Shown in pieces: positions 1 to 64,000 of a stretch of DNA of 64,000 bases. Under the pieces are notes generated by a model. It did not search any database. It was not told the DNA's origin and was given only the letters and a program-made list of their open reading frames with translations. The position numbers were made by a program, and so were the translations under genes. Position 1 is the first letter of the stretch. Each line of letters starts with the position of its first letter. Source of the DNA: Lachnospiraceae bacterium (GTDB taxonomy: Bacteria > Bacillota > Clostridia > Lachnospirales > Lachnospiraceae); assembly GCA_015057525.1 (NCBI GenBank), contig SVEE01000001.1, forward strand, positions 1 through 64,000, written 5' to 3'.

Positions 1-2
1 TT

Positions 3-71
3 GATATGAGTGAATATTTTGAAAAGGCTCCACAAATCAAAAGAACACTTGCTATAAGAGGTGCTGCATAG
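3..71 (+). CDS. C-terminal end of an unidentified protein (partial)
   Basis: An open frame enters from the left edge and ends at TAG 69-71, giving about 22 residues that finish in LAIRGAA. An internal ATG lies at 6, but no ribosome binding site can be judged because the sequence is cut. It is too short to assign to a family. It could be the tail of a real upstream gene or a chance open frame. Confidence 0.3.
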   Translation, partial: DMSEYFEKAPQIKRTLAIRGAA

Positions 72-595
72 CACATGAATTAATTAACCGAAAGGAATTT
101 ACACACAAAAATGGACTTGACTAAAAAGTGTCATTCTATACCCATATTTTAATGAAAAGCGGGGTCTTGGACAATGTTTTTTCTCCATAGAGCCACAACA
201 TTTCAAAATCAAAACAAAATTTTTCGAAAATTGGTTTCAATGGGTATTCAGGAGAATATAATTTGCCTAGACCCAAAGATGTAATTTTTGCAAGTGATGT
301 TTTGTAAAAACTCCCTAGAAGTAAATTGTCGAAGACAATTTCACAAAATATATGCTATATTCTAATGACTATGAAATAAAATATAATTAAGCTTGCCTAA
401 TTACTAAAACATTAGTAAAATATAGTGAGAAAGAAGGATAACATTTAATGTTATTACACGTGAGTCTTTAATGTTAATCATAAATTAAAGTATATAGCAA
501 TCACACAAAATATAAATGCAATATATGCATATATATAGTAATTACATGACAAAAATATGTAACACAAACTTTTAGTATAGATAAGGGGGACAATT
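72..595 (+). other. Long AT-rich intergenic region without a recognisable gene
   Basis: About 520 bases without a convincing coding frame. Small perfect hairpins are visible at 324-342 (AAATTGTC / GACAATTT, loop GAA) and 438-454 (ATAACAT / ATGTTAT, loop TTA). Neither is followed by a T-tract, so neither looks like a terminator. The right end must hold the promoter of the gene at 596, whose ribosome binding site GGGGGA lies at about 585-590. I do not recognise a riboswitch or a known RNA here. Confidence 0.5.
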
Positions 596-886
596 ATGTT
601 AGGTTTAGGTGGCGAAAGAGAAGGCGGCGCTTGGGATTACAGAACCCTGCCTAATAAAATGTATGAATTGGTTAAGAATGTTGGTGATATGAGACAGGAA
701 GGAACAGGATATTTCACTGACAGCGAGGCTGAGATGATTACTGTTTTAGGCTATCTTAATTATGATGAGAAAACTGGAATTACAGAGTCTATGATGGAAC
801 AGATAGATGAGGCTTGCAAGCAGTTAGAGGAAAGAAAGCTTCGTGATAGAGATGAAGATGATACATTTATTAACTTTAAATTCTAG
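596..886 (+). CDS. Small acidic protein of unknown function (96 aa)
   Basis: I do not recognise this protein. It begins MLGLGGEREGG, has no signal peptide and no membrane segment, and ends in a strongly charged tail rich in Arg, Asp and Glu (about residues 78-92). It is probably a soluble cytosolic protein with a mixed helical fold. The start ATG is well supported by a GGGGGA ribosome binding site about 6 bases upstream. It is transcribed alone: more than 500 bases precede it and a strong intrinsic terminator follows at 928-960, separating it from the iron transporter gene downstream. Confidence 0.7.
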   Translation: MLGLGGEREGGAWDYRTLPNKMYELVKNVGDMRQEGTGYFTDSEAEMITVLGYLNYDEKTGITESMMEQIDEACKQLEERKLRDRDEDDTFINFKF

Positions 887-927
887 TAATATGTTTGAAT
901 TATTATAGATATATAGGGATTTTCCTT

Positions 928-960
928 AAAATAAGGTGGCATTTTATGCCACCTTATTTT
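928..960 (+). terminator. Intrinsic terminator after the 96-aa gene
   Basis: A perfect 15-bp stem, AAAATAAGGTGGCAT / ATGCCACCTTATTTT, with loop TTT. The A-rich 5' side and T-rich 3' side would let it work in both directions. It lies between the 96-aa gene and feoAB, so feoAB needs its own promoter downstream of, or within, this region. Confidence 0.8.
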
Positions 961-1014
961 ATAATATATCAGTGTTGTAAATTAATACAAAAGAATGAAT
1001 TGAAGGACAAGAAA

Positions 1015-3369
1015 ATGACATTAAATGAATTACCTATAGGTGAAACTGGCACAATTACATCTGTTGGAGGAGAAGGTGAGCTAAGACAGCATTTCCTTGA
1101 TATGGGAATTATTCCCGGGGCGGAAATAACGTTGGTTAAATATGCTCCTATGAAAGATCCTATTGAATTTATGATTCACGGATATGAGCTTACTCTTCGT
1201 GTGGCAGATGCACAAAACATAGAAATATTAAAGAACGAAGCAGCAGCTACAGCTATAGATAGCAAAGTAGCAAAATCAAATAAAAAATATAAGAAGGAGC
1301 ATCCTGGATTGGGCGAGGGTGGTAAGTATCACGTAAAAGCTGATGAGCATCCGTTGCCTGAAGGAAGCAAGTTAACCTTTGCTTTGGCTGGTAATCAGAA
1401 TTGTGGTAAGACAACCTTGTTTAATCAGCTTACTGGCGCTAATCAACACGTTGGTAATTTCCCGGGTGTAACTGTAGATAGAAAAAGTGGAAATATAAAG
1501 GGCTACTCCAATACAGAGGTTACAGATTTGCCTGGAATTTATTCCCTTTCACCTTATAGTAGTGAAGAAATTGTTTCTAGAGAATTTATTTTAAATGAGA
1601 AACCAACAGGCCTCATTAATATTGTTGATGCAACAAATATTGAGAGAAACTTGTATCTCACTATGCAGCTCATGGAACTAAACATTCCTATGGTACTCGC
1701 TCTTAATATGATGGATGAGGTAAGGGGCAACGGTGGCTCAATAGATATTAACGAGATGGAGGATATGCTTGGAATTCCTGTTGTACCTATTTCTGCGGCT
1801 AAGAATGAGGGTATAGAGGAATTAGTTAATCATGCCATCCATGTGGCCAAATATCAGGAGTGCCCAGGAAGAAATGATTTCTGTGATGAAACTGATAATG
1901 GTGGTGCAGTACATAGATGTCTTCACAGTATTATGCATCTTATTGAGGACCATGCGAAGAGTTCAGGTATTCCAATAAGATTCGCAGCAACAAAGCTTGT
2001 TGAAGGTGACAAACGTATATTAGAGAGTTTAAATCTTTCCACTAATGAGGAAGAAACCATAGAGCACATTATTTGCCAAATGGAAGAGGAAAGAGGGCTT
2101 GATAGGTCTGCCGCCATTGCAGATATGAGATTTGCTTTCATTAAGAAAATGGTTGGCGCAACAGTGGTTAAGCCTAAGGAGAGCAAAGAACGAGAGAGAA
2201 GTATTAAGATAGATAAAATTCTTACAGGTAAGTTTACTGCTATTCCTGCATTTATACTGATTATGGCATTGATATTTTATTTGACATTTAATGTTATCGG
2301 TGCATGGCTTCAGGGAGTTTTAGAATCAGGAATAGAAGCTCTGACAAATGTGGTTGATAATGCTCTTACAAGCTGGGGAGCAAATGCGGGCTTACAGTCC
2401 CTTATTATTGATGGAATATTTAACGGTGTGGGAAGTGTACTAAGCTTCTTACCTGTTATTGTAATCTTGTTCTTCTTCCTTTCTTTGTTGGAAGATACAG
2501 GATATATGGCGAGAATCGCCTTTGTTATGGATAAGCTTCTCAGAAAAATCGGATTGTCTGGCAGAAGTATTGTTCCTATGCTTATGGGTTTTGGATGTAC
2601 AGTGCCAGGTGTTATGGCAAGTAGAACACTGCCTTCTGAGCGAGATAGAAAAATGACAATTCTCATGACGCCGTTTATGAGCTGTTCTGCAAAGCTTCCG
2701 ATTTATGGATTCCTTATTGCAGCATTTTTCCCTAAGTATTCGGCTGTTTTGATGGTTGGATTATATTTCCTTGGAATAGTGGTTGGAATTTTAATGGCTC
2801 TTATATTAAAAAATACAAAATTCAAGGGTGAGGCAGTTCCTTTTGTTATGGAACTTCCGAACTACAGAATGCCAGGTATTAAAAATGTTGCTCAGCTTCT
2901 TTGGGAAAAGGCTAAAGACTTTTTACAAAGAGCATTTACAGTTATTTTTGTAGCTACTATAGTAATCTGGTTTTTACAAACCTTTGATTTTAGATTGAAT
3001 ATGGTGGCTGACTCTAAGGACAGCATGCTTGCTATGGTTGCAGGATTTATAGCACCAATATTTGCACCACTAGGCTTTGGTGATTGGCGAGTTTCAACTT
3101 CGTTGATTGCAGGATTTATGGCCAAGGAAAGTGTGGTTTCCACAATATCAGTTCTCTTTGGAAGTACAGAAGCTATGCTTAGCGTTATTGCTCCATCTGC
3201 AGCCGCAGCCTTATTGGTATTTTGTTTGCTTTATACTCCTTGCGTAGCGGCTGTTGCGGCAGTTAAAAGAGAGCTTGGAGGTAAATGGGCAGCTATTATT
3301 GCATTTGGTCAATGTCTTGTGGCTTGGATAGTAGCATTTGTAGTTAAAATTATTGTTGGGATTTTCTAG
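1015..3369 (+). CDS. feoB: FeoA-FeoB fusion ferrous iron transporter
   Basis: Imports Fe(II) across the cytoplasmic membrane. Residues about 1-74 are a complete FeoA (SH3-like) domain beginning MTLNELPIGETG. A short basic linker leads to the GTP-binding domain with G1 motif GNQNCGKTT (about residue 126), DLPG and NMMD motifs. Eight or so membrane helices with two Gate repeats follow. The frame stays open further upstream, but ATG 1015 fits the FeoA N-terminus and lies just after GAAGGA, whereas an earlier start would translate through the terminator hairpin at 928-960. Most FeoA proteins are separate, and this genome also has a separate feoA-feoA-feoB cluster at 33.7-36.6 kb. No GTTAGT-N4-ACTAAC operator is seen here, so the two systems are probably regulated differently. 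Confidence 0.93.
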   Translation: MTLNELPIGETGTITSVGGEGELRQHFLDMGIIPGAEITLVKYAPMKDPIEFMIHGYELTLRVADAQNIEILKNEAAATAIDSKVAKSNKKYKKEHPGLGEGGKYHVKADEHPLPEGSKLTFALAGNQNCGKTTLFNQLTGANQHVGNFPGVTVDRKSGNIKGYSNTEVTDLPGIYSLSPYSSEEIVSREFILNEKPTGLINIVDATNIERNLYLTMQLMELNIPMVLALNMMDEVRGNGGSIDINEMEDMLGIPVVPISAAKNEGIEELVNHAIHVAKYQECPGRNDFCDETDNGGAVHRCLHSIMHLIEDHAKSSGIPIRFAATKLVEGDKRILESLNLSTNEEETIEHIICQMEEERGLDRSAAIADMRFAFIKKMVGATVVKPKESKERERSIKIDKILTGKFTAIPAFILIMALIFYLTFNVIGAWLQGVLESGIEALTNVVDNALTSWGANAGLQSLIIDGIFNGVGSVLSFLPVIVILFFFLSLLEDTGYMARIAFVMDKLLRKIGLSGRSIVPMLMGFGCTVPGVMASRTLPSERDRKMTILMTPFMSCSAKLPIYGFLIAAFFPKYSAVLMVGLYFLGIVVGILMALILKNTKFKGEAVPFVMELPNYRMPGIKNVAQLLWEKAKDFLQRAFTVIFVATIVIWFLQTFDFRLNMVADSKDSMLAMVAGFIAPIFAPLGFGDWRVSTSLIAGFMAKESVVSTISVLFGSTEAMLSVIAPSAAAALLVFCLLYTPCVAAVAAVKRELGGKWAAIIAFGQCLVAWIVAFVVKIIVGIF

Positions 3370-3444
3370 TTTCATTTACAATGAATGCTTGACACCGTAT
3401 ATTTCAACAACTAAAATAAATTATTATGATTTGGAGGAAGAAAA

Positions 3445-4809
3445 ATGAGAGAAATTCCATATAAGATATATTTAGAAGAAAATGAAATGCCTACACAGTG
3501 GTATAACGTTCGTGCAGACATGAAGAAAAAACCGGCTCCACTTTTAATGCCAGGTACACTTAAGCCGGCTACAGTTGATGACTTATCATCAGTTTTTTGT
3601 AGAGAGCTTGCCCAGCAGGAATTAGACGATACAACAAGATACTTTGATATACCAACTGAGATTAGAGATTTCTATAGAATGTATAGACCAGCACCACTTG
3701 TTCGTGCTTATTGTCTTGAGAAGAAGCTTGGAACACCAGCTCATATTTATTATAAGTTTGAGGGTAATAACACATCTGGTAGTCATAAGCTTAACTCAGC
3801 TATTGCTCAGGCATATTATGCTAAGCAGCAGGGACTCAAGGGTGTTACTACTGAGACTGGAGCAGGTCAGTGGGGAACAGCTCTTTCTATGGCATGTTCA
3901 TACTTTGACCTTGATTGTCAGGTTTACATGGTTAAGTGCTCATATGAGATGAAGCCACATCGTAGAGAGGTTATGAGAACATATGGTGCAAAGGTAACTC
4001 CTTCACCATCTATGACTACTAATGTAGGTAGAAAAATTAATGAAGAATTCCCAGGTACATCAGGAAGTCTTGGTTGTGCTATATCAGAAGCTGTAGAAGC
4101 AGCAACTAACCAGGAAGGATACAGGTATGTACTTGGTTCAGTCCTTTCTCAGGTATTATTACATCAGACTATTATTGGTCTTGAGACTAAGACTGCACTT
4201 GACAAATATGGAATAAAGGCAGATATGGTAATTGGTTGTGCTGGAGGTGGCTCAAACCTTGGAGGACTTATTTCTCCATTTGCTGGAGAAATGCTTAGAG
4301 GAGAAGCAGATTATGAACTTATTGCTGTTGAACCAAAGTCTTGCCCAAGTTTAACAAGAGGTACATATGCCTATGACTACTGTGATACAGGTAAGGTTTG
4401 TCCTCTTGCTAAGATGTATACTCTTGGCAGTGGATTTATCCCATCAGCGGATCATGCCGGTGGACTTAGATATCATGGAATGAGCTCAATAGTTTCTGAG
4501 TTGTATGATCAGGGCATACTTAAGGCTACAAGCGTTAAGCAGACAGAGGTATTTAAAGCAGCGCAGGAATTTGCAAGAATTGAAGGTATACTTCCTGCAC
4601 CTGAGAGTAGTCATGCAATTAAGGTTGCTATAGATGAAGCATTAAGGTGTAAGGAGACTGGTGAAGCTAAGAATATAGTATTCGGTTTAACAGGTACAGG
4701 ATATTTTGATATGGTATCTTACCAGAAGTTTAACGATGGTGTTATGGCAGACTACATTCCTACAGATGAGGAAATCGCAAAGGTTGCAGCAACATTACCA
4801 CAGTTTTAA
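3445..4809 (+). CDS. trpB: Tryptophan synthase beta chain, TrpB2 type
   Basis: PLP-dependent beta-replacement enzyme of the TrpB2 branch (454 aa; classical TrpB is near 400). The PLP lysine is K115 in GSHKLNSA, and the phosphate-binding glycine run GCAGGGSN is present. TrpB2 proteins carry N-terminal and internal extensions, as here (MREIPYKIYL start). TrpB2 enzymes convert indole plus serine to tryptophan and often work without TrpA. No trpA or other trp gene is adjacent, so indole salvage is a reasonable inference rather than de novo synthesis. ATG 3445 follows TTGGAGGAAG. The gene is followed after 22 bases by the sulfatase gene. Confidence 0.9.
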   Translation: MREIPYKIYLEENEMPTQWYNVRADMKKKPAPLLMPGTLKPATVDDLSSVFCRELAQQELDDTTRYFDIPTEIRDFYRMYRPAPLVRAYCLEKKLGTPAHIYYKFEGNNTSGSHKLNSAIAQAYYAKQQGLKGVTTETGAGQWGTALSMACSYFDLDCQVYMVKCSYEMKPHRREVMRTYGAKVTPSPSMTTNVGRKINEEFPGTSGSLGCAISEAVEAATNQEGYRYVLGSVLSQVLLHQTIIGLETKTALDKYGIKADMVIGCAGGGSNLGGLISPFAGEMLRGEADYELIAVEPKSCPSLTRGTYAYDYCDTGKVCPLAKMYTLGSGFIPSADHAGGLRYHGMSSIVSELYDQGILKATSVKQTEVFKAAQEFARIEGILPAPESSHAIKVAIDEALRCKETGEAKNIVFGLTGTGYFDMVSYQKFNDGVMADYIPTDEEIAKVAATLPQF

Positions 4810-4831
4810 TTAATAAGGATATACAAAAGAT

Positions 4832-6910
4832 ATGAAAGAGAAAGTTTTGGAGACTGTAAAGAAAATATTTTCTTCAGTTGAAATGTATTTCATACTTTTG
4901 ATAATTTTCTTTGAAACATTTTTTCATTTTATAAGACTAGGATTAACGGGAGAGAATCTTTTTTATAAGATTCTCTTTGCCCTTTTCTTTGGGGCTATAA
5001 TTGGTTTAGTGACAAACCTGTTTCCGGAGAAAATATCAAAGGTTTTGACGTTTGTATTTACAATAATTATAACTATATATTTTATTGCTCAGGTTATATA
5101 TAGTGGCGTTTTTGCCACATATTTATCCTTCTTTGGAACAATAGCAGTTGCCACACAGGCACTGGATTTTACAGATGTTATATGGAAGGCTGTAGTTGGA
5201 GAATGGTGGGTTCTTCTCATCATGCTTGCACCTATAATAGCTCTTTCTATATGGCTAAGAAAGCACATTAATTTTAACAGACACGAACTTAAAATATATG
5301 CAGTATGTGTCCCTCTTACCATACTGTCATTTCTTATAAATATTACATTGATGAAGAAAAATAATGATTCTGTATATTCTGCCTACGAGGTGTATAAGAG
5401 TAATACATCTGTTGATATGACTGTTGAGAAATTGGGTGTTCTAGAGTCTTTATATTTAGATGCCAAATTTGCGATTAAGGATAAGCTTGGTGTAGAAAGT
5501 GATGATGTATCATTTGCTGTAGAAAGCTATGACTATACAACAGAAGTAACTACAGAATCGACCACAACAGTAGCAACAATGGGAGATGCCTTGGGAGAAG
5601 AGGAAATAACTACAGAAGAAGTTATAGATACATCTCCTAATGTGTTGGATGTTGATTTTGATACTTTAATTGCTGAAGAAACTAATAGCAATATTGTTGC
5701 ATTGCATGAGTATATAAGTACAATTACACCTACAAATAAAAATGAATATACAGGAATGTTTGAGGGCTACAACCTTATATTTGTTGTAGCAGAAGGTTTT
5801 TCGGGTTATTCCATAGATAGACACAGAACTCCAACCTTGTATGAACTTAGCACAAAGGGGTTTGTTTTTAAAAATTATTACACACCACTTTGGTATGGCT
5901 CTACATTAGGTGGAGAGTATGCTGATTTAACAGGTCTTATGCCTAAGAACGGAAGTTATCTTAGTATGTATAAATCTGGTGCAAATGGCAATGATATGAT
6001 GTTTACATTAAGTAAGCAGCTTCTCAAACAGGGATATACAGTGAAGGGCTATCACAATAACGAATACACATATTATGATAGACATATTTCACATACTAAC
6101 CTAGGCTATGAATGGTATGGTACAGGTAACGGATATGAACCTGAAAGGGCCGGAGACGGAACTCAGCTTTGGCCACAATCAGATTTACATTTAATAGATA
6201 CAACTTTTGATGGGTATATAAATCAAGAACCCTTCCACACATATTATTTGACGGTTAGCGGTCATGTTATGTATAATTTTGGTGGAAATGAAATGGCTAA
6301 ACGCCATCAAGAGCAGTTTGCTGACCTTGAGTATTCTGAAACAACAAAAGCATATATTGCATGTCAGTACGAGCTTGAGCTTGCCATGACATCATTAATC
6401 CAGAAATTGGAAGATGCCGGTGTTGCAGACCGTACCCTTATTGTTCTTACAGCGGATCACGTTCCTTATGATAATAAGGATGTAGTAGATGAACTGGCTG
6501 GTAAAGAACTTGACAATACATTTGAATGGTATGAGAACGCCCTTATTATATGGTCGGCATCCATGGAAGAACCGGTTACAGTTAACAAATATTGTTCAAG
6601 CCTTGATATACTTCCAACAGTTTCTAATCTTATGGGACTTCCTTACGATTCCCGAATGTTAGTTGGTCAGGATATATTGTCAGACAGCGAAGGACTTGTA
6701 ATGTTTAATGACAGAAGCTTTATTACAGATAGAGTTTCTTACAATGCAAATACCGGAGAAGTAAGAAGTATTGATGGTTCTCAAATAGATATGTCCTATG
6801 TGGAATATATACAGGCGGTAGTTAAGAACAAATTCAGTATGGCGGAAAAAATCTGCGAAAATGATTACTATAGGTATATAGATGAAGCAGTTTATGGAGT
6901 TGAAGAGTAG
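4832..6910 (+). CDS. LTA-synthase-like membrane sulfatase/phosphotransferase
   Basis: About five N-terminal membrane helices (residues 15-175), then a Thr/Glu-rich extracytoplasmic linker (about 235-260), then an alkaline phosphatase/sulfatase-superfamily domain. This is the layout of lipoteichoic acid synthase and related glycerol-phosphate transferases. Features seen: NLIFVVAEGFSG at the metal-binding strand (E in place of the usual first acid), a candidate threonine nucleophile in WYGSTLGGEY, VSGHVMYN, and a metal-binding TADHVPY. The exact substrate cannot be read from sequence: LtaS, LtaP or a sugar phosphoglycerol transferase are all possible. It lies in a same-strand run with trpB and the sigma-like membrane protein. 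Confidence 0.8.
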   Translation: MKEKVLETVKKIFSSVEMYFILLIIFFETFFHFIRLGLTGENLFYKILFALFFGAIIGLVTNLFPEKISKVLTFVFTIIITIYFIAQVIYSGVFATYLSFFGTIAVATQALDFTDVIWKAVVGEWWVLLIMLAPIIALSIWLRKHINFNRHELKIYAVCVPLTILSFLINITLMKKNNDSVYSAYEVYKSNTSVDMTVEKLGVLESLYLDAKFAIKDKLGVESDDVSFAVESYDYTTEVTTESTTTVATMGDALGEEEITTEEVIDTSPNVLDVDFDTLIAEETNSNIVALHEYISTITPTNKNEYTGMFEGYNLIFVVAEGFSGYSIDRHRTPTLYELSTKGFVFKNYYTPLWYGSTLGGEYADLTGLMPKNGSYLSMYKSGANGNDMMFTLSKQLLKQGYTVKGYHNNEYTYYDRHISHTNLGYEWYGTGNGYEPERAGDGTQLWPQSDLHLIDTTFDGYINQEPFHTYYLTVSGHVMYNFGGNEMAKRHQEQFADLEYSETTKAYIACQYELELAMTSLIQKLEDAGVADRTLIVLTADHVPYDNKDVVDELAGKELDNTFEWYENALIIWSASMEEPVTVNKYCSSLDILPTVSNLMGLPYDSRMLVGQDILSDSEGLVMFNDRSFITDRVSYNANTGEVRSIDGSQIDMSYVEYIQAVVKNKFSMAEKICENDYYRYIDEAVYGVEE

Positions 6911-6931
6911 GTATTGATAGGAGGAATTAAA

Positions 6932-8404
6932 ATGCCTGATAATGAAAAATTGTTAAACGAAATTAAAAAAATGCAAGGTGGAGATTTTAGCTCATATGAA
7001 GATTTTTATTATATGACTTCTCCTTTTGTGTATGACATTTTAATTAATAGTGTGAAGAATAAGGGGGCTGCTGATTCTCTTATTGTAAAGGTGTACAACG
7101 AGGTATATCAAAGAATAGGAGAGGTTACAGATGTGGATTTCTTCTATAAATGGATTGAGACTATTACTAAAAATGCTGCGAAAGCTCATATTAATTCTTT
7201 GATTCCGGAAACAATAGAAGCATCAGGTGTGCAAAAGAATGCAAATATACCTATAAATGTTGCTACACAAGAAAACAACTTTGTACAGGGGAATAATATG
7301 GTACAGGGAGCAACACCTGTTGCTCAGGTTAAAGAGAAAAAATCACTTCCACTAGCTGTTAAAATCATAATTGGAGTGTTAATTGTAGCGATATTAGCTG
7401 TGGTTGGTGTAGTTATAGCTAAGAATATTGGTGACAAAAATGATAAGTCAAAAAATGATGAAACTGATGTGGCATCTGAAACAGATTCAACACCAACTGA
7501 TGTGACAACAGAGGCAACAACAGAGGTGACAACAGAGGAGCCTACAACAGAAGTGACAACAGAGGCAACAACAGAAGAACCAACAACCGAACAGTCACCT
7601 TACGAAAATCTTTCAGAAACAGAACGATTATACTACACCTATATTTCAGAAACCTTGCTTACACAGGATAAATTATCAGATATAAGCTATAGAGAATCTT
7701 CCGTATGTGGTGAAGATCTTTTGATTCCGGATATAGAGAGATTGCTTGATGGTACAGAAGGAATCATTTCAGCTAAAATAATTGACTTAAATCGAGATAG
7801 TTTAGAGGAACTCTTAATTGTTCGTACTGAACCAGCTGAGGAAGCTGGGTCATATGCAGTCATTATGGACGTGTACGGAATTACAGATGGCCAGGTTAAT
7901 TTGATTTCTACAGAAGATAAATTATATTACAGTCAACAGAATGGACATACTGTATTTACTATGGATTCTGTAACATATACTCAGTTCATGGATATATCAG
8001 TTGTTAATACTGATGAAAATACCTATATAATGTTTGAACTTCAGTTATATTCTATTTTCTCTGATACAGAGGGAAGAGTAATTCATCTTTATAAATTGGT
8101 AGATAATGACATAAAGAAGGTTTGTAGATATGGACGTGGTAACGAAGTGAATTACGGTTGGACATTTGCAGAAGATGAATCAGGAACATATGAAGATTTT
8201 TACAATCCTGATGATTTGGAAACAGATATGATGACACCATTTCTTGCTAGGTTCGGAGTAGATATGGACAAATACACTAACGATGACGCGTACACAGAAG
8301 ATGTTGTTAGCTATGACATTGATGCGATTGAAGTATCTGGCAGATATAAAATGAACTATACAGTTGTAGATTACACCAATTTGAGAGATATCATTGTAAG
8401 ATAA
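6932..8404 (+). CDS. Membrane protein with sigma-region-2-like head and extracellular domain
   Basis: 490 aa with three parts. Residues about 1-90 resemble region 2 of ECF sigma factors (GDFSSYEDFYYMTSPFVYD, then a helical stretch ending WIETITKNAAKAHI), but there is no region 4. A single membrane helix follows (about 145-168). Then comes a TTE-repeat linker (about 190-222) and an extracellular domain of about 265 residues containing IDLNRDSLEELL, a calcium-loop-like D-x-N-x-D motif. ATG 6932 is preferred over TTG 6914 because GAGGAATT sits 5-11 bases upstream. The function is unknown. The layout suggests a membrane-tethered sensor with a degenerate sigma fold inside the cell. Confidence 0.7.
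   Translation: MPDNEKLLNEIKKMQGGDFSSYEDFYYMTSPFVYDILINSVKNKGAADSLIVKVYNEVYQRIGEVTDVDFFYKWIETITKNAAKAHINSLIPETIEASGVQKNANIPINVATQENNFVQGNNMVQGATPVAQVKEKKSLPLAVKIIIGVLIVAILAVVGVVIAKNIGDKNDKSKNDETDVASETDSTPTDVTTEATTEVTTEEPTTEVTTEATTEEPTTEQSPYENLSETERLYYTYISETLLTQDKLSDISYRESSVCGEDLLIPDIERLLDGTEGIISAKIIDLNRDSLEELLIVRTEPAEEAGSYAVIMDVYGITDGQVNLISTEDKLYYSQQNGHTVFTMDSVTYTQFMDISVVNTDENTYIMFELQLYSIFSDTEGRVIHLYKLVDNDIKKVCRYGRGNEVNYGWTFAEDESGTYEDFYNPDDLETDMMTPFLARFGVDMDKYTNDDAYTEDVVSYDIDAIEVSGRYKMNYTVVDYTNLRDIIVR
7504..7590 (+). repeat. Thr/Glu-coding low-complexity repeat
   Basis: Imperfect tandem ACAACAGAGG-type units that encode a run of Thr-Thr-Glu with occasional Pro, Val and Ala. This forms the cell-wall-spanning linker of the surrounding gene. 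The sulfatase upstream has a shorter linker of the same composition. Confidence 0.8.
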
Positions 8405-8444
8405 TTGGTTAAAACTTAGACATGAAATTATTAGGGAGAGAAGA

Positions 8445-9953
8445 ATGAACAAACACACGAAGAAAAAACATTTACTTACATTTCTTGTTCTTATGTTGCT
8501 TTTTGTTTTAACAGGCTGTGGTAATAAGCAGGAAGCATCAGATGTACACGGAATCGAAGATTTGGATGGCAAAAAAATAGGTGTACAGATTGGTACCACA
8601 GGTGATATCTATGTATCTGATTATGAGGGAGATGAGGCAGGTACAGTTGTAGAAAGATACAACAAGGGTAATGATGCAATATCATCTTTAAAAAATGGAA
8701 AAATTGATTGCGTTGTAATTGATGAAGAGCCAGCTAAGGCATTTGTTAAAAGAAATCCAGACCTTAGTATATTGGAAGAAGAATTCACTATTGAGGAATA
8801 TGCTGTATGTATAGCTAAAGAAAATACTCAGCTTTTAAATGATTTCAATGCTGCACTTGCTGAGTTAAAGGAAGAGGGAACACTGGACAAAATAATATCT
8901 CATTATCTTGCAGACGAGGATGACGGTTACGAGTATGTTAGCCCTGAAGGACTTGATTATTCAAATGGTGAGCTTGTAATGGCTACAAATGCATCCTTCC
9001 CACCATATGAGTATTATGAAGAAGGCGAAATTGTAGGTATTGATGCTGATATGGCTAAAGCTATTGCGGACAAGCTCAATATGAAGCTGGTTATCGAGGA
9101 TATGGAATTCGATACAATTATAACAGCTGTTCAGGGTGGTAAGGCAGACATAGGTGTTGCAGGAATGACTATAACAGAGGATAGACTTGAAAATGTTAAT
9201 TTCTCTGAGCCTTATACAATAGCTAAACAGGTTATTGTTGTAAGAAATGGTAAAGATGCAACATTTACATCTATCAAGGATAGCTTCTATCAGAACTTCA
9301 TCGAGGATGATAGATATGAATATATTTTATCAGGTTTAAGAAATACAATAATAATTGCTCTTTTGGCAGTACTTCTCGGTGTAATAATCGGATTCGTAAT
9401 TGCTGTAATTCGAGCTACACATGATAAGACAGGGGGATTAAAAATACTTAATTTCCTTTGCAGGGTATATATCACAATTATTCGTGGAACACCAACCATG
9501 ATTCAGCTGCTTATCATATATTACGTTATATTTGCATCATCAAATATAAGTAAAATATTGGTTGCATCTCTTGCCTTTGGTATCAACTCAGGTGCGTATG
9601 TAGCTGAGATAATAAGAGGTGGTATTATGTCTCTTGACCAGGGACAGTTTGAGGGAGCAAGAAGTTTAGGACTCACTCATACTCAGACAATGGTGCACAT
9701 AATACTTCCACAGACCTTTAAAAATACATTGCCAGCGTTGGCTAACGAATTTATAGTCTTAATAAAGGAAACATCAATCAGTGGATACATTGGTCTTATG
9801 GACCTTACTATGGCAGGAAATATTATACGTGGTAATACTTACCAGGCATTTTTCCCACTCATTGCGGTGGCTATAATTTACCTGATTATAGTTCTTGTGC
9901 TTTCAGCAGGTGTAAATAAGCTTGAAAGGAGTTTGAAGAAAAATGAGCGATAA
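8445..9953 (+). CDS. Amino-acid ABC importer: permuted substrate-binding lipoprotein fused to permease
   Basis: 502 aa. Signal peptide with lipobox VLTGC (Cys25). Residues about 36-157 match the second half of a family-3 solute-binding protein ([16 protein letters not shown], then [12 protein letters not shown], then [11 protein letters not shown]). Residues about 176-268 match the first half ([15 protein letters not shown], then [14 protein letters not shown], then [18 protein letters not shown]). The halves are therefore in reversed order compared with GlnH/HisJ. Residues about 293-500 are a GlnP/HisM-type permease with the EAA loop EGARSLGL. The ATPase gene overlaps by 11 bases. Substrate is probably a polar amino acid. 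The permuted order is directly visible; that it still binds ligand is inference. Confidence 0.88.
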
Positions 9954-10683
9954 TAAATGTATAATTAAAGTAGAAAATATGAGCAAAGCCTTCGGTGATA
10001 ATGCAGTATTAGAAAATATAAATACCGAGGTGCAACGCGGAGACATTATTGCAGTAATCGGTCCTTCAGGATGTGGTAAGTCAACATTTATAAGAACATT
10101 AAATCTTCTTGAGGTACCAGATTCAGGAAGCATCTTAATTGATGGTGTTGATATAATGGATAAGAAGGTTGATATTAATAAGATGCGCCAGAAGGTGGGA
10201 ATGGTATTCCAGCATTTCAACTTGTTTCCAAATCTTACAATAAAGGATAATATTGCCATTGCGCCAATAAAGACTAAGCAGATGAGCAAGGAGGAGGCAT
10301 ATAAGAAGGCTGAGGAACTTCTTGAAAGAGTTGGGCTTGCGGATAAGGCGGATGCATATCCAGATACCCTTTCAGGTGGTCAAAAGCAGAGAATTGCCAT
10401 AGTTAGAGCCCTTGCTATGAATCCAGAAGTAATTTTGTTTGATGAGCCTACATCAGCTCTTGACCCTGAGATGGTAAAAGAGGTATTAAACCTTATTCAG
10501 GACCTTGCCAAGGATGGAATGACAATGGTTATTGTTACTCACGAAATGGGATTTGCACGACAGGTTGCAAATAGAGTTATGTTCTTTGATGAAAAAGGAA
10601 TCAAAGAAGAGGGTACTCCTGAAGAATTATTTGATAATCCACAAAGTGACAGACTTAAGAGTTTTCTTTCTATGGTTATGTAA
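9943..10683 (+). CDS. glnQ: Amino-acid ABC transporter ATP-binding protein (GlnQ family)
   Basis: 246-aa ATPase with Walker [11 protein letters not shown]-loop VFQHFNLFP, signature LSGGQKQR, Walker B VILFDEP and switch histidine VTHE. It belongs to the polar amino-acid subfamily. It overlaps the fused binding-protein/permease gene by 11 bases, so the two are translationally coupled and together form a full importer. The exact amino acid is unknown. A terminator follows at 10686-10753. Confidence 0.93.
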
Positions 10684-10685
10684 TA

Positions 10686-10753
10686 AAAAAACTTACAGGT
10701 TATGATATGTATTCGGAATTATGGACATATATCTAATCTGTAAGCTTTTTTTT
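10686..10753 (+). terminator. Terminator after glnQ
   Basis: Stem CTTACAG (10692-10698) / CTGTAAG (10738-10744) with a long loop, flanked by A6 on the left and a T-tract from about 10746 on the right. The loop of about 39 bases is larger than usual but contains further weak pairing. Confidence 0.6.
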
Positions 10754-10915
10754 ATTAAAGACGTATTTAATGCTATGGATTTGATAAAATGTATCAAAAT
10801 GAGAAAAATGGTGGAAATATTGGGTAAAACCATATATAGTAAATATGTATGAGTAAATAGAATTAAACATAAACTTATAAAAGTACGTTATATTAAAATA
10901 AGGCAGGTGATTTAT

Positions 10916-11701
10916 ATGAAGGAAGTAATGCTTGCGGTTTGGATTCCTTTTTTAGGAACCACACTAGGCTCAGCATGTGTCTTCTTTATGAAAGATAAAC
11001 TTAATGATAAGGTGCAAAAAGCTTTATCAGGATTCGCAGCAGGTGTAATGATTGCTGCATCCGTATGGTCGTTACTTATACCAGCTATGAATATGGCCGA
11101 CGAAAATGGTATGGGCAAAATGTCGTTTGTGCCTGCGGCAGTTGGTCTATTGTTAGGTGTATTTTTTCTCCTTCTGTTAGATGTACTGATACCACATTTG
11201 CATGTCAATGAAGAGGAAGCAGAAGGTCCAAAGGTTTCATTAAAAAAATCAACAATGCTTATTTTAGCAGTTACGCTTCATAACATTCCAGAGGGTATGG
11301 CAGTAGGTGTAACCTTTGCTGGTATGTTATCAGGAGAAAGCACAATCACATTTATGGGAGCAATGGCTCTTGCTATTGGTATTGCCATACAAAATTTCCC
11401 TGAAGGTGCAATTATATCCATGCCTGTTTGTGCGGCAGGCGAGGGCAAAGGTAAAGCATTTTTATATGGTACATTATCAGGTATAGTTGAACCTTTAGGT
11501 GCGCTACTTACAATATGGCTTTCTAGCTACTTTGTTGGTATAATGCCATATTTATTAGCCTTTGCGGCAGGTGCTATGATATACGTTGTTGTGGAAGAAC
11601 TGATACCTGAATCAGCTGCAGGAGAGCATTCTAATATAGGAACAATAGGCTTTGCTATAGGATTTGTACTCATGATGATTCTTGATGTTGTTCTTGGATA
11701 A
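10916..11701 (+). CDS. ZIP family divalent metal transporter
   Basis: 261-aa membrane protein with about eight helices. The two metal-binding helices carry HNIPEGMAVGV and NFPEGAIISMP, the hallmark of the ZupT/GufA branch of ZIP transporters, which import Zn(II), Fe(II) or Mn(II). ATG 10916 is chosen over GTG 10907 because AGGTGA lies 5 bases upstream of the ATG. The loop between helices 3 and 4 is short and not His-rich. It is monocistronic with its own upstream region (10754-10915), where I see no DtxR-type operator like those at feo. Confidence 0.9.
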   Translation: MKEVMLAVWIPFLGTTLGSACVFFMKDKLNDKVQKALSGFAAGVMIAASVWSLLIPAMNMADENGMGKMSFVPAAVGLLLGVFFLLLLDVLIPHLHVNEEEAEGPKVSLKKSTMLILAVTLHNIPEGMAVGVTFAGMLSGESTITFMGAMALAIGIAIQNFPEGAIISMPVCAAGEGKGKAFLYGTLSGIVEPLGALLTIWLSSYFVGIMPYLLAFAAGAMIYVVVEELIPESAAGEHSNIGTIGFAIGFVLMMILDVVLG

Positions 11702-11743
11702 TTTTTTTATAATATACAATACTATATTTTAGGAGGTGCACTT

Positions 11744-12394
11744 ATGAACGAAAAAGTAATTAACAAATTATCATACGGTCTATTTGTATGTACAGCTAAA
11801 GAGGGTGACAAGGATAATGGTTGTATTATCAATACTGTCATGCAGGTTACAGCTGATCCATTAAGAATAATGGTAGCAATCAACAAACTTAATTACACTC
11901 ATGACATGGTTATGAGAACAAAGAAATGTAATATTTCCATTATTAGTGAAGATGCAAAATTTGATTTATTCAAGCATTTTGGTTTCCAGTCAGGAAAGGA
12001 TGTTAATAAATTTAGTACAACATCAGGTCAGTGGATGGCAGACAATATGAATTTCTGTATAACTACACCTAACGATGTTAAATGCATAACTAAAGGAACT
12101 AACGGACATATTTCTCTATATGTAGAAAACACTTTAGATTTAGAAACGCACACATTATTCATATGTAGAGTTGTAGATGGTGAAGTTCTCTCGGATGTTC
12201 CATCTGCCACATACGATTACTACCACAAACATATAAAAGAGGATATGCAGAAAGTGGGAACAACTCCTGAAGGTGCAACCATATGGAGATGTAAAATCTG
12301 TGGCTTCGAATATGTAGGCGACGAATTACCAGCCGACTATATTTGCCCACTCTGTAAGCATCCGGCGTCAGACTTCGAAAAGGTAGAAAAATAA
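11744..12394 (+). CDS. Flavin reductase-rubredoxin fusion (high-molecular-weight rubredoxin type)
   Basis: 216 aa. Residues about 1-155 form a flavin-reductase-like FMN-binding domain. Residues about 170-216 are a rubredoxin with two Cys-x2-Cys knuckles (CKICGFEY and CPLCKHPA). In acetogens and clostridia such proteins pass electrons from NAD(P)H to flavodiiron proteins for NO or O2 removal. That role here is inference, since no flavodiiron gene is in the window. ATG 11744 follows TAGGAGGTGC. The last codon and stop lie inside the terminal repeat of the large palindrome that follows. Confidence 0.88.
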   Translation: MNEKVINKLSYGLFVCTAKEGDKDNGCIINTVMQVTADPLRIMVAINKLNYTHDMVMRTKKCNISIISEDAKFDLFKHFGFQSGKDVNKFSTTSGQWMADNMNFCITTPNDVKCITKGTNGHISLYVENTLDLETHTLFICRVVDGEVLSDVPSATYDYYHKHIKEDMQKVGTTPEGATIWRCKICGFEYVGDELPADYICPLCKHPASDFEKVEK

Positions 12395-13017
12395 TCATCC
12401 ACTCTGGGGCTTTGGTACTGCAACTAACTGCATATTCTTTGACACCCTACACTTCCCGTTGTATGTAATTGGTTTGTCATATCCTGGTGGAAGATTTTCC
12501 GAAATATCATTATTTTGATTTTCCGATGAAATACACCGCGTGGTATATGTTTGAGGGATTGCCCATAGACTAAGGCATATATTAGTTCTAAATGTTACTC
12601 AAAAAATTTTTGTAATATCTATCATAGTTGGTTTACGATTTTCGATTAAACTTTGCGTTTTGAAACTCGTACTCAGAATAAAGACTCCCCATAAATTTGT
12701 GAAACAATTTATGGGGAGCCTTTTATTCTCAGCACTCAAACACTCAAAACGCAAAGTATTAATCGTAAACCTAACTATGATGATATTACAGAAAAATTTT
12801 TTGAAAATAACATTTTAGAACTAATATATGCCTTAGCCTATGTGGCAATCTCGAGTTCATACCAAAGCGGTGTAAATCAAACATCGGAAAATCAAAATAA
12901 TAGATATTTCAAAAATCTATCCACGGATATACAAACCAATTACATACAACGGGAAGTGTAGGGTGTCATAAGATATCATATACTGCAGTACCAAAGTCCC
13001 AGAGGGATGATTATTTT
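12388..13017. repeat. Giant imperfect palindrome spanning a convergent intergenic region (630 bp)
   Basis: Left arm 12388-12696, right arm 12706-13017, in inverted orientation over their full length. The outermost block AAAATAATCATCC is the same on both sides and contains the last Lys codon and TAA stop of both the rubredoxin gene and upp. Long exact blocks include a 38-bp match (12440-12477 with 12931-12968) and a 23-bp match (12570-12592 with 12814-12836). These are separated by short mismatched or indel stretches. The centre is a bidirectional terminator (12676-12729). No coding frame is convincing inside, and I see no transposase. Confidence 0.95.
12676..12729. terminator. Bidirectional terminator at the centre of palindrome 1
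   Basis: Stem CTCCCCATAAATT / AATTTATGGGGAG with an A-rich left flank (GAATAAA) and a T-rich right flank (TTTTATTC). It could serve both the rubredoxin gene and upp. It sits exactly where the two long arms meet. Confidence 0.8.
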
Positions 13018-13640
13018 GTACCGAAGATTCTGTCGCCGGCATCACCGAGACCTGGGCAAATATAGGCGTCGTCGTTTAATTCACGGTCAAGCTGTCCGAT
13101 GTATATTTCTATGTCAGGGTGTGCTTCAGATAAGGCTTTGAGACCTTCTGGCGCAGCTATTATTGCCATAAATTTGATGTTGGAACCACCTTCGTTTTTG
13201 ATTTTTGAGATGGCATCTATGGCTGAACCACCAGTTGCCAACATAGGGTCAGTAACGATTATAGGGCGGTCTGCAATTGGCTGTGGAAGTTTGCAATAGT
13301 ATTGCTGTGGGAGATGAGTTAACTCATCTCGGTATAAACCTATGTGACCGACTTTAGCTGCTGGAAGAAGGGCAAGTAAGCCACTTACCATACCAAGGCC
13401 TGCTCGGAGTATTGGTATGATGGCAGGTTTTCTTCCTGCAAGAATTGGTGACATGCAAGGTTCAATAGGGGTTTCTATTCTGATATCTTCGAGAGGTAAA
13501 TCTCTAAAAGCTTCATAGCCCATAAGCATAGCCACTTCATCTGTAAGTTTTCTAAATTCGTTGGTGCCTGTGTTCTTGTCTCGTAAAAGAGAAATCTTGT
13601 GCTTGATTAAAGGGTGATCTAGAATGTGTACATTATTCAT
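13011..13640 (-). CDS. upp: Uracil phosphoribosyltransferase
   Basis: 209 aa, the usual length for Upp. It converts uracil plus PRPP to UMP in pyrimidine salvage. The PRPP-binding motif [14 protein letters not shown] and the C-terminal uracil-binding region [17 protein letters not shown] are intact. It is convergent with the rubredoxin fusion gene, and its last codon and stop are part of the giant palindrome. It appears to be monocistronic. Confidence 0.96.
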
Positions 13641-13829
13641 GGCCGCTTACCTTTTATGACAAAGTCATATCCTTTCTTTTGAAAAATATGTAAAGAAATA
13701 CAGACAAAAAAGTCAAAATTCTTTGAATATAGTATAACACAAAAGTGTAGATAAATGATATAGAAATAACCTATATTTTATTTGATATGTTAACGGTGTT
13801 TTTATATAATTAGGAGTAGAAAATGCGAG

Positions 13830-15155
13830 GTGTCAGGAATAGTGATTCAAGGCGAAGATAATATCAAAGAATTAAATATAGATAAAGTAGAGAAACTTGC
13901 TAAAGATTTGATTAAATTGGCACAGGACACTATAACTGTAAGATTTAGATTTTTAGATGTTGCCTTATCAAAGGTAAAATTCATTTCAAAAAATGAATTG
14001 GGAGGATTTTATACAGATGGAGACAACATATACTATGATGCCAAATTTATACTAAAGAAGTATATGGAAGAACCAGGAATAGGGATAAGAGGAATCCTTC
14101 ACATGTTGTTGCATTGTATTTTTATGCATCAGTTTAGATATGATGGATTAGATAGAGAATATTGGGATTTAGCCACAGATATAGCCGTTGAAAATATTAT
14201 ATTGGAATTGGAATTTCAACCTGCTAATTTATCCAACGATTCTGTGAAGAAAAATGAAATAGAAAAAATAAAAAGAAAAGTAAATAATTTAACAGCAGAT
14301 AAAATATATAGAGAATTTATGACTACTCCTTTGGATAATGAGGTTAAAGAAAGGTATGGAAATATTTTCGCTGTAGATATGCATGATTGGTGGGCTAAAG
14401 AGGAAAAATCAGAGCTTATAATAACCGAAGAACAATGGAAAAAAATAAGCAGACGTATCAAATCAGAAATTGATAATTTTTCAAAGGGTAAAGAAATTTC
14501 AGAGAGCTTAAAAAAGAATCTGTCAAAGGCTAATGCTGACAGATATGATTACAGACAAATATTAGAGAGATTTACTGTTTTGGGCGAGGAGATTATCGCA
14601 AGTGAGGATGAGTTTGATTATGTATATTATACATATGGTCTTACTCATTATGGCAATATGCCACTGATAGAACCTTTGGAATATAGGGAAGTAAAGAAGG
14701 TAAAGGAGTTTGTTATAGCTATTGACACTTCTGCATCCTGCAGTGGTGAGTTAATAAATAGATTTATTACAAAAACTTATAATATATTAAAGAGTACAGA
14801 AAACTTTTTCAATAAAATTAATATACATATTATTCAGTGTGATTCCAATATACAAATGGATACAAAAATAAGCAGCGAAGTGGAGTTTCATGATTTTATA
14901 CAAAAAGGTGAAATAAAAGGCTATGGTGCTACCGATTTTCGACCTGTATTTAAACACGTAGAGGAACTTAAAAATAATGGCGAGTTTGAGAATTTAAAAG
15001 GGCTTATTTATTTTACCGATGGATATGGGATTTATCCAGAAAATATTCCGGATTATGATGTTATTTTTGCATTTTTAGACGAGGATGAAGCACAACGAAA
15101 TGTTCCTGGATGGGCTATAAAAATTATAATGGAGGATGAGCTTGATGAATATTAA
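13830..15155 (+). CDS. Putative metallopeptidase / VWA-like protein (DUF2201 type)
   Basis: 441 aa. The N-terminal half looks like the metallopeptidase-like DUF2201 domain (GILHMLLHCIFMHQF, a His-rich helix in place of a canonical HEXXH). The C-terminal part is a VWA-like fold opening FVIAIDTSASCSGEL, a nearly complete MIDAS (D-x-S-x-S). This domain pair is typically encoded next to a MoxR AAA ATPase, as here, and probably acts in assembly or maturation of other proteins; the client is unknown. The start is uncertain: GTG 13830 has a poor ribosome binding site. The good site TAGGAG (13810-13815) serves ATG 13823, which is out of frame and reads only 12 codons. Confidence 0.8.
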   Translation: MSGIVIQGEDNIKELNIDKVEKLAKDLIKLAQDTITVRFRFLDVALSKVKFISKNELGGFYTDGDNIYYDAKFILKKYMEEPGIGIRGILHMLLHCIFMHQFRYDGLDREYWDLATDIAVENIILELEFQPANLSNDSVKKNEIEKIKRKVNNLTADKIYREFMTTPLDNEVKERYGNIFAVDMHDWWAKEEKSELIITEEQWKKISRRIKSEIDNFSKGKEISESLKKNLSKANADRYDYRQILERFTVLGEEIIASEDEFDYVYYTYGLTHYGNMPLIEPLEYREVKKVKEFVIAIDTSASCSGELINRFITKTYNILKSTENFFNKINIHIIQCDSNIQMDTKISSEVEFHDFIQKGEIKGYGATDFRPVFKHVEELKNNGEFENLKGLIYFTDGYGIYPENIPDYDVIFAFLDEDEAQRNVPGWAIKIIMEDELDEY

Positions 15156-16644
15156 CGAGGCTAAAGAATATATTAAAAATTCTATACAGGTATATCTGAA
15201 AAAAGACGAATTTGGAGATTATAGAATTCCTGTAGTGAGACAGAGACCTATATTTTTATTGGGAGCACCAGGTATTGGTAAAACTGCTATTATGGAACAA
15301 ATTGCTCAGGAACTTTCCATAGCTCTTGTTTCGTATTCTATGACTCATCACACAAGACAGTCGGCATTAGGGCTTCCTTTTATCAAACATAAGTCCTATG
15401 AGGGAATGGAGTATGATGTATCTGAATATACCATGAGTGAGATTATTGCATCCATATATGAAATTATGGAAAATAGTGGTGTTAAAGAGGGCATACTATT
15501 TTTGGATGAGATAAATTGTGTGTCTGAAACTTTAGCACCATCCATGCTACAGTTTCTGCAGTACAAGGTATTTGGGAAACACAAGGTTCCAGATGGATGG
15601 GTAATAGTAACTGCAGGAAATCCTCCTGAGTATAACAAATCAGTTAAGGAATTTGATGTTGTAACTATGGATAGGTTAAAGGTGCTTACTGTGGAAGCAG
15701 ACTATCCTACATGGAAAACTTACGCTGTTGAAAGAAATATTCATAGCGCAATAATAAATTTTCTTGAAATAAAAAAGGAATATTTTTATCATATGGAGAC
15801 TACTGCTAAAGGAAGGTCATATGTTACAGCTAGAGGCTGGGAGGACCTTTCTGAAATTATACATATGTACGAGGAGGAAGGACTTTTAGTAGAAGAAAAT
15901 CTTATTTCTCAATATCTTAGAAATGAAAATGTGTCTAAGGAATTTTTTGCATATTACGAATTGTTTAATAAGTACAAAAAGCAATATGAATTAGAAAAAA
16001 TATTAGAGGGAGAAAATACAGAGGATGCCGTTAAAAAAGCCATGGAAGCGGAATTTGACGAAAGAATTTCTCTGCTAGGAATTCTTCTGGATAAGGTTCA
16101 ATCAGAAATAAAAGATGTAATTGAAGAATCGGAATATCTTACAGAACTTAAAACCATATTAATAACTTTAGATACTGAAAATGATCTTATAGATTCTTTA
16201 GATAAGAACATAAACCATAGAAACAAGTTATTGAATAATCTGGGTAAAGCTAACGCACTTTCTGTAACAGATAAGAAAAAGCATAAGAAAATAGTCAGAT
16301 TTTTATGTGAATCAAAAACTTGTATTTTAAATAACAGAGTCCTTGGAGAAGAAGGGTTTAATTATATAAAAGAAAAATATAATCAAAGTGTAATAGATAT
16401 GAAACAGAAAGTTTCTCTTAGTGATAAGCATATTCATAATTTATTTGAATTTACTGACAGAGCATTTAACAATGGTAACGAGATGCTTATACTTGTTACA
16501 GAGCTTACGGCTGGCAAATTTAGCTCTAAGTATATGTCTGTATTTGGTTCGACAGATTATCAAAAATATAGTGAGCTTTTATTGATTGGTGAAAGAAGGA
16601 ATCATATTATGGAAGATATTGATGAAATTTATCCATATTTATAG
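15145..16644 (+). CDS. MoxR-type AAA+ ATPase
   Basis: AAA+ ATPase with Walker A GAPGIGKT and Walker B ILFLDEIN in the first third, then a long charged helical C-terminal region. MoxR ATPases act as chaperones together with VWA proteins. The partner is the gene directly upstream, whose end overlaps by 11 bases. ATG 15145 (MNINEAKEYI) is preferred over ATG 15136, because GGAGG at 15131-15135 is 9 bases from the former and adjacent to the latter. At about 500 aa it is longer than classical MoxR (near 330), the excess being the C-terminal helical part. Confidence 0.85.
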   Translation: MNINEAKEYIKNSIQVYLKKDEFGDYRIPVVRQRPIFLLGAPGIGKTAIMEQIAQELSIALVSYSMTHHTRQSALGLPFIKHKSYEGMEYDVSEYTMSEIIASIYEIMENSGVKEGILFLDEINCVSETLAPSMLQFLQYKVFGKHKVPDGWVIVTAGNPPEYNKSVKEFDVVTMDRLKVLTVEADYPTWKTYAVERNIHSAIINFLEIKKEYFYHMETTAKGRSYVTARGWEDLSEIIHMYEEEGLLVEENLISQYLRNENVSKEFFAYYELFNKYKKQYELEKILEGENTEDAVKKAMEAEFDERISLLGILLDKVQSEIKDVIEESEYLTELKTILITLDTENDLIDSLDKNINHRNKLLNNLGKANALSVTDKKKHKKIVRFLCESKTCILNNRVLGEEGFNYIKEKYNQSVIDMKQKVSLSDKHIHNLFEFTDRAFNNGNEMLILVTELTAGKFSSKYMSVFGSTDYQKYSELLLIGERRNHIMEDIDEIYPYL

Positions 16645-16763
16645 ATGAGTTTACACGCTAATGTGCAAATATATTTATTGTAAAATAAATTAATCAAGGT
16701 TATAATGTAGCAAGTTGCATGAGTAAAACATTAACTATAAATATATAATAAGGAGAAAGAAAA

Positions 16764-18074
16764 ATGGCAGATGAATTAAAAAGAGATAGCGAAGCTACAG
16801 TGCTTATAACTGATGAACCAGTCAAGTTCGACCTTTCATCACAGGGAGCACCAATGGGAATGACACCACAGGGAACACCAGTAGCACCGGGAATGGCACC
16901 ACAGGGAGCGCCAATGCAGGGAATGCCAGTAGCACCGGGAATGGCACCACAGGGAGCACCAATGCAGGGGATGCCTGTAACACCGGGAATGGCACCACAG
17001 GGAGCACCAATGCAGGGGATGCCTGTAACACCAGGAATGCCTCCACAGGGAACACCAATGGGAATGGCACCACAGATGGCACCAGCAAAGCCTGCTAAGC
17101 AGAAGAAACCTAAGAAGGATAAGAAAAAATTATCAGGAGGAGCAATTGCAGGAATAATTATAGGTGTTCTTGTATTACTTGCTGGTATAGGCGTTGGAGT
17201 ATTCTTTATAATCAAGTCTATGTCACCTGATGAAGAGGAGATTAAAGCCGCACTTCCAGAGGAGATAACAAACTATATTCTTGATGGAGAAGAATATGAA
17301 TCAACAGTTGAAAGTGTTGTTATTATTGATAAAAAGTCAAGCAAAGAACTTGAGTGCGAAATCGTATTAGTAGATGATTATTTCGAGAGAACAGTTTACT
17401 GTGAAATGGAATTCGAAAAAGAAGATGGAGAATGGGAAGTAGATTCCTATGAGTATTCTGATGATGCCGAGATGGTTGTTAAGCATGCATATGCTGAAGC
17501 TATATTAGTTGAAAATGGCTATGCAAATGCTACATTTAAAGAGGATTTAACAGAGAAGAAATCTACATACTATCAGTTTGAGTATGATGTTGATGCAGAT
17601 GCTTTGTATGCAACTGTATCAGGAAGTGTTGTAGTGGAAATGTCTTTTGATGAATATTATGATGATGAAGAGAAGACTATTATCTATTCATATTCATACA
17701 TTGATGAGGATAATGTTGAATGTGTATGGAATTTAGCAGGAACGTACATTGAAGATGCAGATGTTGTAACAATGGGTATAACTATCACAGAGGAAGGTGA
17801 TGAGGAGTATACAGTATCGTTCTCATCTTCAGAGTTTGGTACAGCATCAGATGAGGCATATTCATATTTATATTCTGATTCAGCAGAGTTATGTGTATAT
17901 ACAACAAGTACTACACATTCATATATAGATTATTATCTCTATTTCACACCAAACTCATTTGAAGTAGAGGTATATGCATCTGATGATTCATATGATAACA
18001 TTACAATGAAACCTGGTCAGTATAGCCAGCAGGAAGAAGAGTCAGACTTTAACTTCGAAGATTATATAGATTAA
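16764..18074 (+). CDS. Membrane protein with Pro/Met/Gln-rich cytoplasmic repeats
   Basis: 436 aa. Residues about 25-110 are rich in Pro, Gly, Met and Gln, with three near-identical 16-residue units (MAPQGAPMQGMPVTPG type). A Lys-rich stretch follows (about 110-123), then one membrane helix (about 128-150) and an acidic extracytoplasmic C-terminal domain of about 285 residues rich in Tyr, Ser, Glu and Asp. There is no signal peptide. The orientation with the repeats inside follows from the positive charges before the helix. Function is unknown. The layout (disordered head, one helix, extracellular domain) is shared with other proteins in this window, at 6932 and 31602. Confidence 0.75.
   Translation: MADELKRDSEATVLITDEPVKFDLSSQGAPMGMTPQGTPVAPGMAPQGAPMQGMPVAPGMAPQGAPMQGMPVTPGMAPQGAPMQGMPVTPGMPPQGTPMGMAPQMAPAKPAKQKKPKKDKKKLSGGAIAGIIIGVLVLLAGIGVGVFFIIKSMSPDEEEIKAALPEEITNYILDGEEYESTVESVVIIDKKSSKELECEIVLVDDYFERTVYCEMEFEKEDGEWEVDSYEYSDDAEMVVKHAYAEAILVENGYANATFKEDLTEKKSTYYQFEYDVDADALYATVSGSVVVEMSFDEYYDDEEKTIIYSYSYIDEDNVECVWNLAGTYIEDADVVTMGITITEEGDEEYTVSFSSSEFGTASDEAYSYLYSDSAELCVYTTSTTHSYIDYYLYFTPNSFEVEVYASDDSYDNITMKPGQYSQQEEESDFNFEDYID
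16890..17033 (+). repeat. Three tandem 48-bp units inside the Pro-rich gene
   Basis: Units 16890-16937, 16938-16985 and 16986-17033, each starting GGAATGGCACCACAGGGAGC and encoding 16 residues. The last two are nearly identical in DNA, which suggests recent slippage or unequal crossover. Diverged partial units flank them on both sides. Confidence 0.9.
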
Positions 18075-18080
18075 TTCCAA

Positions 18081-18099
18081 AATACAAAATAGTTGTATT
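18081..18099. terminator. Weak hairpin between convergent genes
   Basis: Stem AATACAA / TTGTATT, loop AATAG, in the 34-base gap between the convergent Pro-rich and permease genes. It is AT-rich and short, so terminator strength is doubtful. Confidence 0.4.
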
Positions 18100-18108
18100 G
18101 ATTGTTAT

Positions 18109-19254
18109 TTAGAATAATATGTAAGCTACGATTAAAACAACTAAAAATATAATGTTTATTAATGTGAAAGCGAGTATGTATCTTTTGATATTGCTCGCTT
18201 TCATTTTTGCGTAAAATTTATATGAGATAAGGCTTGCCATGGAAGCTATCAATGTTCCAAGACCACCTAAGTTTGTTCCAATAATGAGCTGGTCAAACTT
18301 TGATGTAAAGCCTGACAAAAGCATAGCGGCAGGTACATTGCTGACAATCTGGCTAGCGCCAATTGCAACGAAACATTCTCTTCCTTCTACCAATGAAGCA
18401 AGAAGGTTGCTAACTGCTTCTATATTTTTAATATTGCCTATAAAAATAAAGAAGGCTATAAATGTTAAAAGTAAAATATAATCTGCCTTGAGTAAGAGTT
18501 TATAATTTAGTATAGCTATTGAAAGTAAAACAATAATGAGCATAATTTTGTAATCCAAAATATGGAGTACAGTAAGAATACTCAATAAGAATAAAAAAGC
18601 ATATATTGCAAAGGAAATAGTAGTTTTGAAACTATTTTTAGTGAAATTTTGCGTATTAGAAGAATTGTTAGTAGCATCTATGTCCAGTGGTATAGGTTTT
18701 ACTAGCATAATTGCAAGCACAAGTAAAACAAAAGATATAATTGTATAAGGTAGCATGAGTTTAAGAAATGAGAGTATGCTCATTTCTGAGATAGAATAAA
18801 GATATAAATTCTGTGGGTTGCCAATAGGTGTAAACATGCTTCCAAGATTAGCTGCAACAGTTTCAAGCACAATGATGTAAATACTAAATTTGGGGTCATC
18901 TATTATGTCTAGAATTAAAATTGTAAAGGGAACAAAAGTTATTAATGCCACATCATTTGTGATTAGCATACTAAAGAAAAAACAGAGTAGTACTAAAATA
19001 AAAGAAAGCTGTCGTCTGTTGTTGGCAAAATTAGTGAGAAGTCTCACTAATGTGTCAAAAACTCCACAGCTTTTAAAGCCTTGAACTACAAGCATGAGAG
19101 CGAGTAATAATCCAAGGGTTCTGAAATCTATATAGTCAATGTATTCAGAGGAAGGAGTGACAATAAATGCCGATATAAATGCCAATATGCATGCGATGGT
19201 AAAAACTACTTCTTCTTTGATAAATTTTAATATAGATTTCATTGTATTCCTCAT
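18109..19254 (-). CDS. Ion-transporter superfamily anion permease (ArsB/CitM/SLC13-like)
   Basis: 381 aa with about ten membrane helices. The internal motif MFTPIGNPQNLYLY is the signature loop of the ion transporter superfamily (ArsB, CitMHS, NhaD, SLC13), and the first-half counterpart MLITNDVALITFVP is present. The substrate cannot be told from sequence. ATG at 19254 overlaps the stop of the GGDEF/EAL gene by one base (TAATG), implying translational coupling. A second ATG four codons in (19242) has AGGA 6 bases upstream and may be the real start. Confidence 0.8.
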   Translation of the reverse strand: MRNTMKSILKFIKEEVVFTIACILAFISAFIVTPSSEYIDYIDFRTLGLLLALMLVVQGFKSCGVFDTLVRLLTNFANNRRQLSFILVLLCFFFSMLITNDVALITFVPFTILILDIIDDPKFSIYIIVLETVAANLGSMFTPIGNPQNLYLYSISEMSILSFLKLMLPYTIISFVLLVLAIMLVKPIPLDIDATNNSSNTQNFTKNSFKTTISFAIYAFLFLLSILTVLHILDYKIMLIIVLLSIAILNYKLLLKADYILLLTFIAFFIFIGNIKNIEAVSNLLASLVEGRECFVAIGASQIVSNVPAAMLLSGFTSKFDQLIIGTNLGGLGTLIASMASLISYKFYAKMKASNIKRYILAFTLINIIFLVVLIVAYILF

Positions 19255-20939
19255 TAGTTTAATTTGTATATTCTGTCATTGATAAGCTTTCTTTCGAAAT
19301 CTTCTCTTGGCATAGGTTTATCGTATAAGTATCCCTGAGCCAACATACAGTTGACACCTTTAAGGAAATCTTTTTGTTCCTGGGTTTCTACGCCCTCGGC
19401 TATAACCTCTATACCAAGCTCTGAGATTAGATTAACGATGTTTTTTACTACAGCTTCTTCGTTCTTTGTTCTGTTATCCTTGTCGTTAACAAAGGACTTG
19501 TCTAATTTAATCATATCCACATCCAAGTCCTTAAGGAGCTTAAGTGAAGAGTAACCAGAACCGAAATCATCTATTGATACACAGATGTTATTTTTCTTCA
19601 TAATTGCCAAGAAGTTTATGAATTCTTCATTGGAAGCCAAGTTAGATATTTCTGTAAGTTCAACTTCAATGTATTTCGAATCTATATCATATTTTTTGAT
19701 TATAGACAAAATATTTCCAGCAAAATCAATATCCTTTAAATTGATTCGTGAGAAGTTAGTCGAAACACGGACAGGCTCAATCCCCATATTTAACCAAGCT
19801 CTTATATCGCGACATGCCTGCTCAAATACATAAAAATCAAGCAGACAAATATTTCCTTCATCTTCAAGTATTGGAATAAAATCAAGAGGTGGTATAATTT
19901 TTCCGTTTTTAATCCATCTTACTAAGGCTTCGGTTCCACATAGTTCATTTGTAACCATATTTACCTTTGGCTGGTAGTAAATAACAAATTCATTGTTATC
20001 AAGTGCCTTAGGAAAGAGGCTAAGAACTTCTTTTTTGTGCATTATTTTAGTGAGCATATCAGCACTAAAAGTCATATATGTTTTGTGAATAGATTCTTTT
20101 GCTGCTTTGTAAGCAATATTTGCATTGTTCATCATATCACCTACAGTACTGTTAACTTCAATAGAATATATTCCTGCACAAGTAGAAAGCTCAAAGGATC
20201 TTGCTCCACTTGTGTAATCAAGGCTTATTGTCAAAGAAGATATATGCTTGAGAAATGCATTGACAATATCATCCTTAATAAGAACAAAGAAATTATCTCC
20301 ACCAAGGTGGGCTATAATTCCGTTATCACCAATAAAATTAGTTAAGTTATGTCCATAGGCTATAAGAACCTTGTCGCCGATTCTATAGCCATAACTTTTA
20401 TTAATATATCTGAAATTCTTTATATTTAAATATAAACTTGTGTATTTGTAGAACTCACCTTTCATGGAAAGATTAGTTGCAAATTTGGTAAGTCCTGCAG
20501 CGTTATATATACCAGTTTGGTTATCCATATACATAGATTTTTCGAATGCACTGGTAATATGTACACGGCTGCCTAATTTGAAAATAACATCAATAAAATA
20601 AAGCAACTGTTCTTTAATAGTATCAGTCCAAATTTCCCCTGCACACGGACAGATTTGGATGGTAAAAGTTGCTTTGTCTACAGTTGTATATTTTTTTGTT
20701 ATTGGTATATCAATATATCCATCTAAGCTAGAATATATTTCCTTGGAAACACTGTTCACGGATTTAGTGTAGATATTAGGACATGAGAAAGAAACAGATA
20801 ATCTTCCTATGCAAAGAGAATCCGCTATAAATGGCATGGCCTTGTGAAGTCTACTGAAGAATACATTCATATTATCGTAGTCATCGTTGATGTAAGACCA
20901 GAACTTCTTAAATTCATCACTAAATAAAATGTTATTCAT
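19254..20939 (-). CDS. GGDEF-EAL domain protein, likely cyclic-di-GMP phosphodiesterase
   Basis: 561 aa, no membrane segment. About 130 N-terminal residues are unassigned. A GGDEF domain with degenerate active site GGDNF follows, then an EAL domain with most catalytic motifs: TEALVRW, DDFGSGYSSL, MIKLDKSFV and EGVET. Loss of the GGDEF glutamate suggests no cyclase activity, and the intact EAL domain suggests c-di-GMP hydrolysis. It is co-transcribed with the permease downstream (one-base overlap). Another GGDEF/EAL protein is at 54492. Confidence 0.88.
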   Translation of the reverse strand: MNNILFSDEFKKFWSYINDDYDNMNVFFSRLHKAMPFIADSLCIGRLSVSFSCPNIYTKSVNSVSKEIYSSLDGYIDIPITKKYTTVDKATFTIQICPCAGEIWTDTIKEQLLYFIDVIFKLGSRVHITSAFEKSMYMDNQTGIYNAAGLTKFATNLSMKGEFYKYTSLYLNIKNFRYINKSYGYRIGDKVLIAYGHNLTNFIGDNGIIAHLGGDNFFVLIKDDIVNAFLKHISSLTISLDYTSGARSFELSTCAGIYSIEVNSTVGDMMNNANIAYKAAKESIHKTYMTFSADMLTKIMHKKEVLSLFPKALDNNEFVIYYQPKVNMVTNELCGTEALVRWIKNGKIIPPLDFIPILEDEGNICLLDFYVFEQACRDIRAWLNMGIEPVRVSTNFSRINLKDIDFAGNILSIIKKYDIDSKYIEVELTEISNLASNEEFINFLAIMKKNNICVSIDDFGSGYSSLKLLKDLDVDMIKLDKSFVNDKDNRTKNEEAVVKNIVNLISELGIEVIAEGVETQEQKDFLKGVNCMLAQGYLYDKPMPREDFERKLINDRIYKLN

Positions 20940-21040
20940 AATATAAATCTTTCCTAAATGAAAAATATTTACTTACTAGTTTTAATATAGCATATTGTTA
21001 AGGGTAATGCAATTTTAAAAAAAGAAAGCAATTTTATGTG

Positions 21041-21099
21041 TTGACATTTGAATATATAATGATATAATAAAATCAAACATATGAATAATTGTTCATATG
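21041..21099 (+). promoter_or_regulatory. Promoter and ArsR-type operator of the heavy-metal operon
   Basis: TTGACA at 21041-21046 and TATAAT at 21063-21068 with a 16-base spacer. A nearly perfect palindrome, CATATGAATAATTGTTCATA through TG (21078-21099), covers the expected start of transcription. Its form, ATATGAA-N6-TTCATAT, is that of SmtB/CadC-family operators, and the ArsR gene is the last of this operon, so autoregulation is likely. Confidence 0.75.
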
Positions 21100-21139
21100 A
21101 AAGAAAAATATTAATATAACATGAAAGGATGTTTTAATT

Positions 21140-21358
21140 ATGAAGAAGACATATAAAATTGAAGTTGATTGTGCTAACTGTGCTAATAAGATGGAGGATG
21201 CTACTAAGAAAACTGCTGGTGTTAAGGATGCCACAGTGAATTTTATGGCACTTAAGATGATAGTAGAATTTGAAGAGGGTGCAGACCCTAAGGCAGTTAT
21301 GAAGGAAGTACTTAAGAATTGTAAGAAGGTTGAAGACGACTGCGAGATATATTTCTAA
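21140..21358 (+). CDS. Heavy-metal-associated (HMA) domain protein, metal chaperone
   Basis: 72-aa ferredoxin-like HMA domain with the metal-binding motif CANC (Cys11, Cys14) followed by a typical second half. It is first in the operon, ahead of the P1B ATPase, which itself lacks an N-terminal HMA domain. The protein probably supplies that function in trans. The C-terminal DDCEIYF adds another cysteine. Metal identity (Zn, Cd or Pb rather than Cu) is inferred from the ATPase. Confidence 0.9.
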   Translation: MKKTYKIEVDCANCANKMEDATKKTAGVKDATVNFMALKMIVEFEEGADPKAVMKEVLKNCKKVEDDCEIYF

Positions 21359-21405
21359 TTGGAAAATAGTTTGTTTTAACCATGTTTTGGTAGGAGGCGA
21401 ATACC

Positions 21406-23271
21406 TTGAATAAGAAACAGAAAAAGGTTTTAACTAGAATAATTATTGCTGCAGTATTGATGATTACCTTATCTATAATTCCTTTAAAGGGTACTGTTAG
21501 ATTTCTGCTTTTTATGGTTCCATATCTGGTGATTGGATATGATATTTTGCGAAAGGCTATAAAAGGGATTATTAATAAGCAGGTTTTTGATGAGAATTTT
21601 CTCATGGCAGTTGCTACAGTTGGAGCTATCATTTTGGGAGAATATACAGAAGGTGTAGCAGTTATGCTTTTCTATCAGATAGGAGAGCTTTTCCAAAGCT
21701 ATGCTGTAGGAAAGAGTAGAAGAAATATTAGTGAACTTATGGATATAAGACCTGATTATGCTAATATTGAAGTAGATGGTGCTATAGAGATGGTTGATCC
21801 AGATGAAGTAGAGATAGGAACAATTATTATAGTTCAGCCAGGTGAGAAGGTTCCTATTGACGGAATTGTTTTAGAAGGAAAATCAACACTTAATACAAGC
21901 GCACTTACAGGTGAAAGCGTACCACGTGATGTGTCAGAGGGTGATGAGTTAATTAGTGGATGTATCAATTTATCTGGTGTCCTTAAGGTTAAAACTACAA
22001 AAGAATTTGGAGAATCAACAGTATCTAAGATTATTGATTTGGTGGAAAATTCAAGCTCTAAAAAGTCAAAGTCTGAGAACTTTATTTCTAAGTTTGCGAA
22101 GATATACACACCAGCTGTTTGTTACGGAGCATTAGCCCTTGCTATTATTCCTCCTATAGTACTTATGATTTTAAATAAATCACCTATGTGGGGGGAATGG
22201 ATATACAGAGCCCTTACATTTCTTGTAATTAGCTGTCCTTGTGCTCTTGTAATCAGTATACCATTAAGCTTCTTTGCTGGAATAGGTGGAGCAAGTAATC
22301 AAGGTGTTTTAGTAAAAGGTTCTAACTATTTGGAGACATTAGCTAAGACTAAGTATGTGGTTTTTGATAAAACAGGAACTATGACCCAGGGCGTGTTTGA
22401 GGTCAGTGGAATACATCACAATGAGATGGAAGATAAGCTTCTTTTAGAATATGCTGCTTTGGCAGAATGCCATTCATCTCATCCTATTAGTAAGAGCCTG
22501 CAGAAGGCATATGGTAGTAAAATTGACATGAATAGGGTGACTGATGTTGAGGAGATTAGTGGCAACGGAGTTATTGCTAAGGTTGATGGCAAACAGGTAG
22601 CAGCAGGTAACAACAAGCTGATGGATAAGTTGTCTATCAATTATAAGGATTGTCATAGTGTTGGAACAATAGTTCATGTTGCTATAGAAGGTGAATATGC
22701 AGGTCATATTGTTATATCTGATATTGTTAAACCACAGGCTAAAGAGGCTATTGATGCCTTGAAAAAGTCTGGTGTGACAAAGACTGTCATGCTTACAGGT
22801 GATTCAAAGAAGGTTGGGGATAAGGTTGCCGCAGACCTTGGCATTGACGAAGTATTTTGTGAGCTTCTTCCGGGAGATAAGGTTGAAAAGGTAGAAGAAC
22901 TCTTGTCAAATAAGTCAGAAAAGGATAAACTTGTATTTGTAGGTGATGGAATAAACGATGCACCAGTGCTTTCAAGAGCGGATATTGGAATTGCCATGGG
23001 AGCTCTTGGCTCAGATGCAGCTATAGAGGCCGCAGATGTTGTGCTTATGGATGACAATCCATTGAAGATAGCGAAGGCTATTAAGATATCAAGAAAATGT
23101 ATTAGTATTGTGTATCAAAATATTTATTTTGCTATTGGCATAAAACTTGTTTGTCTTGTCTTAGGTGCTGTTGGTATAGCTAATATGTGGCTTGCTATAT
23201 TTGCAGACGTTGGAGTTATGGTGCTTGCTATATTAAATGCTATAAGAGCATTGTTTGTAAAGAAACTATAA
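21406..23271 (+). CDS. P1B-type heavy-metal efflux ATPase (CadA/ZntA-like)
   Basis: 621 aa. It exports a soft divalent metal using ATP. Visible features: six to eight membrane helices, the intramembrane SCPCALV motif (about residue 275), the phosphorylation site DKTGT (about 321), an SHP motif in HSSHPIS, and GDGINDAP. The CPC plus SHP and the ArsR partner favour Zn/Cd/Pb over copper. There is no N-terminal HMA domain; the small HMA protein upstream replaces it. The start is TTG 21406 with TAGGAGGCG about 8 bases upstream. Confidence 0.93.
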   Translation: MNKKQKKVLTRIIIAAVLMITLSIIPLKGTVRFLLFMVPYLVIGYDILRKAIKGIINKQVFDENFLMAVATVGAIILGEYTEGVAVMLFYQIGELFQSYAVGKSRRNISELMDIRPDYANIEVDGAIEMVDPDEVEIGTIIIVQPGEKVPIDGIVLEGKSTLNTSALTGESVPRDVSEGDELISGCINLSGVLKVKTTKEFGESTVSKIIDLVENSSSKKSKSENFISKFAKIYTPAVCYGALALAIIPPIVLMILNKSPMWGEWIYRALTFLVISCPCALVISIPLSFFAGIGGASNQGVLVKGSNYLETLAKTKYVVFDKTGTMTQGVFEVSGIHHNEMEDKLLLEYAALAECHSSHPISKSLQKAYGSKIDMNRVTDVEEISGNGVIAKVDGKQVAAGNNKLMDKLSINYKDCHSVGTIVHVAIEGEYAGHIVISDIVKPQAKEAIDALKKSGVTKTVMLTGDSKKVGDKVAADLGIDEVFCELLPGDKVEKVEELLSNKSEKDKLVFVGDGINDAPVLSRADIGIAMGALGSDAAIEAADVVLMDDNPLKIAKAIKISRKCISIVYQNIYFAIGIKLVCLVLGAVGIANMWLAIFADVGVMVLAILNAIRALFVKKL

Positions 23272-23291
23272 AATGAAAGATGGTGGAATAT

Positions 23292-23660
23292 ATGGGGAAA
23301 AGTAACCAAGAAACAGAACATTGTGGTCATGTGCATTCACATGATGACTTGGTAATGAAGGTCAATGAAACGATGCCGGATGAGACAGAGTTGTATGATT
23401 TAGCAGAGCTTTTTAAGGTGTTTGGTGATTCTACAAGAATAAGAATTTTATTTGTTCTTTACAGTGGAGAACTTTGTGTATGTGATATAGCAGAAACATT
23501 GAAGATGACTCAGTCAGCAATATCTCATCAGCTTAGAATATTAAAACAAAGTAAGCTGGTAAAAAGTAGAAGAGAGGGCAAGTCAATATTTTACTCTCTA
23601 GCTGATGACCATGTTAAAACAATTATTGCTCAGGGACGTGAGCATATAGAAGAAGATTAG
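23292..23660 (+). CDS. ArsR/SmtB family metal-sensing repressor
   Basis: 122-aa winged-helix repressor. It carries ELCVCD in the recognition region, like the alpha-3 thiolate site of ArsR/CadC proteins, and DDHVKTIIAQGREHIEED at the C-terminus, which matches the alpha-5 His/Asp zinc site of SmtB/CzrA. The N-terminus adds CGHVHSHDD, so three potential metal sites are present. ATG 23292 is preferred over ATG 23280, since GGTGGA lies just upstream of 23292. It most likely represses the operon through the palindrome at 21078-21099. Confidence 0.9.
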   Translation: MGKSNQETEHCGHVHSHDDLVMKVNETMPDETELYDLAELFKVFGDSTRIRILFVLYSGELCVCDIAETLKMTQSAISHQLRILKQSKLVKSRREGKSIFYSLADDHVKTIIAQGREHIEED

Positions 23661-23664
23661 ATAA

Positions 23665-23702
23665 AAAAAGCTTTGATACATTTTTAGGTATCAAAGCTTT
23701 TT
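23665..23702 (+). terminator. Terminator after the heavy-metal operon
   Basis: Stem AAAAAGCTTTGATAC / GTATCAAAGCTTTTT followed by further T residues. A strong intrinsic terminator. Confidence 0.9.
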
Positions 23703-23710
23703 TTGGTTAG

Positions 23711-23742
23711 CAAAGAATGTGTTTTGTACATTCTTTGTTTTT
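23711..23742. terminator. Second hairpin behind the heavy-metal operon terminator
   Basis: Stem CAAAGAATGT / ACATTCTTTG followed by TTTTT. Backup terminator a few bases downstream of the first. Confidence 0.65.
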
Positions 23743-23826
23743 GAATTATATGAAATTTCCAAGAATTAAATAATATATGTTTTTTAGGACACAATAGATT
23801 AAAAGAAATATTTTAGGAGATTAAAT

Positions 23827-26037
23827 ATGAAAAATATAGAAATATCTATTGTTGCTCCTGTTAATGGAAAAACAGTGTTGCTCAATCAGGTCCCTGATAA
23901 AGTATTTTCGGATAAGGTGTTAGGTGATGGTATTGCAGTTATTCCAACAGAAGGGAAATTTGTGTCTCCTGTTGATGGTGAAGTTGTGGCTGTGGCGGAA
24001 AGCGGACATGCCATAGGGATAAGGATGTCAGGAGATAATGGGATTGGAGAGGATTCTCCGCTTGAGATTTTGATTCATATTGGAATTGATACAGTCAAGC
24101 TTAATGGAAAAGGGTTTGATGTACAGGTTAGGGTTGGAGATAAGGTAAATAAAGGAGATGTAATTGCTCTTGTTGATTTAGATTACTTATATAAGAATGA
24201 TTGTTACCCTATTACACCTATTGTTGTAAGCAGTGATAAAGAAAATATGGAAATAGTCTATGTACAAGGTGAGTGTTTTGCTGGGGAAACCACAGTTCTT
24301 ATTTTAAGAGATGTAAGTACGGGAGATGAAACAGAAAAGTTTGTTGACAATGAGAAGAATGCTGTCAAAAAAGACAAGAAAAATAAATTTGATTTGTTAC
24401 AGAAACTTGGCAAAGTATTGATGACTGTTATTGCTGTTATGCCAGCAGCAGGACTTATGATAAGTCTAGGAAAGATAGTGCAGATGTCAGGTGGTAATTA
24501 TGAAATAATAGCAAACATAGGAAGCATAATGGAGAATATTGGTTGGGCAATAATCAATAATTTTCATATACTGTTTGCAGTTGCAATTGGTGGTTCTTGG
24601 GCGAAGGATAGAGCTGGAGGTGCATTTGCAGCTGTTGTAGCTTTTATATTAATAAATAGTATAACTGGAGCTATATTTGGCGTGACAAATGATATGCTTA
24701 TTGATGGTGAAGCGACCGTTAGGACTCTCTTTGGAAAAGAGATATTGGTAGATGGATACTTTACCTCTGTCCTTGGAGCACCCGCTCTTAATATGGGCGT
24801 CTTTGTGGGTATAATATCGGGATTTGTGGGAGCCATAGCCTACAACAAATATTATAACTATAGAAAGCTTCCAGATGCCTTATCTTTTTTTAATGGTAAG
24901 CGTTTTGTACCATTAGTTGTTATTTTATGGTCTGTTATAGTGTCGGTTGTTTTATCCATAGTATGGCCTTTAATACAGTCGGGGATTAATTCCTTTGGTG
25001 TTTGGATTGCAAACTCAGCTGATACGTCGCCAATCCTTGCACCTTTTGTTTATGGAACCCTGGAGAGATTGCTACTTCCTTTCGGTCTTCATCATATGCT
25101 GACCATACCTATGAATTATACTTCCTTTGGTGGCTCGTATGTAGTTCAAAGTGGTGTCAATGCAGGAAGTACAGTTTTTGGGCAGGATCCATTATGGCTT
25201 GCCTGGGTGACAGATTTGATAAATTTAAAAGAAAGTGGAAATATGGTGGCCTATGAAACTCTTCTTACAACTGTGACTCCTGCAAGATTCAAGGTGGGAC
25301 AAATGATAGGTGCAACTGGTCTGCTTTTAGGAATAGCACTTGCTATGTATAAGAGAGTGGAACCGGAGCGAAGAAAAAGATATCGCTCTATGTTTGTTTC
25401 AACATCTCTTGCAGTTTTTCTGACAGGTGTGACGGAACCTATTGAATTCATGTTCATGTTTGCAGCAGTGCCACTTTATATAGTCTATGCTGTGATTCAG
25501 GGAATTGCATTTGCTATGGCAGGGGTAATTAATTTAAGACAGCATTCCTTTGGAAATATTGAATATATAGTGCGTGTGCCTATGTCACTTCGAGCAGGTC
25601 TACTTGGCGACATAATTAATTTCTTAATATGTGTAGTTGCTTTCTTTATAATAGGATATTTGGTGGCATACTACATGATTGGAAAATTTAAATTTGCAAC
25701 TCCTGGTCGACTTGGAAATTATGCAGATGAAAGCGATAATGTTGACGTAGAAAGTGGAAAAGCAGTTGGAGGTAGTGGAGTGACTGTAGCGGAGGGAAGA
25801 GAGGATACTCAGGCAGAGAGAATCATTTCTCTTTTAGGTGGACGAGAAAATATAGTTTTAGTGGATGCCTGTATGACAAGACTTAGAGTTTCTGTTAAAG
25901 ATATAGACAAGGTAAAGGATATTGATGACTGGAAAAAAGAAGGTGCTTTAGGTCTGATCAGAAAAGGTGATGGGGTTCAAGCTATATATGGACCTAAGGC
26001 TGACGTCTTGAAATCCGATATAAACGACATTTTATAA
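23827..26037 (+). CDS. PTS glucose/maltose-family transporter, fused EIIA-EIIC-EIIB
   Basis: 736 aa. Residues about 1-150 are a Crr-type EIIA with the phospho-histidine near H84 (ILIHIGIDTV). Residues about 190-620 are a membrane EIIC with the family signature GVTEPIEFMF. The last 80 or so residues are EIIB with the phospho-cysteine near C682 (DACMTRLR). Phosphate flows HPr to EIIA to EIIB to sugar during uptake. The domain order A-C-B differs from the common C-B-A of glucose PtsG. The neighbouring malQ suggests a maltose or glucose substrate; this is inference, as GlcNAc is also possible in this family. Confidence 0.9.
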   Translation: MKNIEISIVAPVNGKTVLLNQVPDKVFSDKVLGDGIAVIPTEGKFVSPVDGEVVAVAESGHAIGIRMSGDNGIGEDSPLEILIHIGIDTVKLNGKGFDVQVRVGDKVNKGDVIALVDLDYLYKNDCYPITPIVVSSDKENMEIVYVQGECFAGETTVLILRDVSTGDETEKFVDNEKNAVKKDKKNKFDLLQKLGKVLMTVIAVMPAAGLMISLGKIVQMSGGNYEIIANIGSIMENIGWAIINNFHILFAVAIGGSWAKDRAGGAFAAVVAFILINSITGAIFGVTNDMLIDGEATVRTLFGKEILVDGYFTSVLGAPALNMGVFVGIISGFVGAIAYNKYYNYRKLPDALSFFNGKRFVPLVVILWSVIVSVVLSIVWPLIQSGINSFGVWIANSADTSPILAPFVYGTLERLLLPFGLHHMLTIPMNYTSFGGSYVVQSGVNAGSTVFGQDPLWLAWVTDLINLKESGNMVAYETLLTTVTPARFKVGQMIGATGLLLGIALAMYKRVEPERRKRYRSMFVSTSLAVFLTGVTEPIEFMFMFAAVPLYIVYAVIQGIAFAMAGVINLRQHSFGNIEYIVRVPMSLRAGLLGDIINFLICVVAFFIIGYLVAYYMIGKFKFATPGRLGNYADESDNVDVESGKAVGGSGVTVAEGREDTQAERIISLLGGRENIVLVDACMTRLRVSVKDIDKVKDIDDWKKEGALGLIRKGDGVQAIYGPKADVLKSDINDIL

Positions 26038-26115
26038 GGTGTTTCGATACGATAAAAACAAATTATCAATAAAACAAAAATGATAAGATTTTATTATGAA
26101 TAATTGGAGGTTAAA

Positions 26116-27621
26116 ATGAGTAAAACAGCTGGTGTTTTAATGCATATATCAAGTTTGCCGTCGGAATATGGAATAGGATGTTTTTCAAAAAGTGCTTATG
26201 CATTTGTTGATTGGCTTAAAGGGGCAGGACAATGCTATTGGCAGATACTTCCTCTTGTTCCTACGAGCTATGGAGATTCTCCATATCAGTCCTTTTCAAC
26301 TTATGCAGGTAATCCTTATTTTATAAGCTTGGAGGAATTAATAAGAGAAGGTGTGTTAACAAAGGAAGAATGTGACCAAGTAGATTTCGGTAAAGATGTT
26401 GAAGATATAGACTATAAAAAATTATATTTAGGTAGATTTCCTCTGCTGAGAAAAGCCTATGAGAGAAGTAATATAAGTCAAAATTCCGAATATATAAAAT
26501 TCATAGAAGAAAATAATTGGTGGCTTAATGATTATGCCATGTTTATGGCAATAAAGGATAAGTTTTACGGAGCACCTTGGACACATTGGCCAGAGGATAT
26601 TAAACTTAGATATGCAAGTGCCATGGATTACTATGGAAGAGAGCTATATTTTGACATAGAATTTTATCAGTATATACAATTTAAGTTCTATGAGCAGTGG
26701 AAGAACTTAAAGGAGTATGCCAACAAAAATGGAGTAAGAATTATTGGAGATATTCCAATATATGTTGCTATGGATAGTGCAGATGTCTGGTCTAGACCAG
26801 AGTTGTTCCAGCTGGATCAAAAAAATGTCCCTATAGCAGTTGCCGGATGTCCCCCAGATGGATTTGCGGCAACAGGGCAGCTGTGGGGAAATCCTCTGTA
26901 CTCATGGGACTATCATAAAGCCACAGGCTATGACTGGTGGATATCAAGAGTAAGGTATTGTTACAAGTTTTATGACGTATTAAGAATAGATCATTTTAGA
27001 GGCTTTGACGAATACTATTCAATACCTTATGGAATGACGACAGCAGTAAACGGACATTGGGAAAAAGGTCCTGGAATAGAGCTGTTCAATGCAATAAAAG
27101 GTGCATTAGGAGACTGTGAAATTATTGCTGAGGACCTTGGTTATGTAACGGATTCGGTAAGAAAACTAGTATCAGACAGTGGTTATCCAAGTATGAAAGT
27201 ACTGGAATTTGCCTTTGATTCCCGTGATACAGGAAGTGCTAAAGATTATCTTCCCCACAATTACAATAATAATTGTGTTGCATATACAGGAACACATGAT
27301 AACGAAACATTGACAGGCTGGTTAAGCACAATATCACCAGATGAAAGAAATGGGGTTAGAGATTATTTGAGTGATAGATATACACCTGGATACGAACTTT
27401 ATTGGCCACTTATAGCAAGCATAATGAAAAGTAACGCCAAACTTTGTATAGTTCCAATACAAGACTACTTGGGCCTGAATAACAAAGCAAGAATGAATAC
27501 TCCATCCACCGTAGGCGAAAACTGGAGATGGCGCATATCCAAGAAAGACTTAAGCTACGACCTAATGCAACGACTTAGAAAAATGGCTAGCCTATATGGA
27601 AGATTGGGTTGGCAGGAGTAG
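26116..27621 (+). CDS. malQ: 4-alpha-glucanotransferase (amylomaltase)
   Basis: 501-aa GH77 enzyme that transfers glucan segments between maltodextrins and releases glucose. Typical motifs: SLPSEYGIG near the start, DSPYQSFSTYAGNPY, VLRIDHFRG (nucleophile Asp), AEDLG (acid/base Glu) and YTGTHDNETL. ATG 26116 follows TTGGAGGTTA. It lies 78 bases downstream of the PTS gene, probably as one unit for maltose or maltodextrin use. Its stop codon TAG forms part of the terminal repeat of palindrome 2. Confidence 0.95.
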   Translation: MSKTAGVLMHISSLPSEYGIGCFSKSAYAFVDWLKGAGQCYWQILPLVPTSYGDSPYQSFSTYAGNPYFISLEELIREGVLTKEECDQVDFGKDVEDIDYKKLYLGRFPLLRKAYERSNISQNSEYIKFIEENNWWLNDYAMFMAIKDKFYGAPWTHWPEDIKLRYASAMDYYGRELYFDIEFYQYIQFKFYEQWKNLKEYANKNGVRIIGDIPIYVAMDSADVWSRPELFQLDQKNVPIAVAGCPPDGFAATGQLWGNPLYSWDYHKATGYDWWISRVRYCYKFYDVLRIDHFRGFDEYYSIPYGMTTAVNGHWEKGPGIELFNAIKGALGDCEIIAEDLGYVTDSVRKLVSDSGYPSMKVLEFAFDSRDTGSAKDYLPHNYNNNCVAYTGTHDNETLTGWLSTISPDERNGVRDYLSDRYTPGYELYWPLIASIMKSNAKLCIVPIQDYLGLNNKARMNTPSTVGENWRWRISKKDLSYDLMQRLRKMASLYGRLGWQE

Positions 27622-27953
27622 GCTTGTCAAAACTTAGAATTTTGGAACACAGTATAAGGATACAGACTTGGTACGGCATGACAATTACAATATAACATAA
27701 GGGCTACACTATAAATATATACAAACATTTAGACTGCGTTTTTAGCGACTGACGAAATCCACCAGTTACGAAGACTTAGGCTCGAAGGCATTCCTGAGAG
27801 ACTTAGTCGGAGTTGCTGGTTAGTTCGGCAGCGCGTTGCAGGTTGTTTGTATAATTTATAGTGTAGCCCTTATGTTATATTGTAATTGTCATGTGTTTAC
27901 AAGTCTGTATTTTTATACTATGTTGTATGTTAACAAGCTTTGACAAGCCTACT
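27617..27953. repeat. Giant imperfect palindrome between malQ and pdxK (337 bp)
   Basis: Left arm 27617-27720 and right arm 27851-27953 are inverted copies. The ends AGTAGGCTTGTCAAA match on both sides; the left one contains the malQ stop codon and the right one stops 4 bases short of the pdxK stop. A 40-bp block is exact (27677-27716 with 27854-27893). Instead of a plain terminator the centre is a 130-bp core (27721-27850) that also occurs at 36714-36843. No coding frame and no transposase are seen. Confidence 0.93.
27721..27850. repeat. Conserved 130-bp core element, copy A
   Basis: Begins ACAAACATTTAGACTGCG and ends GTTGTTTGT, with ACAAAC / GTTTGT as inverted termini. It is about 92% identical to copy B at 36714-36843 (some eight substitutions and two single-base indels). 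The core can itself fold as an interrupted hairpin with a central stem TTAGG / CCTGA. The flanking arms of the two copies differ completely in sequence. Confidence 0.9.
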
Positions 27954-27957
27954 AGTA

Positions 27958-28791
27958 CTACTTGTTAATGAGCTTCATGAGGTAAGGCATAGCTTCCTCG
28001 AAGTTTACTCCGTACCATGGCTTAGCTGGGTCTTCCATAGTAAGGCGGATGCACTCTGCAGTGTAGTCTGCTGCTATCTTGAGAGAATCTTTCCAGTTCA
28101 GACCATTCATTAATGCACCTACGCAAGTGCTGGCAAATATATCACCTGTTCCATGGTATGAAGCATTTAATCTTTCGTTTGAGTAGTAGAAGTATTCGTT
28201 GTTTTCTTTGTCGTATCCCATGACACCAGTTGTGCCTTCTTTAAAGCTTACACCTGTAAGCACAGAAATTTTTGCTCCCAGCTCAGATAATTTGCCTAAC
28301 ATTTCCTTAATGTAGGCTTCGTCATAGACTTCCTTGTACTCCATTCCTGTCATAAATGAGGCTTCAGTTATGTTTGGAACAATGATATCTGCTTTAGCGC
28401 AGAGCGTAGCCATTTTCTTAGCGAAGGCTTCATCAAAGGCTGGATAGAGCTTTCCGTTGTCGGCCATAACTGGGTCAACTAAAATTATGTTGTCAGGAGT
28501 TTTAAAATCGTCAAATAAATTTGCAATAATGTCAATCTGTTCAAAAGAACCAAGATATCCAGTGTAGATTGCATCAAAACCTATTTCTTCTTTTTTCCAA
28601 TGCTCTGTAATAGGATTAATCTCCTCTGTTAAATCCTTGCATGTAAAATTGTTAAACATTGTGTGTGTAGATAAAACTGCTGTTGGTATTATAGAAGTTT
28701 CTACTCCCATAGCAGAGATGATAGGAAGTGCAACTGTAAGAGAGCATTTACCTACGCATGATATATCCTGTATTGTTACAATTCTTTTCAT
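27958..28791 (-). CDS. Pyridoxal/pyridoxamine kinase
   Basis: 277-aa ribokinase-fold kinase that phosphorylates B6 vitamers for PLP salvage. The N-terminus IQDISCVGKCSLTVALP is characteristic of the PdxK/PdxY group. DPVMADNGKLY, VPNITEA and the GTGDIFAS anion-hole motif with the catalytic Asp are present. It is divergent from a MocR/PdxR-type regulator whose product most likely controls it in response to PLP. ThiD (HMP kinase) is a relative but does not have this N-terminus. Confidence 0.9.
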   Translation of the reverse strand: MKRIVTIQDISCVGKCSLTVALPIISAMGVETSIIPTAVLSTHTMFNNFTCKDLTEEINPITEHWKKEEIGFDAIYTGYLGSFEQIDIIANLFDDFKTPDNIILVDPVMADNGKLYPAFDEAFAKKMATLCAKADIIVPNITEASFMTGMEYKEVYDEAYIKEMLGKLSELGAKISVLTGVSFKEGTTGVMGYDKENNEYFYYSNERLNASYHGTGDIFASTCVGALMNGLNWKDSLKIAADYTAECIRLTMEDPAKPWYGVNFEEAMPYLMKLINK

Positions 28792-28842
28792 ATAAAACCT
28801 CCGGTATGTCAGAATTTATTGTTTTATGTGTTTAGCAACGTG

Positions 28843-28901
28843 TGTAAACCATAATACATATGTTTACATGGCTTGACACAAGCGATTGTTATTATTATAC
28901 T
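28843..28901 (+). promoter_or_regulatory. Promoter of the MocR regulator with upstream inverted repeat
   Basis: TTGACA at 28873-28878 and TATACT at 28896-28901 with a 17-base spacer. Just upstream is the inverted repeat TGTAAAC (28843-28849) / GTTTACA (28862-28868) with a 12-base gap. It is placed to bind a regulator controlling both this promoter and the divergent kinase gene. MocR/PdxR proteins often bind repeats in such divergent gaps. Confidence 0.6.
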
Positions 28902-28963
28902 AAAAAGTGACCATAAAAAAATAATCAAAATGATAATATTTAATAAGGTCAGATGGAGAAAAT

Positions 28964-30358
28964 ATGCTTACATATTCTTTTGATGATAGAGGCGGAGTGC
29001 CTTTATATGAGTATTTATACAATCAGATAAAGCAGGATATTATAAGCTTTAAGCTTAGTGCGGATGAGAAACTGCCTTCTAAGAGAGCTTTGGCGAAGAA
29101 TCTTAATATAAGTATTATTACTGTAGAAAATGCATATAGCCAGCTTATAGCCGAAGGTTATATTTATTCTGTTCCAAAGAGTGGTTTTTATGTGTGTGAT
29201 ATTTCGTCAGCTAAACCTATGTCAGCAGATAAACCCCAGAGAGTAACAAAACCTGTGACGGATAAAAAAAAATATGTGGCAGATTTTGTGAACAATTCTA
29301 TGTCAAAGGATAGTTTTCCTTTTACTGTATGGTCAAAAATAATGAGAGAAATAATGTCAGATTCCTCGGATAAGCTTATGGTCAGATCCCCATCTGCAGG
29401 CGTGGACGAACTTAGAAATGCCATTGCAGACTATTTGTATCAGTTCCGTGGTATGAATGTAGAACCAGAGCAGATAGTAGTTGGAGCAGGAACCGAATAT
29501 CTTTATGGACTTATAATACAGCTTTTGGGTCAGGATATGAAATTCGGTGTTGAAGATCCGGGATATGAAAAGATAGCAAGAATTTATGGGGCAAATAAAG
29601 TTGAATGCGTGCACATTCCTTTAGATGAAGGTGGAATCAGTATTGATAAGCTTGAGGAGTCGGGTGCAGATGTTCTTCATATTTCTCCGGCACATCATTT
29701 CCCTACAGGTTTTGTAACACCAATCAGTAGAAGATACGAGCTATTATCATGGGCATCTAAAAGTTCAAAAAGATATATAATTGAGGATGATTATGATAGC
29801 GAGTTTAGATTTTTAGGTAAGCCTATACCATCCTTACAAAGTATAGATGTTCTTGATAAGGTTATATATATTAATACATTTTCAAAAAGTCTTTCATCCA
29901 CAATAAGAATAAGCTATATGGTTTTACCGAAGCCTCTTATGGAAAAATACAAGAAAGAACTTAGCTTTTATTCCTGTACAGTATCTAATTTTGACCAATA
30001 TACTTTAGCGAGGTTTATTGATGAAGGACACCTTGAAAAGCATATAAATAGAATGAGAAATTATTATAGAACCCAGAGGGATACCTTGCTTAATTGTATA
30101 AAAAAACAGTCTTCATATAATAAAGTTAAAATAAGTGAAGAACATGCAGGACTTCATTTTCTTATGGAAATAGAAACAAAGTTAAGCGATACTGAATTAA
30201 AGAAAAAGGCCCAACAGGCTGGAGTGAATATTGCATTTTTAAGTGAATATTTTTACGATAAAAGTAATGCGAAAAGTCATACAGTTGTAATTAATTATTC
30301 AGGACTTAACCAAGAAAGAATAGAGGAAGGAATAAAAGTTCTCTTTGGGTTAATATAG
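28964..30358 (+). CDS. MocR/PdxR-type transcriptional regulator (GntR-aminotransferase fusion)
   Basis: 464 aa. Residues about 1-80 are a GntR winged helix (LPSKRALAKNLNISIITVENAYSQL). The rest is a fold-type I aminotransferase-like domain with the PLP-lysine motif INTFSKSLSSTIRI. These proteins sense PLP and control B6 synthesis or salvage genes. The divergent pyridoxal kinase gene fits this closely. GABA-responsive relatives (GabR) exist, but the neighbour makes PdxR-like function more probable. Confidence 0.9.
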   Translation: MLTYSFDDRGGVPLYEYLYNQIKQDIISFKLSADEKLPSKRALAKNLNISIITVENAYSQLIAEGYIYSVPKSGFYVCDISSAKPMSADKPQRVTKPVTDKKKYVADFVNNSMSKDSFPFTVWSKIMREIMSDSSDKLMVRSPSAGVDELRNAIADYLYQFRGMNVEPEQIVVGAGTEYLYGLIIQLLGQDMKFGVEDPGYEKIARIYGANKVECVHIPLDEGGISIDKLEESGADVLHISPAHHFPTGFVTPISRRYELLSWASKSSKRYIIEDDYDSEFRFLGKPIPSLQSIDVLDKVIYINTFSKSLSSTIRISYMVLPKPLMEKYKKELSFYSCTVSNFDQYTLARFIDEGHLEKHINRMRNYYRTQRDTLLNCIKKQSSYNKVKISEEHAGLHFLMEIETKLSDTELKKKAQQAGVNIAFLSEYFYDKSNAKSHTVVINYSGLNQERIEEGIKVLFGLI

Positions 30359-30376
30359 TGGGAGGAAAGGTTGAAA

Positions 30377-30466
30377 ATGATTATCAAGAACAACCTGTTT
30401 GGGTATATAGGAGAAAAACGAATTTTTTATAGACCCACGTGTAGTGAAAAAAAGGAAAAATATTAA
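30377..30466 (+). CDS. Possible small peptide (29 aa)
   Basis: ATG 30377 lies 8 bases after the strong ribosome binding site GGGAGGAAAGG (30359-30369). The frame reads MIIKNNLFGYIGEKRI, continues to 29 residues and stops at 30466. The product is basic with no membrane helix. The only support is the ribosome binding site. The rest of the gap to 30606 holds an interrupted hairpin at 30495-30527 (GGGTC / GACCC with inner GAAAT / ATTTC) that has no T-tract. Confidence 0.25.
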   Translation: MIIKNNLFGYIGEKRIFYRPTCSEKKEKY

Positions 30467-30606
30467 AAAAAACATAAGTGAAAGACGTTGATTCGGGTCT
30501 GGAAATGAAGAAAAATTTCAGGGACCCTTAGATAATCAAAATAAATCGAGAGTTCTAGGTAAAGAAAAACTTTTATTGTTTTGATTCATTTAATAAGGAG
30601 GAAAAA

Positions 30607-31164
30607 ATGGAAAAGAAAAAGCTTACTAAACCATGGAAAATTTTTGGTTATATAATATTGGTAGCATTAGCTTTTCTAATAGTATTTGATGTAACTGTAT
30701 GGATTGTGTATGAAGTACAGTGGGACAAATATGTAGAGGCTAGTGCCCAGGCGAGAGAATCAGGATATTCTAATGGTTATGATGTCTGTAGCCGACAGGG
30801 AAATATAATCATAGATGGTAAGGAATATGTGTATTTTGAAGCACATAGAGAAGTAATGTTAGATGGAGATTATTATGAAAATCTTATAGTTGCCACAGAT
30901 GATGTATATAATGATAAATGCCCTGATAAAAATGATAATCTTGAGATTTTTGCAAATGAAATTGGTTACATAAATGATAGCAATGGAGTGAGTTATACCG
31001 TACTTGATATATATCAAATTGATAAATGCAGGCAGAAAATTTCTGGGGATTTGGCATGGAAAGCTCTTTTTATAACAATATTTTCTGCTCCGATTATATT
31101 GATAGCCGGTTTGGTGTGGTTGATACATTTTTTTGTGTTAAAATTAAAAAGTAATAATGCGTAA
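30607..31164 (+). CDS. Membrane protein with two helices, unknown function
   Basis: 185 aa. A basic start leads into a membrane helix at about residues 12-34. An extracytoplasmic domain of some 110 residues with five Cys or Tyr-rich patches follows (QGNIIIDGKEYVYFEA resembles a beta hairpin), then a second helix at about 153-178. The start follows AATAAGGAGG. I do not recognise the family. It lies in a run of small envelope proteins (31314, 31602, 32250), each with its own hairpin or gap, so a shared operon is not clear. Confidence 0.65.
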   Translation: MEKKKLTKPWKIFGYIILVALAFLIVFDVTVWIVYEVQWDKYVEASAQARESGYSNGYDVCSRQGNIIIDGKEYVYFEAHREVMLDGDYYENLIVATDDVYNDKCPDKNDNLEIFANEIGYINDSNGVSYTVLDIYQIDKCRQKISGDLAWKALFITIFSAPIILIAGLVWLIHFFVLKLKSNNA

Positions 31165-31313
31165 ATATCATGCACAATAGTTCGTTTTTTGAACTTTTTA
31201 AAGTTGAGTATTATCCATAGGTATGGTAAACTGGTATCTAGTAGTTTGGATATTTGACTTATTATTTTACATTCAAACTATTAAACATTATTTTAATTTT
31301 GGAGGGGAAACAT

Positions 31314-31535
31314 ATGAAAAAATTAGGAAAGAAGTTATTGTTAGTATCATTATCAGTGATGACATTGATGTCATTGACTGGTTGTGGTAAGAAGATGGAA
31401 TGCGAAGGTTGCGAAGAGGAGAAAAGATGTAAGGAGTATGAAGTGTCAGTTTTCGGTTACTCAGAAGACTTGTGGTTATGCAATGATTGTGTAGATGAGT
31501 TAGATGAAGAGGGAATTGACGTAGATAAGAAGTAG
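31314..31535 (+). CDS. Small lipoprotein with zinc-ribbon-like cysteines
   Basis: 73 aa. Signal peptide with lipobox SLTGC (Cys near residue 24). The mature part contains CEGCEEEKRC and later LWLCNDCVDEL, two Cys-x2-Cys pairs about 26 residues apart, as in a rubredoxin-knuckle zinc ribbon. Such a fold is common in the cytosol but odd on an exported lipoprotein. ATG 31314 is chosen over earlier in-frame codons because GGAGGGG lies 7 bases upstream and the signal peptide then starts correctly. Function unknown; metal binding outside the cell is inference. Confidence 0.75.
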   Translation: MKKLGKKLLLVSLSVMTLMSLTGCGKKMECEGCEEEKRCKEYEVSVFGYSEDLWLCNDCVDELDEEGIDVDKK

Positions 31536-31555
31536 ACTTAGAATTTTACAAAAAT

Positions 31556-31583
31556 GATGTCATGATTTTGTGACATCTTTTTT
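31556..31583 (+). terminator. Terminator after the small lipoprotein
   Basis: Stem GATGTCA / TGACATC, loop TGATTTTG, followed by T6. Confidence 0.8.
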
Positions 31584-31601
31584 GGTTAATAGGAGAGGAA
31601 A

Positions 31602-32126
31602 ATGGAATTAAAAAAAGACGAAGCACCAAAAAGTGAAGAAAGTGTATATAGTGAAAGAAATAGTGTCAATGATGCATTATTTGGAAATATAGATATGGAT
31701 ATACCATATCAGGCTCAGCCAAGTAAAAGCAAGGGTTCAGATGTAGTAAAATATGCCATATTAATAGTTGTTGCTTTTTTTGTTATAGGTGGTATTCTCA
31801 TGTATAACAAAAAAATAAAAGACCGTGATGGTACATATGAGTTGGTTTCTGTTTCGCGATATGGTACTACATATTCCATAGATGAACTGGAACGAATATC
31901 TGGTATGGACATATTTTCCAGCATAACTGTAAATGGTAGTGAATGTGAGATTAAAATAGATTACACAATTATTAAAATGGAAGATGTGGGCGAGATAAAA
32001 TTCAGAGGAGATAAAGTTACCATATCCGATTGTTCAGATACCATGGAGGGTACATATGACTCAGGTAGTCAGACTATATCAATTGACTCTGATGGCGCAA
32101 AATTAAACTTCAAAAAGGTTGATTAA
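31602..32126 (+). CDS. Membrane-anchored protein with small beta-rich extracellular domain
   Basis: 174 aa. An acidic cytoplasmic head of about 48 residues precedes a membrane helix (about 49-68). The extracellular part begins DGTYELVSVSRYG and ends with repeated beta-strand-like segments (VTISDCSD, GTYDSGSQTISI), resembling lipocalin-like or META-like small barrels. That resemblance is weak. Function is not recognised. Start ATG follows TAGGAGAGG. Confidence 0.65.
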   Translation: MELKKDEAPKSEESVYSERNSVNDALFGNIDMDIPYQAQPSKSKGSDVVKYAILIVVAFFVIGGILMYNKKIKDRDGTYELVSVSRYGTTYSIDELERISGMDIFSSITVNGSECEIKIDYTIIKMEDVGEIKFRGDKVTISDCSDTMEGTYDSGSQTISIDSDGAKLNFKKVD

Positions 32127-32187
32127 AATATAAGCTCTAAGACATATTTTTTTCACGATTATATGTTACATTAAAACATGAAAAATT

Positions 32188-32220
32188 AAGGTTTAATTAT
32201 ATGATATATAATTAAACCTT
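32188..32220. terminator. AT-rich hairpin after the 174-aa gene
   Basis: A 13-bp stem AAGGTTTAATTAT / ATAATTAAACCTT with loop ATGATAT. No clear T-tract follows, so it may be a weak terminator or an RNA-stabilising stem. Confidence 0.4.
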
Positions 32221-32249
32221 ATATTTATTATGGAACTTAGGGGGTATTT

Positions 32250-33083
32250 ATGAAAAAAGTTAGATTGTTTGGAATTGTCTTGACTTTGATGACGTTACTT
32301 CTTGTGGGCTGTGATGGTGATACTGAGAATACTACAGAAGCAAGTGTAGATAGTGGCATTGTTATCGAATACGAAGATGATGGAACTGTTGTTATGACCG
32401 ATGAAGAAAAACAAATTCTTTGCAGTACATATGTTAATGAAGATAAGATTAATGAAGGAGACCTTTATGATTACCAGATAGAGGCTTTGAGACAGTTTAG
32501 GTTTGCCAAAGAATATTTACAAAAGAAATATCCTGAGTATGAATATAATTTCTTCCTGTTTAACCCTAGTGATAAGTTTGATGATTTTACTACTTTAGAG
32601 TTTAATGTAGATGATACGGAAAACTATTTCACAGCTAAAGTAACAGTTACAGATGATGGCTATAAGGCTGAAGATAATTTATGGGGATATGTTTTAAGAC
32701 CAGATTATCAAGATATGGTGGAAGAACTTCTTACTGATGCTGGATTAGAAGATTTTTTTGTGTATACTAAACTGAGTGGATATTTTGGTGAAGAAATAGA
32801 CGCTGAAACCACCGTTGATGAAGTTGTTGATATGGGCAGGGATGTGAAGATTGATTTGCAGGTGTTTGTTGACATGGACCCAACGGATGAAGCTAAAGCT
32901 CAAGAGGTAGTTGATTTAATTGAGGAACAACTAAGAAGTATAGATAATTATGGCGGTCATATTGTATATTTTGAACCTGGTATAACAGCAGAATGCTCTA
33001 GTGTTGAAGATTGTTTTGAATATAGGAATGAACATTATGATATGTATAGCATATCATTTAATACATTTGATGAAACTGAATAG
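32250..33083 (+). CDS. Lipoprotein of unknown function
   Basis: 277 aa. Signal peptide with lipobox LLVGC (Cys near residue 21), then a short Thr/Glu-rich linker and an acidic domain of about 240 residues with no recognised motif. The start follows TTAGGGGGTA. It is convergent with the DtxR-family regulator gene and separated from it by a bidirectional terminator. Confidence 0.7.
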   Translation: MKKVRLFGIVLTLMTLLLVGCDGDTENTTEASVDSGIVIEYEDDGTVVMTDEEKQILCSTYVNEDKINEGDLYDYQIEALRQFRFAKEYLQKKYPEYEYNFFLFNPSDKFDDFTTLEFNVDDTENYFTAKVTVTDDGYKAEDNLWGYVLRPDYQDMVEELLTDAGLEDFFVYTKLSGYFGEEIDAETTVDEVVDMGRDVKIDLQVFVDMDPTDEAKAQEVVDLIEEQLRSIDNYGGHIVYFEPGITAECSSVEDCFEYRNEHYDMYSISFNTFDETE

Positions 33084-33091
33084 ATGAATAT

Positions 33092-33135
33092 AAAAAGGGC
33101 ATGGAGAATAGTTTTCTCCATGCCCATAAATATTT
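33092..33135. terminator. Bidirectional terminator between lipoprotein and dtxR-family gene
   Basis: Stem GGGCATGGAGA / TCTCCATGCCC, with A5 on the left and an AT-rich right side. This is an ordinary short terminator for a convergent pair and contrasts with the giant palindromes elsewhere. Confidence 0.85.
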
Positions 33136-33146
33136 TTAGATAAATA

Positions 33147-33518
33147 TTACAGCATTACATTGGTGTAATATTTTTTTAAGGCATCGAAGCTTTCGTCACT
33201 TAACGCATGCTCTAATCTACATGCATCCTCAAGTGCAACTTCCTTGGTGACACCTAATTTCACTAATATATCTGTAAGGACCTGATGTCTCTCATATATC
33301 TTGGTGGCAATAGACATACCTTCGTCGGTAAGGGTAATATGTCCGTTTGTATCAGTGTTTATATATCCGTTTATTCTTAAGTTTTTTAAATAAACGCTTA
33401 CACTTGGTTTTGAAAAGCCAAGGTGGTGAACCACATCAATAGAACGTACATGTTCGTGGGTTTTACTTAAATAGAGGATTGCCTCTAAATAATCCTCTGC
33501 GGATTCTCTTATCTGCAT
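33147..33518 (-). CDS. DtxR/MntR family metal-dependent regulator
   Basis: 123 aa. N-terminal winged helix (ESAEDYLEAILYL, then FSKPSVSVYLKNL recognition helix) and a short dimerisation domain with typical metal ligands (YERHQVLTDIL and DACRLEHALSDES). It lacks the SH3-like third domain of DtxR/IdeR, so it is of MntR size. It is divergent from feoA-feoA-feoB, whose promoter carries two matching palindromes. It is therefore very probably the Fe(II)- or Mn(II)-responsive regulator of that operon. Confidence 0.9.
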   Translation of the reverse strand: MQIRESAEDYLEAILYLSKTHEHVRSIDVVHHLGFSKPSVSVYLKNLRINGYINTDTNGHITLTDEGMSIATKIYERHQVLTDILVKLGVTKEVALEDACRLEHALSDESFDALKKYYTNVML

Positions 33519-33664
33519 AAATAATCACTTCCTATAATTACAATATAGTGAATTCATTCTTGGGGTAACTGCGTATAATAATATAAATGTATCACGCATA
33601 CACTATACTAACATATTTATTTTTAATATGCAAATTGCCCTTTTGTTTTTATTTATAAAAAAGC

Positions 33665-33725
33665 TTGACAAATGAGTTAGTATCGACTAACATATAGTTG
33701 AAAAACAAGGTTAGTGGCTACTAAC
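33665..33725 (+). promoter_or_regulatory. feo promoter with two GTTAGT-N4-ACTAAC operators
   Basis: TTGACA at 33665-33670 is followed by a probable -10 TAACAT at 33688-33693 (17-base spacer). Two perfect inverted repeats of the same form occur: GTTAGT-ATCG-ACTAAC at 33676-33691, between and over the promoter elements, and GTTAGT-GGCT-ACTAAC at 33710-33725. They resemble the DtxR box and are placed to block transcription. The adjacent divergent DtxR-family gene is the obvious binder. Confidence 0.75.
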
Positions 33726-33758
33726 TTTGACGCGGATGCGAGAAAGGTGGGTGAGATT

Positions 33759-33974
33759 ATGGCATTATCAATGGCTTTAAAAGGAGAAACAAAAACAATT
33801 CAAAGATTTATTGGTAAGGAAGATGTTGTGACAAGACTCAGAGAAATGGGCTTTGTACCAGGAGAAAGAGTTGAAGTTTTGGGGCAGAATCCTAGTGGCT
33901 TAATCTTATTGGTAAAAGGTGTCAGACTTGCACTTGATAGAAATTTAGCATCTAGAATAATAGTGTGTGATTAA
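33759..33974 (+). CDS. feoA: FeoA domain protein (first copy)
   Basis: 71-aa SH3-like FeoA protein, required or accessory for FeoB-driven Fe(II) import. Typical sequence VVTRLREMGFVPGERVEVL. ATG 33759 (MALSMALKGE) is chosen because AAGGTGGGTGAG lies just upstream. The longer in-frame start at 33714 lies within the second operator. It is followed by a second feoA and feoB. Confidence 0.88.
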   Translation: MALSMALKGETKTIQRFIGKEDVVTRLREMGFVPGERVEVLGQNPSGLILLVKGVRLALDRNLASRIIVCD

Positions 33975-34006
33975 TACATGCTAAGAATGTATTTACAAAG
34001 GGGAAT

Positions 34007-34246
34007 ATGAAGAAAGGATTAAAGGCTATGACATTAAGAGAGTTGAAACCAGGACAGTCCGGAGTAGTTGACTCAGTTAAGGGCGCGGGCAACATCAGAA
34101 GAAGAGTTCTTGAGATGGGTGTTACACCGGGAGTTAAGATTGATGTAATAAAGGTTGCTCCTTTAGGAGATCCTGTAGAAGTTATGCTTAGAGGTTATAA
34201 CTTAAGTCTTCGCAAAGAAGAGGCAGAAGCTATTAATTTAAAATAA
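34007..34246 (+). CDS. feoA: FeoA domain protein (second copy)
   Basis: 79-aa FeoA protein, closer in sequence to the FeoA domain of the fused FeoAB at 1015 than to the first copy. Core MTLRELKPGQSGVV, then RRRVLEMGVTPGVKI and PVEVMLRGYNLSLRK. ATG 34007 has AAAGGGG 3-4 bases upstream, which is tight. ATG 34028 begins exactly at the usual FeoA N-terminus and is an alternative. A further operator lies between this gene and feoB. Confidence 0.88.
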   Translation: MKKGLKAMTLRELKPGQSGVVDSVKGAGNIRRRVLEMGVTPGVKIDVIKVAPLGDPVEVMLRGYNLSLRKEEAEAINLK

Positions 34247-34309
34247 GGTTATAAACTAAGTAGTAACAATAGGCAGCAGACATAGGTCTGCATATTATTT
34301 GAAATGCGA

Positions 34310-34325
34310 GTTAGTTTTTGCTAAC
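34310..34325 (+). promoter_or_regulatory. Third DtxR-type operator, upstream of feoB
   Basis: GTTAGT-TTTT-GCTAAC, the same form as the two operators at the feo promoter with one changed base. It lies 24 bases ahead of the feoB start codon in a 102-base gap. It may control an internal promoter or act as a downstream roadblock. Confidence 0.6.
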
Positions 34326-34348
34326 TCTAATAATTAAGGAGGATAATA

Positions 34349-36418
34349 GTGATAAAGGTAGCATTAGCAGGTAATCCAAACTGCGGTAAAACAACTTTAT
34401 TTAATGATTTGACCGGTTCTAAACAGCATGTTGGTAACTGGCCTGGAGTAACAGTAGATAAGAAGGAAGGAACTTGTAAGAAGAACAAAGAAATTAAAAT
34501 ATTAGACCTTCCTGGTACATATTCTCTTTCGCCATATTCAGCAGAAGAAATTGTTGCTGGTGAGACAATTACAGGTAAAAATGGAGAAAATATTGATGTA
34601 GTACTTAATATTGTTGATGGTACTTCTATTGAAAGAAATTTATACCTTACCCTTCAGATTATGGAGACTCAAGTACCTATGGTGATTGCGCTTAACATGA
34701 TGGATGAGGTAGAGGCAGCAGGAACTAAGATTGATGTTGCTAAGCTTTCAGAAGAACTTGGTGTTAAGATTGTGCCTATGGTAGCTAGAAGTGGTAAAGG
34801 TATTGATGACGTAGTTAAGGCTATCGAGGAGGTAGCAGCATCTAAAGCCACACCAAAGAACCTTCCTATATTTGAAGAGATTAAGAAGGTTGAAGCTGAA
34901 GCAAAGACTGATGAAGAAAAGGAAGAGGTAGAGATAACAGTAGCTGACCTTAGATATAAGACTATTGATGCAGTGGTATCTGCAACAGTTAAGAAGGGTA
35001 AATCAGTTGAAAGTGCAAAGGAAACTAAGTCTGATAAGATTGATAAAATTCTTACCAACAGATTTCTGGGTATACCTATATTCCTTCTTATTATGTTTGC
35101 TATGTACGCTTGTACATTTAGTGAGAACTTCTTGTGGCTTGGAATTAACAGTCCTGGTATGTGGCTAGCAGGAGTTGTGGAAGGCGCATGGGAATGGGTT
35201 GTAGAACTTATTTCAGGACTTATTGAAGGTGCTTCACCTTGGGTATATGCCCTTGTGGTTGACGGAATTCTTGCTGGTATTGGTGCAGTTTTAGGTTTCA
35301 TGCCACTTGTACTTGTGTTATACTTACTTATGTCTTTCTTAGAGGACAGCGGTTATATGGCAAGAGTTGCATTCATTCTAGACAGAATTTTCAGAAAGTT
35401 TGGTCTTTCAGGACGTTCCTTTATTCCGCTCCTTATGGGTATCGGATGTGGTGTTCCTGCTATTATGGCAACTAGAACACTTGAGAAGGAAAAAGATAGA
35501 AAGATTACAGCGATTATCACAGCATTTATGCCTTGTGGTGCTAAGCTTCCAATCTTTGCAATGTTCTTCTCCACAATGTTTGCAGATGACAACCAGACTA
35601 TACTTAACTACTCAATTTATTTAGTATCAATTGTTGTAGCAATTATCGTAAGCTTACTTCTTAATAAGCTTGTTTATAAATCAGAGGCTTCAAACTTTAT
35701 CATGGAGCTTCCACAGTACAGAGTGCCTACTGCTAAGAGTGTACTTTTCCATGGTTGGGAGAAGGTTAAAGGCTTTGGTAAGAAAGCTGGTACAGTTATT
35801 CTTTTATCAACTATACTTATTTGGTTCCTTTCCAGCTTCAATGTTGATTCATTCAACGGTAAGAACAAAGAAGCTAATGAGGATGGCACAATAATGTGTG
35901 AGATGAATGATAGTTTCCTTGCTTCAGCAGGTAAGGCTATAGCACCTGTATTTAAACCACTGGGATTTGGTGAGTGGAGACCTACAGTTGGTGTTGTAAC
36001 TGGTTGGATTGCTAAGGAGAATGTTGTAGTTACATTTGCTCAGTTGTATGAGGAAGATGTTACTCAGGAATATTTAGATGAGTTCTTTGGAGCTATGGAA
36101 GCTGATGAACTTGAAGAATTAGGCTTTGAAGGTGGAGAATACGACCCTGAGGCAGCATATGATATCTATGTTGAGGGAACACTTTTTGAAGGTGCAGATG
36201 AGAACGCTCTTCCTACTATGAAGGATGATATTAAGACTAAGGCAGCAGCTTACGCATACATGGTATTTAACCTTCTCTGTATGCCTTGCTTCGCAGCAGT
36301 TGGTGCTCTTAAGAGAGAGCTTAAGACATGGAAGGCAACTGGAGCAGCAGTTGGAGTTCAGATGTTAACAGCATATATCGTTGCACTTTTAGTTAACGTA
36401 ATTGGAGGATTATTTTAA
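34349..36418 (+). CDS. feoB: Ferrous iron transport protein B
   Basis: 689 aa. The G domain begins at once (VALAGNPNCGKTTLFNDLTG), with DLPGTYS and NMMD motifs. A helical GDI-like spacer and the FeoB membrane core with Gate motifs follow (LMGIGCGVPAIMATR, MPCGAKLPIF). An acidic extracytoplasmic insertion of about 60 residues lies near 570-625, between the last helices. Start is GTG 34349 with AAGGAGGA 6-7 bases upstream. Together with two FeoA proteins and the Cys-rich peptide it forms a complete Feo system, distinct from the fused one at 1015. Confidence 0.95.
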   Translation: MIKVALAGNPNCGKTTLFNDLTGSKQHVGNWPGVTVDKKEGTCKKNKEIKILDLPGTYSLSPYSAEEIVAGETITGKNGENIDVVLNIVDGTSIERNLYLTLQIMETQVPMVIALNMMDEVEAAGTKIDVAKLSEELGVKIVPMVARSGKGIDDVVKAIEEVAASKATPKNLPIFEEIKKVEAEAKTDEEKEEVEITVADLRYKTIDAVVSATVKKGKSVESAKETKSDKIDKILTNRFLGIPIFLLIMFAMYACTFSENFLWLGINSPGMWLAGVVEGAWEWVVELISGLIEGASPWVYALVVDGILAGIGAVLGFMPLVLVLYLLMSFLEDSGYMARVAFILDRIFRKFGLSGRSFIPLLMGIGCGVPAIMATRTLEKEKDRKITAIITAFMPCGAKLPIFAMFFSTMFADDNQTILNYSIYLVSIVVAIIVSLLLNKLVYKSEASNFIMELPQYRVPTAKSVLFHGWEKVKGFGKKAGTVILLSTILIWFLSSFNVDSFNGKNKEANEDGTIMCEMNDSFLASAGKAIAPVFKPLGFGEWRPTVGVVTGWIAKENVVVTFAQLYEEDVTQEYLDEFFGAMEADELEELGFEGGEYDPEAAYDIYVEGTLFEGADENALPTMKDDIKTKAAAYAYMVFNLLCMPCFAAVGALKRELKTWKATGAAVGVQMLTAYIVALLVNVIGGLF

Positions 36419-36580
36419 GTGATTGATATTATTCTGATTATAATTATTATAGCCCTAGTATCCTTAGCCATATATTCTATGGTCAAGGATAAGAAGGACC
36501 CTAAAAAGTCTAGCGGTTGCGGATGTGGATGTTCATCTTGCTCTATGGCAGGACAGTGTAAAAATTCCACACAAAAATAA
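36419..36580 (+). CDS. FeoB-associated Cys-rich membrane protein (53 aa)
   Basis: Starts with GTG 36419, directly after the feoB stop, with GGAGG about 10 bases upstream inside feoB. One membrane helix (DIILIIIIIALVSLAIY) is followed by a short Lys/Asp stretch and a Cys-rich tail (GCGCGCSSC, then QCKNS; five cysteines). This is the layout of the small Cys-rich protein often encoded behind feoB. It may handle Fe(II) or regulate FeoB; the role is not established. Confidence 0.85.
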   Translation: MIDIILIIIIIALVSLAIYSMVKDKKDPKKSSGCGCGCSSCSMAGQCKNSTQK

Positions 36581-36618
36581 ATATGTCATGTTAGGATAAA
36601 ATCGACTCCTTTCTCTTA

Positions 36619-36647
36619 GAGGGTTGCCAAATGGCAGCCCTCGTTTT
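36619..36647 (+). terminator. Terminator of the feo operon
   Basis: Stem GAGGGTTGCC / GGCAGCCCTC, loop AAAT, then GTTTT. Strong GC-rich stem. Confidence 0.85.
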
Positions 36648-36672
36648 AATTGAAGTGTGTTTTTTATTTGGC

Positions 36673-36882
36673 AGGTTTCTGCATAACAAGGCAGTTTTTA
36701 TAAACATATAAAGACAAACATTTGGACTGCGTCCTTAGCGACTTACGAAATCCACCAGCTACGAAGACTTAGGCTCGAAGGCATTCCTGAGAGTCTTAGT
36801 CGTAGTTGTCTGGTTAGTTCGGAAGCGCGTTGCAGTTGTTTGTCATTATATGTTTATAAAACTGTCTTGTTGTACAGAAACC
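36673..36882. repeat. Palindromic element with core copy B (210 bp)
   Basis: Inverted arms 36673-36713 and 36844-36882 (AGGTTTCTG ... AGAAACCT, CAGTTTTTATAAACATATAA with its partner) surround a 130-bp core that matches the centre of palindrome 2. Unlike the other palindromes it lies between two genes of the same direction (feo operon and glmU), downstream of a separate terminator. The element can therefore exist without a convergent pair. Confidence 0.9.
36714..36843. repeat. Conserved 130-bp core element, copy B
   Basis: Begins ACAAACATTTGGACTGCG and ends TTGTTTGT. About 92% identical to copy A at 27721-27850 in the same orientation. Some changes fall where the core pairs with itself, but I could not test covariation with only two copies. 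Confidence 0.9.
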
Positions 36883-37038
36883 TATCCCTACAAAAAATAC
36901 TTCTTGTCTAAATATGAGCATGGGCAGATTTTTTAAGTGGAATACTTTGGAAATATATGTTATAATGTGCGCGACATAATATAGTTTATACATGAAATTA
37001 GTTTGAATTACATTATAAAACGAAAGTTGAGGTCAATT

Positions 37039-37779
37039 ATGAATAAATTAAAGGCTGTAATTTTAGCGGCAGGTAAGGGCACAAGAATGAATTCGGACTT
37101 GCCTAAGGTTTTGCATGAGTGTTTGGGTCAGTCTATGGTACATCATGTAATTAAAGCTGTTGAGGGTGCAGATGCGTTAGATGTTTGTGTTATAGTTGGA
37201 TACAAGGCTAAAGAAGTTAAAGATGCCATATATGATATAGTTCAGTTTGTTGAGCAGGAGGAACAGCTTGGTACAGGTCATGCTGTAAAGTGCGCCAAGG
37301 ATTTTATTGGAACTGAGGGAGATACTATAGTTGTATGTGGAGATACTCCTCTTATTACAGCTGATACTCTCAAGGCTTTGGTTGAATTGCACAGAAAAGA
37401 AGCTAATGGGGCAACTGTACTTTCTGCTATTCTTGAGGATGCTACAGGCTATGGCAGAATAATAAGAGATGCCGATGGCAATTTTGTTAAAATTGTTGAA
37501 CAGAAAGATGGAACAGAGGAAGAACTTGCAGTTAATGAAGTTAACTCAGGAATGTATGTATTTAACTCTGAGGCGCTTTCTGCAAGCTTAGAACTTTTAA
37601 GCAACGACAATGCTGCTGGGGAATATTATTTAACAGATACTATTGCACTTATTAAGAGAATAGGATTAAAGGTTTCGGCAATGCCACTTACTGGAGATGC
37701 CGTAGATGAGATAAGAGGTGTAAATACACCTGAGCAGCTCAAAGAAGCAGAAGAAATTATGATGAATAGAGGACAGTAA
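37039..37779 (+). CDS. glmU: UDP-GlcNAc pyrophosphorylase (GlmU N-terminal domain only)
   Basis: 246-aa nucleotidyltransferase beginning KAVILAAGKGTRM, with CGDTPLI and GYGRIIRD as in GlmU. It makes UDP-GlcNAc from GlcNAc-1-phosphate. Bifunctional GlmU is about 455 aa; the C-terminal left-handed beta-helix acetyltransferase is absent, and the frame ends cleanly 4 bases before pth. Acetylation of GlcN-1-P must be done elsewhere, or the enzyme uses salvaged GlcNAc-1-P. ATG 37039 follows GAGGT. Order glmU-pth-mfd is typical of Clostridia. Confidence 0.88.
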   Translation: MNKLKAVILAAGKGTRMNSDLPKVLHECLGQSMVHHVIKAVEGADALDVCVIVGYKAKEVKDAIYDIVQFVEQEEQLGTGHAVKCAKDFIGTEGDTIVVCGDTPLITADTLKALVELHRKEANGATVLSAILEDATGYGRIIRDADGNFVKIVEQKDGTEEELAVNEVNSGMYVFNSEALSASLELLSNDNAAGEYYLTDTIALIKRIGLKVSAMPLTGDAVDEIRGVNTPEQLKEAEEIMMNRGQ

Positions 37780-37783
37780 TACC

Positions 37784-38341
37784 ATGAAGATTATTGTTGG
37801 ACTTGGTAATCCTACAAGAGAATATGAGGGCACCAGACATAATGTGGGCTTTTCGGTTATATATAATATTAGTGATGCCTATAATATTAAGGTTGATACA
37901 AAGAAACATAAAGCTCTCATAGGTAAAGGTGTTATAGAAGGTCAAAAAGTAATTTTAGCCATGCCTATGACGTATATGAATTTAAGCGGTGAAAGTGTCA
38001 GAGAGCTTATGGATTATTACAAATGTGACTTAGAAGATTTGATAGTTATTTATGATGATATAAGCCTTGATGTGGGTAAGCTTAGAATAAGAGGTAAGGG
38101 AAGTGCCGGTGGTCACAATGGTATTAAGAATATCATAAGCCATTTAGGTACTCAGGAGTTTGCTCGAATAAAGGTAGGCGTTGGTGAGAAACCTAAGCAT
38201 ATGGATCTTGCAGATTATGTTTTGGGCAGATTTAGTAAGGATGAACAGCCTCTTATAAGAGAAGCTGCCGACAAAGCTAAACAGGCAGTTGCTACAATTA
38301 TTACCCAAGGTATAGATGTGGCCATGAATAAATTTAATTAG
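37784..38341 (+). CDS. pth: Peptidyl-tRNA hydrolase
   Basis: 185 aa, normal Pth length. It releases tRNA from stalled peptidyl-tRNA. Catalytic and binding residues are visible: GLGNPTREYEGTRHNVGF (Asn9, catalytic His19), MPMTYMNLSGE, and VIYDDISLDVG (Asp). It lies 4 bases after glmU and 23 before mfd, so these are one transcription unit. Confidence 0.96.
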   Translation: MKIIVGLGNPTREYEGTRHNVGFSVIYNISDAYNIKVDTKKHKALIGKGVIEGQKVILAMPMTYMNLSGESVRELMDYYKCDLEDLIVIYDDISLDVGKLRIRGKGSAGGHNGIKNIISHLGTQEFARIKVGVGEKPKHMDLADYVLGRFSKDEQPLIREAADKAKQAVATIITQGIDVAMNKFN

Positions 38342-38364
38342 ATAATTAATGGAGGTTCTTAAAT

Positions 38365-41300
38365 ATGCAGGCACTTATTGCAGCATTTAAGGAGTATCCA
38401 AGATTTAATACGCTTCAGGAAAAATTATCTGAGGGAGAACATCCAGTTCACGTCTGGGGACTTGATAAGCGTGTCACACCTCTTATGATGGAAACCCTGG
38501 GGCAAAATAATGTCTTGAAACTCATCGTGACTTACGACGAGAAGAGAGCCAGAGAAATAGTGGATGACTATAGATTTTATAATCGAGATGTCTATTATTA
38601 CCCTGCCAAGGATGCATTGTTTTACTATGCAGACATTCACAGCAATGTAACCGTTAAAAATCGATTAGAAATTTTTAAAAGAATTGCTGAAAAAGAACAG
38701 ACCATAGTTGTAACCACTATTGAGGGACTTATGGATAAGATTCCCCCTTTGTCTCATATTACAGACTATGTGGTGGATATTGAATGTGGTCAAACTCTTC
38801 AACTTAATGAATTTTCAAGAAAACTTTCAACTCTTGGATACGAAAAAACTACAATGGTTGAAACTTCAGGGCAGTTTTCGGTAAGAGGAGGTATTATTGA
38901 TATATACCCTCTGACTGAAGAGTGCCCTTATCGTGTTGAATTATGGGGTGATGATGTTGATTCTATTAGAATTTTTGATGTGGAAAGTCAACGCTCTATA
39001 GAAGAAGTAAAAAGTGTAAAAATATATCCGTCTAGCGAAATGATTCTCACAGATGAACGTATAAATAAGGGTCTTGAAAAGATAGAAAAAGAATACAAGA
39101 AACAGTCAGCACAGCTGAAGAAAGAATTCAGAACAGAACAATATGCCAGACTTAATAAAATAATTGAAAATGTAAAAGAAGAGCTTAAGGAATTTAACTC
39201 AACCATGGGACTTGATAGCATGGTTGAATACTTCTATGATGATACAGTTTCATTTTTGGATTATTTTTCGGATGATTCCATGATTTTTATAGATGATCCG
39301 GAGAGAGTAGCAAGACAGGCTACAGTTTATTCTATGGAATTTGCCGCTTCTATGGCAGGAAGATTAGAAGGGGGATATGTTCTTCCGGGACAGACTAATG
39401 TTTTGTATGACGGAAAAATGGTTGTAGGAAAGCTTTCTTTACGAAAGCTGATCCTTATGTCAGAGTTATATACAAAACAGCTTGCCTGGGGCGAAAAAAG
39501 TCAGGTTTCCATGTCATCAAAGGGGCTTATAAGCTATAACAATAGCTTTGAGGCTCTTATGTCGGATATTCTCAAATGGAAGAAGAAAGAGTATAAGATA
39601 GTTATACTTTCACCATCAGGAACAAGAGGCAAGAGAATTGTAGCTGACTTAAAACAAAATGATGTGCCGGCACATTTTTCAGAGGATAAAAAGGAAATTA
39701 AATCAGGTGAGATTGTAGTTTCCATAGGTAGACTTGAAACAGGATTTGAGATACCTGATTGCAAGCTTGTAGTAATAAGCGAGGGGGATATATTTACCTC
39801 AAAGGAACTTAAAAAGAGAAAGAAACTTCCTAAATATCAGGGTGATAAAATAAATAGTTTTTCTGACATTGTAGTTGGAGATTATGTAGTTCATGAGCGA
39901 CACGGAGTAGGTATCTATCAGGGTATTGATAAGGTAGAAACTGAGGGTAGGTTGAGAGACTACATTAGCATAGAGTATGCTAAGGGAAGTAAGCTTTTTA
40001 TCCCTGTGGAACAGCTTGATATGATTGGTAAGCTGTCAGGTAAGGAAGGTGCTAAGCCTAAGCTTAACAGACTTGGTGGAACAGAGTGGGAAAAGGTAAG
40101 ACAGCGTGTTAAAGGGCACGTTGATGATATTGCTAAGGAATTGGTAGAACTTTACGCAATAAGAAAAACAATCAAGGGATTTGCCTATTCAGAGGACACA
40201 GAGTGGCAGAAAGAGTTTGAAGAATTGTTCCCTTATGAGGAAACATTGGACCAGCAAAAGGCGATTGAAGATACGAAAAAAGACATGGAAGGCTATGGAA
40301 TCATGGATAGACTTATTTGTGGTGATGTAGGATTTGGTAAGACGGAGATTGCTATTAGAGCTGCCTTTAAGGCTGTGCAGGATAACAAACAGGTGGCATA
40401 CCTTGTGCCAACTACAATTCTTGCCCAGCAGCATTTTGATACATTTTCAGAAAGAATGAAAGACTTCCCTGTAAATATCAGATTGCTTTCTAGATTCTGT
40501 ACGCCGAAGGAAGTTAAAGCTACAATTTCAGATATGAAAAATGGAATGGTGGATATTGTTATTGGAACTCATAGACTGTTGTCAAAGGATGTGGAGTTCA
40601 AGAATCTGGGCCTTTTAATAATTGACGAAGAGCAAAGATTTGGTGTTAAACACAAAGAACAAATAAAGCAAATGAAAAACAATGTAGATGTTCTTACTCT
40701 TACAGCAACCCCTATACCTAGAACTCTTCATATGAGTTTAGTTGGTTTAAGGGATATAAGCTTGTTAGAGGAACCTCCTGTGGATAGAATGCCTATTCAG
40801 ACCTATATTATGGAATATGATATAGAATTTGTTAAAGAAGCAATCAACAGAGAACTTAATAGACAGGGGCAGGTGTACTATGTCTACAACAGAGTCAATA
40901 CAATTGAAGATATTACGGCTCAATTAAGGGCAGTGCTTCCAGGCGCTAGAATCGAATTTGCTCATGGTAAGATGAATGAACGAGAACTTGAAAATATTAT
41001 GCGTGATTTTATTAATAAGGAGATTGATGTTTTAGTTTCAACTACAATAATTGAAACTGGTCTTGATATACCGAATGTAAACACCATAATTATTCACGAT
41101 GCGGATAACTTTGGGTTGTCTCAGTTGTACCAGCTTAGAGGACGTGTTGGACGTTCCAGCAGAAGTTCCTATGCATTTCTTATGTACAAGAGAGATAAAA
41201 TGATTAAAGAAGTGGCAGAGAAGCGTTTAAAGGCCATTAGAGAGTTTACAGAGCTTGGTTCCGGTTATAAAATATCTATGAAGGATTTGGAAATACGAGG

Positions 41301-41877
41301 AGCGGGAAATCTTCTAGGACAGGAACAGTCTGGTAATATTGAAGCAGTTGGTTATGATCTTTATTGTAAGATGCTTAATGATGCTATAAAGAGACTTTCC
41401 GGTATTGAAACAGCACCTGACTTTGCTACATCAATAGAACTTCCGGTGGATGCGTATATACCAGATAAATATGTAAAAAATGAATATATAAAACTGGATT
41501 TATACAAAAGAATATCAAAATGCGAGACTAGAGAGCAAAATGATGCTATACTCGAAGAAGTAAGGGATAGATTTGGAGAACCACCAAAATCCTTTATGAG
41601 ATTATTGGATATTGCATACCTTAAAGCAATTGCACATAAGGCATATATTACAGAGGTAAAATATATTCAGGATGAAATAAGATTTCTTATGTGGCCAAAT
41701 ACCCCGGTTAAACCGGAACGAATGGATACCTTGCTAAAACGCTATAAAGGCGATATGAAGTTTGTTACAGGTAAATTCGTAGGTTTCCACCTTAAGGCAT
41801 CTAAGAATATACAAGATGAACTTCTAGAGGTTGCAGAGAAAGCCATAAATGATATAATGTTTCTTACCGAGGAGTAA
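38365..41877 (+). CDS. mfd: Transcription-repair coupling factor
   Basis: 1170 aa. Mfd removes stalled RNA polymerase and recruits UvrA. Domains in order: UvrB-like region (1 to about 340), RNA-polymerase-interacting CarD-like domain near residue 500 (GDYVVHERHGVGIYQGI), RecG-like translocase with Walker A GDVGFGKTE (about 652) and DEEQ box (about 753), QLRGRVGRS, the TRG motif region (GAGNLLGQEQSG) and a C-terminal domain. Complete and in the normal clostridial position. Confidence 0.97.
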   Translation: MQALIAAFKEYPRFNTLQEKLSEGEHPVHVWGLDKRVTPLMMETLGQNNVLKLIVTYDEKRAREIVDDYRFYNRDVYYYPAKDALFYYADIHSNVTVKNRLEIFKRIAEKEQTIVVTTIEGLMDKIPPLSHITDYVVDIECGQTLQLNEFSRKLSTLGYEKTTMVETSGQFSVRGGIIDIYPLTEECPYRVELWGDDVDSIRIFDVESQRSIEEVKSVKIYPSSEMILTDERINKGLEKIEKEYKKQSAQLKKEFRTEQYARLNKIIENVKEELKEFNSTMGLDSMVEYFYDDTVSFLDYFSDDSMIFIDDPERVARQATVYSMEFAASMAGRLEGGYVLPGQTNVLYDGKMVVGKLSLRKLILMSELYTKQLAWGEKSQVSMSSKGLISYNNSFEALMSDILKWKKKEYKIVILSPSGTRGKRIVADLKQNDVPAHFSEDKKEIKSGEIVVSIGRLETGFEIPDCKLVVISEGDIFTSKELKKRKKLPKYQGDKINSFSDIVVGDYVVHERHGVGIYQGIDKVETEGRLRDYISIEYAKGSKLFIPVEQLDMIGKLSGKEGAKPKLNRLGGTEWEKVRQRVKGHVDDIAKELVELYAIRKTIKGFAYSEDTEWQKEFEELFPYEETLDQQKAIEDTKKDMEGYGIMDRLICGDVGFGKTEIAIRAAFKAVQDNKQVAYLVPTTILAQQHFDTFSERMKDFPVNIRLLSRFCTPKEVKATISDMKNGMVDIVIGTHRLLSKDVEFKNLGLLIIDEEQRFGVKHKEQIKQMKNNVDVLTLTATPIPRTLHMSLVGLRDISLLEEPPVDRMPIQTYIMEYDIEFVKEAINRELNRQGQVYYVYNRVNTIEDITAQLRAVLPGARIEFAHGKMNERELENIMRDFINKEIDVLVSTTIIETGLDIPNVNTIIIHDADNFGLSQLYQLRGRVGRSSRSSYAFLMYKRDKMIKEVAEKRLKAIREFTELGSGYKISMKDLEIRGAGNLLGQEQSGNIEAVGYDLYCKMLNDAIKRLSGIETAPDFATSIELPVDAYIPDKYVKNEYIKLDLYKRISKCETREQNDAILEEVRDRFGEPPKSFMRLLDIAYLKAIAHKAYITEVKYIQDEIRFLMWPNTPVKPERMDTLLKRYKGDMKFVTGKFVGFHLKASKNIQDELLEVAEKAINDIMFLTEE

Positions 41878-41894
41878 TCAAAAGGAGAATTATA

Positions 41895-42962
41895 ATGCTT
41901 TATATTAAGAATAAAATTTCACATAGAATAGCATTTTTTCTAGTGCTTACTTGTATGCTTTCGCTTTTGACTGCATGTGGCAAAGAAAAAAAGCAAAATA
42001 TTGTTTCTCAGGATGGAACTATTGTTTTCCAATATGGAGATAATGTGGTTAGACTTGGAGAGACGTATATCTATGTCAACACAGTTAAAGACAGATATGA
42101 ACTTCAGTATGGAGAAGATATATGGCAGATGACACTTCCAGAGGATGCTGAAACAGGGGAATCTATACTTGCTCTTACCAAGGAAGAGGTTATAACTGAG
42201 ATTGTTAAAGTTAAAACTCTTTGCGCCCATGCTGAAGAATATGGAGTTAAGCTTTCTGATTTAGAGTTGGAGCAGATACAGCTTGATGCTGGCGAATTTT
42301 ATTCCAAGCTAACAGATGAAGATATAGAGGCTATGGAAATTACAGAAGATATTGTATATCAGGTAATGTATGAAAATGCTGTTGCTAAGCTTGTACAGAA
42401 TAAAATTTTAGAGAGCGACCCTATTGAGATATCTGATGAAGAAGCTAGAATGACCACATTCTATGATATGTATTTTGCATGTTATTCTATTAATGAATCT
42501 GGCAATGTGGTTCCTTATACAGAAGAGGAAAAAGAAGTACAATATGAAAATGCTTTGCAAGCTTGTTCTACTCTTGCTACAGCATCAATGGATGAGAACA
42601 AAGAGGCTGAGAATATTGAAAACTTAGCTGCATATTACAAGCTTGAAGAGGGTGGAAATATGACACTTACTCCAGAGGAAATAGTAGACACCTATGGTCA
42701 GGAAATACATGACTTACTTTATTCAATGGAAAATGGTGATTACAGTACAGTTATAGAAAGTGAGTATGGATATCATGTATTCCAGATGATACATCTTACA
42801 GACCCAGAAGCTACTAAAACCCGTAAGGATGTCATGACTAAGGAAGCTATAGACACAAGACTTTCAGACACATTAACACAGTGGAAGAACGAGATAGACC
42901 CTGACTTCAAATATCCAGATTCGGTATATATGGATGTTTACGATACAATTAAAATCCAATAA
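41895..42962 (+). CDS. Parvulin-type peptidyl-prolyl isomerase lipoprotein (PrsA-like)
   Basis: 355 aa with lipobox SLLTAC (Cys near residue 28). The C-terminal third resembles a PpiC/parvulin domain (GDYSTVIESEYGYHVFQMIHL). It probably helps fold exported proteins on the outer face of the membrane, like PrsA. The N-terminal domain is helical, as in SurA/PrsA. It sits 17 bases after mfd, the usual neighbour in Clostridia. Catalytic residues are not all recognisable, so it may be mainly a chaperone. Confidence 0.8.
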   Translation: MLYIKNKISHRIAFFLVLTCMLSLLTACGKEKKQNIVSQDGTIVFQYGDNVVRLGETYIYVNTVKDRYELQYGEDIWQMTLPEDAETGESILALTKEEVITEIVKVKTLCAHAEEYGVKLSDLELEQIQLDAGEFYSKLTDEDIEAMEITEDIVYQVMYENAVAKLVQNKILESDPIEISDEEARMTTFYDMYFACYSINESGNVVPYTEEEKEVQYENALQACSTLATASMDENKEAENIENLAAYYKLEEGGNMTLTPEEIVDTYGQEIHDLLYSMENGDYSTVIESEYGYHVFQMIHLTDPEATKTRKDVMTKEAIDTRLSDTLTQWKNEIDPDFKYPDSVYMDVYDTIKIQ

Positions 42963-42994
42963 AAAAGAATCTCTCGTAAGAGAGATTCTTTTTT
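42961..42994. terminator. Bidirectional terminator between PPIase gene and dut
   Basis: Stem AAGAATCTCTC / GAGAGATTCTT with loop GTAA, A-rich left and T-rich right. An ordinary short terminator in a 35-base convergent gap. Confidence 0.92.
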
Positions 42995-42997
42995 GTT

Positions 42998-43447
42998 TTA
43001 GTGTGTTCCTGTTGAACCGAAACCACCAGCTCCACGTTCTGTGGAATCAAGTTCATCTACAAGTGCAAATGAAGCTGCTATATATGGGGTAATAACAAGC
43101 TGTGCGATTCTTTCATTTGGTTCTATTGTTGCTTCTAACTTTGAGTGGTTGTGAAGTGCCACCATAACTTCTCCACGATAGTCAGAATCCACAACTCCTA
43201 CCTTGTTAGCAGGAGCAAGTCCCTTCTTTGATGCAAGACCACTTCTTGCATAGATAAGTCCCGCATATCCATCAGGAAGCTCCATTGCAAGTCCAGTTGG
43301 TACAAGGAATGTGTCCCCTGGTTGAATGGTTAATGCTTCGTCTAGGCAGGCATATAAATCGGCGCCTGCAGCATAGGCTGAACCATAAGTTGGGATAGTT
43401 GCATTTTCACGTAATTTCTTTATATTAACAGGTACGTTCGTAATCAT
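42998..43447 (-). CDS. dut: dUTP diphosphatase (trimeric dUTPase)
   Basis: 149 aa. Hydrolyses dUTP to dUMP. The conserved motifs are present in order: AGADLYA, YARSGLASKKGL, NKVGVVDSDYRGE, NERIAQLVI and RGAGGFGSTGTH. It overlaps the nrdG gene upstream by 4 bases, giving an nrdD-nrdG-dut operon for dNTP supply and quality. Confidence 0.95.
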   Translation of the reverse strand: MITNVPVNIKKLRENATIPTYGSAYAAGADLYACLDEALTIQPGDTFLVPTGLAMELPDGYAGLIYARSGLASKKGLAPANKVGVVDSDYRGEVMVALHNHSKLEATIEPNERIAQLVITPYIAASFALVDELDSTERGAGGFGSTGTH

Positions 43448-43980
43448 TTTAAACTTCCTTTTCCTTCCCAGAGAACAATCTCTTTAGCTTCAAGTGATTT
43501 TTGAACATCGATTATACGTTGATTAGATGAGCCTCTAAAAACAAGATTTAAGTCCTTCAACTCCTGAACAAATTTACCATCTACCATAATATCGATGTAT
43601 TTGATAAGTTCTCTTGTCTCAGGCCATTTGACCATCATTTCATCCACAATGTTTTCGTCGAATAAGTAACCTGTGTAGCACCAAACATCTTTGTTAGGAT
43701 ATATTTCTTTCATCTTTCTAAGGAGAGGAAGAAGTCCTTGCTGGTTACTATATTCAAAAGGTTCGCCCCCGAGAAGGGACAAACCTTTTATGTGGTCTGG
43801 TTCAAGATATGAAATTATTTCGTCTATTTGCTTTTCTGTGAATAACTCACCGAAATTGAAGTCCCAGGTTTCTGGATTAAAGCAACCCTTACAGTGATGA
43901 GTACATCCTGATACAAAGAGGGAAACTCTTATTCCAGGACCGTTGGCAACATCAATTCGTTTAATGTCTGCATAATTCAT
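43444..43980 (-). CDS. nrdG: Anaerobic ribonucleotide reductase activating protein
   Basis: 178-aa radical SAM enzyme that installs the glycyl radical on NrdD. The [4Fe-4S] motif is CTHHCKGC (Cys26, Cys30, Cys33), the form typical of NrdG rather than PflA. LLGGEPFEY follows as the SAM-binding GGE motif. It lies between nrdD and dut. Confidence 0.95.
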   Translation of the reverse strand: MNYADIKRIDVANGPGIRVSLFVSGCTHHCKGCFNPETWDFNFGELFTEKQIDEIISYLEPDHIKGLSLLGGEPFEYSNQQGLLPLLRKMKEIYPNKDVWCYTGYLFDENIVDEMMVKWPETRELIKYIDIMVDGKFVQELKDLNLVFRGSSNQRIIDVQKSLEAKEIVLWEGKGSLK

Positions 43981-44002
43981 AATTTATATCCTCGATTATA
44001 TA

Positions 44003-46129
44003 TTACAAGTGTAATACTCTTGATTTGATTTCTTTTGTCTTACCTACATTCCAGAAGTTCTCACCAAGATAACCACAAGTACGTCTTGTAACATTCATCT
44101 TTGAATGTTCTTTGTTACCACACTGTGGGCACTCCCACTCGTTGTTGTCATTAACGATGATTTCGCCATCGTAATCACAGATGTGGCAGTAATCTGACTT
44201 GGTGTTGAATTCTGCGTACTGGATATTGTCATAGATGAATCTTACAACTTCCTCTAAGGCATCAAGGTTGTGTCTCATATTAGGGATTTCTACATATGAG
44301 ATAGCACCACCTGAAGAAATGTTCTGGAATTGGCTCTCAAATCTAAATTTGCTAAATGCATCAATTTTTTCTCTTACATCAACATGGTATGAGTTAGTGT
44401 AATAGCCCTTGTCTGTAATGTCAGGAATTGTTCCAAAACGCTCCTGGTCAATACGTGCAAATCTATAGCAAAGAGATTCAGCTGGTGTTCCGTATAAACC
44501 GAAACCAAGGCCAGTTTCTGCCTTCCACTTATCGCAAGAAGAACGAAGCTTCTTCATAACCTTTAATGCAAATTCCTCACCATCTGGCTCTGTGTGGCTT
44601 ACACCCTTCATAAGCTTAGTCACCTCATAGAGACCGATGTAACCAAGTGATATAGTTGAATATCCATCGTGGAGGAGCTTGTCAATTTTTTCGCCTTTCT
44701 TAAGTCTTGCAATAGCTCCATACTGCCAATGAACTGGACTCACATCTGAAGTGATTCCATGAAGAGCATGATGACGACAGATAAGAGCATCATAGCAAAG
44801 CTGGAGTCTCTCATCTAAAAGCTTCCAGAACTTGTCCTCGTCACCCTTGGCAATAATACCAATCTGAGGGAGATTAAGGCTGACAACACCCTGGTTGAAA
44901 CGTCCTTCCCACTTGTAGTTGCCGTCTTCGTCCTTCCATGTTGAAAGGAAAGAACGGCATCCCATACAAGAGAATACATTGCCCTCATAGTTCTCGCGCA
45001 TCTTCTTGGCTGAGATGTAATCAGGATAAAGTCTCTTAGCGGAACATTTAACAGCAAGCTTAGTTATATAATCATACTTTCCGCCCTTTAAGCAGTTGTG
45101 TTCATCAAGAACATAGATAAGCTTAGGGAAAGCAGGTGTTACATAGACACCCTTCTCATTCTTGATTCCTTCAAGTCTTTGGCGAAGTATTTCTTCAATA
45201 ATAATAGCGTTCTCTTCGATATATTCATCCTTAGGGTCAAGGTTGAGGAAGAGAGTAACGAATGGAGATTGCCCATTAGTAGTCATGAGAGTATTAATCT
45301 GATACTGAATAGTCTGGACTCCTGAACGAAGCTCATCGTTGAGACGATCCTTAGCCATTTTATCAAGAATAGCTTCATCAATTGTTTCACCGTATTCTTC
45401 AACAAGCTTGCTCTTATATTTTTCGTAGCTTCTGCGGAGATATTTTCCTAAATGTCTCACGTCTACAGATTGTCCACCGTACTGGCTACTGGCAACAGAT
45501 GAAATAATCTGTGTCATAACTGTACAAGCAACCTGAAAGCTCTTTGGACTTTCAATAAGTTTTCCGTTCATAACAGTACCGTTATCAAGCATGTCACCTA
45601 TGTTGATAAGGCAGCAGTTAAATATTGGCTGAAGGAAATAGTCTGCATCATGGAAATGAAGAACTCCTTCGTCATGAGCCTTAGAAATCTTCTCTGGAAG
45701 AAGAACTCTCCTTGTGAGGTCCTTTGAAACCTCGCCAGCTATTAAGTCTCTTTGAGTTGATGCTACAGTTGCGTTCTTGTTAGAATTCTCTTCCATAACA
45801 TCTTTGTTTCTGTTCTGAATGAGGCTTAAGATTGAATCGTCAGTTGTGTTAGCCTTACGAACTAATTCTCTAGTATAACGGTAAATAATGTATGTTTTGG
45901 CAAGTACAAACTTGCGGTCATCCATGAGCTTTTGCTCAATGATATCCTGGATGTCCTCTACTAACATTCTTGAACGATTTTTAGCTTCAATCCCCTGTAC
46001 AATTTCTTCGATTTTTTCATCAGAAATTTTTTCGCATGGTTCAACCTCTGCGTTAGCTTTTTGAATAGCTGTGATGATTTTTGTGCGGTCATAGGTGACA
46101 GTATGACCATCTCTTTTAATAACTTTCAT
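44003..46129 (-). CDS. nrdD: Anaerobic (class III) ribonucleoside-triphosphate reductase
   Basis: 708 aa. N-terminal ATP-cone (residues about 1-90, KRDGHTVTYDRTKI) for allosteric control, then the ten-stranded barrel. A zinc site CHICDYDG ... CPQCGN and the glycyl-radical motif RTCGYLG (about residues 683-689) lie near the C-terminus. It makes dNTPs without oxygen. NrdR-like boxes lie upstream, consistent with dATP/ATP-dependent repression. Confidence 0.96.
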   Translation of the reverse strand: MKVIKRDGHTVTYDRTKIITAIQKANAEVEPCEKISDEKIEEIVQGIEAKNRSRMLVEDIQDIIEQKLMDDRKFVLAKTYIIYRYTRELVRKANTTDDSILSLIQNRNKDVMEENSNKNATVASTQRDLIAGEVSKDLTRRVLLPEKISKAHDEGVLHFHDADYFLQPIFNCCLINIGDMLDNGTVMNGKLIESPKSFQVACTVMTQIISSVASSQYGGQSVDVRHLGKYLRRSYEKYKSKLVEEYGETIDEAILDKMAKDRLNDELRSGVQTIQYQINTLMTTNGQSPFVTLFLNLDPKDEYIEENAIIIEEILRQRLEGIKNEKGVYVTPAFPKLIYVLDEHNCLKGGKYDYITKLAVKCSAKRLYPDYISAKKMRENYEGNVFSCMGCRSFLSTWKDEDGNYKWEGRFNQGVVSLNLPQIGIIAKGDEDKFWKLLDERLQLCYDALICRHHALHGITSDVSPVHWQYGAIARLKKGEKIDKLLHDGYSTISLGYIGLYEVTKLMKGVSHTEPDGEEFALKVMKKLRSSCDKWKAETGLGFGLYGTPAESLCYRFARIDQERFGTIPDITDKGYYTNSYHVDVREKIDAFSKFRFESQFQNISSGGAISYVEIPNMRHNLDALEEVVRFIYDNIQYAEFNTKSDYCHICDYDGEIIVNDNNEWECPQCGNKEHSKMNVTRRTCGYLGENFWNVGKTKEIKSRVLHL

Positions 46130-46148
46130 AACACCTCTCCTATAAAAT

Positions 46149-46169
46149 AAATCCCAAAATATGGGATTT
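46149..46169. promoter_or_regulatory. Inverted repeat in the nrdD leader
   Basis: AAATCCCA / TGGGATTT with a 5-base loop, 20-40 bases upstream of the nrdD start codon. It could be an mRNA hairpin near the ribosome binding site or an operator. Confidence 0.4.
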
Positions 46170-46222
46170 TATATTTTCTTTTAGTATGCTTTGTCATTAT
46201 AGCACCGAGCGATAAGTTTGTC

Positions 46223-46345
46223 TACTAAATATTGTGTAAAAAAATAAAAAAATCTCTAGATATTGTGATTTTATGTAAATCAAATAATTAAAAAAATGCG
46301 TAAAACCTTGGAAAATAAGGCTTTTTGTAAAACTATATATAGTGT
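46223..46345 (-). promoter_or_regulatory. Three NrdR-box-like sites upstream of nrdD
   Basis: Read on the minus strand: TACACAATATTTAGTA (46238-46223), TCACAATATCTAGAGA (46268-46253) and AACACTATATATAGTT (about 46345-46330). They fit the NrdR pattern ACACnATATnTnGTGT to varying degrees. The first two are exactly 30 bp apart, near the three-turn spacing known for paired NrdR boxes. The nrdR gene itself is not in the window. AT-rich sequence makes chance matches possible. Confidence 0.5.
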
Positions 46346-46466
46346 TTATAGGGGTAAATAACTTGTGGCTATAATGTGAAATATTTAAAACATCTTTATT
46401 TTTTCTATAAAATGTGATATAAAATTAAAGTTAGATATTATATTTATTATAGAAAGGATAAATGCA

Positions 46467-47564
46467 ATGAAGAAAAGTATCAAAAAGATAAGCTGTGCAT
46501 TAATGATGACATTGGGTCTTTCAATGCTTGCGGGATGTGGAGATAAATCAGTAAATCAGGATGACTATATAGATAAATATGCTGCATATTGTGATTTAGG
46601 AACATACAAAGGTGTTGAATATGAAGCAACAAAGACTGAAATAACATCGGATATGGTACAGAATAAGGTAAATGAGTTGCTTGCAACATATACAGTATCT
46701 GAGAATATTACAACAGGTACAGCACAAAACGGAGACACTGTTAATATTGATTTTGTTGGAAGCATAGACGGAGTTGAATTTGCTGGAGGTTCCACTGGAG
46801 GTGCAGGATATACTCTTACACTTGGTTCAGGAACTATGATAGCTGGTTTTGAGGAGCAGATTGTTGGTCACAATGTGGGAGACGTTTTCGATATTAATGT
46901 AACTTTCCCAGAGGATTACGGCAGTGCAGATCTTGCAGGACAGGATGCTGTATTTGAGATAACAATTAATGCTAAGGTTGTACAGACAGTTCCTGATTAT
47001 ACAGATGAGTTTGTTGCTAACAACACAGATTACAGCACAATTGCTGAATATGAGCAGTCTATTATCGATGAACTTACAACAGAGGCAACAGAGTATGACA
47101 GCTATTATAATAAGATAGAAATTATGACAGTTGTTGTATCTAACACAACAATCAATGAGTATCCTGAAAAAGAGATGAAAGAACTTATTGATGACACAAT
47201 TGCTGACACAACTGCTGAAGCTGAGGAATATGGATATGACCTTGCAACATATGTAACTGCTAAGTATGGTATGGCTTCAGAGGAATCATTTAGACAGTAC
47301 ATTTCAGGTATTGTTGAAGATTATATGAGAGAAAAAATAGTTGTTTGTGCTATCGCTAAGGCTGAAAATATAAGAGTTACTGATGCAGAGATTGAGGCAT
47401 ACAGAGAGCAGATGATTATTAACACAGGTTTAACAGGTGAGGGCGAATTTGATAAGACTTATTCAGAAGAGGATGTTTTATATTACACACTTTCTGATAA
47501 GGTAAGCGATTTCCTTCTTGAAAATAGTACATCTACTACATCTACAACTACAGATGCACAGTAA
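46467..47564 (+). CDS. FKBP-type PPIase lipoprotein resembling an exported trigger factor
   Basis: 365 aa with lipobox MLAGC (Cys near residue 25). Residues about 75-175 are an FKBP domain (GDTVNIDFVGSIDGVEFAGG, GFEEQIVGHNVGDVFDI, FPEDYG). After it the sequence continues as the helical arm of trigger factor (DEFVANNTDYSTIAEYEQSI ... ITDAEIEAYREQM-like). The ribosome-binding N-terminal domain of trigger factor is replaced by a lipoprotein signal. It probably folds exported proteins at the membrane surface. A Ser/Thr-rich tail ends the protein. Confidence 0.85.
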   Translation: MKKSIKKISCALMMTLGLSMLAGCGDKSVNQDDYIDKYAAYCDLGTYKGVEYEATKTEITSDMVQNKVNELLATYTVSENITTGTAQNGDTVNIDFVGSIDGVEFAGGSTGGAGYTLTLGSGTMIAGFEEQIVGHNVGDVFDINVTFPEDYGSADLAGQDAVFEITINAKVVQTVPDYTDEFVANNTDYSTIAEYEQSIIDELTTEATEYDSYYNKIEIMTVVVSNTTINEYPEKEMKELIDDTIADTTAEAEEYGYDLATYVTAKYGMASEESFRQYISGIVEDYMREKIVVCAIAKAENIRVTDAEIEAYREQMIINTGLTGEGEFDKTYSEEDVLYYTLSDKVSDFLLENSTSTTSTTTDAQ

Positions 47565-47607
47565 CAAAAAGGTAGATTAAACCTACAATATAAGGGAAAG
47601 TTGATGA

Positions 47608-47636
47608 TTGACAAGGCCATGCATAAATGATATGAT
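47608..47636 (+). promoter_or_regulatory. Promoter of tRNA-Leu
   Basis: TTGACA at 47608-47613 and TATGAT at 47631-47636 with a 17-base spacer, placing transcription start a few bases before the tRNA 5' end. Confidence 0.75.
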
Positions 47637-47650
47637 TCTGTTTGCAATTC

Positions 47651-47734
47651 GCAGTTGTGGCGGAATTGGCATACGCGCATGATTCAGGTTCATGTCCACT
47701 TACGTGGGTGTGGGTTCAAGTCCCATCAACTGCA
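47651..47734 (+). tRNA. tRNA-Leu (anticodon CAG)
   Basis: Acceptor stem GCAGTTG / CAACTGC with discriminator A. The anticodon arm has stem CATGA / TCATG and loop TTCAGGT, giving anticodon CAG. A long variable arm (CCAC / GTGG) marks a class II tRNA, and the T-arm GTGGG-TTCAAGT-CCCAT is normal. The 3' CCA is not encoded. It has its own promoter and a terminator at 47773. Confidence 0.95.
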
Positions 47735-47772
47735 TCAATAATAGATTACCGTTCTATATGGTATAATAAAAA

Positions 47773-47804
47773 GGCTTAAAACATTGTGTTTTGAGCCTTT
47801 TTTT
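47773..47804 (+). terminator. Terminator after tRNA-Leu
   Basis: Stem GGCTTAAAAC / GTTTTGAGCC (one G-T pair), loop ATTGT, followed by T7. Confidence 0.88.
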
Positions 47805-47842
47805 GTTATAATAAGCATATCTGTGTAAATAGGAGGAAACCC

Positions 47843-48859
47843 ATGAAAATTTTAGTTACCGGAGGCGCTGGATTCATAGGAAGTCATACTTGTATCGAGT
47901 TAATTGAAGCTGGTTATGATGTGGTAATATTAGATAATTTGATTAATTCCAGTAAAGAGGCAGTGAGACGCGTAGAGAAAATAACAGGTAAAACAATATC
48001 ATTCTATCCAATAGACCTTCTTGATATTGAAGGGGTTAAAGATGTTTTTGATAAAGAAAATATTGATGCAGTCATACATTTTGCTGGCTTGAAGGCAGTT
48101 GGGGAATCGGTTTCTAAGCCTTGGGAATATTATAATAATAATATTACAGGTACACTTAATCTTTGTTATGTAATGAGAGAAAAAAATGTGAAGAACATTA
48201 TATTCAGCTCTTCTGCAACAGTTTATGGTGACCCTAAAGAAATTCCTATAACAGAGGAATGTCCTAAGGGAGATATAACGAATCCATACGGACATACTAA
48301 GAGCATGCTTGAGCAGATTCTTTCAGACATATATAAGGCGGATAATAGTTGGAATGTAGTTCTTCTTAGATATTTCAATCCTATTGGTGCACACGAAAGT
48401 GGACTTATTGGTGAGGATCCTTGTGGCATTCCTAACAATCTTGTTCCTTACATTTCCAAGGTTGCAGTTGGCAAACTGGAAAAATTAGGTGTCTTTGGAG
48501 ATGATTATCCTACAGTTGATGGTACTGGAGTAAGAGATTATATTCATGTTGTTGATTTAGCAAGAGGACATGTAAAAGCATTAAAAAATCTAGAAGAAAA
48601 TAAAGGCTTGTCAATATATAATCTTGGAACAGGTAACGGATATAGTGTTCTTCAGGTTGTAGAAGCATATAAAAAAGCATCAGGGAGAGACATACCGTAT
48701 GAGATAAAGGATAGACGAGCAGGTGATATAGCAACTTGCTATGCTGATCCGGGCAAGGCAAAGAGAGAACTTGACTGGGTGGCAGAATACGATATAGACA
48801 GGATGTGTCAGGATTCTTGGAGATGGCAAAGTATGAATCCTAATGGATATAATGATTAA
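47843..48859 (+). CDS. galE: UDP-glucose 4-epimerase
   Basis: 338-aa short-chain dehydrogenase-fold enzyme that interconverts UDP-glucose and UDP-galactose. NAD-binding GGAGFIGSHT at the start, FSSSATVYG, and the catalytic YGHTK (Tyr-x3-Lys) are all present, as is LRYFNPIGAHESG typical of GalE. It follows the tRNA terminator with its own AGGAGG site. The hydrolase-methyltransferase gene begins 13 bases downstream. Confidence 0.95.
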   Translation: MKILVTGGAGFIGSHTCIELIEAGYDVVILDNLINSSKEAVRRVEKITGKTISFYPIDLLDIEGVKDVFDKENIDAVIHFAGLKAVGESVSKPWEYYNNNITGTLNLCYVMREKNVKNIIFSSSATVYGDPKEIPITEECPKGDITNPYGHTKSMLEQILSDIYKADNSWNVVLLRYFNPIGAHESGLIGEDPCGIPNNLVPYISKVAVGKLEKLGVFGDDYPTVDGTGVRDYIHVVDLARGHVKALKNLEENKGLSIYNLGTGNGYSVLQVVEAYKKASGRDIPYEIKDRRAGDIATCYADPGKAKRELDWVAEYDIDRMCQDSWRWQSMNPNGYND

Positions 48860-48872
48860 TATGGAGAGTTAG

Positions 48873-50591
48873 ATGAGCAAGAAGGTTTCTACAAAAACTT
48901 TAAAACTTAATAAGGAAGCTCTTAAAAAAGCTGTGCTCAAAGAAAGAAAAAAGTATTTTCACAAGTTGCCTTCGTTTATTCAAAAACAGTTTGAAGTGGA
49001 TGAATTACTTGAGGGTGGCAGAAGATGTTATCGTATGATTCCCAAGAAGGATTTTAGTGGAACATATATAGTATATCTTTATGGTAGCTGCATGTGTAAA
49101 AATATATTGGATGAGCAGTGGGAATTTATAACAAAGCTTAGTCTTAAGACTGGAGCTGGACTTTTTGTTCCTATGTATCCTTTGGCACCAGAAAATTGCT
49201 GTAGGGAAGTTTTTGATATGCTTCAGAAGGCATACGCGAACTTAACTATGGGTTGTGACGTTGAAAAGGTAGTTTTACTTGGCGATTCCTCAGGAGCAGG
49301 TCTTGCACTATCTCTTTCTATGGTTGCTTGGAAGGAAGGACTTAGAAAACCAGATCAACTTATACTTTTGTCACCAGCTCTAGATACGGAATTTTTTGAC
49401 ACAGAATTAGAACAACAGGTTTTAGATAGTGTGTATAATGAAAATAGATACTTTTACAGTGAAGGAGCTAAGGATTTTATTAATTCTTTCTGGGTTAAGG
49501 ATTATGCTGTTAAAACAGAATACACAAGTCCCTACTATGAGGACTATACAGACTTATGTGATGATGTAGTTGTTTTTTCGGGCATAGATGACATGTTTAA
49601 CTGCTATGCAAGAGCATTTTACCAAAAGGCAAAAAAACAAGGTTTGAATGTAAGATTATTTGAATTTGATGAAGAAAATCATAATTTTATGATTCATTCT
49701 GGTAGCAAGGAAAGCAAAAAGGCTTTTGAGTATCTTGTTGATGTAATTAATAAGACATATGAAGCATCTTTGCTTGATATATATCCATTAAAGCTTTTAT
49801 CTAGCTGGTCCAAGAAGTATCCGGAACTGGTAAGAGATGATTGGGCTTCTAATTTCGTGTACGGACACAAGTTTGATTTTTCTAGTATACGAACTAATTT
49901 TAGTGAGTATCGCAATCTTATTATGGCTACATCCCTTGTGGCTTGCGATAAGGCTGTGGAGAAGTACATTATGGAATATCCAAATGCAACTATTGTTAAT
50001 ATTGGTTGCCAGCTGGATAATATGTTTCAAAGATTAGATAATGGAAGAATACAGTGGTATAGTATAGATTCTCACAATACTATGTCTGTAAGAAGAGCGA
50101 TGTATGGTGAACGTTCTAGAGAGAAGATGGTTGGAAGAAGCTTGCTAGATTTGACATGGCTTGATGCGATTTCTTGTGACAGAAGCAAGGGTATAATGTT
50201 TGTGTGTCATGATGAACTATCTTATTATAGACCGAATGCTATTAAAGGCATGATGGAAGAAATATGGAAGAAATTTCCAGGGGCTGAATTTGTTTTTACA
50301 ATGGCAACATCGGGCGCTACTGCGTATATGAACATGTTTAACAGTAGTACAAGAACATTGAGGACTAGAAAGATGTCAGTTAATGATGCCCAAAAAGTTA
50401 TATCAGGATGGAGAACTGATTACAAAATAATGGCGGAAGAACCACTGATGAAATACATGACAAAGGATATGAAGAAGGATACGAAACTCAAATTAAAGAC
50501 AAAGATAGGCATTGCATATAACAAGTTGACGTACAATTATAAGGTTGTGCGTGTAAAACTTGGTAGTGAAGCTTATGAGGTTGCACTTTAG
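48873..50591 (+). CDS. Alpha/beta-hydrolase fused to an O-methyltransferase-like domain
   Basis: 572 aa. Residues about 50-300 are an HSL-type esterase: nucleophile GDSSGAG (about residue 137), SGIDDMF (Asp) and EENHNFMI (His). The usual HGGG oxyanion motif is replaced by YGSCM. Residues about 310-560 resemble the leucine carboxyl/polyketide O-methyltransferase family (VNIGCQLDNMFQRL as SAM site, then WYSIDSHNTMSVRR). A single chain that could both make and cut a methyl ester is unusual. No signal peptide. Substrate unknown. Confidence 0.8.
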   Translation: MSKKVSTKTLKLNKEALKKAVLKERKKYFHKLPSFIQKQFEVDELLEGGRRCYRMIPKKDFSGTYIVYLYGSCMCKNILDEQWEFITKLSLKTGAGLFVPMYPLAPENCCREVFDMLQKAYANLTMGCDVEKVVLLGDSSGAGLALSLSMVAWKEGLRKPDQLILLSPALDTEFFDTELEQQVLDSVYNENRYFYSEGAKDFINSFWVKDYAVKTEYTSPYYEDYTDLCDDVVVFSGIDDMFNCYARAFYQKAKKQGLNVRLFEFDEENHNFMIHSGSKESKKAFEYLVDVINKTYEASLLDIYPLKLLSSWSKKYPELVRDDWASNFVYGHKFDFSSIRTNFSEYRNLIMATSLVACDKAVEKYIMEYPNATIVNIGCQLDNMFQRLDNGRIQWYSIDSHNTMSVRRAMYGERSREKMVGRSLLDLTWLDAISCDRSKGIMFVCHDELSYYRPNAIKGMMEEIWKKFPGAEFVFTMATSGATAYMNMFNSSTRTLRTRKMSVNDAQKVISGWRTDYKIMAEEPLMKYMTKDMKKDTKLKLKTKIGIAYNKLTYNYKVVRVKLGSEAYEVAL

Positions 50592-50601
50592 AGTTGTGAA
50601 T

Positions 50602-50640
50602 AGCTGTCTGATATAAAGTATTGGACAGCTTTTCTTGTTT
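50602..50640 (+). terminator. Terminator after the hydrolase-methyltransferase gene
   Basis: Stem AGCTGTC / GACAGCT followed by TTTCTTGTTT. Confidence 0.7.
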
Positions 50641-50654
50641 AGGGGGATTAAAAA

Positions 50655-51422
50655 ATGTTAAGAGCAGTGAATCTTGTTAAGACTTTTGATAAGAATGAAA
50701 AGAAAAACAAAAAAATAACATTTAATGCGGTAGATGATATTTCAATTACAGTAGAACCGGGAGAAATAGTGGGTATTCTTGGTCCGAATGGTGCTGGTAA
50801 AACAACATTGCTAAGAATGTTAGGTAATCTTATGGAGCCAACTTCAGGGAAAGTTGTGTTTCAATCTGGAGAAGTGATTATTGAAGATACTATTGAAATA
50901 AAACGTAGAATAGGTTATTTGTCGGGGAACACTAAGTTATATGGAAGATTAAGTACGCGAGAGCTACTTAATATAATGGGAGAAATATACGGTTTATCAG
51001 AAGAAATAGTTGCAAATAGAATAGATGATATTTCCAAGGTGATTGGTTTGGAAGGCTTTATAGATAATCGGATTGAGAAATTGTCTACAGGACAAACTCA
51101 AAGAGCAGCTATATCAAGATGTCTAATACATAATCCTGATATATATATTTTTGATGAACCCACACTGGGCTTAGATATACTAAGTAGTAGTGCAATTATA
51201 GAGTTTATGAAGAAGGAAAAGGCTAAAGGTAAGGCTGTACTTTATTCCACTCACTACATGGAAGAAGCTGAGTATATATGTGACAGAATCATCATGATTA
51301 ATAAAGGGAAAATAATAAAACAGGGTACAATAGATGAGTTAAAACAAGATACAGATACCCATAATTTGCGAGAAGTTTTCAATGCACTTGTAAAAAAGGA
51401 GGGCATGGAAAATGAATTATAA
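50655..51422 (+). CDS. natA: ABC transporter ATP-binding protein (NatA-like)
   Basis: 255 aa with Walker A GPNGAGKTT, signature LSTGQTQRAA, Walker B IYIFDEP and STHYMEE. It belongs to the ABC-2 exporter group; together with the overlapping permease it resembles NatAB, a Na+ extrusion system. The specific substrate is inference. It overlaps the permease gene by 11 bases. Confidence 0.85.
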   Translation: MLRAVNLVKTFDKNEKKNKKITFNAVDDISITVEPGEIVGILGPNGAGKTTLLRMLGNLMEPTSGKVVFQSGEVIIEDTIEIKRRIGYLSGNTKLYGRLSTRELLNIMGEIYGLSEEIVANRIDDISKVIGLEGFIDNRIEKLSTGQTQRAAISRCLIHNPDIYIFDEPTLGLDILSSSAIIEFMKKEKAKGKAVLYSTHYMEEAEYICDRIIMINKGKIIKQGTIDELKQDTDTHNLREVFNALVKKEGMENEL

Positions 51423-53427
51423 AATAGTAAAGTGTCTATATAAAAAAGAAATTTTAGATGTACTTAGAGATAAGAAGACGGTATTAATGATGTTAGTTGT
51501 TCCTCTTATTGTATATCCTCTTTTGATTGTTGTAACAATGCAGATTATGGCCTCTGTGTCAACTGGTCTTTCTGAAAGTACATATACTCTTGCTTTTGGA
51601 TTTGATGACAAGTCAGGTGTATATGAAAATATTTTTGAAGAATATCATGACGAAGGATATTATTTTAATGTTGTACATGTTGATAATTTAAACGAAGCTC
51701 TCAAAAATCAAAGCATTGATGCATACATAATTAAAGATGATGAAGCCAAGAAAGAAAGCTTCAAAGTATATTATTTATCAGCTGTCACAAACTCTAATTA
51801 TGCGGCGTCTATGATAAGTAAGGTTCTTTCTGATTATTCAGAAAGCATCACTATTGACATAATTGAGGAAGCAGGTATGTCATCTGATGAGGTGTTGAAT
51901 CCTGTGGAGGCAGAGTTTGTTGATATGTCAAGCAGCGAAGAATCAGCAGGTAACATGCTTGGTAATCTTATATCCTTTATGCTTATTGTGAGTCTTTTAA
52001 TGGGTACTATGTATCCTGCTATAGATACAACAGCTGGTGAAAGAGAAAGAGGAACCTTGGAAACAATTCTTACGTTACCAGTTAGAAATCAAGAACTTAT
52101 AATGAGTAAATTTATGACAGTGGCAACTATAGGTGTTGTATCAGCCTTGCTTAATGTTATATCCATGGGTGGTATTGGTGCATATATGGTTAATATGATG
52201 CAATCCATGGGAACAGGAGAGTCAAATGTAAATATTATTAGTTTTTTACCTGCCATAATAATATGTGTTTTATGTATATTTGCCTTTGCTGTATTTATTA
52301 GTGCAATTACTATGTGTGTATGTGCTTTTGCTAAAACATATAAAGAGGCTAACAATTATATAACACCTCTTATGCTTGTGATTATGTTTGCATCTTTTGT
52401 TGGGTTTATTCCAAATGTAGAATTGAATAGTAACATGGCTTTAGTTCCAGTGGTAAACATATGTCTTTTGGTAAGGGATATACTTGTTTTTAAGTTTAAT
52501 ACAGGGATAATTGCAATTGTATTAATTAGCAATGTGGCTTACGGAATTATAGCAGTAATGCTTTTAGGTAAAATATACAATTCAGAAGCAATTTTATTTG
52601 GTGATAACAGTGCCTCAGTACAGATTTTTGAAAAACGTAGTAATATGAAACAGGGTGGAGTCCCAACTTTGGGAGATGCCTGGTTTGTTGTTGCTCTTGC
52701 TGCAGTGGGTATGATATATGCAGGAGGTATGATGCAACTAAAATTCGGATACTTTGGTATACTTGGAAGCCAACTAATATTCGTCTTTATTCCACTGTTT
52801 ATAGCTATATACACTAAGAAAAATCTTAAGGAAACTTTCAAACTAAGGCTATGCAAACCTAAGTATTTTGCATCTGCATTTGTAATGACAGTTGGTGCTA
52901 TTATGGTTGGTATGGTTTTATCTAGCATAATGAGTGCTATATTTAAAACAAGTGCGCAGGGGGCAGCTGAATCTATGGATGCTCTCATGACAGATAATAT
53001 ATTCAAAATGCTTTTTGTTGTGGCACTTGCACCAGGCATATGCGAAGAATTAATGTTCAGAGGATATCTTCTTTCTGCTACTGAAAATAAATTCAAATCA
53101 CAGCGAGCAATTTTAATTGTAGCAGTAGTGTTTGGTGTATTCCACATGAGCATTGTTAAGTTTTTGACAACTGCATTGCTGGGATATGTATTTGCTTATA
53201 TTGCACATAAATCAAAGAGCATAATTCCAGGAATGACAATGCATTTTATGAACAATGCCTTATCATGTCTTGTGATGGTTTATCCTAAACAAATGGGGGA
53301 AATTATACCTATTTTTGCCGCGGAAACATTAACCGTATTTGATTTTATGGTGTTGTCTGTTTTGGGTGTTATATTAATGTTTTTGGGAAGACAAATTATT
53401 CAAGAAAAGGAAGAAGTTACGCAATAA
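51412..53427 (+). CDS. natB: ABC-2 permease fused to a CPBP intramembrane protease (NatB-like)
   Basis: 671 aa. Residues 1 to about 400 form an ABC-2 permease of NatB type: first helix near 20-45, a large extracytoplasmic loop, then TTAGERERGTLETILTLP and several helices. Residues about 430-660 are a CPBP (CAAX protease-like) membrane domain with EELMFRG (near residue 545), FGVFHMS and HFMNN (near 611), so the EExxxR, HxxxS and HxxN motifs look intact. Such fusions are known in several phyla, but their function is unclear. It may process a peptide that the exporter also handles. Confidence 0.85.
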   Translation: MNYKIVKCLYKKEILDVLRDKKTVLMMLVVPLIVYPLLIVVTMQIMASVSTGLSESTYTLAFGFDDKSGVYENIFEEYHDEGYYFNVVHVDNLNEALKNQSIDAYIIKDDEAKKESFKVYYLSAVTNSNYAASMISKVLSDYSESITIDIIEEAGMSSDEVLNPVEAEFVDMSSSEESAGNMLGNLISFMLIVSLLMGTMYPAIDTTAGERERGTLETILTLPVRNQELIMSKFMTVATIGVVSALLNVISMGGIGAYMVNMMQSMGTGESNVNIISFLPAIIICVLCIFAFAVFISAITMCVCAFAKTYKEANNYITPLMLVIMFASFVGFIPNVELNSNMALVPVVNICLLVRDILVFKFNTGIIAIVLISNVAYGIIAVMLLGKIYNSEAILFGDNSASVQIFEKRSNMKQGGVPTLGDAWFVVALAAVGMIYAGGMMQLKFGYFGILGSQLIFVFIPLFIAIYTKKNLKETFKLRLCKPKYFASAFVMTVGAIMVGMVLSSIMSAIFKTSAQGAAESMDALMTDNIFKMLFVVALAPGICEELMFRGYLLSATENKFKSQRAILIVAVVFGVFHMSIVKFLTTALLGYVFAYIAHKSKSIIPGMTMHFMNNALSCLVMVYPKQMGEIIPIFAAETLTVFDFMVLSVLGVILMFLGRQIIQEKEEVTQ

Positions 53428-53518
53428 ATTAAAATGTAATTACCTTGTTAAGACAGCATAAATGTGTTATTATATTTTGATAAGAATTAATGTTATTACA
53501 TGATGGATAAGGGGTAAA

Positions 53519-54463
53519 ATGAAAAATACTATTATTAAAGGGTTGTTTGTAATTGCTTCATGTATTTTGCTTATAGCTATTGGAGTAATTATTGGAATAA
53601 ATATAAGGACAATATCTCGAGACCCAGCTTTTGTCAGTATAACAGACAAGACGTGGACATTAGGTGAAGGTGAAGAGAAAGCCCGAATAGAGGAGAATTA
53701 TTGGAACTTTATTAGAGCCAGCTATATTTTAATTGGTACGCCACCTGATTGTGAATACTACAAAATTGTCAGTGAAGTAAAGAGACATGATTATGATGTT
53801 GAGAATTTTTATATCGATGACAATAGTGACAAAATGTATTATCACAATGCAGAAGGTGAGCGAGTAAGCACACTGGCTATAGATGTATCTGCGTTCCAAC
53901 CGGAGATAGATTGGACTGCTGTTAAGGCAGCGGGTGTAGATGTTGCCATGATTAGAGTGGGATATAGAGGCTATGGTTCGGGCAAAATTGTTGAAGACGA
54001 TATGTTTAGAACCCACATACAGGGAGCCCTTGATGCAGGTCTTCGAGTAGGTGTGTATTTCTTCAGCCAGGCACTCAACTATGACGAGGGAGTTTCAGAG
54101 GCTAACTTTGTACTTGAAACAATCAGAGAGTTTGATGTTACTTGTCCTGTTGTTATAGATACGGAATTTATGGATGCTTCGGATGCTCGTACAAATGAAC
54201 TTGATATAGATTCTAGAACAGACAGTATTGTGGGCTTTTGTGAGACTGTTGAAGCAGCTGGATATACAGCTATGATATATTCCAATAGAAACTGGTTCGT
54301 GCAGAGTGTGGACATGTCTAGATTAGGCGATTACAAGCTGTGGCTGGCCCATTATACTAATCAACCAGACTTTCCTTACGAATATATAGGATGGCAGTAT
54401 ACAGATCAGGGAACTCTTGATGGTGTTGATGGTTCGGTAGATTTAAACGTTTGGTTTAAATAA
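53519..54463 (+). CDS. Membrane-anchored GH25 lysozyme-family muramidase
   Basis: 314 aa. An N-terminal membrane anchor (about residues 7-28) and about 90 linker residues are followed by a GH25 domain: LAIDVSAFQPEIDW, VAMIRVGYRGYGSG, YFFSQAL, PVVIDTEF (the catalytic D-x-E) and GWQYTDQGTLDGVDGSVDLN. It probably cuts peptidoglycan glycan strands for wall remodelling. Start ATG 53519 follows AAGGGGT. No domain suggests a phage origin. Confidence 0.9.
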   Translation: MKNTIIKGLFVIASCILLIAIGVIIGINIRTISRDPAFVSITDKTWTLGEGEEKARIEENYWNFIRASYILIGTPPDCEYYKIVSEVKRHDYDVENFYIDDNSDKMYYHNAEGERVSTLAIDVSAFQPEIDWTAVKAAGVDVAMIRVGYRGYGSGKIVEDDMFRTHIQGALDAGLRVGVYFFSQALNYDEGVSEANFVLETIREFDVTCPVVIDTEFMDASDARTNELDIDSRTDSIVGFCETVEAAGYTAMIYSNRNWFVQSVDMSRLGDYKLWLAHYTNQPDFPYEYIGWQYTDQGTLDGVDGSVDLNVWFK

Positions 54464-54491
54464 CTAAAGATAAAAAGAAAGGTGTAACAGT

Positions 54492-56411
54492 ATGCGTGTT
54501 AGTGACCTTGCCTTTGATTGTATGGCCCTAGCTATATTAGGACTTATAATCCTATGGTACCTTGTTGACAAAAGAATACCTCTATTGAGCAGAAAAATAT
54601 ACTTTGGAATGGTTCTGACCATATTTACCGCAGGTTTATTGGAAATCATTGCTATGAATATGGTTCGAACTTCTGGGAATCATGAGGATATATTATATAT
54701 TGTGGTACTTAGTGTACAGCAACTGACTGTGAACCTCATTCCTCTTTTGTTTGCCTACTACATTTCTGTTGTAGTAAGTAATGATGCACGTGTAAATAAA
54801 ATGCTTAGTATAGCATGTTTCTTTACTGCTTTTCTTGTGGCTATATTGATATGCCTTAATCCTATGCTTAAGTGGATGTTTGAAAGCACTCCTTCAGGCA
54901 TAGAAAGAGGTGGAGCGGCAGTGGTGTTGATTATAGTAGATTTACTACTGGTATCATACAGCATATTAAGCATGTTTAAAAATAGAAGCAAGGTAGAATT
55001 TAAACATGCAATAATGGTAACCATGAGTATTTGTTTATGTGTGTTGGCTATTATATATCAGCATATAACTAATACGCCAATAGTTTGTTTCTCAATTGCT
55101 TGTGCATGCCTTATGGTATATCACTACCTTAATAATGTTGGAACAATAACAGATGCCACAACACTTTTGTACAACAGAAATTTTATGGGTAGTTATCTTA
55201 ACTATGAGTTTTCTACAGGTAAAAAATTTAACCTAATCGCTGTGGCTATGGATGATTTCAAGTTCATCAACAAGACATATGGTGTTAATACCGGTGATAG
55301 CTTGTTGCAACAGGTGGGTGGCTATCTTAGTGAGTTAAGTGGAGTAGAAGCTGTTTTTAGATTTGGTTCTGACCAGTTTTGTTTATTTCTTCGCAAGAAA
55401 AGTAAGGATATAGATAAAGTTACAGAGGATATACATAATAGATTTTTACATCCATGGTACAGTGAATCATCAGCTGCTATTATGATGTCAGCATCAATAT
55501 GCTGTATAGATTGTCCTAAAGATGCAAAAACATATGAGGGTCTCATAGAAGTAATAGATTACTCCATGACTATCGCCAAAAAGACCAGAAAGGGTGGCGT
55601 TGTAAGATCTTCTGAACTTGATGTAGATAATCTTATAAATGATAAAGCCATTGAAAAGGCAGTTAAACTTGCCATGGACAGAGATGAACTCATGGTACAC
55701 TACCAGCCAATTTACTCTGTAGAAAAACAGAAATATAATTCTGCAGAAGCACTCGTACGATTAAAAGATGAGGAATTAGGATGGATTTCACCAGAAAAAT
55801 TCATACCTATTGCTGAGAAAAATGGACTCATTATGGAAATGGGTGACATGATATTAAAGAAGGTCTGCAAGTTTATTCGTGATTATTCAATAGCAGATAC
55901 AGATATAGAGTACATAGAAATCAACATAAGTCCAGTCCAACTTACTCAGTTAGATTTTGCTACAAGAGTCATAAAAATACTTGAAAACTATGGCGTTAAA
56001 CCTGAACAAATTAACTTCGAAATAACAGAGACTGCATCTCTTGGTACTATGGCAGTTCTCAATGACAATATTGGTAGATTGGTAGACTATGGCATATCAT
56101 TCTCTCTTGATGATTACGGCTCAGGTCATTCCAACATTGATTATATCAATCACATGCCATTTAAAATTATCAAAATCGACAAATGTATCATATGGGATGC
56201 CTTCAAGAACGAAAAGGCTGGCATAACACTTGAATACACGATCGGAATGCTTAATGCCCTTAAACTTCTCATAGTAGCAGAAGGCGTAGAAACAGAAGAA
56301 ATGCGAGACAAACTCGAAAATATAGGATGCCACTATATGCAAGGCTGGTACTACTCCAAAGCGGTACCAGACACCGAATTTATGGAGCTCATCTCTAGCA
56401 CTCCACAATAA
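54492..56411 (+). CDS. Membrane GGDEF-EAL protein, likely c-di-GMP phosphodiesterase
   Basis: 639 aa. Seven or so N-terminal membrane helices (to about residue 215) form a sensory module. A GGDEF domain with degenerate site FGSDQF follows, then an EAL domain with AEALVRL, EINISPVQ, FEITETAS, DDYGSGHSN, IKIDKCII and EGVET. Cyclase activity is unlikely and phosphodiesterase activity likely. Its CAA-TAA end lies in the terminal repeat of palindrome 3. Confidence 0.88.
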   Translation: MRVSDLAFDCMALAILGLIILWYLVDKRIPLLSRKIYFGMVLTIFTAGLLEIIAMNMVRTSGNHEDILYIVVLSVQQLTVNLIPLLFAYYISVVVSNDARVNKMLSIACFFTAFLVAILICLNPMLKWMFESTPSGIERGGAAVVLIIVDLLLVSYSILSMFKNRSKVEFKHAIMVTMSICLCVLAIIYQHITNTPIVCFSIACACLMVYHYLNNVGTITDATTLLYNRNFMGSYLNYEFSTGKKFNLIAVAMDDFKFINKTYGVNTGDSLLQQVGGYLSELSGVEAVFRFGSDQFCLFLRKKSKDIDKVTEDIHNRFLHPWYSESSAAIMMSASICCIDCPKDAKTYEGLIEVIDYSMTIAKKTRKGGVVRSSELDVDNLINDKAIEKAVKLAMDRDELMVHYQPIYSVEKQKYNSAEALVRLKDEELGWISPEKFIPIAEKNGLIMEMGDMILKKVCKFIRDYSIADTDIEYIEINISPVQLTQLDFATRVIKILENYGVKPEQINFEITETASLGTMAVLNDNIGRLVDYGISFSLDDYGSGHSNIDYINHMPFKIIKIDKCIIWDAFKNEKAGITLEYTIGMLNALKLLIVAEGVETEEMRDKLENIGCHYMQGWYYSKAVPDTEFMELISSTPQ

Positions 56412-56919
56412 TTCCGGCACCTACTCACAAATTAGAAGCAACCTGCACAACCACACAAAACCCGCGTTTAAGATAACCTTTGGCTAAACTTACAAATAGG
56501 ATATACCAATAAAAATGATGCTAGAAAACTGTCAGAAAACGCCGGCACTTAGCTTGTGGGAATGCATATCAGAATAATAAATGTGCTTTGAAACACGCTT
56601 TCGCTTGGACGGAAACGCAACAGTACGTAAGTGTGAAAAGAACAGCCACGGATTAACAATTAAATTGTAATCCGTGGCTGTTCTTTTCGCACTAAGTGCT
56701 GGCGTTTCCTGACAGTTTCCCAGCGCCATTTTTATTCTGATATGCATTCCCACAAGCTTACGTACCGCTGCGTTTTCGTCCAAGCGAAAGCGTGTTTTCA
56801 AGCACATTTATTATTGGTATATCCTATTGTAAGTTTATTCGCAAAGATAAATGTTTTGCGAGTTTTGTGTGGTTGTGCAGTTGCTTTTTGATAAGTGGGC
56901 GAGTAGGTGCCGGAATTAT
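56408..56919. repeat. Giant imperfect palindrome between GGDEF-EAL gene and porB (512 bp)
   Basis: The ends match exactly for 19 bp (56408-56426 with 56901-56919), and this block holds the TAA stop codon of both convergent genes (ATAATTCCGGCACC). The middle is a long bidirectional terminator (56631-56692). Between these, both arms contain the same blocks X, Y and Z, but in different order: X-Y-Z on the left (56511-56552, 56553-56576, 56577-56631) and Z-Y-X when the right arm is read inward (Z 56811-56757, Y 56756-56733, X 56732-56693). Y is identical in both arms (24 bp). Confidence 0.95.
56631..56692. terminator. Bidirectional terminator at the centre of palindrome 3
   Basis: A 25-bp stem with one mismatch (GTGTGAAAAGAACAGCCACG ... 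with its partner ending TTCTTTTCGCAC), A-rich on the left and T-rich on the right. It would terminate transcription from both sides. Confidence 0.88.
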
Positions 56920-57848
56920 CTTGAACATTTGAAGAGGAGGTCTTCCCATCTGCGGTCTACTTCTTCCTGATACTGGGCTAAGAGTGCTTCGTTTTCAGGT
57001 TTGAAGAGATGTTTGAAACGACCTTGTGGACGAAGGAAGTCTTCGATAGGGAGCTTCTTCTTTGGCTCGTAGTTTAATATCCATTTGCCTTCTACTACCT
57101 CGAATAAAGGCCAGTAGCAAGTCTCTACTGCTAATTTACAGATTTTCATAATGTCAGGTGTGTCATATCTCCAACCACGTGGGCAAGGAGCCATAACGTT
57201 GAGGAAGGCAGCACCTGGAGTATAGATAGCTTTTTCGGCTTTCTCGTATAAGTCCTTCATTGTTCCAAGGAGAGTAGACTGAGCTACATATGGAACATCG
57301 TGGCTTGCTATGATTGAAGCAAGATCCTTGCGGTTCTGCATTTTACCGTTTGACTGGCTTCCTACAGGAGTTGTAGTTGTGTCCGCGTACATAGGAGTTG
57401 CTGATGAACGCTGAATACCAGTATTCATATAGGCTCCGTTATCGTAGCAAACATAAACTAAATCGTGATTTCTTTCCATAGCTCCGGAAAGAGACTGGAA
57501 ACCAATGTCGTATGTACCACCGTCGCCACCGAAGGTGATAAATTTGTAGTTGTCTGTTACTTTACCTTTTTTCTTGAGTGCGTTATAGGCTGTTTCGATG
57601 CCTGAGAGAGTAGCACCAGCATTTTCAAATGCGTTGTGCATATAACTGTCTTCCCAAGCTGTGTATGGATACATGAAAGTTGAAACCTCCATACAACCTG
57701 TAGCATTACCTATAACTGCTTTGTCTTCAGGCTTAAGTGCACGAAGTACAGTTCTTGCAACTATTGTACCACCACAGCCTGCACACATTCTATGTCCCGG
57801 AGCAAGACGTTCCGGTTTATTCATTACCTCTTTAAAATTAAATGCCAT
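56916..57848 (-). CDS. porB: Pyruvate:ferredoxin oxidoreductase, beta subunit
   Basis: 310 aa. Binds thiamine diphosphate and a [4Fe-4S] cluster: HRMCAGCGG and further cysteines as cluster ligands, and GDGGTYDIGFQSL ... NGAYMNTG as the TPP/Mg motif. Last gene of the porCDAB operon read leftward. Oxidises pyruvate to acetyl-CoA and reduces ferredoxin, a central step of clostridial fermentation. Related 2-oxoacid oxidoreductases are hard to separate, but sequence and subunit order fit POR. Its stop codon is in palindrome 3. Confidence 0.93.
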   Translation of the reverse strand: MAFNFKEVMNKPERLAPGHRMCAGCGGTIVARTVLRALKPEDKAVIGNATGCMEVSTFMYPYTAWEDSYMHNAFENAGATLSGIETAYNALKKKGKVTDNYKFITFGGDGGTYDIGFQSLSGAMERNHDLVYVCYDNGAYMNTGIQRSSATPMYADTTTTPVGSQSNGKMQNRKDLASIIASHDVPYVAQSTLLGTMKDLYEKAEKAIYTPGAAFLNVMAPCPRGWRYDTPDIMKICKLAVETCYWPLFEVVEGKWILNYEPKKKLPIEDFLRPQGRFKHLFKPENEALLAQYQEEVDRRWEDLLFKCSR

Positions 57849-57862
57849 CTTGATATCCTCCG

Positions 57863-59044
57863 TTACTTTCTAAGTCCAACATACTTGAATTGCTCTGGCT
57901 CCATAGAACCATCTGCAATCTTAATAAGATCTTCGTAGACTGATGTTGCTGATTCAACAGTGTAGTCACGTCCACCGATTCCGTAGAAGTAGTTAACAGT
58001 GGTTACATTTGATTTTGCATCGTAAAGAGCAGCCTTAACTTCTGAACCAACAGGTCCGCCACATGCTGAGAAGCTTTCGGCTCTGTCTAAAACTGCTACG
58101 GCTTTAACGTTCTTGAGTGCCTCGGCAATTTCCTCTCCTGGGAATGGTCTGAATACTCTTATTTTGAGAAGACCTGCCTTGATTCCCTGCTCTCTTAAAT
58201 GGTCAACAGCATCCTTGGTTGTACCTGCTGCCGAACCAATAATTACGATTGCGTAGTCTGCATCATCTAATTTATATTCTTCGAAGAAACCATATTTTCT
58301 TCCGGAGATTTTTTCGAATTCCTCTGCTACCTGAAGAATAACCTGCTTAGCATTCTTCATAGCAAGACGCTGGTTCATCTTTGTTTCCATATAGAATGGA
58401 GAAGTAGCATAAGGACCAACCGCCATAGGCATCTCTGCATTAAGGAGATAGTTTTCTGGATTGTAGTCCCCAACAAATGCTTTAACCTTGTCATCCTCGA
58501 TAAGCTCGATATTTTCTACAGCATGGCTTGTGATGAAACCATCCTGACATGCCATGAAAGGAAGCATTACATCTGGATGCTCTGATATACGGAAGGACTG
58601 GATGAAATTATCATATGCCTCCTGATTGTTTTCAGCGTAAATCTGAATCCAGCCAGAATCTCTTGCACCCATACTGTCTGAGTGGTCACAGTTAATGTTG
58701 ATAGGTCCTGTAAGAGCTCTATTTACAAGAGCAAGTACAAGTGGAAGTCTGTCGGAAGCTGCAACGTAAAGAAGCTCCCACATATAAGCAAGTCCGCAAG
58801 ATGATGTGGCAGTAAGTGCTCTTGCACCAGCGGCTGAAGCTCCCATTGTGGCACTCATTGAACTATGCTCTGATTCAACAGGAATAAATTCTGTGTCAAT
58901 ATCGCCATTAGCGATAAATGTTGATACCATCTGTGGTATTTCTGTAGAAGGAGTAATAGGGAAGGCTGGCATTACGTCAGGATTAATCTGCTTAATTGCA
59001 TAAGCCACAGCCTCGTTTCCTGACATTCTTTCACGAATAGACAT
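57863..59044 (-). CDS. porA: Pyruvate:ferredoxin oxidoreductase, alpha subunit
   Basis: 393 aa. Carries the substrate-contacting N-terminal domain (FPITPSTEIPQ, TATSSCGLAYMWELLY) and the transketolase C-terminal-like domain (LLKIRVFRPFPGEEIAEAL). It lies 14 bases upstream of porB and one base after porD. Confidence 0.94.
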   Translation of the reverse strand: MSIRERMSGNEAVAYAIKQINPDVMPAFPITPSTEIPQMVSTFIANGDIDTEFIPVESEHSSMSATMGASAAGARALTATSSCGLAYMWELLYVAASDRLPLVLALVNRALTGPININCDHSDSMGARDSGWIQIYAENNQEAYDNFIQSFRISEHPDVMLPFMACQDGFITSHAVENIELIEDDKVKAFVGDYNPENYLLNAEMPMAVGPYATSPFYMETKMNQRLAMKNAKQVILQVAEEFEKISGRKYGFFEEYKLDDADYAIVIIGSAAGTTKDAVDHLREQGIKAGLLKIRVFRPFPGEEIAEALKNVKAVAVLDRAESFSACGGPVGSEVKAALYDAKSNVTTVNYFYGIGGRDYTVESATSVYEDLIKIADGSMEPEQFKYVGLRK

Positions 59045-59045
59045 A

Positions 59046-59354
59046 TTAGATACCCTCCTTCATTGTGATAGCACCGAAGCTGCAGACTCTTTCACAGATT
59101 CCGCAACCTTTGCAGTGATCATAATCAAAATCTTCTCTTTTTCCGTCCTTTACAGGGATTGAGCTGTCTGGACATACTGGTGTACAGAGAAGACAATGTG
59201 TACATTTGTCCCAATTAATGACAGGAGTTTGAGTTCTCCATTCTCCTGTATTAAACATTCTGGCACCTCCACCACCGTAAACCTGATTACCAGGTGTGAT
59301 GTCAGTATATGGACTTTGTTCAGTTATTTTAGTTATATCAGTTGCTTTTGCCAT
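59046..59354 (-). CDS. porD: Pyruvate:ferredoxin oxidoreductase, delta (ferredoxin) subunit
   Basis: 102 aa with two [4Fe-4S] motifs, CTHCLLCTPVCP and CKGCGICERVCS. The N-terminus (GGGARMFNTGEWRT) is the usual PorD extension. It links the catalytic cluster to external ferredoxin. Its start overlaps the porC stop by one base (TAATG). Confidence 0.95.
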   Translation of the reverse strand: MAKATDITKITEQSPYTDITPGNQVYGGGGARMFNTGEWRTQTPVINWDKCTHCLLCTPVCPDSSIPVKDGKREDFDYDHCKGCGICERVCSFGAITMKEGI

Positions 59355-59926
59355 TATTTTACCTCCGAAAGTGCCATCTTAAGAGCGTTCATGTTACCCT
59401 CAATAACTTCTGGCTTTTTAGCGAATTTGTGTTTGTATGATTCTTCCATCTGAGACAGGAAAATATCCTGCTCCATAACTTCAGAAACTTTAACTATTGC
59501 GGCAAGCATAGGAGAGTTAGGGAAATATTTTCCTAAAGTAGCCATAGACACCTTGCGGGCATCTATTACATAAACTCTTCCTTCGTATCCGTTGAGGAGA
59601 GGGATGATTTCGTCCTTTTCTCTTGATGTATTGATTATAATAGCACCGTCTTTGCTAAGTCCCTTTGTAACATCTACCGAATGAAGCAATGTTTCATCAA
59701 CAACTACTACAAAATCTGGATTGTAAATGTTTGAATGAACTCGTATTGGCTCCTGACCTATTCTGTTGTATGCAGTAATAGGTGCACCCATTCTTTCAGG
59801 ACCATATTCAGGGAATCCTTGCACATGCATGCCTGTACTGAATGCCACATCAGCTAAGAGTAGGGCTGCAGTTTTGGCACCCTGACCTCCGCGGCCGTGC
59901 CATCTGATTTCAATGTTCTTTTTCAT
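59354..59926 (-). CDS. porC: Pyruvate:ferredoxin oxidoreductase, gamma subunit
   Basis: 190 aa, first gene of the operon. IRWHGRGGQGAKTAA and GFPEYGPERMGAP are diagnostic of the gamma subunit, which is thought to bind CoA. It has a good ribosome binding site (ACAGGAGTG). A terminator-like hairpin lies between the promoter and this gene. Confidence 0.95.
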   Translation of the reverse strand: MKKNIEIRWHGRGGQGAKTAALLLADVAFSTGMHVQGFPEYGPERMGAPITAYNRIGQEPIRVHSNIYNPDFVVVVDETLLHSVDVTKGLSKDGAIIINTSREKDEIIPLLNGYEGRVYVIDARKVSMATLGKYFPNSPMLAAIVKVSEVMEQDIFLSQMEESYKHKFAKKPEVIEGNMNALKMALSEVK

Positions 59927-59955
59927 AAATTCACTCCTGTTCTCCGCTTATTAAA

Positions 59956-59988
59956 AAAGGATTTTTTCTAAAAAAGGAAAAATCCTTT
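59956..59988 (-). terminator. Terminator-like hairpin in the por leader (possible attenuator)
   Basis: On the minus strand AAAGGATTTTT / AAAAATCCTTT is followed by further T residues, about 25-30 bases ahead of the porC ribosome binding site. No gene lies upstream on this strand that it could end, so it sits in the porC leader. Confidence 0.55.
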
Positions 59989-60020
59989 AAAATTTATTTC
60001 AAAATAAAAAATCACAGCTA

Positions 60021-60048
60021 ATTATATCATTATGTAAAGAAAAGTAAA
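60021..60048 (-). promoter_or_regulatory. Probable por promoter
   Basis: Minus-strand TTTACT (60048-60043) and TATAAT (60026-60021) with a 16-base spacer. The start would be near 60013, leaving a leader of about 85 bases that contains the hairpin at 59956-59988. Confidence 0.55.
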
Positions 60049-60209
60049 GTGTTTAATGACAAATTACTTCATATTTTATTTGTATGTGACATTATATTAC
60101 AAGAAGTGAATAATTCTTGAATAAATACACCGAAAATGATATAATTTTTAAGATTGTAATTATGGTGGATTACTTTGTCTATCACAATATTAGAGATTAG
60201 GAGTAACAT

Positions 60210-60920
60210 ATGAGTAAAAAGTGTTGTGGATTTATTTATTCCGATGAGGAACAGATATGTAGAATCTGTGGCAGTGAACTGGTACATGAGGCAGAACCTG
60301 TAGTGACTGTAAATGATGAACAAGTTGATAATGTCCAGAATGACATTCAAAGTGAACTTGATAATTTTGATATGGACAAGATAATGGCTTCTGTTTCAAG
60401 CATTCAGACTCAAATCGAGAGTGAATTGGCAGAACCTATTGGGGATGAACCTAAGTCTGAGGTGGAAGAGGTATCGCTTGTATCAGAAGAAATAGAAGAT
60501 AAGAATATGATGGATATTCTAGATGAGGTTGTTGAAGACCACGTTGCTAATGATAATGCAAAAATTAAACCTGGAGAGGAAAAGGCCACAACAGGTATTA
60601 AGGTGGTTGGAATCTTATCAATAATTCTTGCGGTTTTAGGAATTGCCATGGTAGGTGTTTGCATATATTTTATGGTTATTAAGCCGTCCTATGATAAATC
60701 TGGGGAATCAAACAAACAATTATACTATCCTGAGATTGCTACAAATTCAGATATAGAATTTGCTGCACCTAGAGATTATATTAGTTTGATTCCGCTGGCT
60801 ACGGGGACGGACGCTATATATACTCCGGTTAACCCAGATATAGAAGAAACTGATACAACAGTAACTGATGCAACAGCTTCGGATGCGGATGAAACTACAG
60901 AAGCGGATGCTGTTGAATAG
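60210..60920 (+). CDS. Zinc-ribbon membrane protein of unknown function
   Basis: 236 aa. The N-terminus KKCCGFIYSDEEQICRICGS has a four-cysteine zinc-ribbon pattern. An acidic cytoplasmic stretch follows (about 30-130), then one membrane helix (about 130-158) and a short Thr/Asp/Glu-rich outer tail. The next gene starts 12 bases downstream, so the two probably work together. Divergent from the por operon. Function not recognised. Confidence 0.7.
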   Translation: MSKKCCGFIYSDEEQICRICGSELVHEAEPVVTVNDEQVDNVQNDIQSELDNFDMDKIMASVSSIQTQIESELAEPIGDEPKSEVEEVSLVSEEIEDKNMMDILDEVVEDHVANDNAKIKPGEEKATTGIKVVGILSIILAVLGIAMVGVCIYFMVIKPSYDKSGESNKQLYYPEIATNSDIEFAAPRDYISLIPLATGTDAIYTPVNPDIEETDTTVTDATASDADETTEADAVE

Positions 60921-60932
60921 GAGGTGGAACTG

Positions 60933-62405
60933 TTGAAAAAGACTTGGAGAAAAATTATAATTATTTCGTTGGTTCTTGTTGTTCTTGAGGTTGTAGGTAT
61001 AATGGTATTTTTACATCCATATTACAAGATTCAGACAGTATTTAATGGAATTGACAATGGCAACTGGATTGAGACGCAGGAAAGCTATGATGAGCTTAAT
61101 GATAAACAGAAACAAAAAGTTCAGTCGTACCTTAACGACTATGCAGCATATATTACAGGCGAATATCTTCAGGGCGAGATAGAATATCAGCTTGTGGCTG
61201 CCATGTTTGATGCTATTAATTGTATTGATGAAACAGCATCAATAAGTAAGAATTATATGTCGTCTATTAATCACAACGAGTATAAGCTTGCTATAAAGAG
61301 GTTATATACAGCTAATGCAGCCTATGATACAGAAGCAGCTTATGATGCACAGATGGACATATCTTCATTGAATCTTCGTATGGATAACGCTACAAGAGAG
61401 TCCATAATGGTTGAACTTTTGAATGAGCAATACTATGCATTCATTAATGAAGAAGTCAGCGCCACAACAGTTCATAGCTATGCAGATATAATTGCAGCCA
61501 TTGCATACTACGATGCATATGCGTATGTGCCAGTAGTTAAATCCAATGTAGATTATGTTGTTAAGTATAGAGAATTATATGCCACAGCTTCAAATTACAT
61601 GAATGAGCAGAAATATTTTGAGGTTATGGATATATGTAAGCAGGTTCATGTAGATTCTCTTGATACCAATTATGCAACAAAATATGCTGAACTTTATTCT
61701 GATGCATATGACACAGGAAAAACATATTATGGAGATTTGCTTGATTCCTATGCAGCAAGCAAGGATAAGGCAAATACAGCATTGCTGATAGAAGTAATCC
61801 AAATGTATTATGGTGATGATTTTGATGTATCAAGTGCTGAAGAAACTATGCTTGAACCTTGGGAGTCTGCTTACGTTACCTTCCTTGAGAATTATGAGGT
61901 GTCTCTCCAAACAGATCTTAATAATTCGGAGACAGGACAGTACATTTTAATGAATGAATATGAGAATTTAAGACCTAATGCCATGTTCTTATATGATATA
62001 GATAAGAATGGAATAGCTGAGTTGTTCCTCTTTAATGACGCTCATGCAGAGGACGAATATACAGGATGTTTTGTTTATGGATATCAAAATAATACACCGA
62101 CGTATATTGGTTTCGTAAATGTGAAAAACTTCTGTTCAGATAGCTATATTGTGGCATTCCCAGAGGGCTTTGATAGAGAAACAGGTGATGAGTGTAGCCT
62201 TGTTGTTTATGATGGAACAAGCTTTTCAGTAGAATCCTATTGCCAGTATATTGGAGAAGTTTATTATGTTGATGGCAAAGAGGTTGATGACGTAGCTTAT
62301 TTATCTGCTCAGAGTGCTATACTTGCTCACGTTAACGAAATAAAGGTTAAAAATTCTGGATATGTAAGCATAACGGACGGTAAGAAATATATTATGGAAT
62401 ATTAA
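60933..62405 (+). CDS. Membrane-anchored extracellular protein with calcium-loop-like motif
   Basis: 490 aa. Basic N-terminus and membrane anchor (about 5-27), then a mostly helical extracellular region (about 30-330) rich in Tyr, Ala and Asp. A C-terminal domain contains [14 protein letters not shown], a D-x-D-x-N-G calcium-loop-like motif also seen in the protein at 6932. TTG 60933 is preferred over GTG 60924, since AGGAGGTGG lies 5-13 bases upstream of it. It is in one unit with the zinc-ribbon membrane protein. Function unknown. Confidence 0.7.
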
Positions 62406-62434
62406 GAAAACATAAGAATTATGGAGGAAATATT

Positions 62435-64000
62435 ATGATTAAACTTTATGAAACTGGAGCTTATCTCCTCAATGGAAAGGAACTTATTGCTGATACTGCA
62501 GAGGCTTCAAGACAGCTTGCAAGCAAAGGTATTAACACAACTAAGGAAGAAGCTTCGAAAAATACTATGGCTTATGGGATTTTAGAAGCTCATAATACTT
62601 CTGATGATATGAGTCAGCTTAAGATTAAATTTGATAAGATGACTTCTCATGACATTACATTTGTAGGAATAATTCAGACTGCAAGAGCTTCAGGACTTAC
62701 TGAGTTCCCTGTACCATATGTTCTTACTAACTGTCACAACTCACTTTGTGCAGTAGGTGGTACAATCAATGAAGATGACCACATGTTTGGTCTTTCTTGT
62801 GCTAAAAAGTATGGTGGTGTGTATGTTCCACCTCACCAGGCTGTTATTCATCAGTATGCAAGAGAAATGCTTGCTGAATGTGGTGCTATGATTCTTGGTT
62901 CAGATTCCCATACTCGTTATGGTGCTCTTGGTACTATGGCTATTGGTGAAGGTGGTGGAGAGCTTGCTAAGCAGCTCTTAAAGAGAACATATGATGTTGC
63001 TAAGCCAGGTGTTATTGCAATTTATCTTGATGGTGAGGTTGCTAAGGGTGTTGGACCACAGGACGTTGCCCTTGCTATTATTGGAGCAACATTTGATTGT
63101 GGATATGTTAAGAATAAAGTTATGGAGTTTGTTGGACCTGGTGTTGACAAGCTTTCAGCTGATTTCAGAATTGGTGTTGATGTTATGACTACTGAGACAA
63201 CATGTCTTTCTTCAATTTGGAAAACAGATGAGAAGATTAAGGAGTGGTATGACATTCACTTTAGACCAGAAGCATACAAAGAGATGAATCCTGGTGCTGT
63301 TGCATATTACGATGGAGTTGTATACGTAGACTTATCTAAGATTAAGCCAATGATTGCTATGCCATTCCATCCAAGTAATGTATATACAATTGATGAACTT
63401 AATGCTAACCTTATGGATATTCTTGATGATGTTGAGAAAAAAGCACTTGTATCTCTTGATGGCAAGGTTGACTTCACACTCAAGGATAAGGTTCGTGATG
63501 GAAAGCTTTATGTAGAGCAGGGTATTATTGCTGGTTGTGCAGGTGGTGGATATGAGAATATCGTAGACGCTGCTGATATATTAAAGGGCAAGTACATAGG
63601 TGCAGATGAGTTTACTCTTTCGGTATACCCAGCAAGTACGCCTATTTATATGGAACTTGCTAAGAATGGAAGACTTGCAGACCTTATTGGAACAGGTGCT
63701 ATTGTTAAGACTGCATTCTGTGGACCTTGCTTTGGCGCCGGAGATACTCCTGCTAACAATGCATTTAGTATTAGACACTCAACTAGAAACTTCCCTAACA
63801 GAGAAGGTTCTAAGATTCAGAATGGACAGATTTCTTCGGTTGCACTTATGGATGCACGTTCAATAGCTGCAACGGCTGTAAATAAGGGTTACCTTACTTC
63901 GGCTACAGACTTAGATGTACAGTATACTTCACCAAAGTATTTCTTTGATAAGACTATCTATGAGAATAGAGTATATGATGGAGTTGGCAAGGCAGATCCT
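62435..64000 (+). CDS. Aconitase-family hydratase (3' end beyond window)
   Basis: 522 codons visible, still open at the window edge. Aconitase-superfamily pattern: GSDSHTRYG, then [20 protein letters not shown] (in place of the usual GSCTN) and [15 protein letters not shown] (CGPC cluster cysteines). The altered first cluster motif suggests a divergent hydratase of the YbhJ-like kind rather than a housekeeping aconitase or isopropylmalate isomerase, so the substrate is uncertain. ATG 62435 follows ATGGAGGAAA. Confidence 0.8.

Follow-up and report, generated by a model that had tools for sequence, protein, structure and literature searches.

Giant palindromes between genes of a Lachnospiraceae bacterium as likely MITE-like mobile hairpin elements

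Introduction

Some mobile DNA is recognised as a folded single strand; this holds for integron attC sites and for the ends of IS200/IS605 elements, in which structure is conserved above sequence. Other bacterial repeats are hairpin-forming as well. The BOX, RUP and SPRITE elements of pneumococci are described as short, dispersed, hairpin-forming MITEs that insert into one another, the SPRITEs being terminator-like (PMC10969869). REP/BIME palindromes often lie between convergent genes and are reported to serve as targets of insertion sequences (PMC1525189), the REPs measuring 20-40 bp (PMC3733652). Compensatory evolution has been described for terminators of Bacillus cereus (PMC5381666). Template switching is reported to create and repair hairpins, with stems staying perfect through multi-base paired changes (PMC8794818), and the coding palindromes of nematomorphs are described as very long inverted repeats kept within genes (PMC6649704).

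The DNA considered here is a stretch of 64,000 nucleotides (the window) from a Lachnospiraceae bacterium (genome G000; contig SVEE01000001.1, positions 1 to 64,000). A preliminary description had reported that its three long convergent gaps are each filled, from stop codon to stop codon, by a giant palindrome, and had proposed roles ranging from reciprocal 3' UTR control to a class of terminator-targeting mobile elements. That interpretation is partly supported, and it is the last of its options that the evidence favours. With a probability of roughly 0.6, the giant palindromes are families of non-autonomous, MITE-like mobile hairpin elements of about 200-735 bp, shaped by loop insertion and template switching. 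A search of the literature, mostly outside subscription journals, gave no recognised description of such a pattern.

Palindromes of the window

By self-comparison, the three gaps contain full-length inverted repeats (P1, P2 and P3), and a fourth palindrome was found in a co-directional gap. Flanking genes were named by Pfam.

12334..13068: P1, palindrome of 735 bp (78.5%, 508 bits), between a flavin reductase-rubredoxin gene (+ strand, stop 12392-12394) and upp (- strand, stop 13011-13013)
12492..12928: family C part of P1; both its ends match repeats of relatives G010 and G033
12685..12718, + strand: central terminator-like hairpin of P1, 13 pairs, tail CCTTTTATTC
27617..27953: P2, palindrome of 337 bp (73.6%, 188 bits), between malQ (+ strand) and a PfkB/Phos_pyr_kin kinase gene (- strand)
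27719..27850, + strand: family A core in P2, a structured hairpin of 132 bp
36673..36883: fourth palindrome, in a co-directional gap (73%, 104 bits)
36712..36843, + strand: family A core in the fourth palindrome, 92% over 131 positions
42958..42997: terminator-like hairpin of ordinary size (40 bp), bidirectional, which takes up a convergent gap of 35 bases (margins -5, +1)
56408..56919: P3, palindrome of 512 bp (74.2%, 272 bits), between a GGDEF-EAL gene (+ strand, stop 56409-56411) and porB (- strand, stop 56916-56918)
56508..56815, + strand: family B core in P3, 308 bp
56573..56631, + strand: module X, inner layer (inverted partner 56757-56815; 91.5% over 59)
56757..56815, - strand: module X, outer layer, from self-comparison
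56508..56552, + strand: module Y, outer layer (inverted partner 56692-56736; 86.7% over 45)
56692..56736, - strand: module Y, inner layer, from self-comparison
56636..56687: central hairpin of P3, with an A-tract and a T-tract on either side, seen by eye

The stop codons lie where they had been placed, with end-to-stop margins of -61/-58 for P1, -5/+4 for P2 and -4/-4 for P3. P1 overlaps the coding ends of both flanking genes, whose C-termini look native from their sequences: 14 of 16 translated relatives of the flavin reductase-rubredoxin product, drawn from 53 loci, end in FEKV or FEKI plus two residues (the other two in FELVE), and the upp product ends in GDRIFGTK, the canonical upp ending. 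The nearest named homologues of the flavin reductase are from Lachnospiraceae, with at most 63% identity. In a comparison of 30 genomes that includes the present one, PorB always has residue 310 as its last.

Two terminator-like sites were detected on the + strand of P1 and none on the - strand (shuffles: mean 0.5). The terminator scan found none within P2, which folds with -175.7 kcal/mol (z -19.5 against 100 shuffles); the central hairpin of P3 is terminator-like by eye, and the simple scan leaves it unreported. The family C repeats of P1 have 11 matches in G010, nine in G033 and one each in G005, G017 and G051. P3 contains a 91-codon open frame in its interior; the frame that runs through the fourth palindrome matches nothing in Pfam. 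One tRNA was the only Rfam family above its gathering score in the window; all matches in P2 and P3 fell below, among them the miRNA-like matches on the perfect central hairpin of P3, which were rejected. Taken in full, each element is an imperfect inverted repeat, as would be looked for in the terminal inverted repeats of a MITE.

Three short convergent gaps of the window hold ordinary hairpins or none (raw scores 18, 43 and 60), in agreement with the preliminary description, and the hairpin at 42958..42997 may show the appearance of an unfilled site. In the sample of this genome, 12 of 14 convergent gaps of 35-67 bases have a self-complementary hairpin with a raw score of at least 40, ten of these 12 lying within 20 bases of both stops, and strong hairpins are lacking in the eight convergent gaps that are shorter than this (raw scores 8-24). 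Nine convergent giant palindromes were sampled. The difference between their left and right stop margins never exceeds 42 bases and is no more than 9 in eight of them, and six of the nine end at both stops (margins -61 to +4); for nine co-directional giant palindromes the difference is 20-465 bases. Such stop-to-stop geometry would follow if insertion enters the loop of a hairpin that lies near both stops.

Copy number and gap types

The three palindromes had been described as sharing no arm sequence. The palindromes are not all unrelated, however: the fourth shares its centre with P2 (90% identity), and it is the centre, not the arms, that recurs across the genome. These centres are dispersed repeats, the core of family A having 28 copies and that of family B seven; for family D, a count over both strands gave 86 matching pieces in one genome and 64 in another. 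The 35 copies of A and B are distributed over 12 convergent, 17 co-directional and 6 divergent gaps, the divergent ones holding A copies, whereas a sample of 526 pairs of adjacent genes has 47 that are convergent. The copies are enriched in convergent gaps but not exclusive to them, so that the supposed specificity survives as a preference, with 23 of 35 copies elsewhere. Gene contexts were taken from ORFs of at least 70 or at least 90 amino acids rather than from gene calls, and some may be misassigned; one A copy (C13), counted as non-convergent, lies between two + genes where an 87-codon frame has no Pfam match.

In 663,287 bp sampled from this genome (cut-off at least 150 bp and at least 60 bits), 20 palindromes were found: ten with the P2 core, seven with the P3 core, P1 itself and two unassigned. 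Six of the stretches sampled were picked for holding copies, which biases this density upward. With a cut-off of 80 bits and 110 bp, one palindrome was found in 53 loci (906,406 bases) of other genomes, mostly Lachnospiraceae, and two in 29 loci (104,339 bases) of relatives. Five congeners gave two in 382,762 bases, one of them already counted among the other loci, and 100 kb each of G006 and G013 contained no giant palindrome. A high density of palindromes is thus no common trait of the genus. The palindromes also seem to break draft assemblies, as many contigs of G015 and G001 terminate within them.

A DNA search with the A core found no copy outside this genome among 60 relatives. The B core gave short matches only, in four relatives, among 61 genomes, with none in G011; because a B-type palindrome of G011 (see below) escaped this search, DNA searches miss diverged members, and confinement to one species therefore applies to close DNA copies only. 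Such close copies of A and D are limited to one or two species. The exact 21-base A core pattern had no match in viral contigs, nor the A core in plasmids, nor the B core in phages. Y1 transposase (Y1_Tnp), the only enzyme family searched, is absent from six genomes of the genus.

Presence and absence at orthologous gaps

Palindromes are present at some loci and absent from orthologous loci of other species. The gap between fabZ and a HAD gene (FabA-like and HAD_2 by Pfam) is short and bare in G001, with an inverted repeat of only 6 bases; it holds a D palindrome of 540 bp in G015 and an A palindrome in G000. At this one site inspected, no target site duplication is visible and about 10-15 bases are replaced. 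The polarity may also be the reverse, with loss and replaced bases.

This gap bears on a different origin, in which a small hairpin element inserts and template switching then copies the flank outward until coding sequence is reached. Locus-derived arms would explain why arms differ between copies and end at stops, and the A arms unrelated between copies, the both-stop ends in six of nine convergent cases and the extension of P1 into both coding ends all agree with it. However, the full 540 bp, arms included, are missing from the unfilled G001 site, and six further full D copies match the G015 palindrome end to end at 85-92%. Likewise, the arm of the G000 A palindrome is no closer to the bare gap of G001 than expected by chance (score 17, equalled or passed by 19 of 200 shuffles), although the two species are distant. 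Growth from the flank is thus unlikely, and an early idea that arms were copied from the flank was set back by this filled and unfilled pair.

At porB, the gap to a HAD-type convergent neighbour measures 26 bases in G015, 26 in G029 and 50 in G022, each with a plain hairpin, and 335 bases in G011; the neighbours in the first three share 135-138 of 160 C-terminal residues with that of G011. With a less similar neighbour (113-123 of 160), the gap is 71 (G021), 73 (G002) and 122 bases (G007). The G011 gap is occupied by a B-type palindrome in which X and Y alternate in a double layer, just as in P3, and its outermost 15 or so bases resemble by eye the terminator stem of G022. This P3-type palindrome thus seems to sit within a terminator stem, the single fairly clear case of terminator-loop insertion. 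A B-type palindrome follows porB in both G000 and G011, and the two may share ancestry, with loss elsewhere.

Presence and absence between species, together with dispersed repeated cores in all gap types, contradicts the notion of plain bidirectional terminators enlarged by chance and selection without mobility. The terminator-like centres of P1 and P3 agree with that notion, which is nevertheless very improbable.

Pairing and divergence of the arms

The structure of the A core covaries and is under constraint on one strand, with G-T favoured over A-C. In its 39 pairs there are 53 both-sided change cells (mean 12.2 and maximum 23 in 1000 shuffles) and 12 broken ones (shuffle mean 67.5); G-T counts 13 and A-C 2, where shuffles average 40.6 and 30.7. 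Each copy has arms that pair with one another, but between copies the likeness of A arms is at the level of shuffles (mean score 17.2 vs 17.5), even in a pair of copies whose cores are 99.2% identical, about one base apart. A arms are A+T-rich, unlike terminator stems, and are 87-92% paired over the inner 45 bases and 70-83% further out, a gradient that again suits outward growth. In family D, pairwise divergence is 0.175-0.176 at the ends, 0-0.057 in columns 201-360 and 0.02-0.11 between.

A check proposed in the preliminary description, whether pairing is kept while arms diverge, was positive in family D (24 both-sided cells vs 9.4 in shuffles, 0 of 1000 reaching 24) and at one orthologous locus, where 63 of 74 pairs are the same in G013 and G003, 11 are changed on both sides and none on one side, the pairs having been selected by RNAalifold, which favours preserved pairing. 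Preserved pairing speaks against plain decay; it cannot separate selection from template switching.

Selection on 3' UTR or read-through RNAs, kept as RNase III substrates, protectors of 3' ends or reciprocal regulators, would account for the covariation and one-strand bias of the A core. It is also in keeping with the A core following gene orientation in 9 of 14 co-directional gaps and with the B-type palindrome after porB in two species. The same core bias would, however, be produced by a single-stranded DNA intermediate. Mismatches in A arms favour G-T in one alignment (65 to 41 A-C) but only weakly in a second (89 to 64, p 0.052), and D outer arms have no bias (8 to 8). Moreover, other species have the same gene pairs without palindromes, close A and D copies are limited to one or two species, and A copies also occur in the six divergent gaps. 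We consider a function in RNA rather improbable. Reciprocal 3' UTR control and a collision buffer, as suggested earlier, are not needed, as co-directional and divergent gaps contain these cores too, and as porB manages without a palindrome of this kind in other species where its neighbour is the same.

The pair of 99.2% identical cores with unrelated arms would also be accounted for if the A and B cores insert solely at the middle of older palindromic elements and replace it, the arms being these elements in decay. Nested X/Y layers occur in P3 and at C11:18472 and C8:33861, and a distant relation among the arms is hinted at by the motif GTATGG, which was chosen after inspection and is present in six of the 28 A arms (expectation 0.8; at most 3 in any of 200 shuffles), and by a looser form in ten arms, in eight of which it lies 20-31 bases from the core. 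Yet long palindromes without a core are few (the two unassigned of 20), a rarity that had set back an early idea of targeting of pre-existing giant palindromes, and inner arms with 87-92% pairing could hardly be old unless some process homogenises them. Core replacement is about as doubtful as growth from the flank.

Proposed origin and significance

As mobile hairpin elements, the palindromes have probably landed in gaps at gene ends, at least once within a short terminator hairpin. An element would enter the loop of an existing hairpin, chiefly a terminator filling a short convergent gap, as the G011 case and the geometry suggest, and a stop-to-stop terminator would thereby become a stop-to-stop giant palindrome. 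Elements could nest in one another, as in the double X/Y layers of P3. Template switching during replication at the hairpin, with or without structural selection, would copy arm onto arm, and the arms, their outermost ends above all, would change faster than the core. Because fast arm change alone fails for the 99.2% core pair, core exchange or arm renewal is needed in addition. The host would mostly tolerate palindromes that stay between genes, and some relics look like working terminators. A more tentative and less likely proposal is that a strand-specific core recognises structure and lands in the loop of any hairpin, with a stem of 40-160 bases rebuilt or swapped at each site, so that near-identical cores carry unrelated self-complementary stems.

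If the palindromes are mobile elements of the kind outlined first, a genus of Clostridia related to Lachnospiraceae carries hairpin elements that change fast and settle at the ends of genes, where an insertion does little harm. Compared across species, the stages between a bare terminator and a nested giant palindrome would then show the origin of long stems and the upkeep of their perfect pairing, a long-standing question of RNA and DNA evolution, and would offer a natural test of template switching. A further lesson is one of caution: a 3' region with a long perfect stem and covariation does not have to encode a regulatory RNA. The interest of the palindromes would lie in their mobility and in what they teach about stem matching rather than in any role as control switches of the flanking genes.

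Comparison with known systems

The resemblance to integron attC sites and IS200/IS605 ends is one of principle only, and six genomes were without Y1 enzymes such as those of IS200/IS605. Template switching, as inferred here, would link the palindromes to the hairpins of PMC8794818, and their great length is shared with the inverted repeats of PMC6649704; from both they would differ in being a mobile element family. With bidirectional intrinsic terminators and the terminators of PMC5381666, they share a hairpin near both stops in short convergent gaps and compensatory change, but are about ten times longer and have a repeated core. Like the REP/BIME palindromes of PMC1525189, they would be palindromes, often between convergent genes, that act as insertion targets; a match to REP/BIME with RAYT is not given, as the present elements are larger than the REPs of PMC3733652 and a Y1 (RAYT-type) transposase was found in none of the six genomes. 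Compared with BOX, RUP and SPRITE as presented in PMC10969869, no target duplication (one site) and no autonomous partner (Y1 search, six genomes) were found here, the palindrome is the whole element, of up to 735 bp, and the A and B arms are unrelated between copies while the cores are conserved. With these bacterial MITEs, the present elements have in common that they are short, dispersed, hairpin-forming and nested.

Palindromes of the window

Self-comparison of the window showed that, as the preliminary description had stated, its three long convergent gaps are giant palindromes, and a fourth palindrome was also found; flanking genes were assigned by Pfam domains.

12334-13068: P1, between a flavin reductase-rubredoxin gene and upp
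27617-27953: P2, between malQ and a PfkB-type kinase gene
56408-56919: P3, between a GGDEF-EAL gene and porB
36673-36883: fourth palindrome, in a co-directional gap

The ends at stop codons were likewise present, with margins of -61/-58 (P1), -5/+4 (P2) and -4/-4 (P3). Near the ends of both P1 genes, YICP is encoded by the same 12 bases (12334-12394, 13011-13068); hence, P1 extends into coding sequence, and both protein ends look native. The predicted fold of P2 is much stronger than those of shuffles (z -19.5). Smaller intergenic palindromes (84-86%) of ordinary terminator size occur at 32177-32232 and 23663-23704.

Repeat families and their genomic position

The centre of P2 (27719-27850; the 132-bp core of family A) is found in 28 copies in the genome, P2 included, with 84-100% identity, and one of these lies in the fourth palindrome. 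Seven copies exist of the P3 centre (56508-56815; the 308-bp family B core). No second copy of P1 was found in this genome (E up to 0.001); some parts match repeats in relatives (11 in G010, 9 in G033), and a palindrome of 480-712 bp is present at 12 of 21 distinct relative loci with such matches, several of the remainder being at contig ends. In these P1-type palindromes, the middles are common but the outer 80-100 bases mostly are not. DNA searches were positive for the A core in one of 61 genomes, its own, and for family D (533 bp, from relatives G015 and G001) in 2 of 41. The B core gave short matches only (G019, G036, G029, G008) among 61 genomes and none in G011, although G011 carries a B-type palindrome, which shows that these DNA-level searches miss diverged members. 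D palindromes contain many contig ends of G015 and G001 (e.g. G015 C56:1-256, C43:1-216); the elements thus seem to break draft assemblies, so that full copies are undercounted. Two long palindromes (68-70%) of this genome have been assigned to none of families A, B and C (C2:360-765, C15:74487-74824).

Judged by ORFs, 9 family A copies are convergent, 13 co-directional and 6 divergent (8, 14 and 6 on reassigning the fabZ-HAD copy); for family B, the numbers are 4, 3 and 0. A 663,287-bp sample of the genome has 47 convergent, 432 co-directional and 47 divergent adjacent ORF pairs, and giant palindromes occupy 9/12, 9/63 and 0/22 of the respective gaps of at least 200 bases, though the insert itself partly lengthens gaps and six of the stretches in the sample were picked for known copies. 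In other congeners, giant palindromes are sparse (2 in 382,762 bases).

Around a kinase gene, G015 shows 92.7-96.0% identity to G001. The gap between fabZ (FabA-like by Pfam) and a HAD gene holds a 540-bp palindrome in G015 and is short in G001. This palindrome matches six other full D copies end to end (85-92%), so the arms belong to the D element. In the genome studied here (fabZ 77.5% identical), an A palindrome lies between the two genes. Thus, one gap exists in three states among three species; as to polarity, a loss leaving replaced bases is a possible alternative. A dispersed mobile palindromic element is a better explanation of these gaps of the window (P1-P3) than a role specific to convergent gene pairs: of the roles first proposed, the mobile-element option is now preferred, since A cores also lie in co-directional and divergent positions and the fabZ-HAD states vary.

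At an orthologous locus, G001 (L260:1494-1656) retains D outer parts with an internal deletion, while G015 (L241:1494-2034) is whole; similar relics resemble ordinary terminators (L267:6950-7055, L269:2680-2728).

The porB gap and terminator loops

Residue 310 is the last of PorB in 30/30 genomes compared, out of 35 with a match, and its stop is therefore native. Where a HAD-type gene is the shared convergent neighbour of porB, gap length varies between genomes: G015 and G029 have 26 bases and G022 has 50, all with plain hairpins; G021, G002 and G007 have 71-122 bases; and G011 has 335, with a B-type palindrome. The outer arm of the latter (AAAGACTGCCACGCA) is similar to the terminator stem of G022 (AAAGGCTGCCGCACGCA), and the sequence outside palindrome and stem agrees on the right side. 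The G011 element shows the alternating double layer of P3, with a 16-base piece of module X common to both and different arms. In the present genome, the B palindrome adjoins porB but with a different neighbour gene; the two B palindromes may go back to one old insertion or to two separate ones.

The sample has 14 convergent gaps with lengths of 35-67 bases; a hairpin of raw score at least 40 is present in 12, and in 10 of the 12 it lies at most 20 bases from both stops. The 8 shorter gaps had none of that score. Insertion of an element into the loop of such a hairpin would give a stop-to-stop giant palindrome with no extra assumptions. Downstream of porB in G002 (L298), a near-perfect 66-bp palindrome (94%) occupies a convergent gap of 73 bases from one stop to the other.

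Arms and cores

In family A, left arm pairs with right arm, and the within-copy local score exceeds the top between-copy score (32) in 25 of 28 copies. Between copies, arms are at shuffle level (mean 17.2 vs 17.5, maximum 32 vs 31), and the arms are unrelated even in a pair of copies whose cores share 99.2% identity. Motifs chosen post hoc, GTATGG (6 of 28 arms vs 0.8 expected; looser form in 10) and ATATAA (18), speak against complete unrelatedness. Family B arms are paired in 7/7 copies; one of 21 between-copy pairs exceeds the shuffle maximum (29), because both copies hold a second nested B layer. One convergent gap (L151:795-1301, equal to C20:38594-39100) contains two oppositely oriented A copies, separated by about 240 bases, which form a further 505-bp palindrome.

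Across 39 consensus pairs of the A core, 53 cells had changed on both sides (shuffle mean 12.2, maximum 23 in 1000), which is strong but not a probability, as shuffle tests of this kind are inflated by kinship among copies and the structure prediction used the same alignment. Departures comprised 13 G-T and 2 A-C, where shuffles averaged 40.6 and 30.7; hence, a single strand of the core seems to matter, as RNA or single-stranded DNA. The bias is weaker in A arms (65 to 41 in one alignment; 89 to 64, p 0.052, in another), and in the D core (10 and 0) it is not above shuffles (10.9 and 0.9).

The 7 full D copies (all others are incomplete or lie at contig ends) diverge from one another by 0-0.057 in their centre, columns 201-360, by 0.02-0.11 along the arms and by 0.175-0.176 at each end. 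Changes at the ends are paired: the outer 31 pairs have 11 both-sided cells vs 4.3 in shuffles, with none of 1000 reaching 11. In the porB gap, G013 and G003 (75% identical) differ on both sides at 11 of 74 pairs and on one side at none, the pairs being selected by RNAalifold, which favours paired change; G013 and G019 show few differences only. The compensatory arm change that the preliminary description proposed to look for was thus found in both settings. Paired stem changes can arise by template switching, an established mechanism (PMC8794818), or else through selection on structure. The D outer arms lack strand bias (G-T 8, A-C 8), so that a DNA process fits them somewhat better than RNA selection.

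Comparison with known elements

What seems new is the combination of giant size, terminator-loop position, nesting, and arms paired within a copy yet different between copies. The palindromes are best filed, provisionally, as a MITE-like variant.
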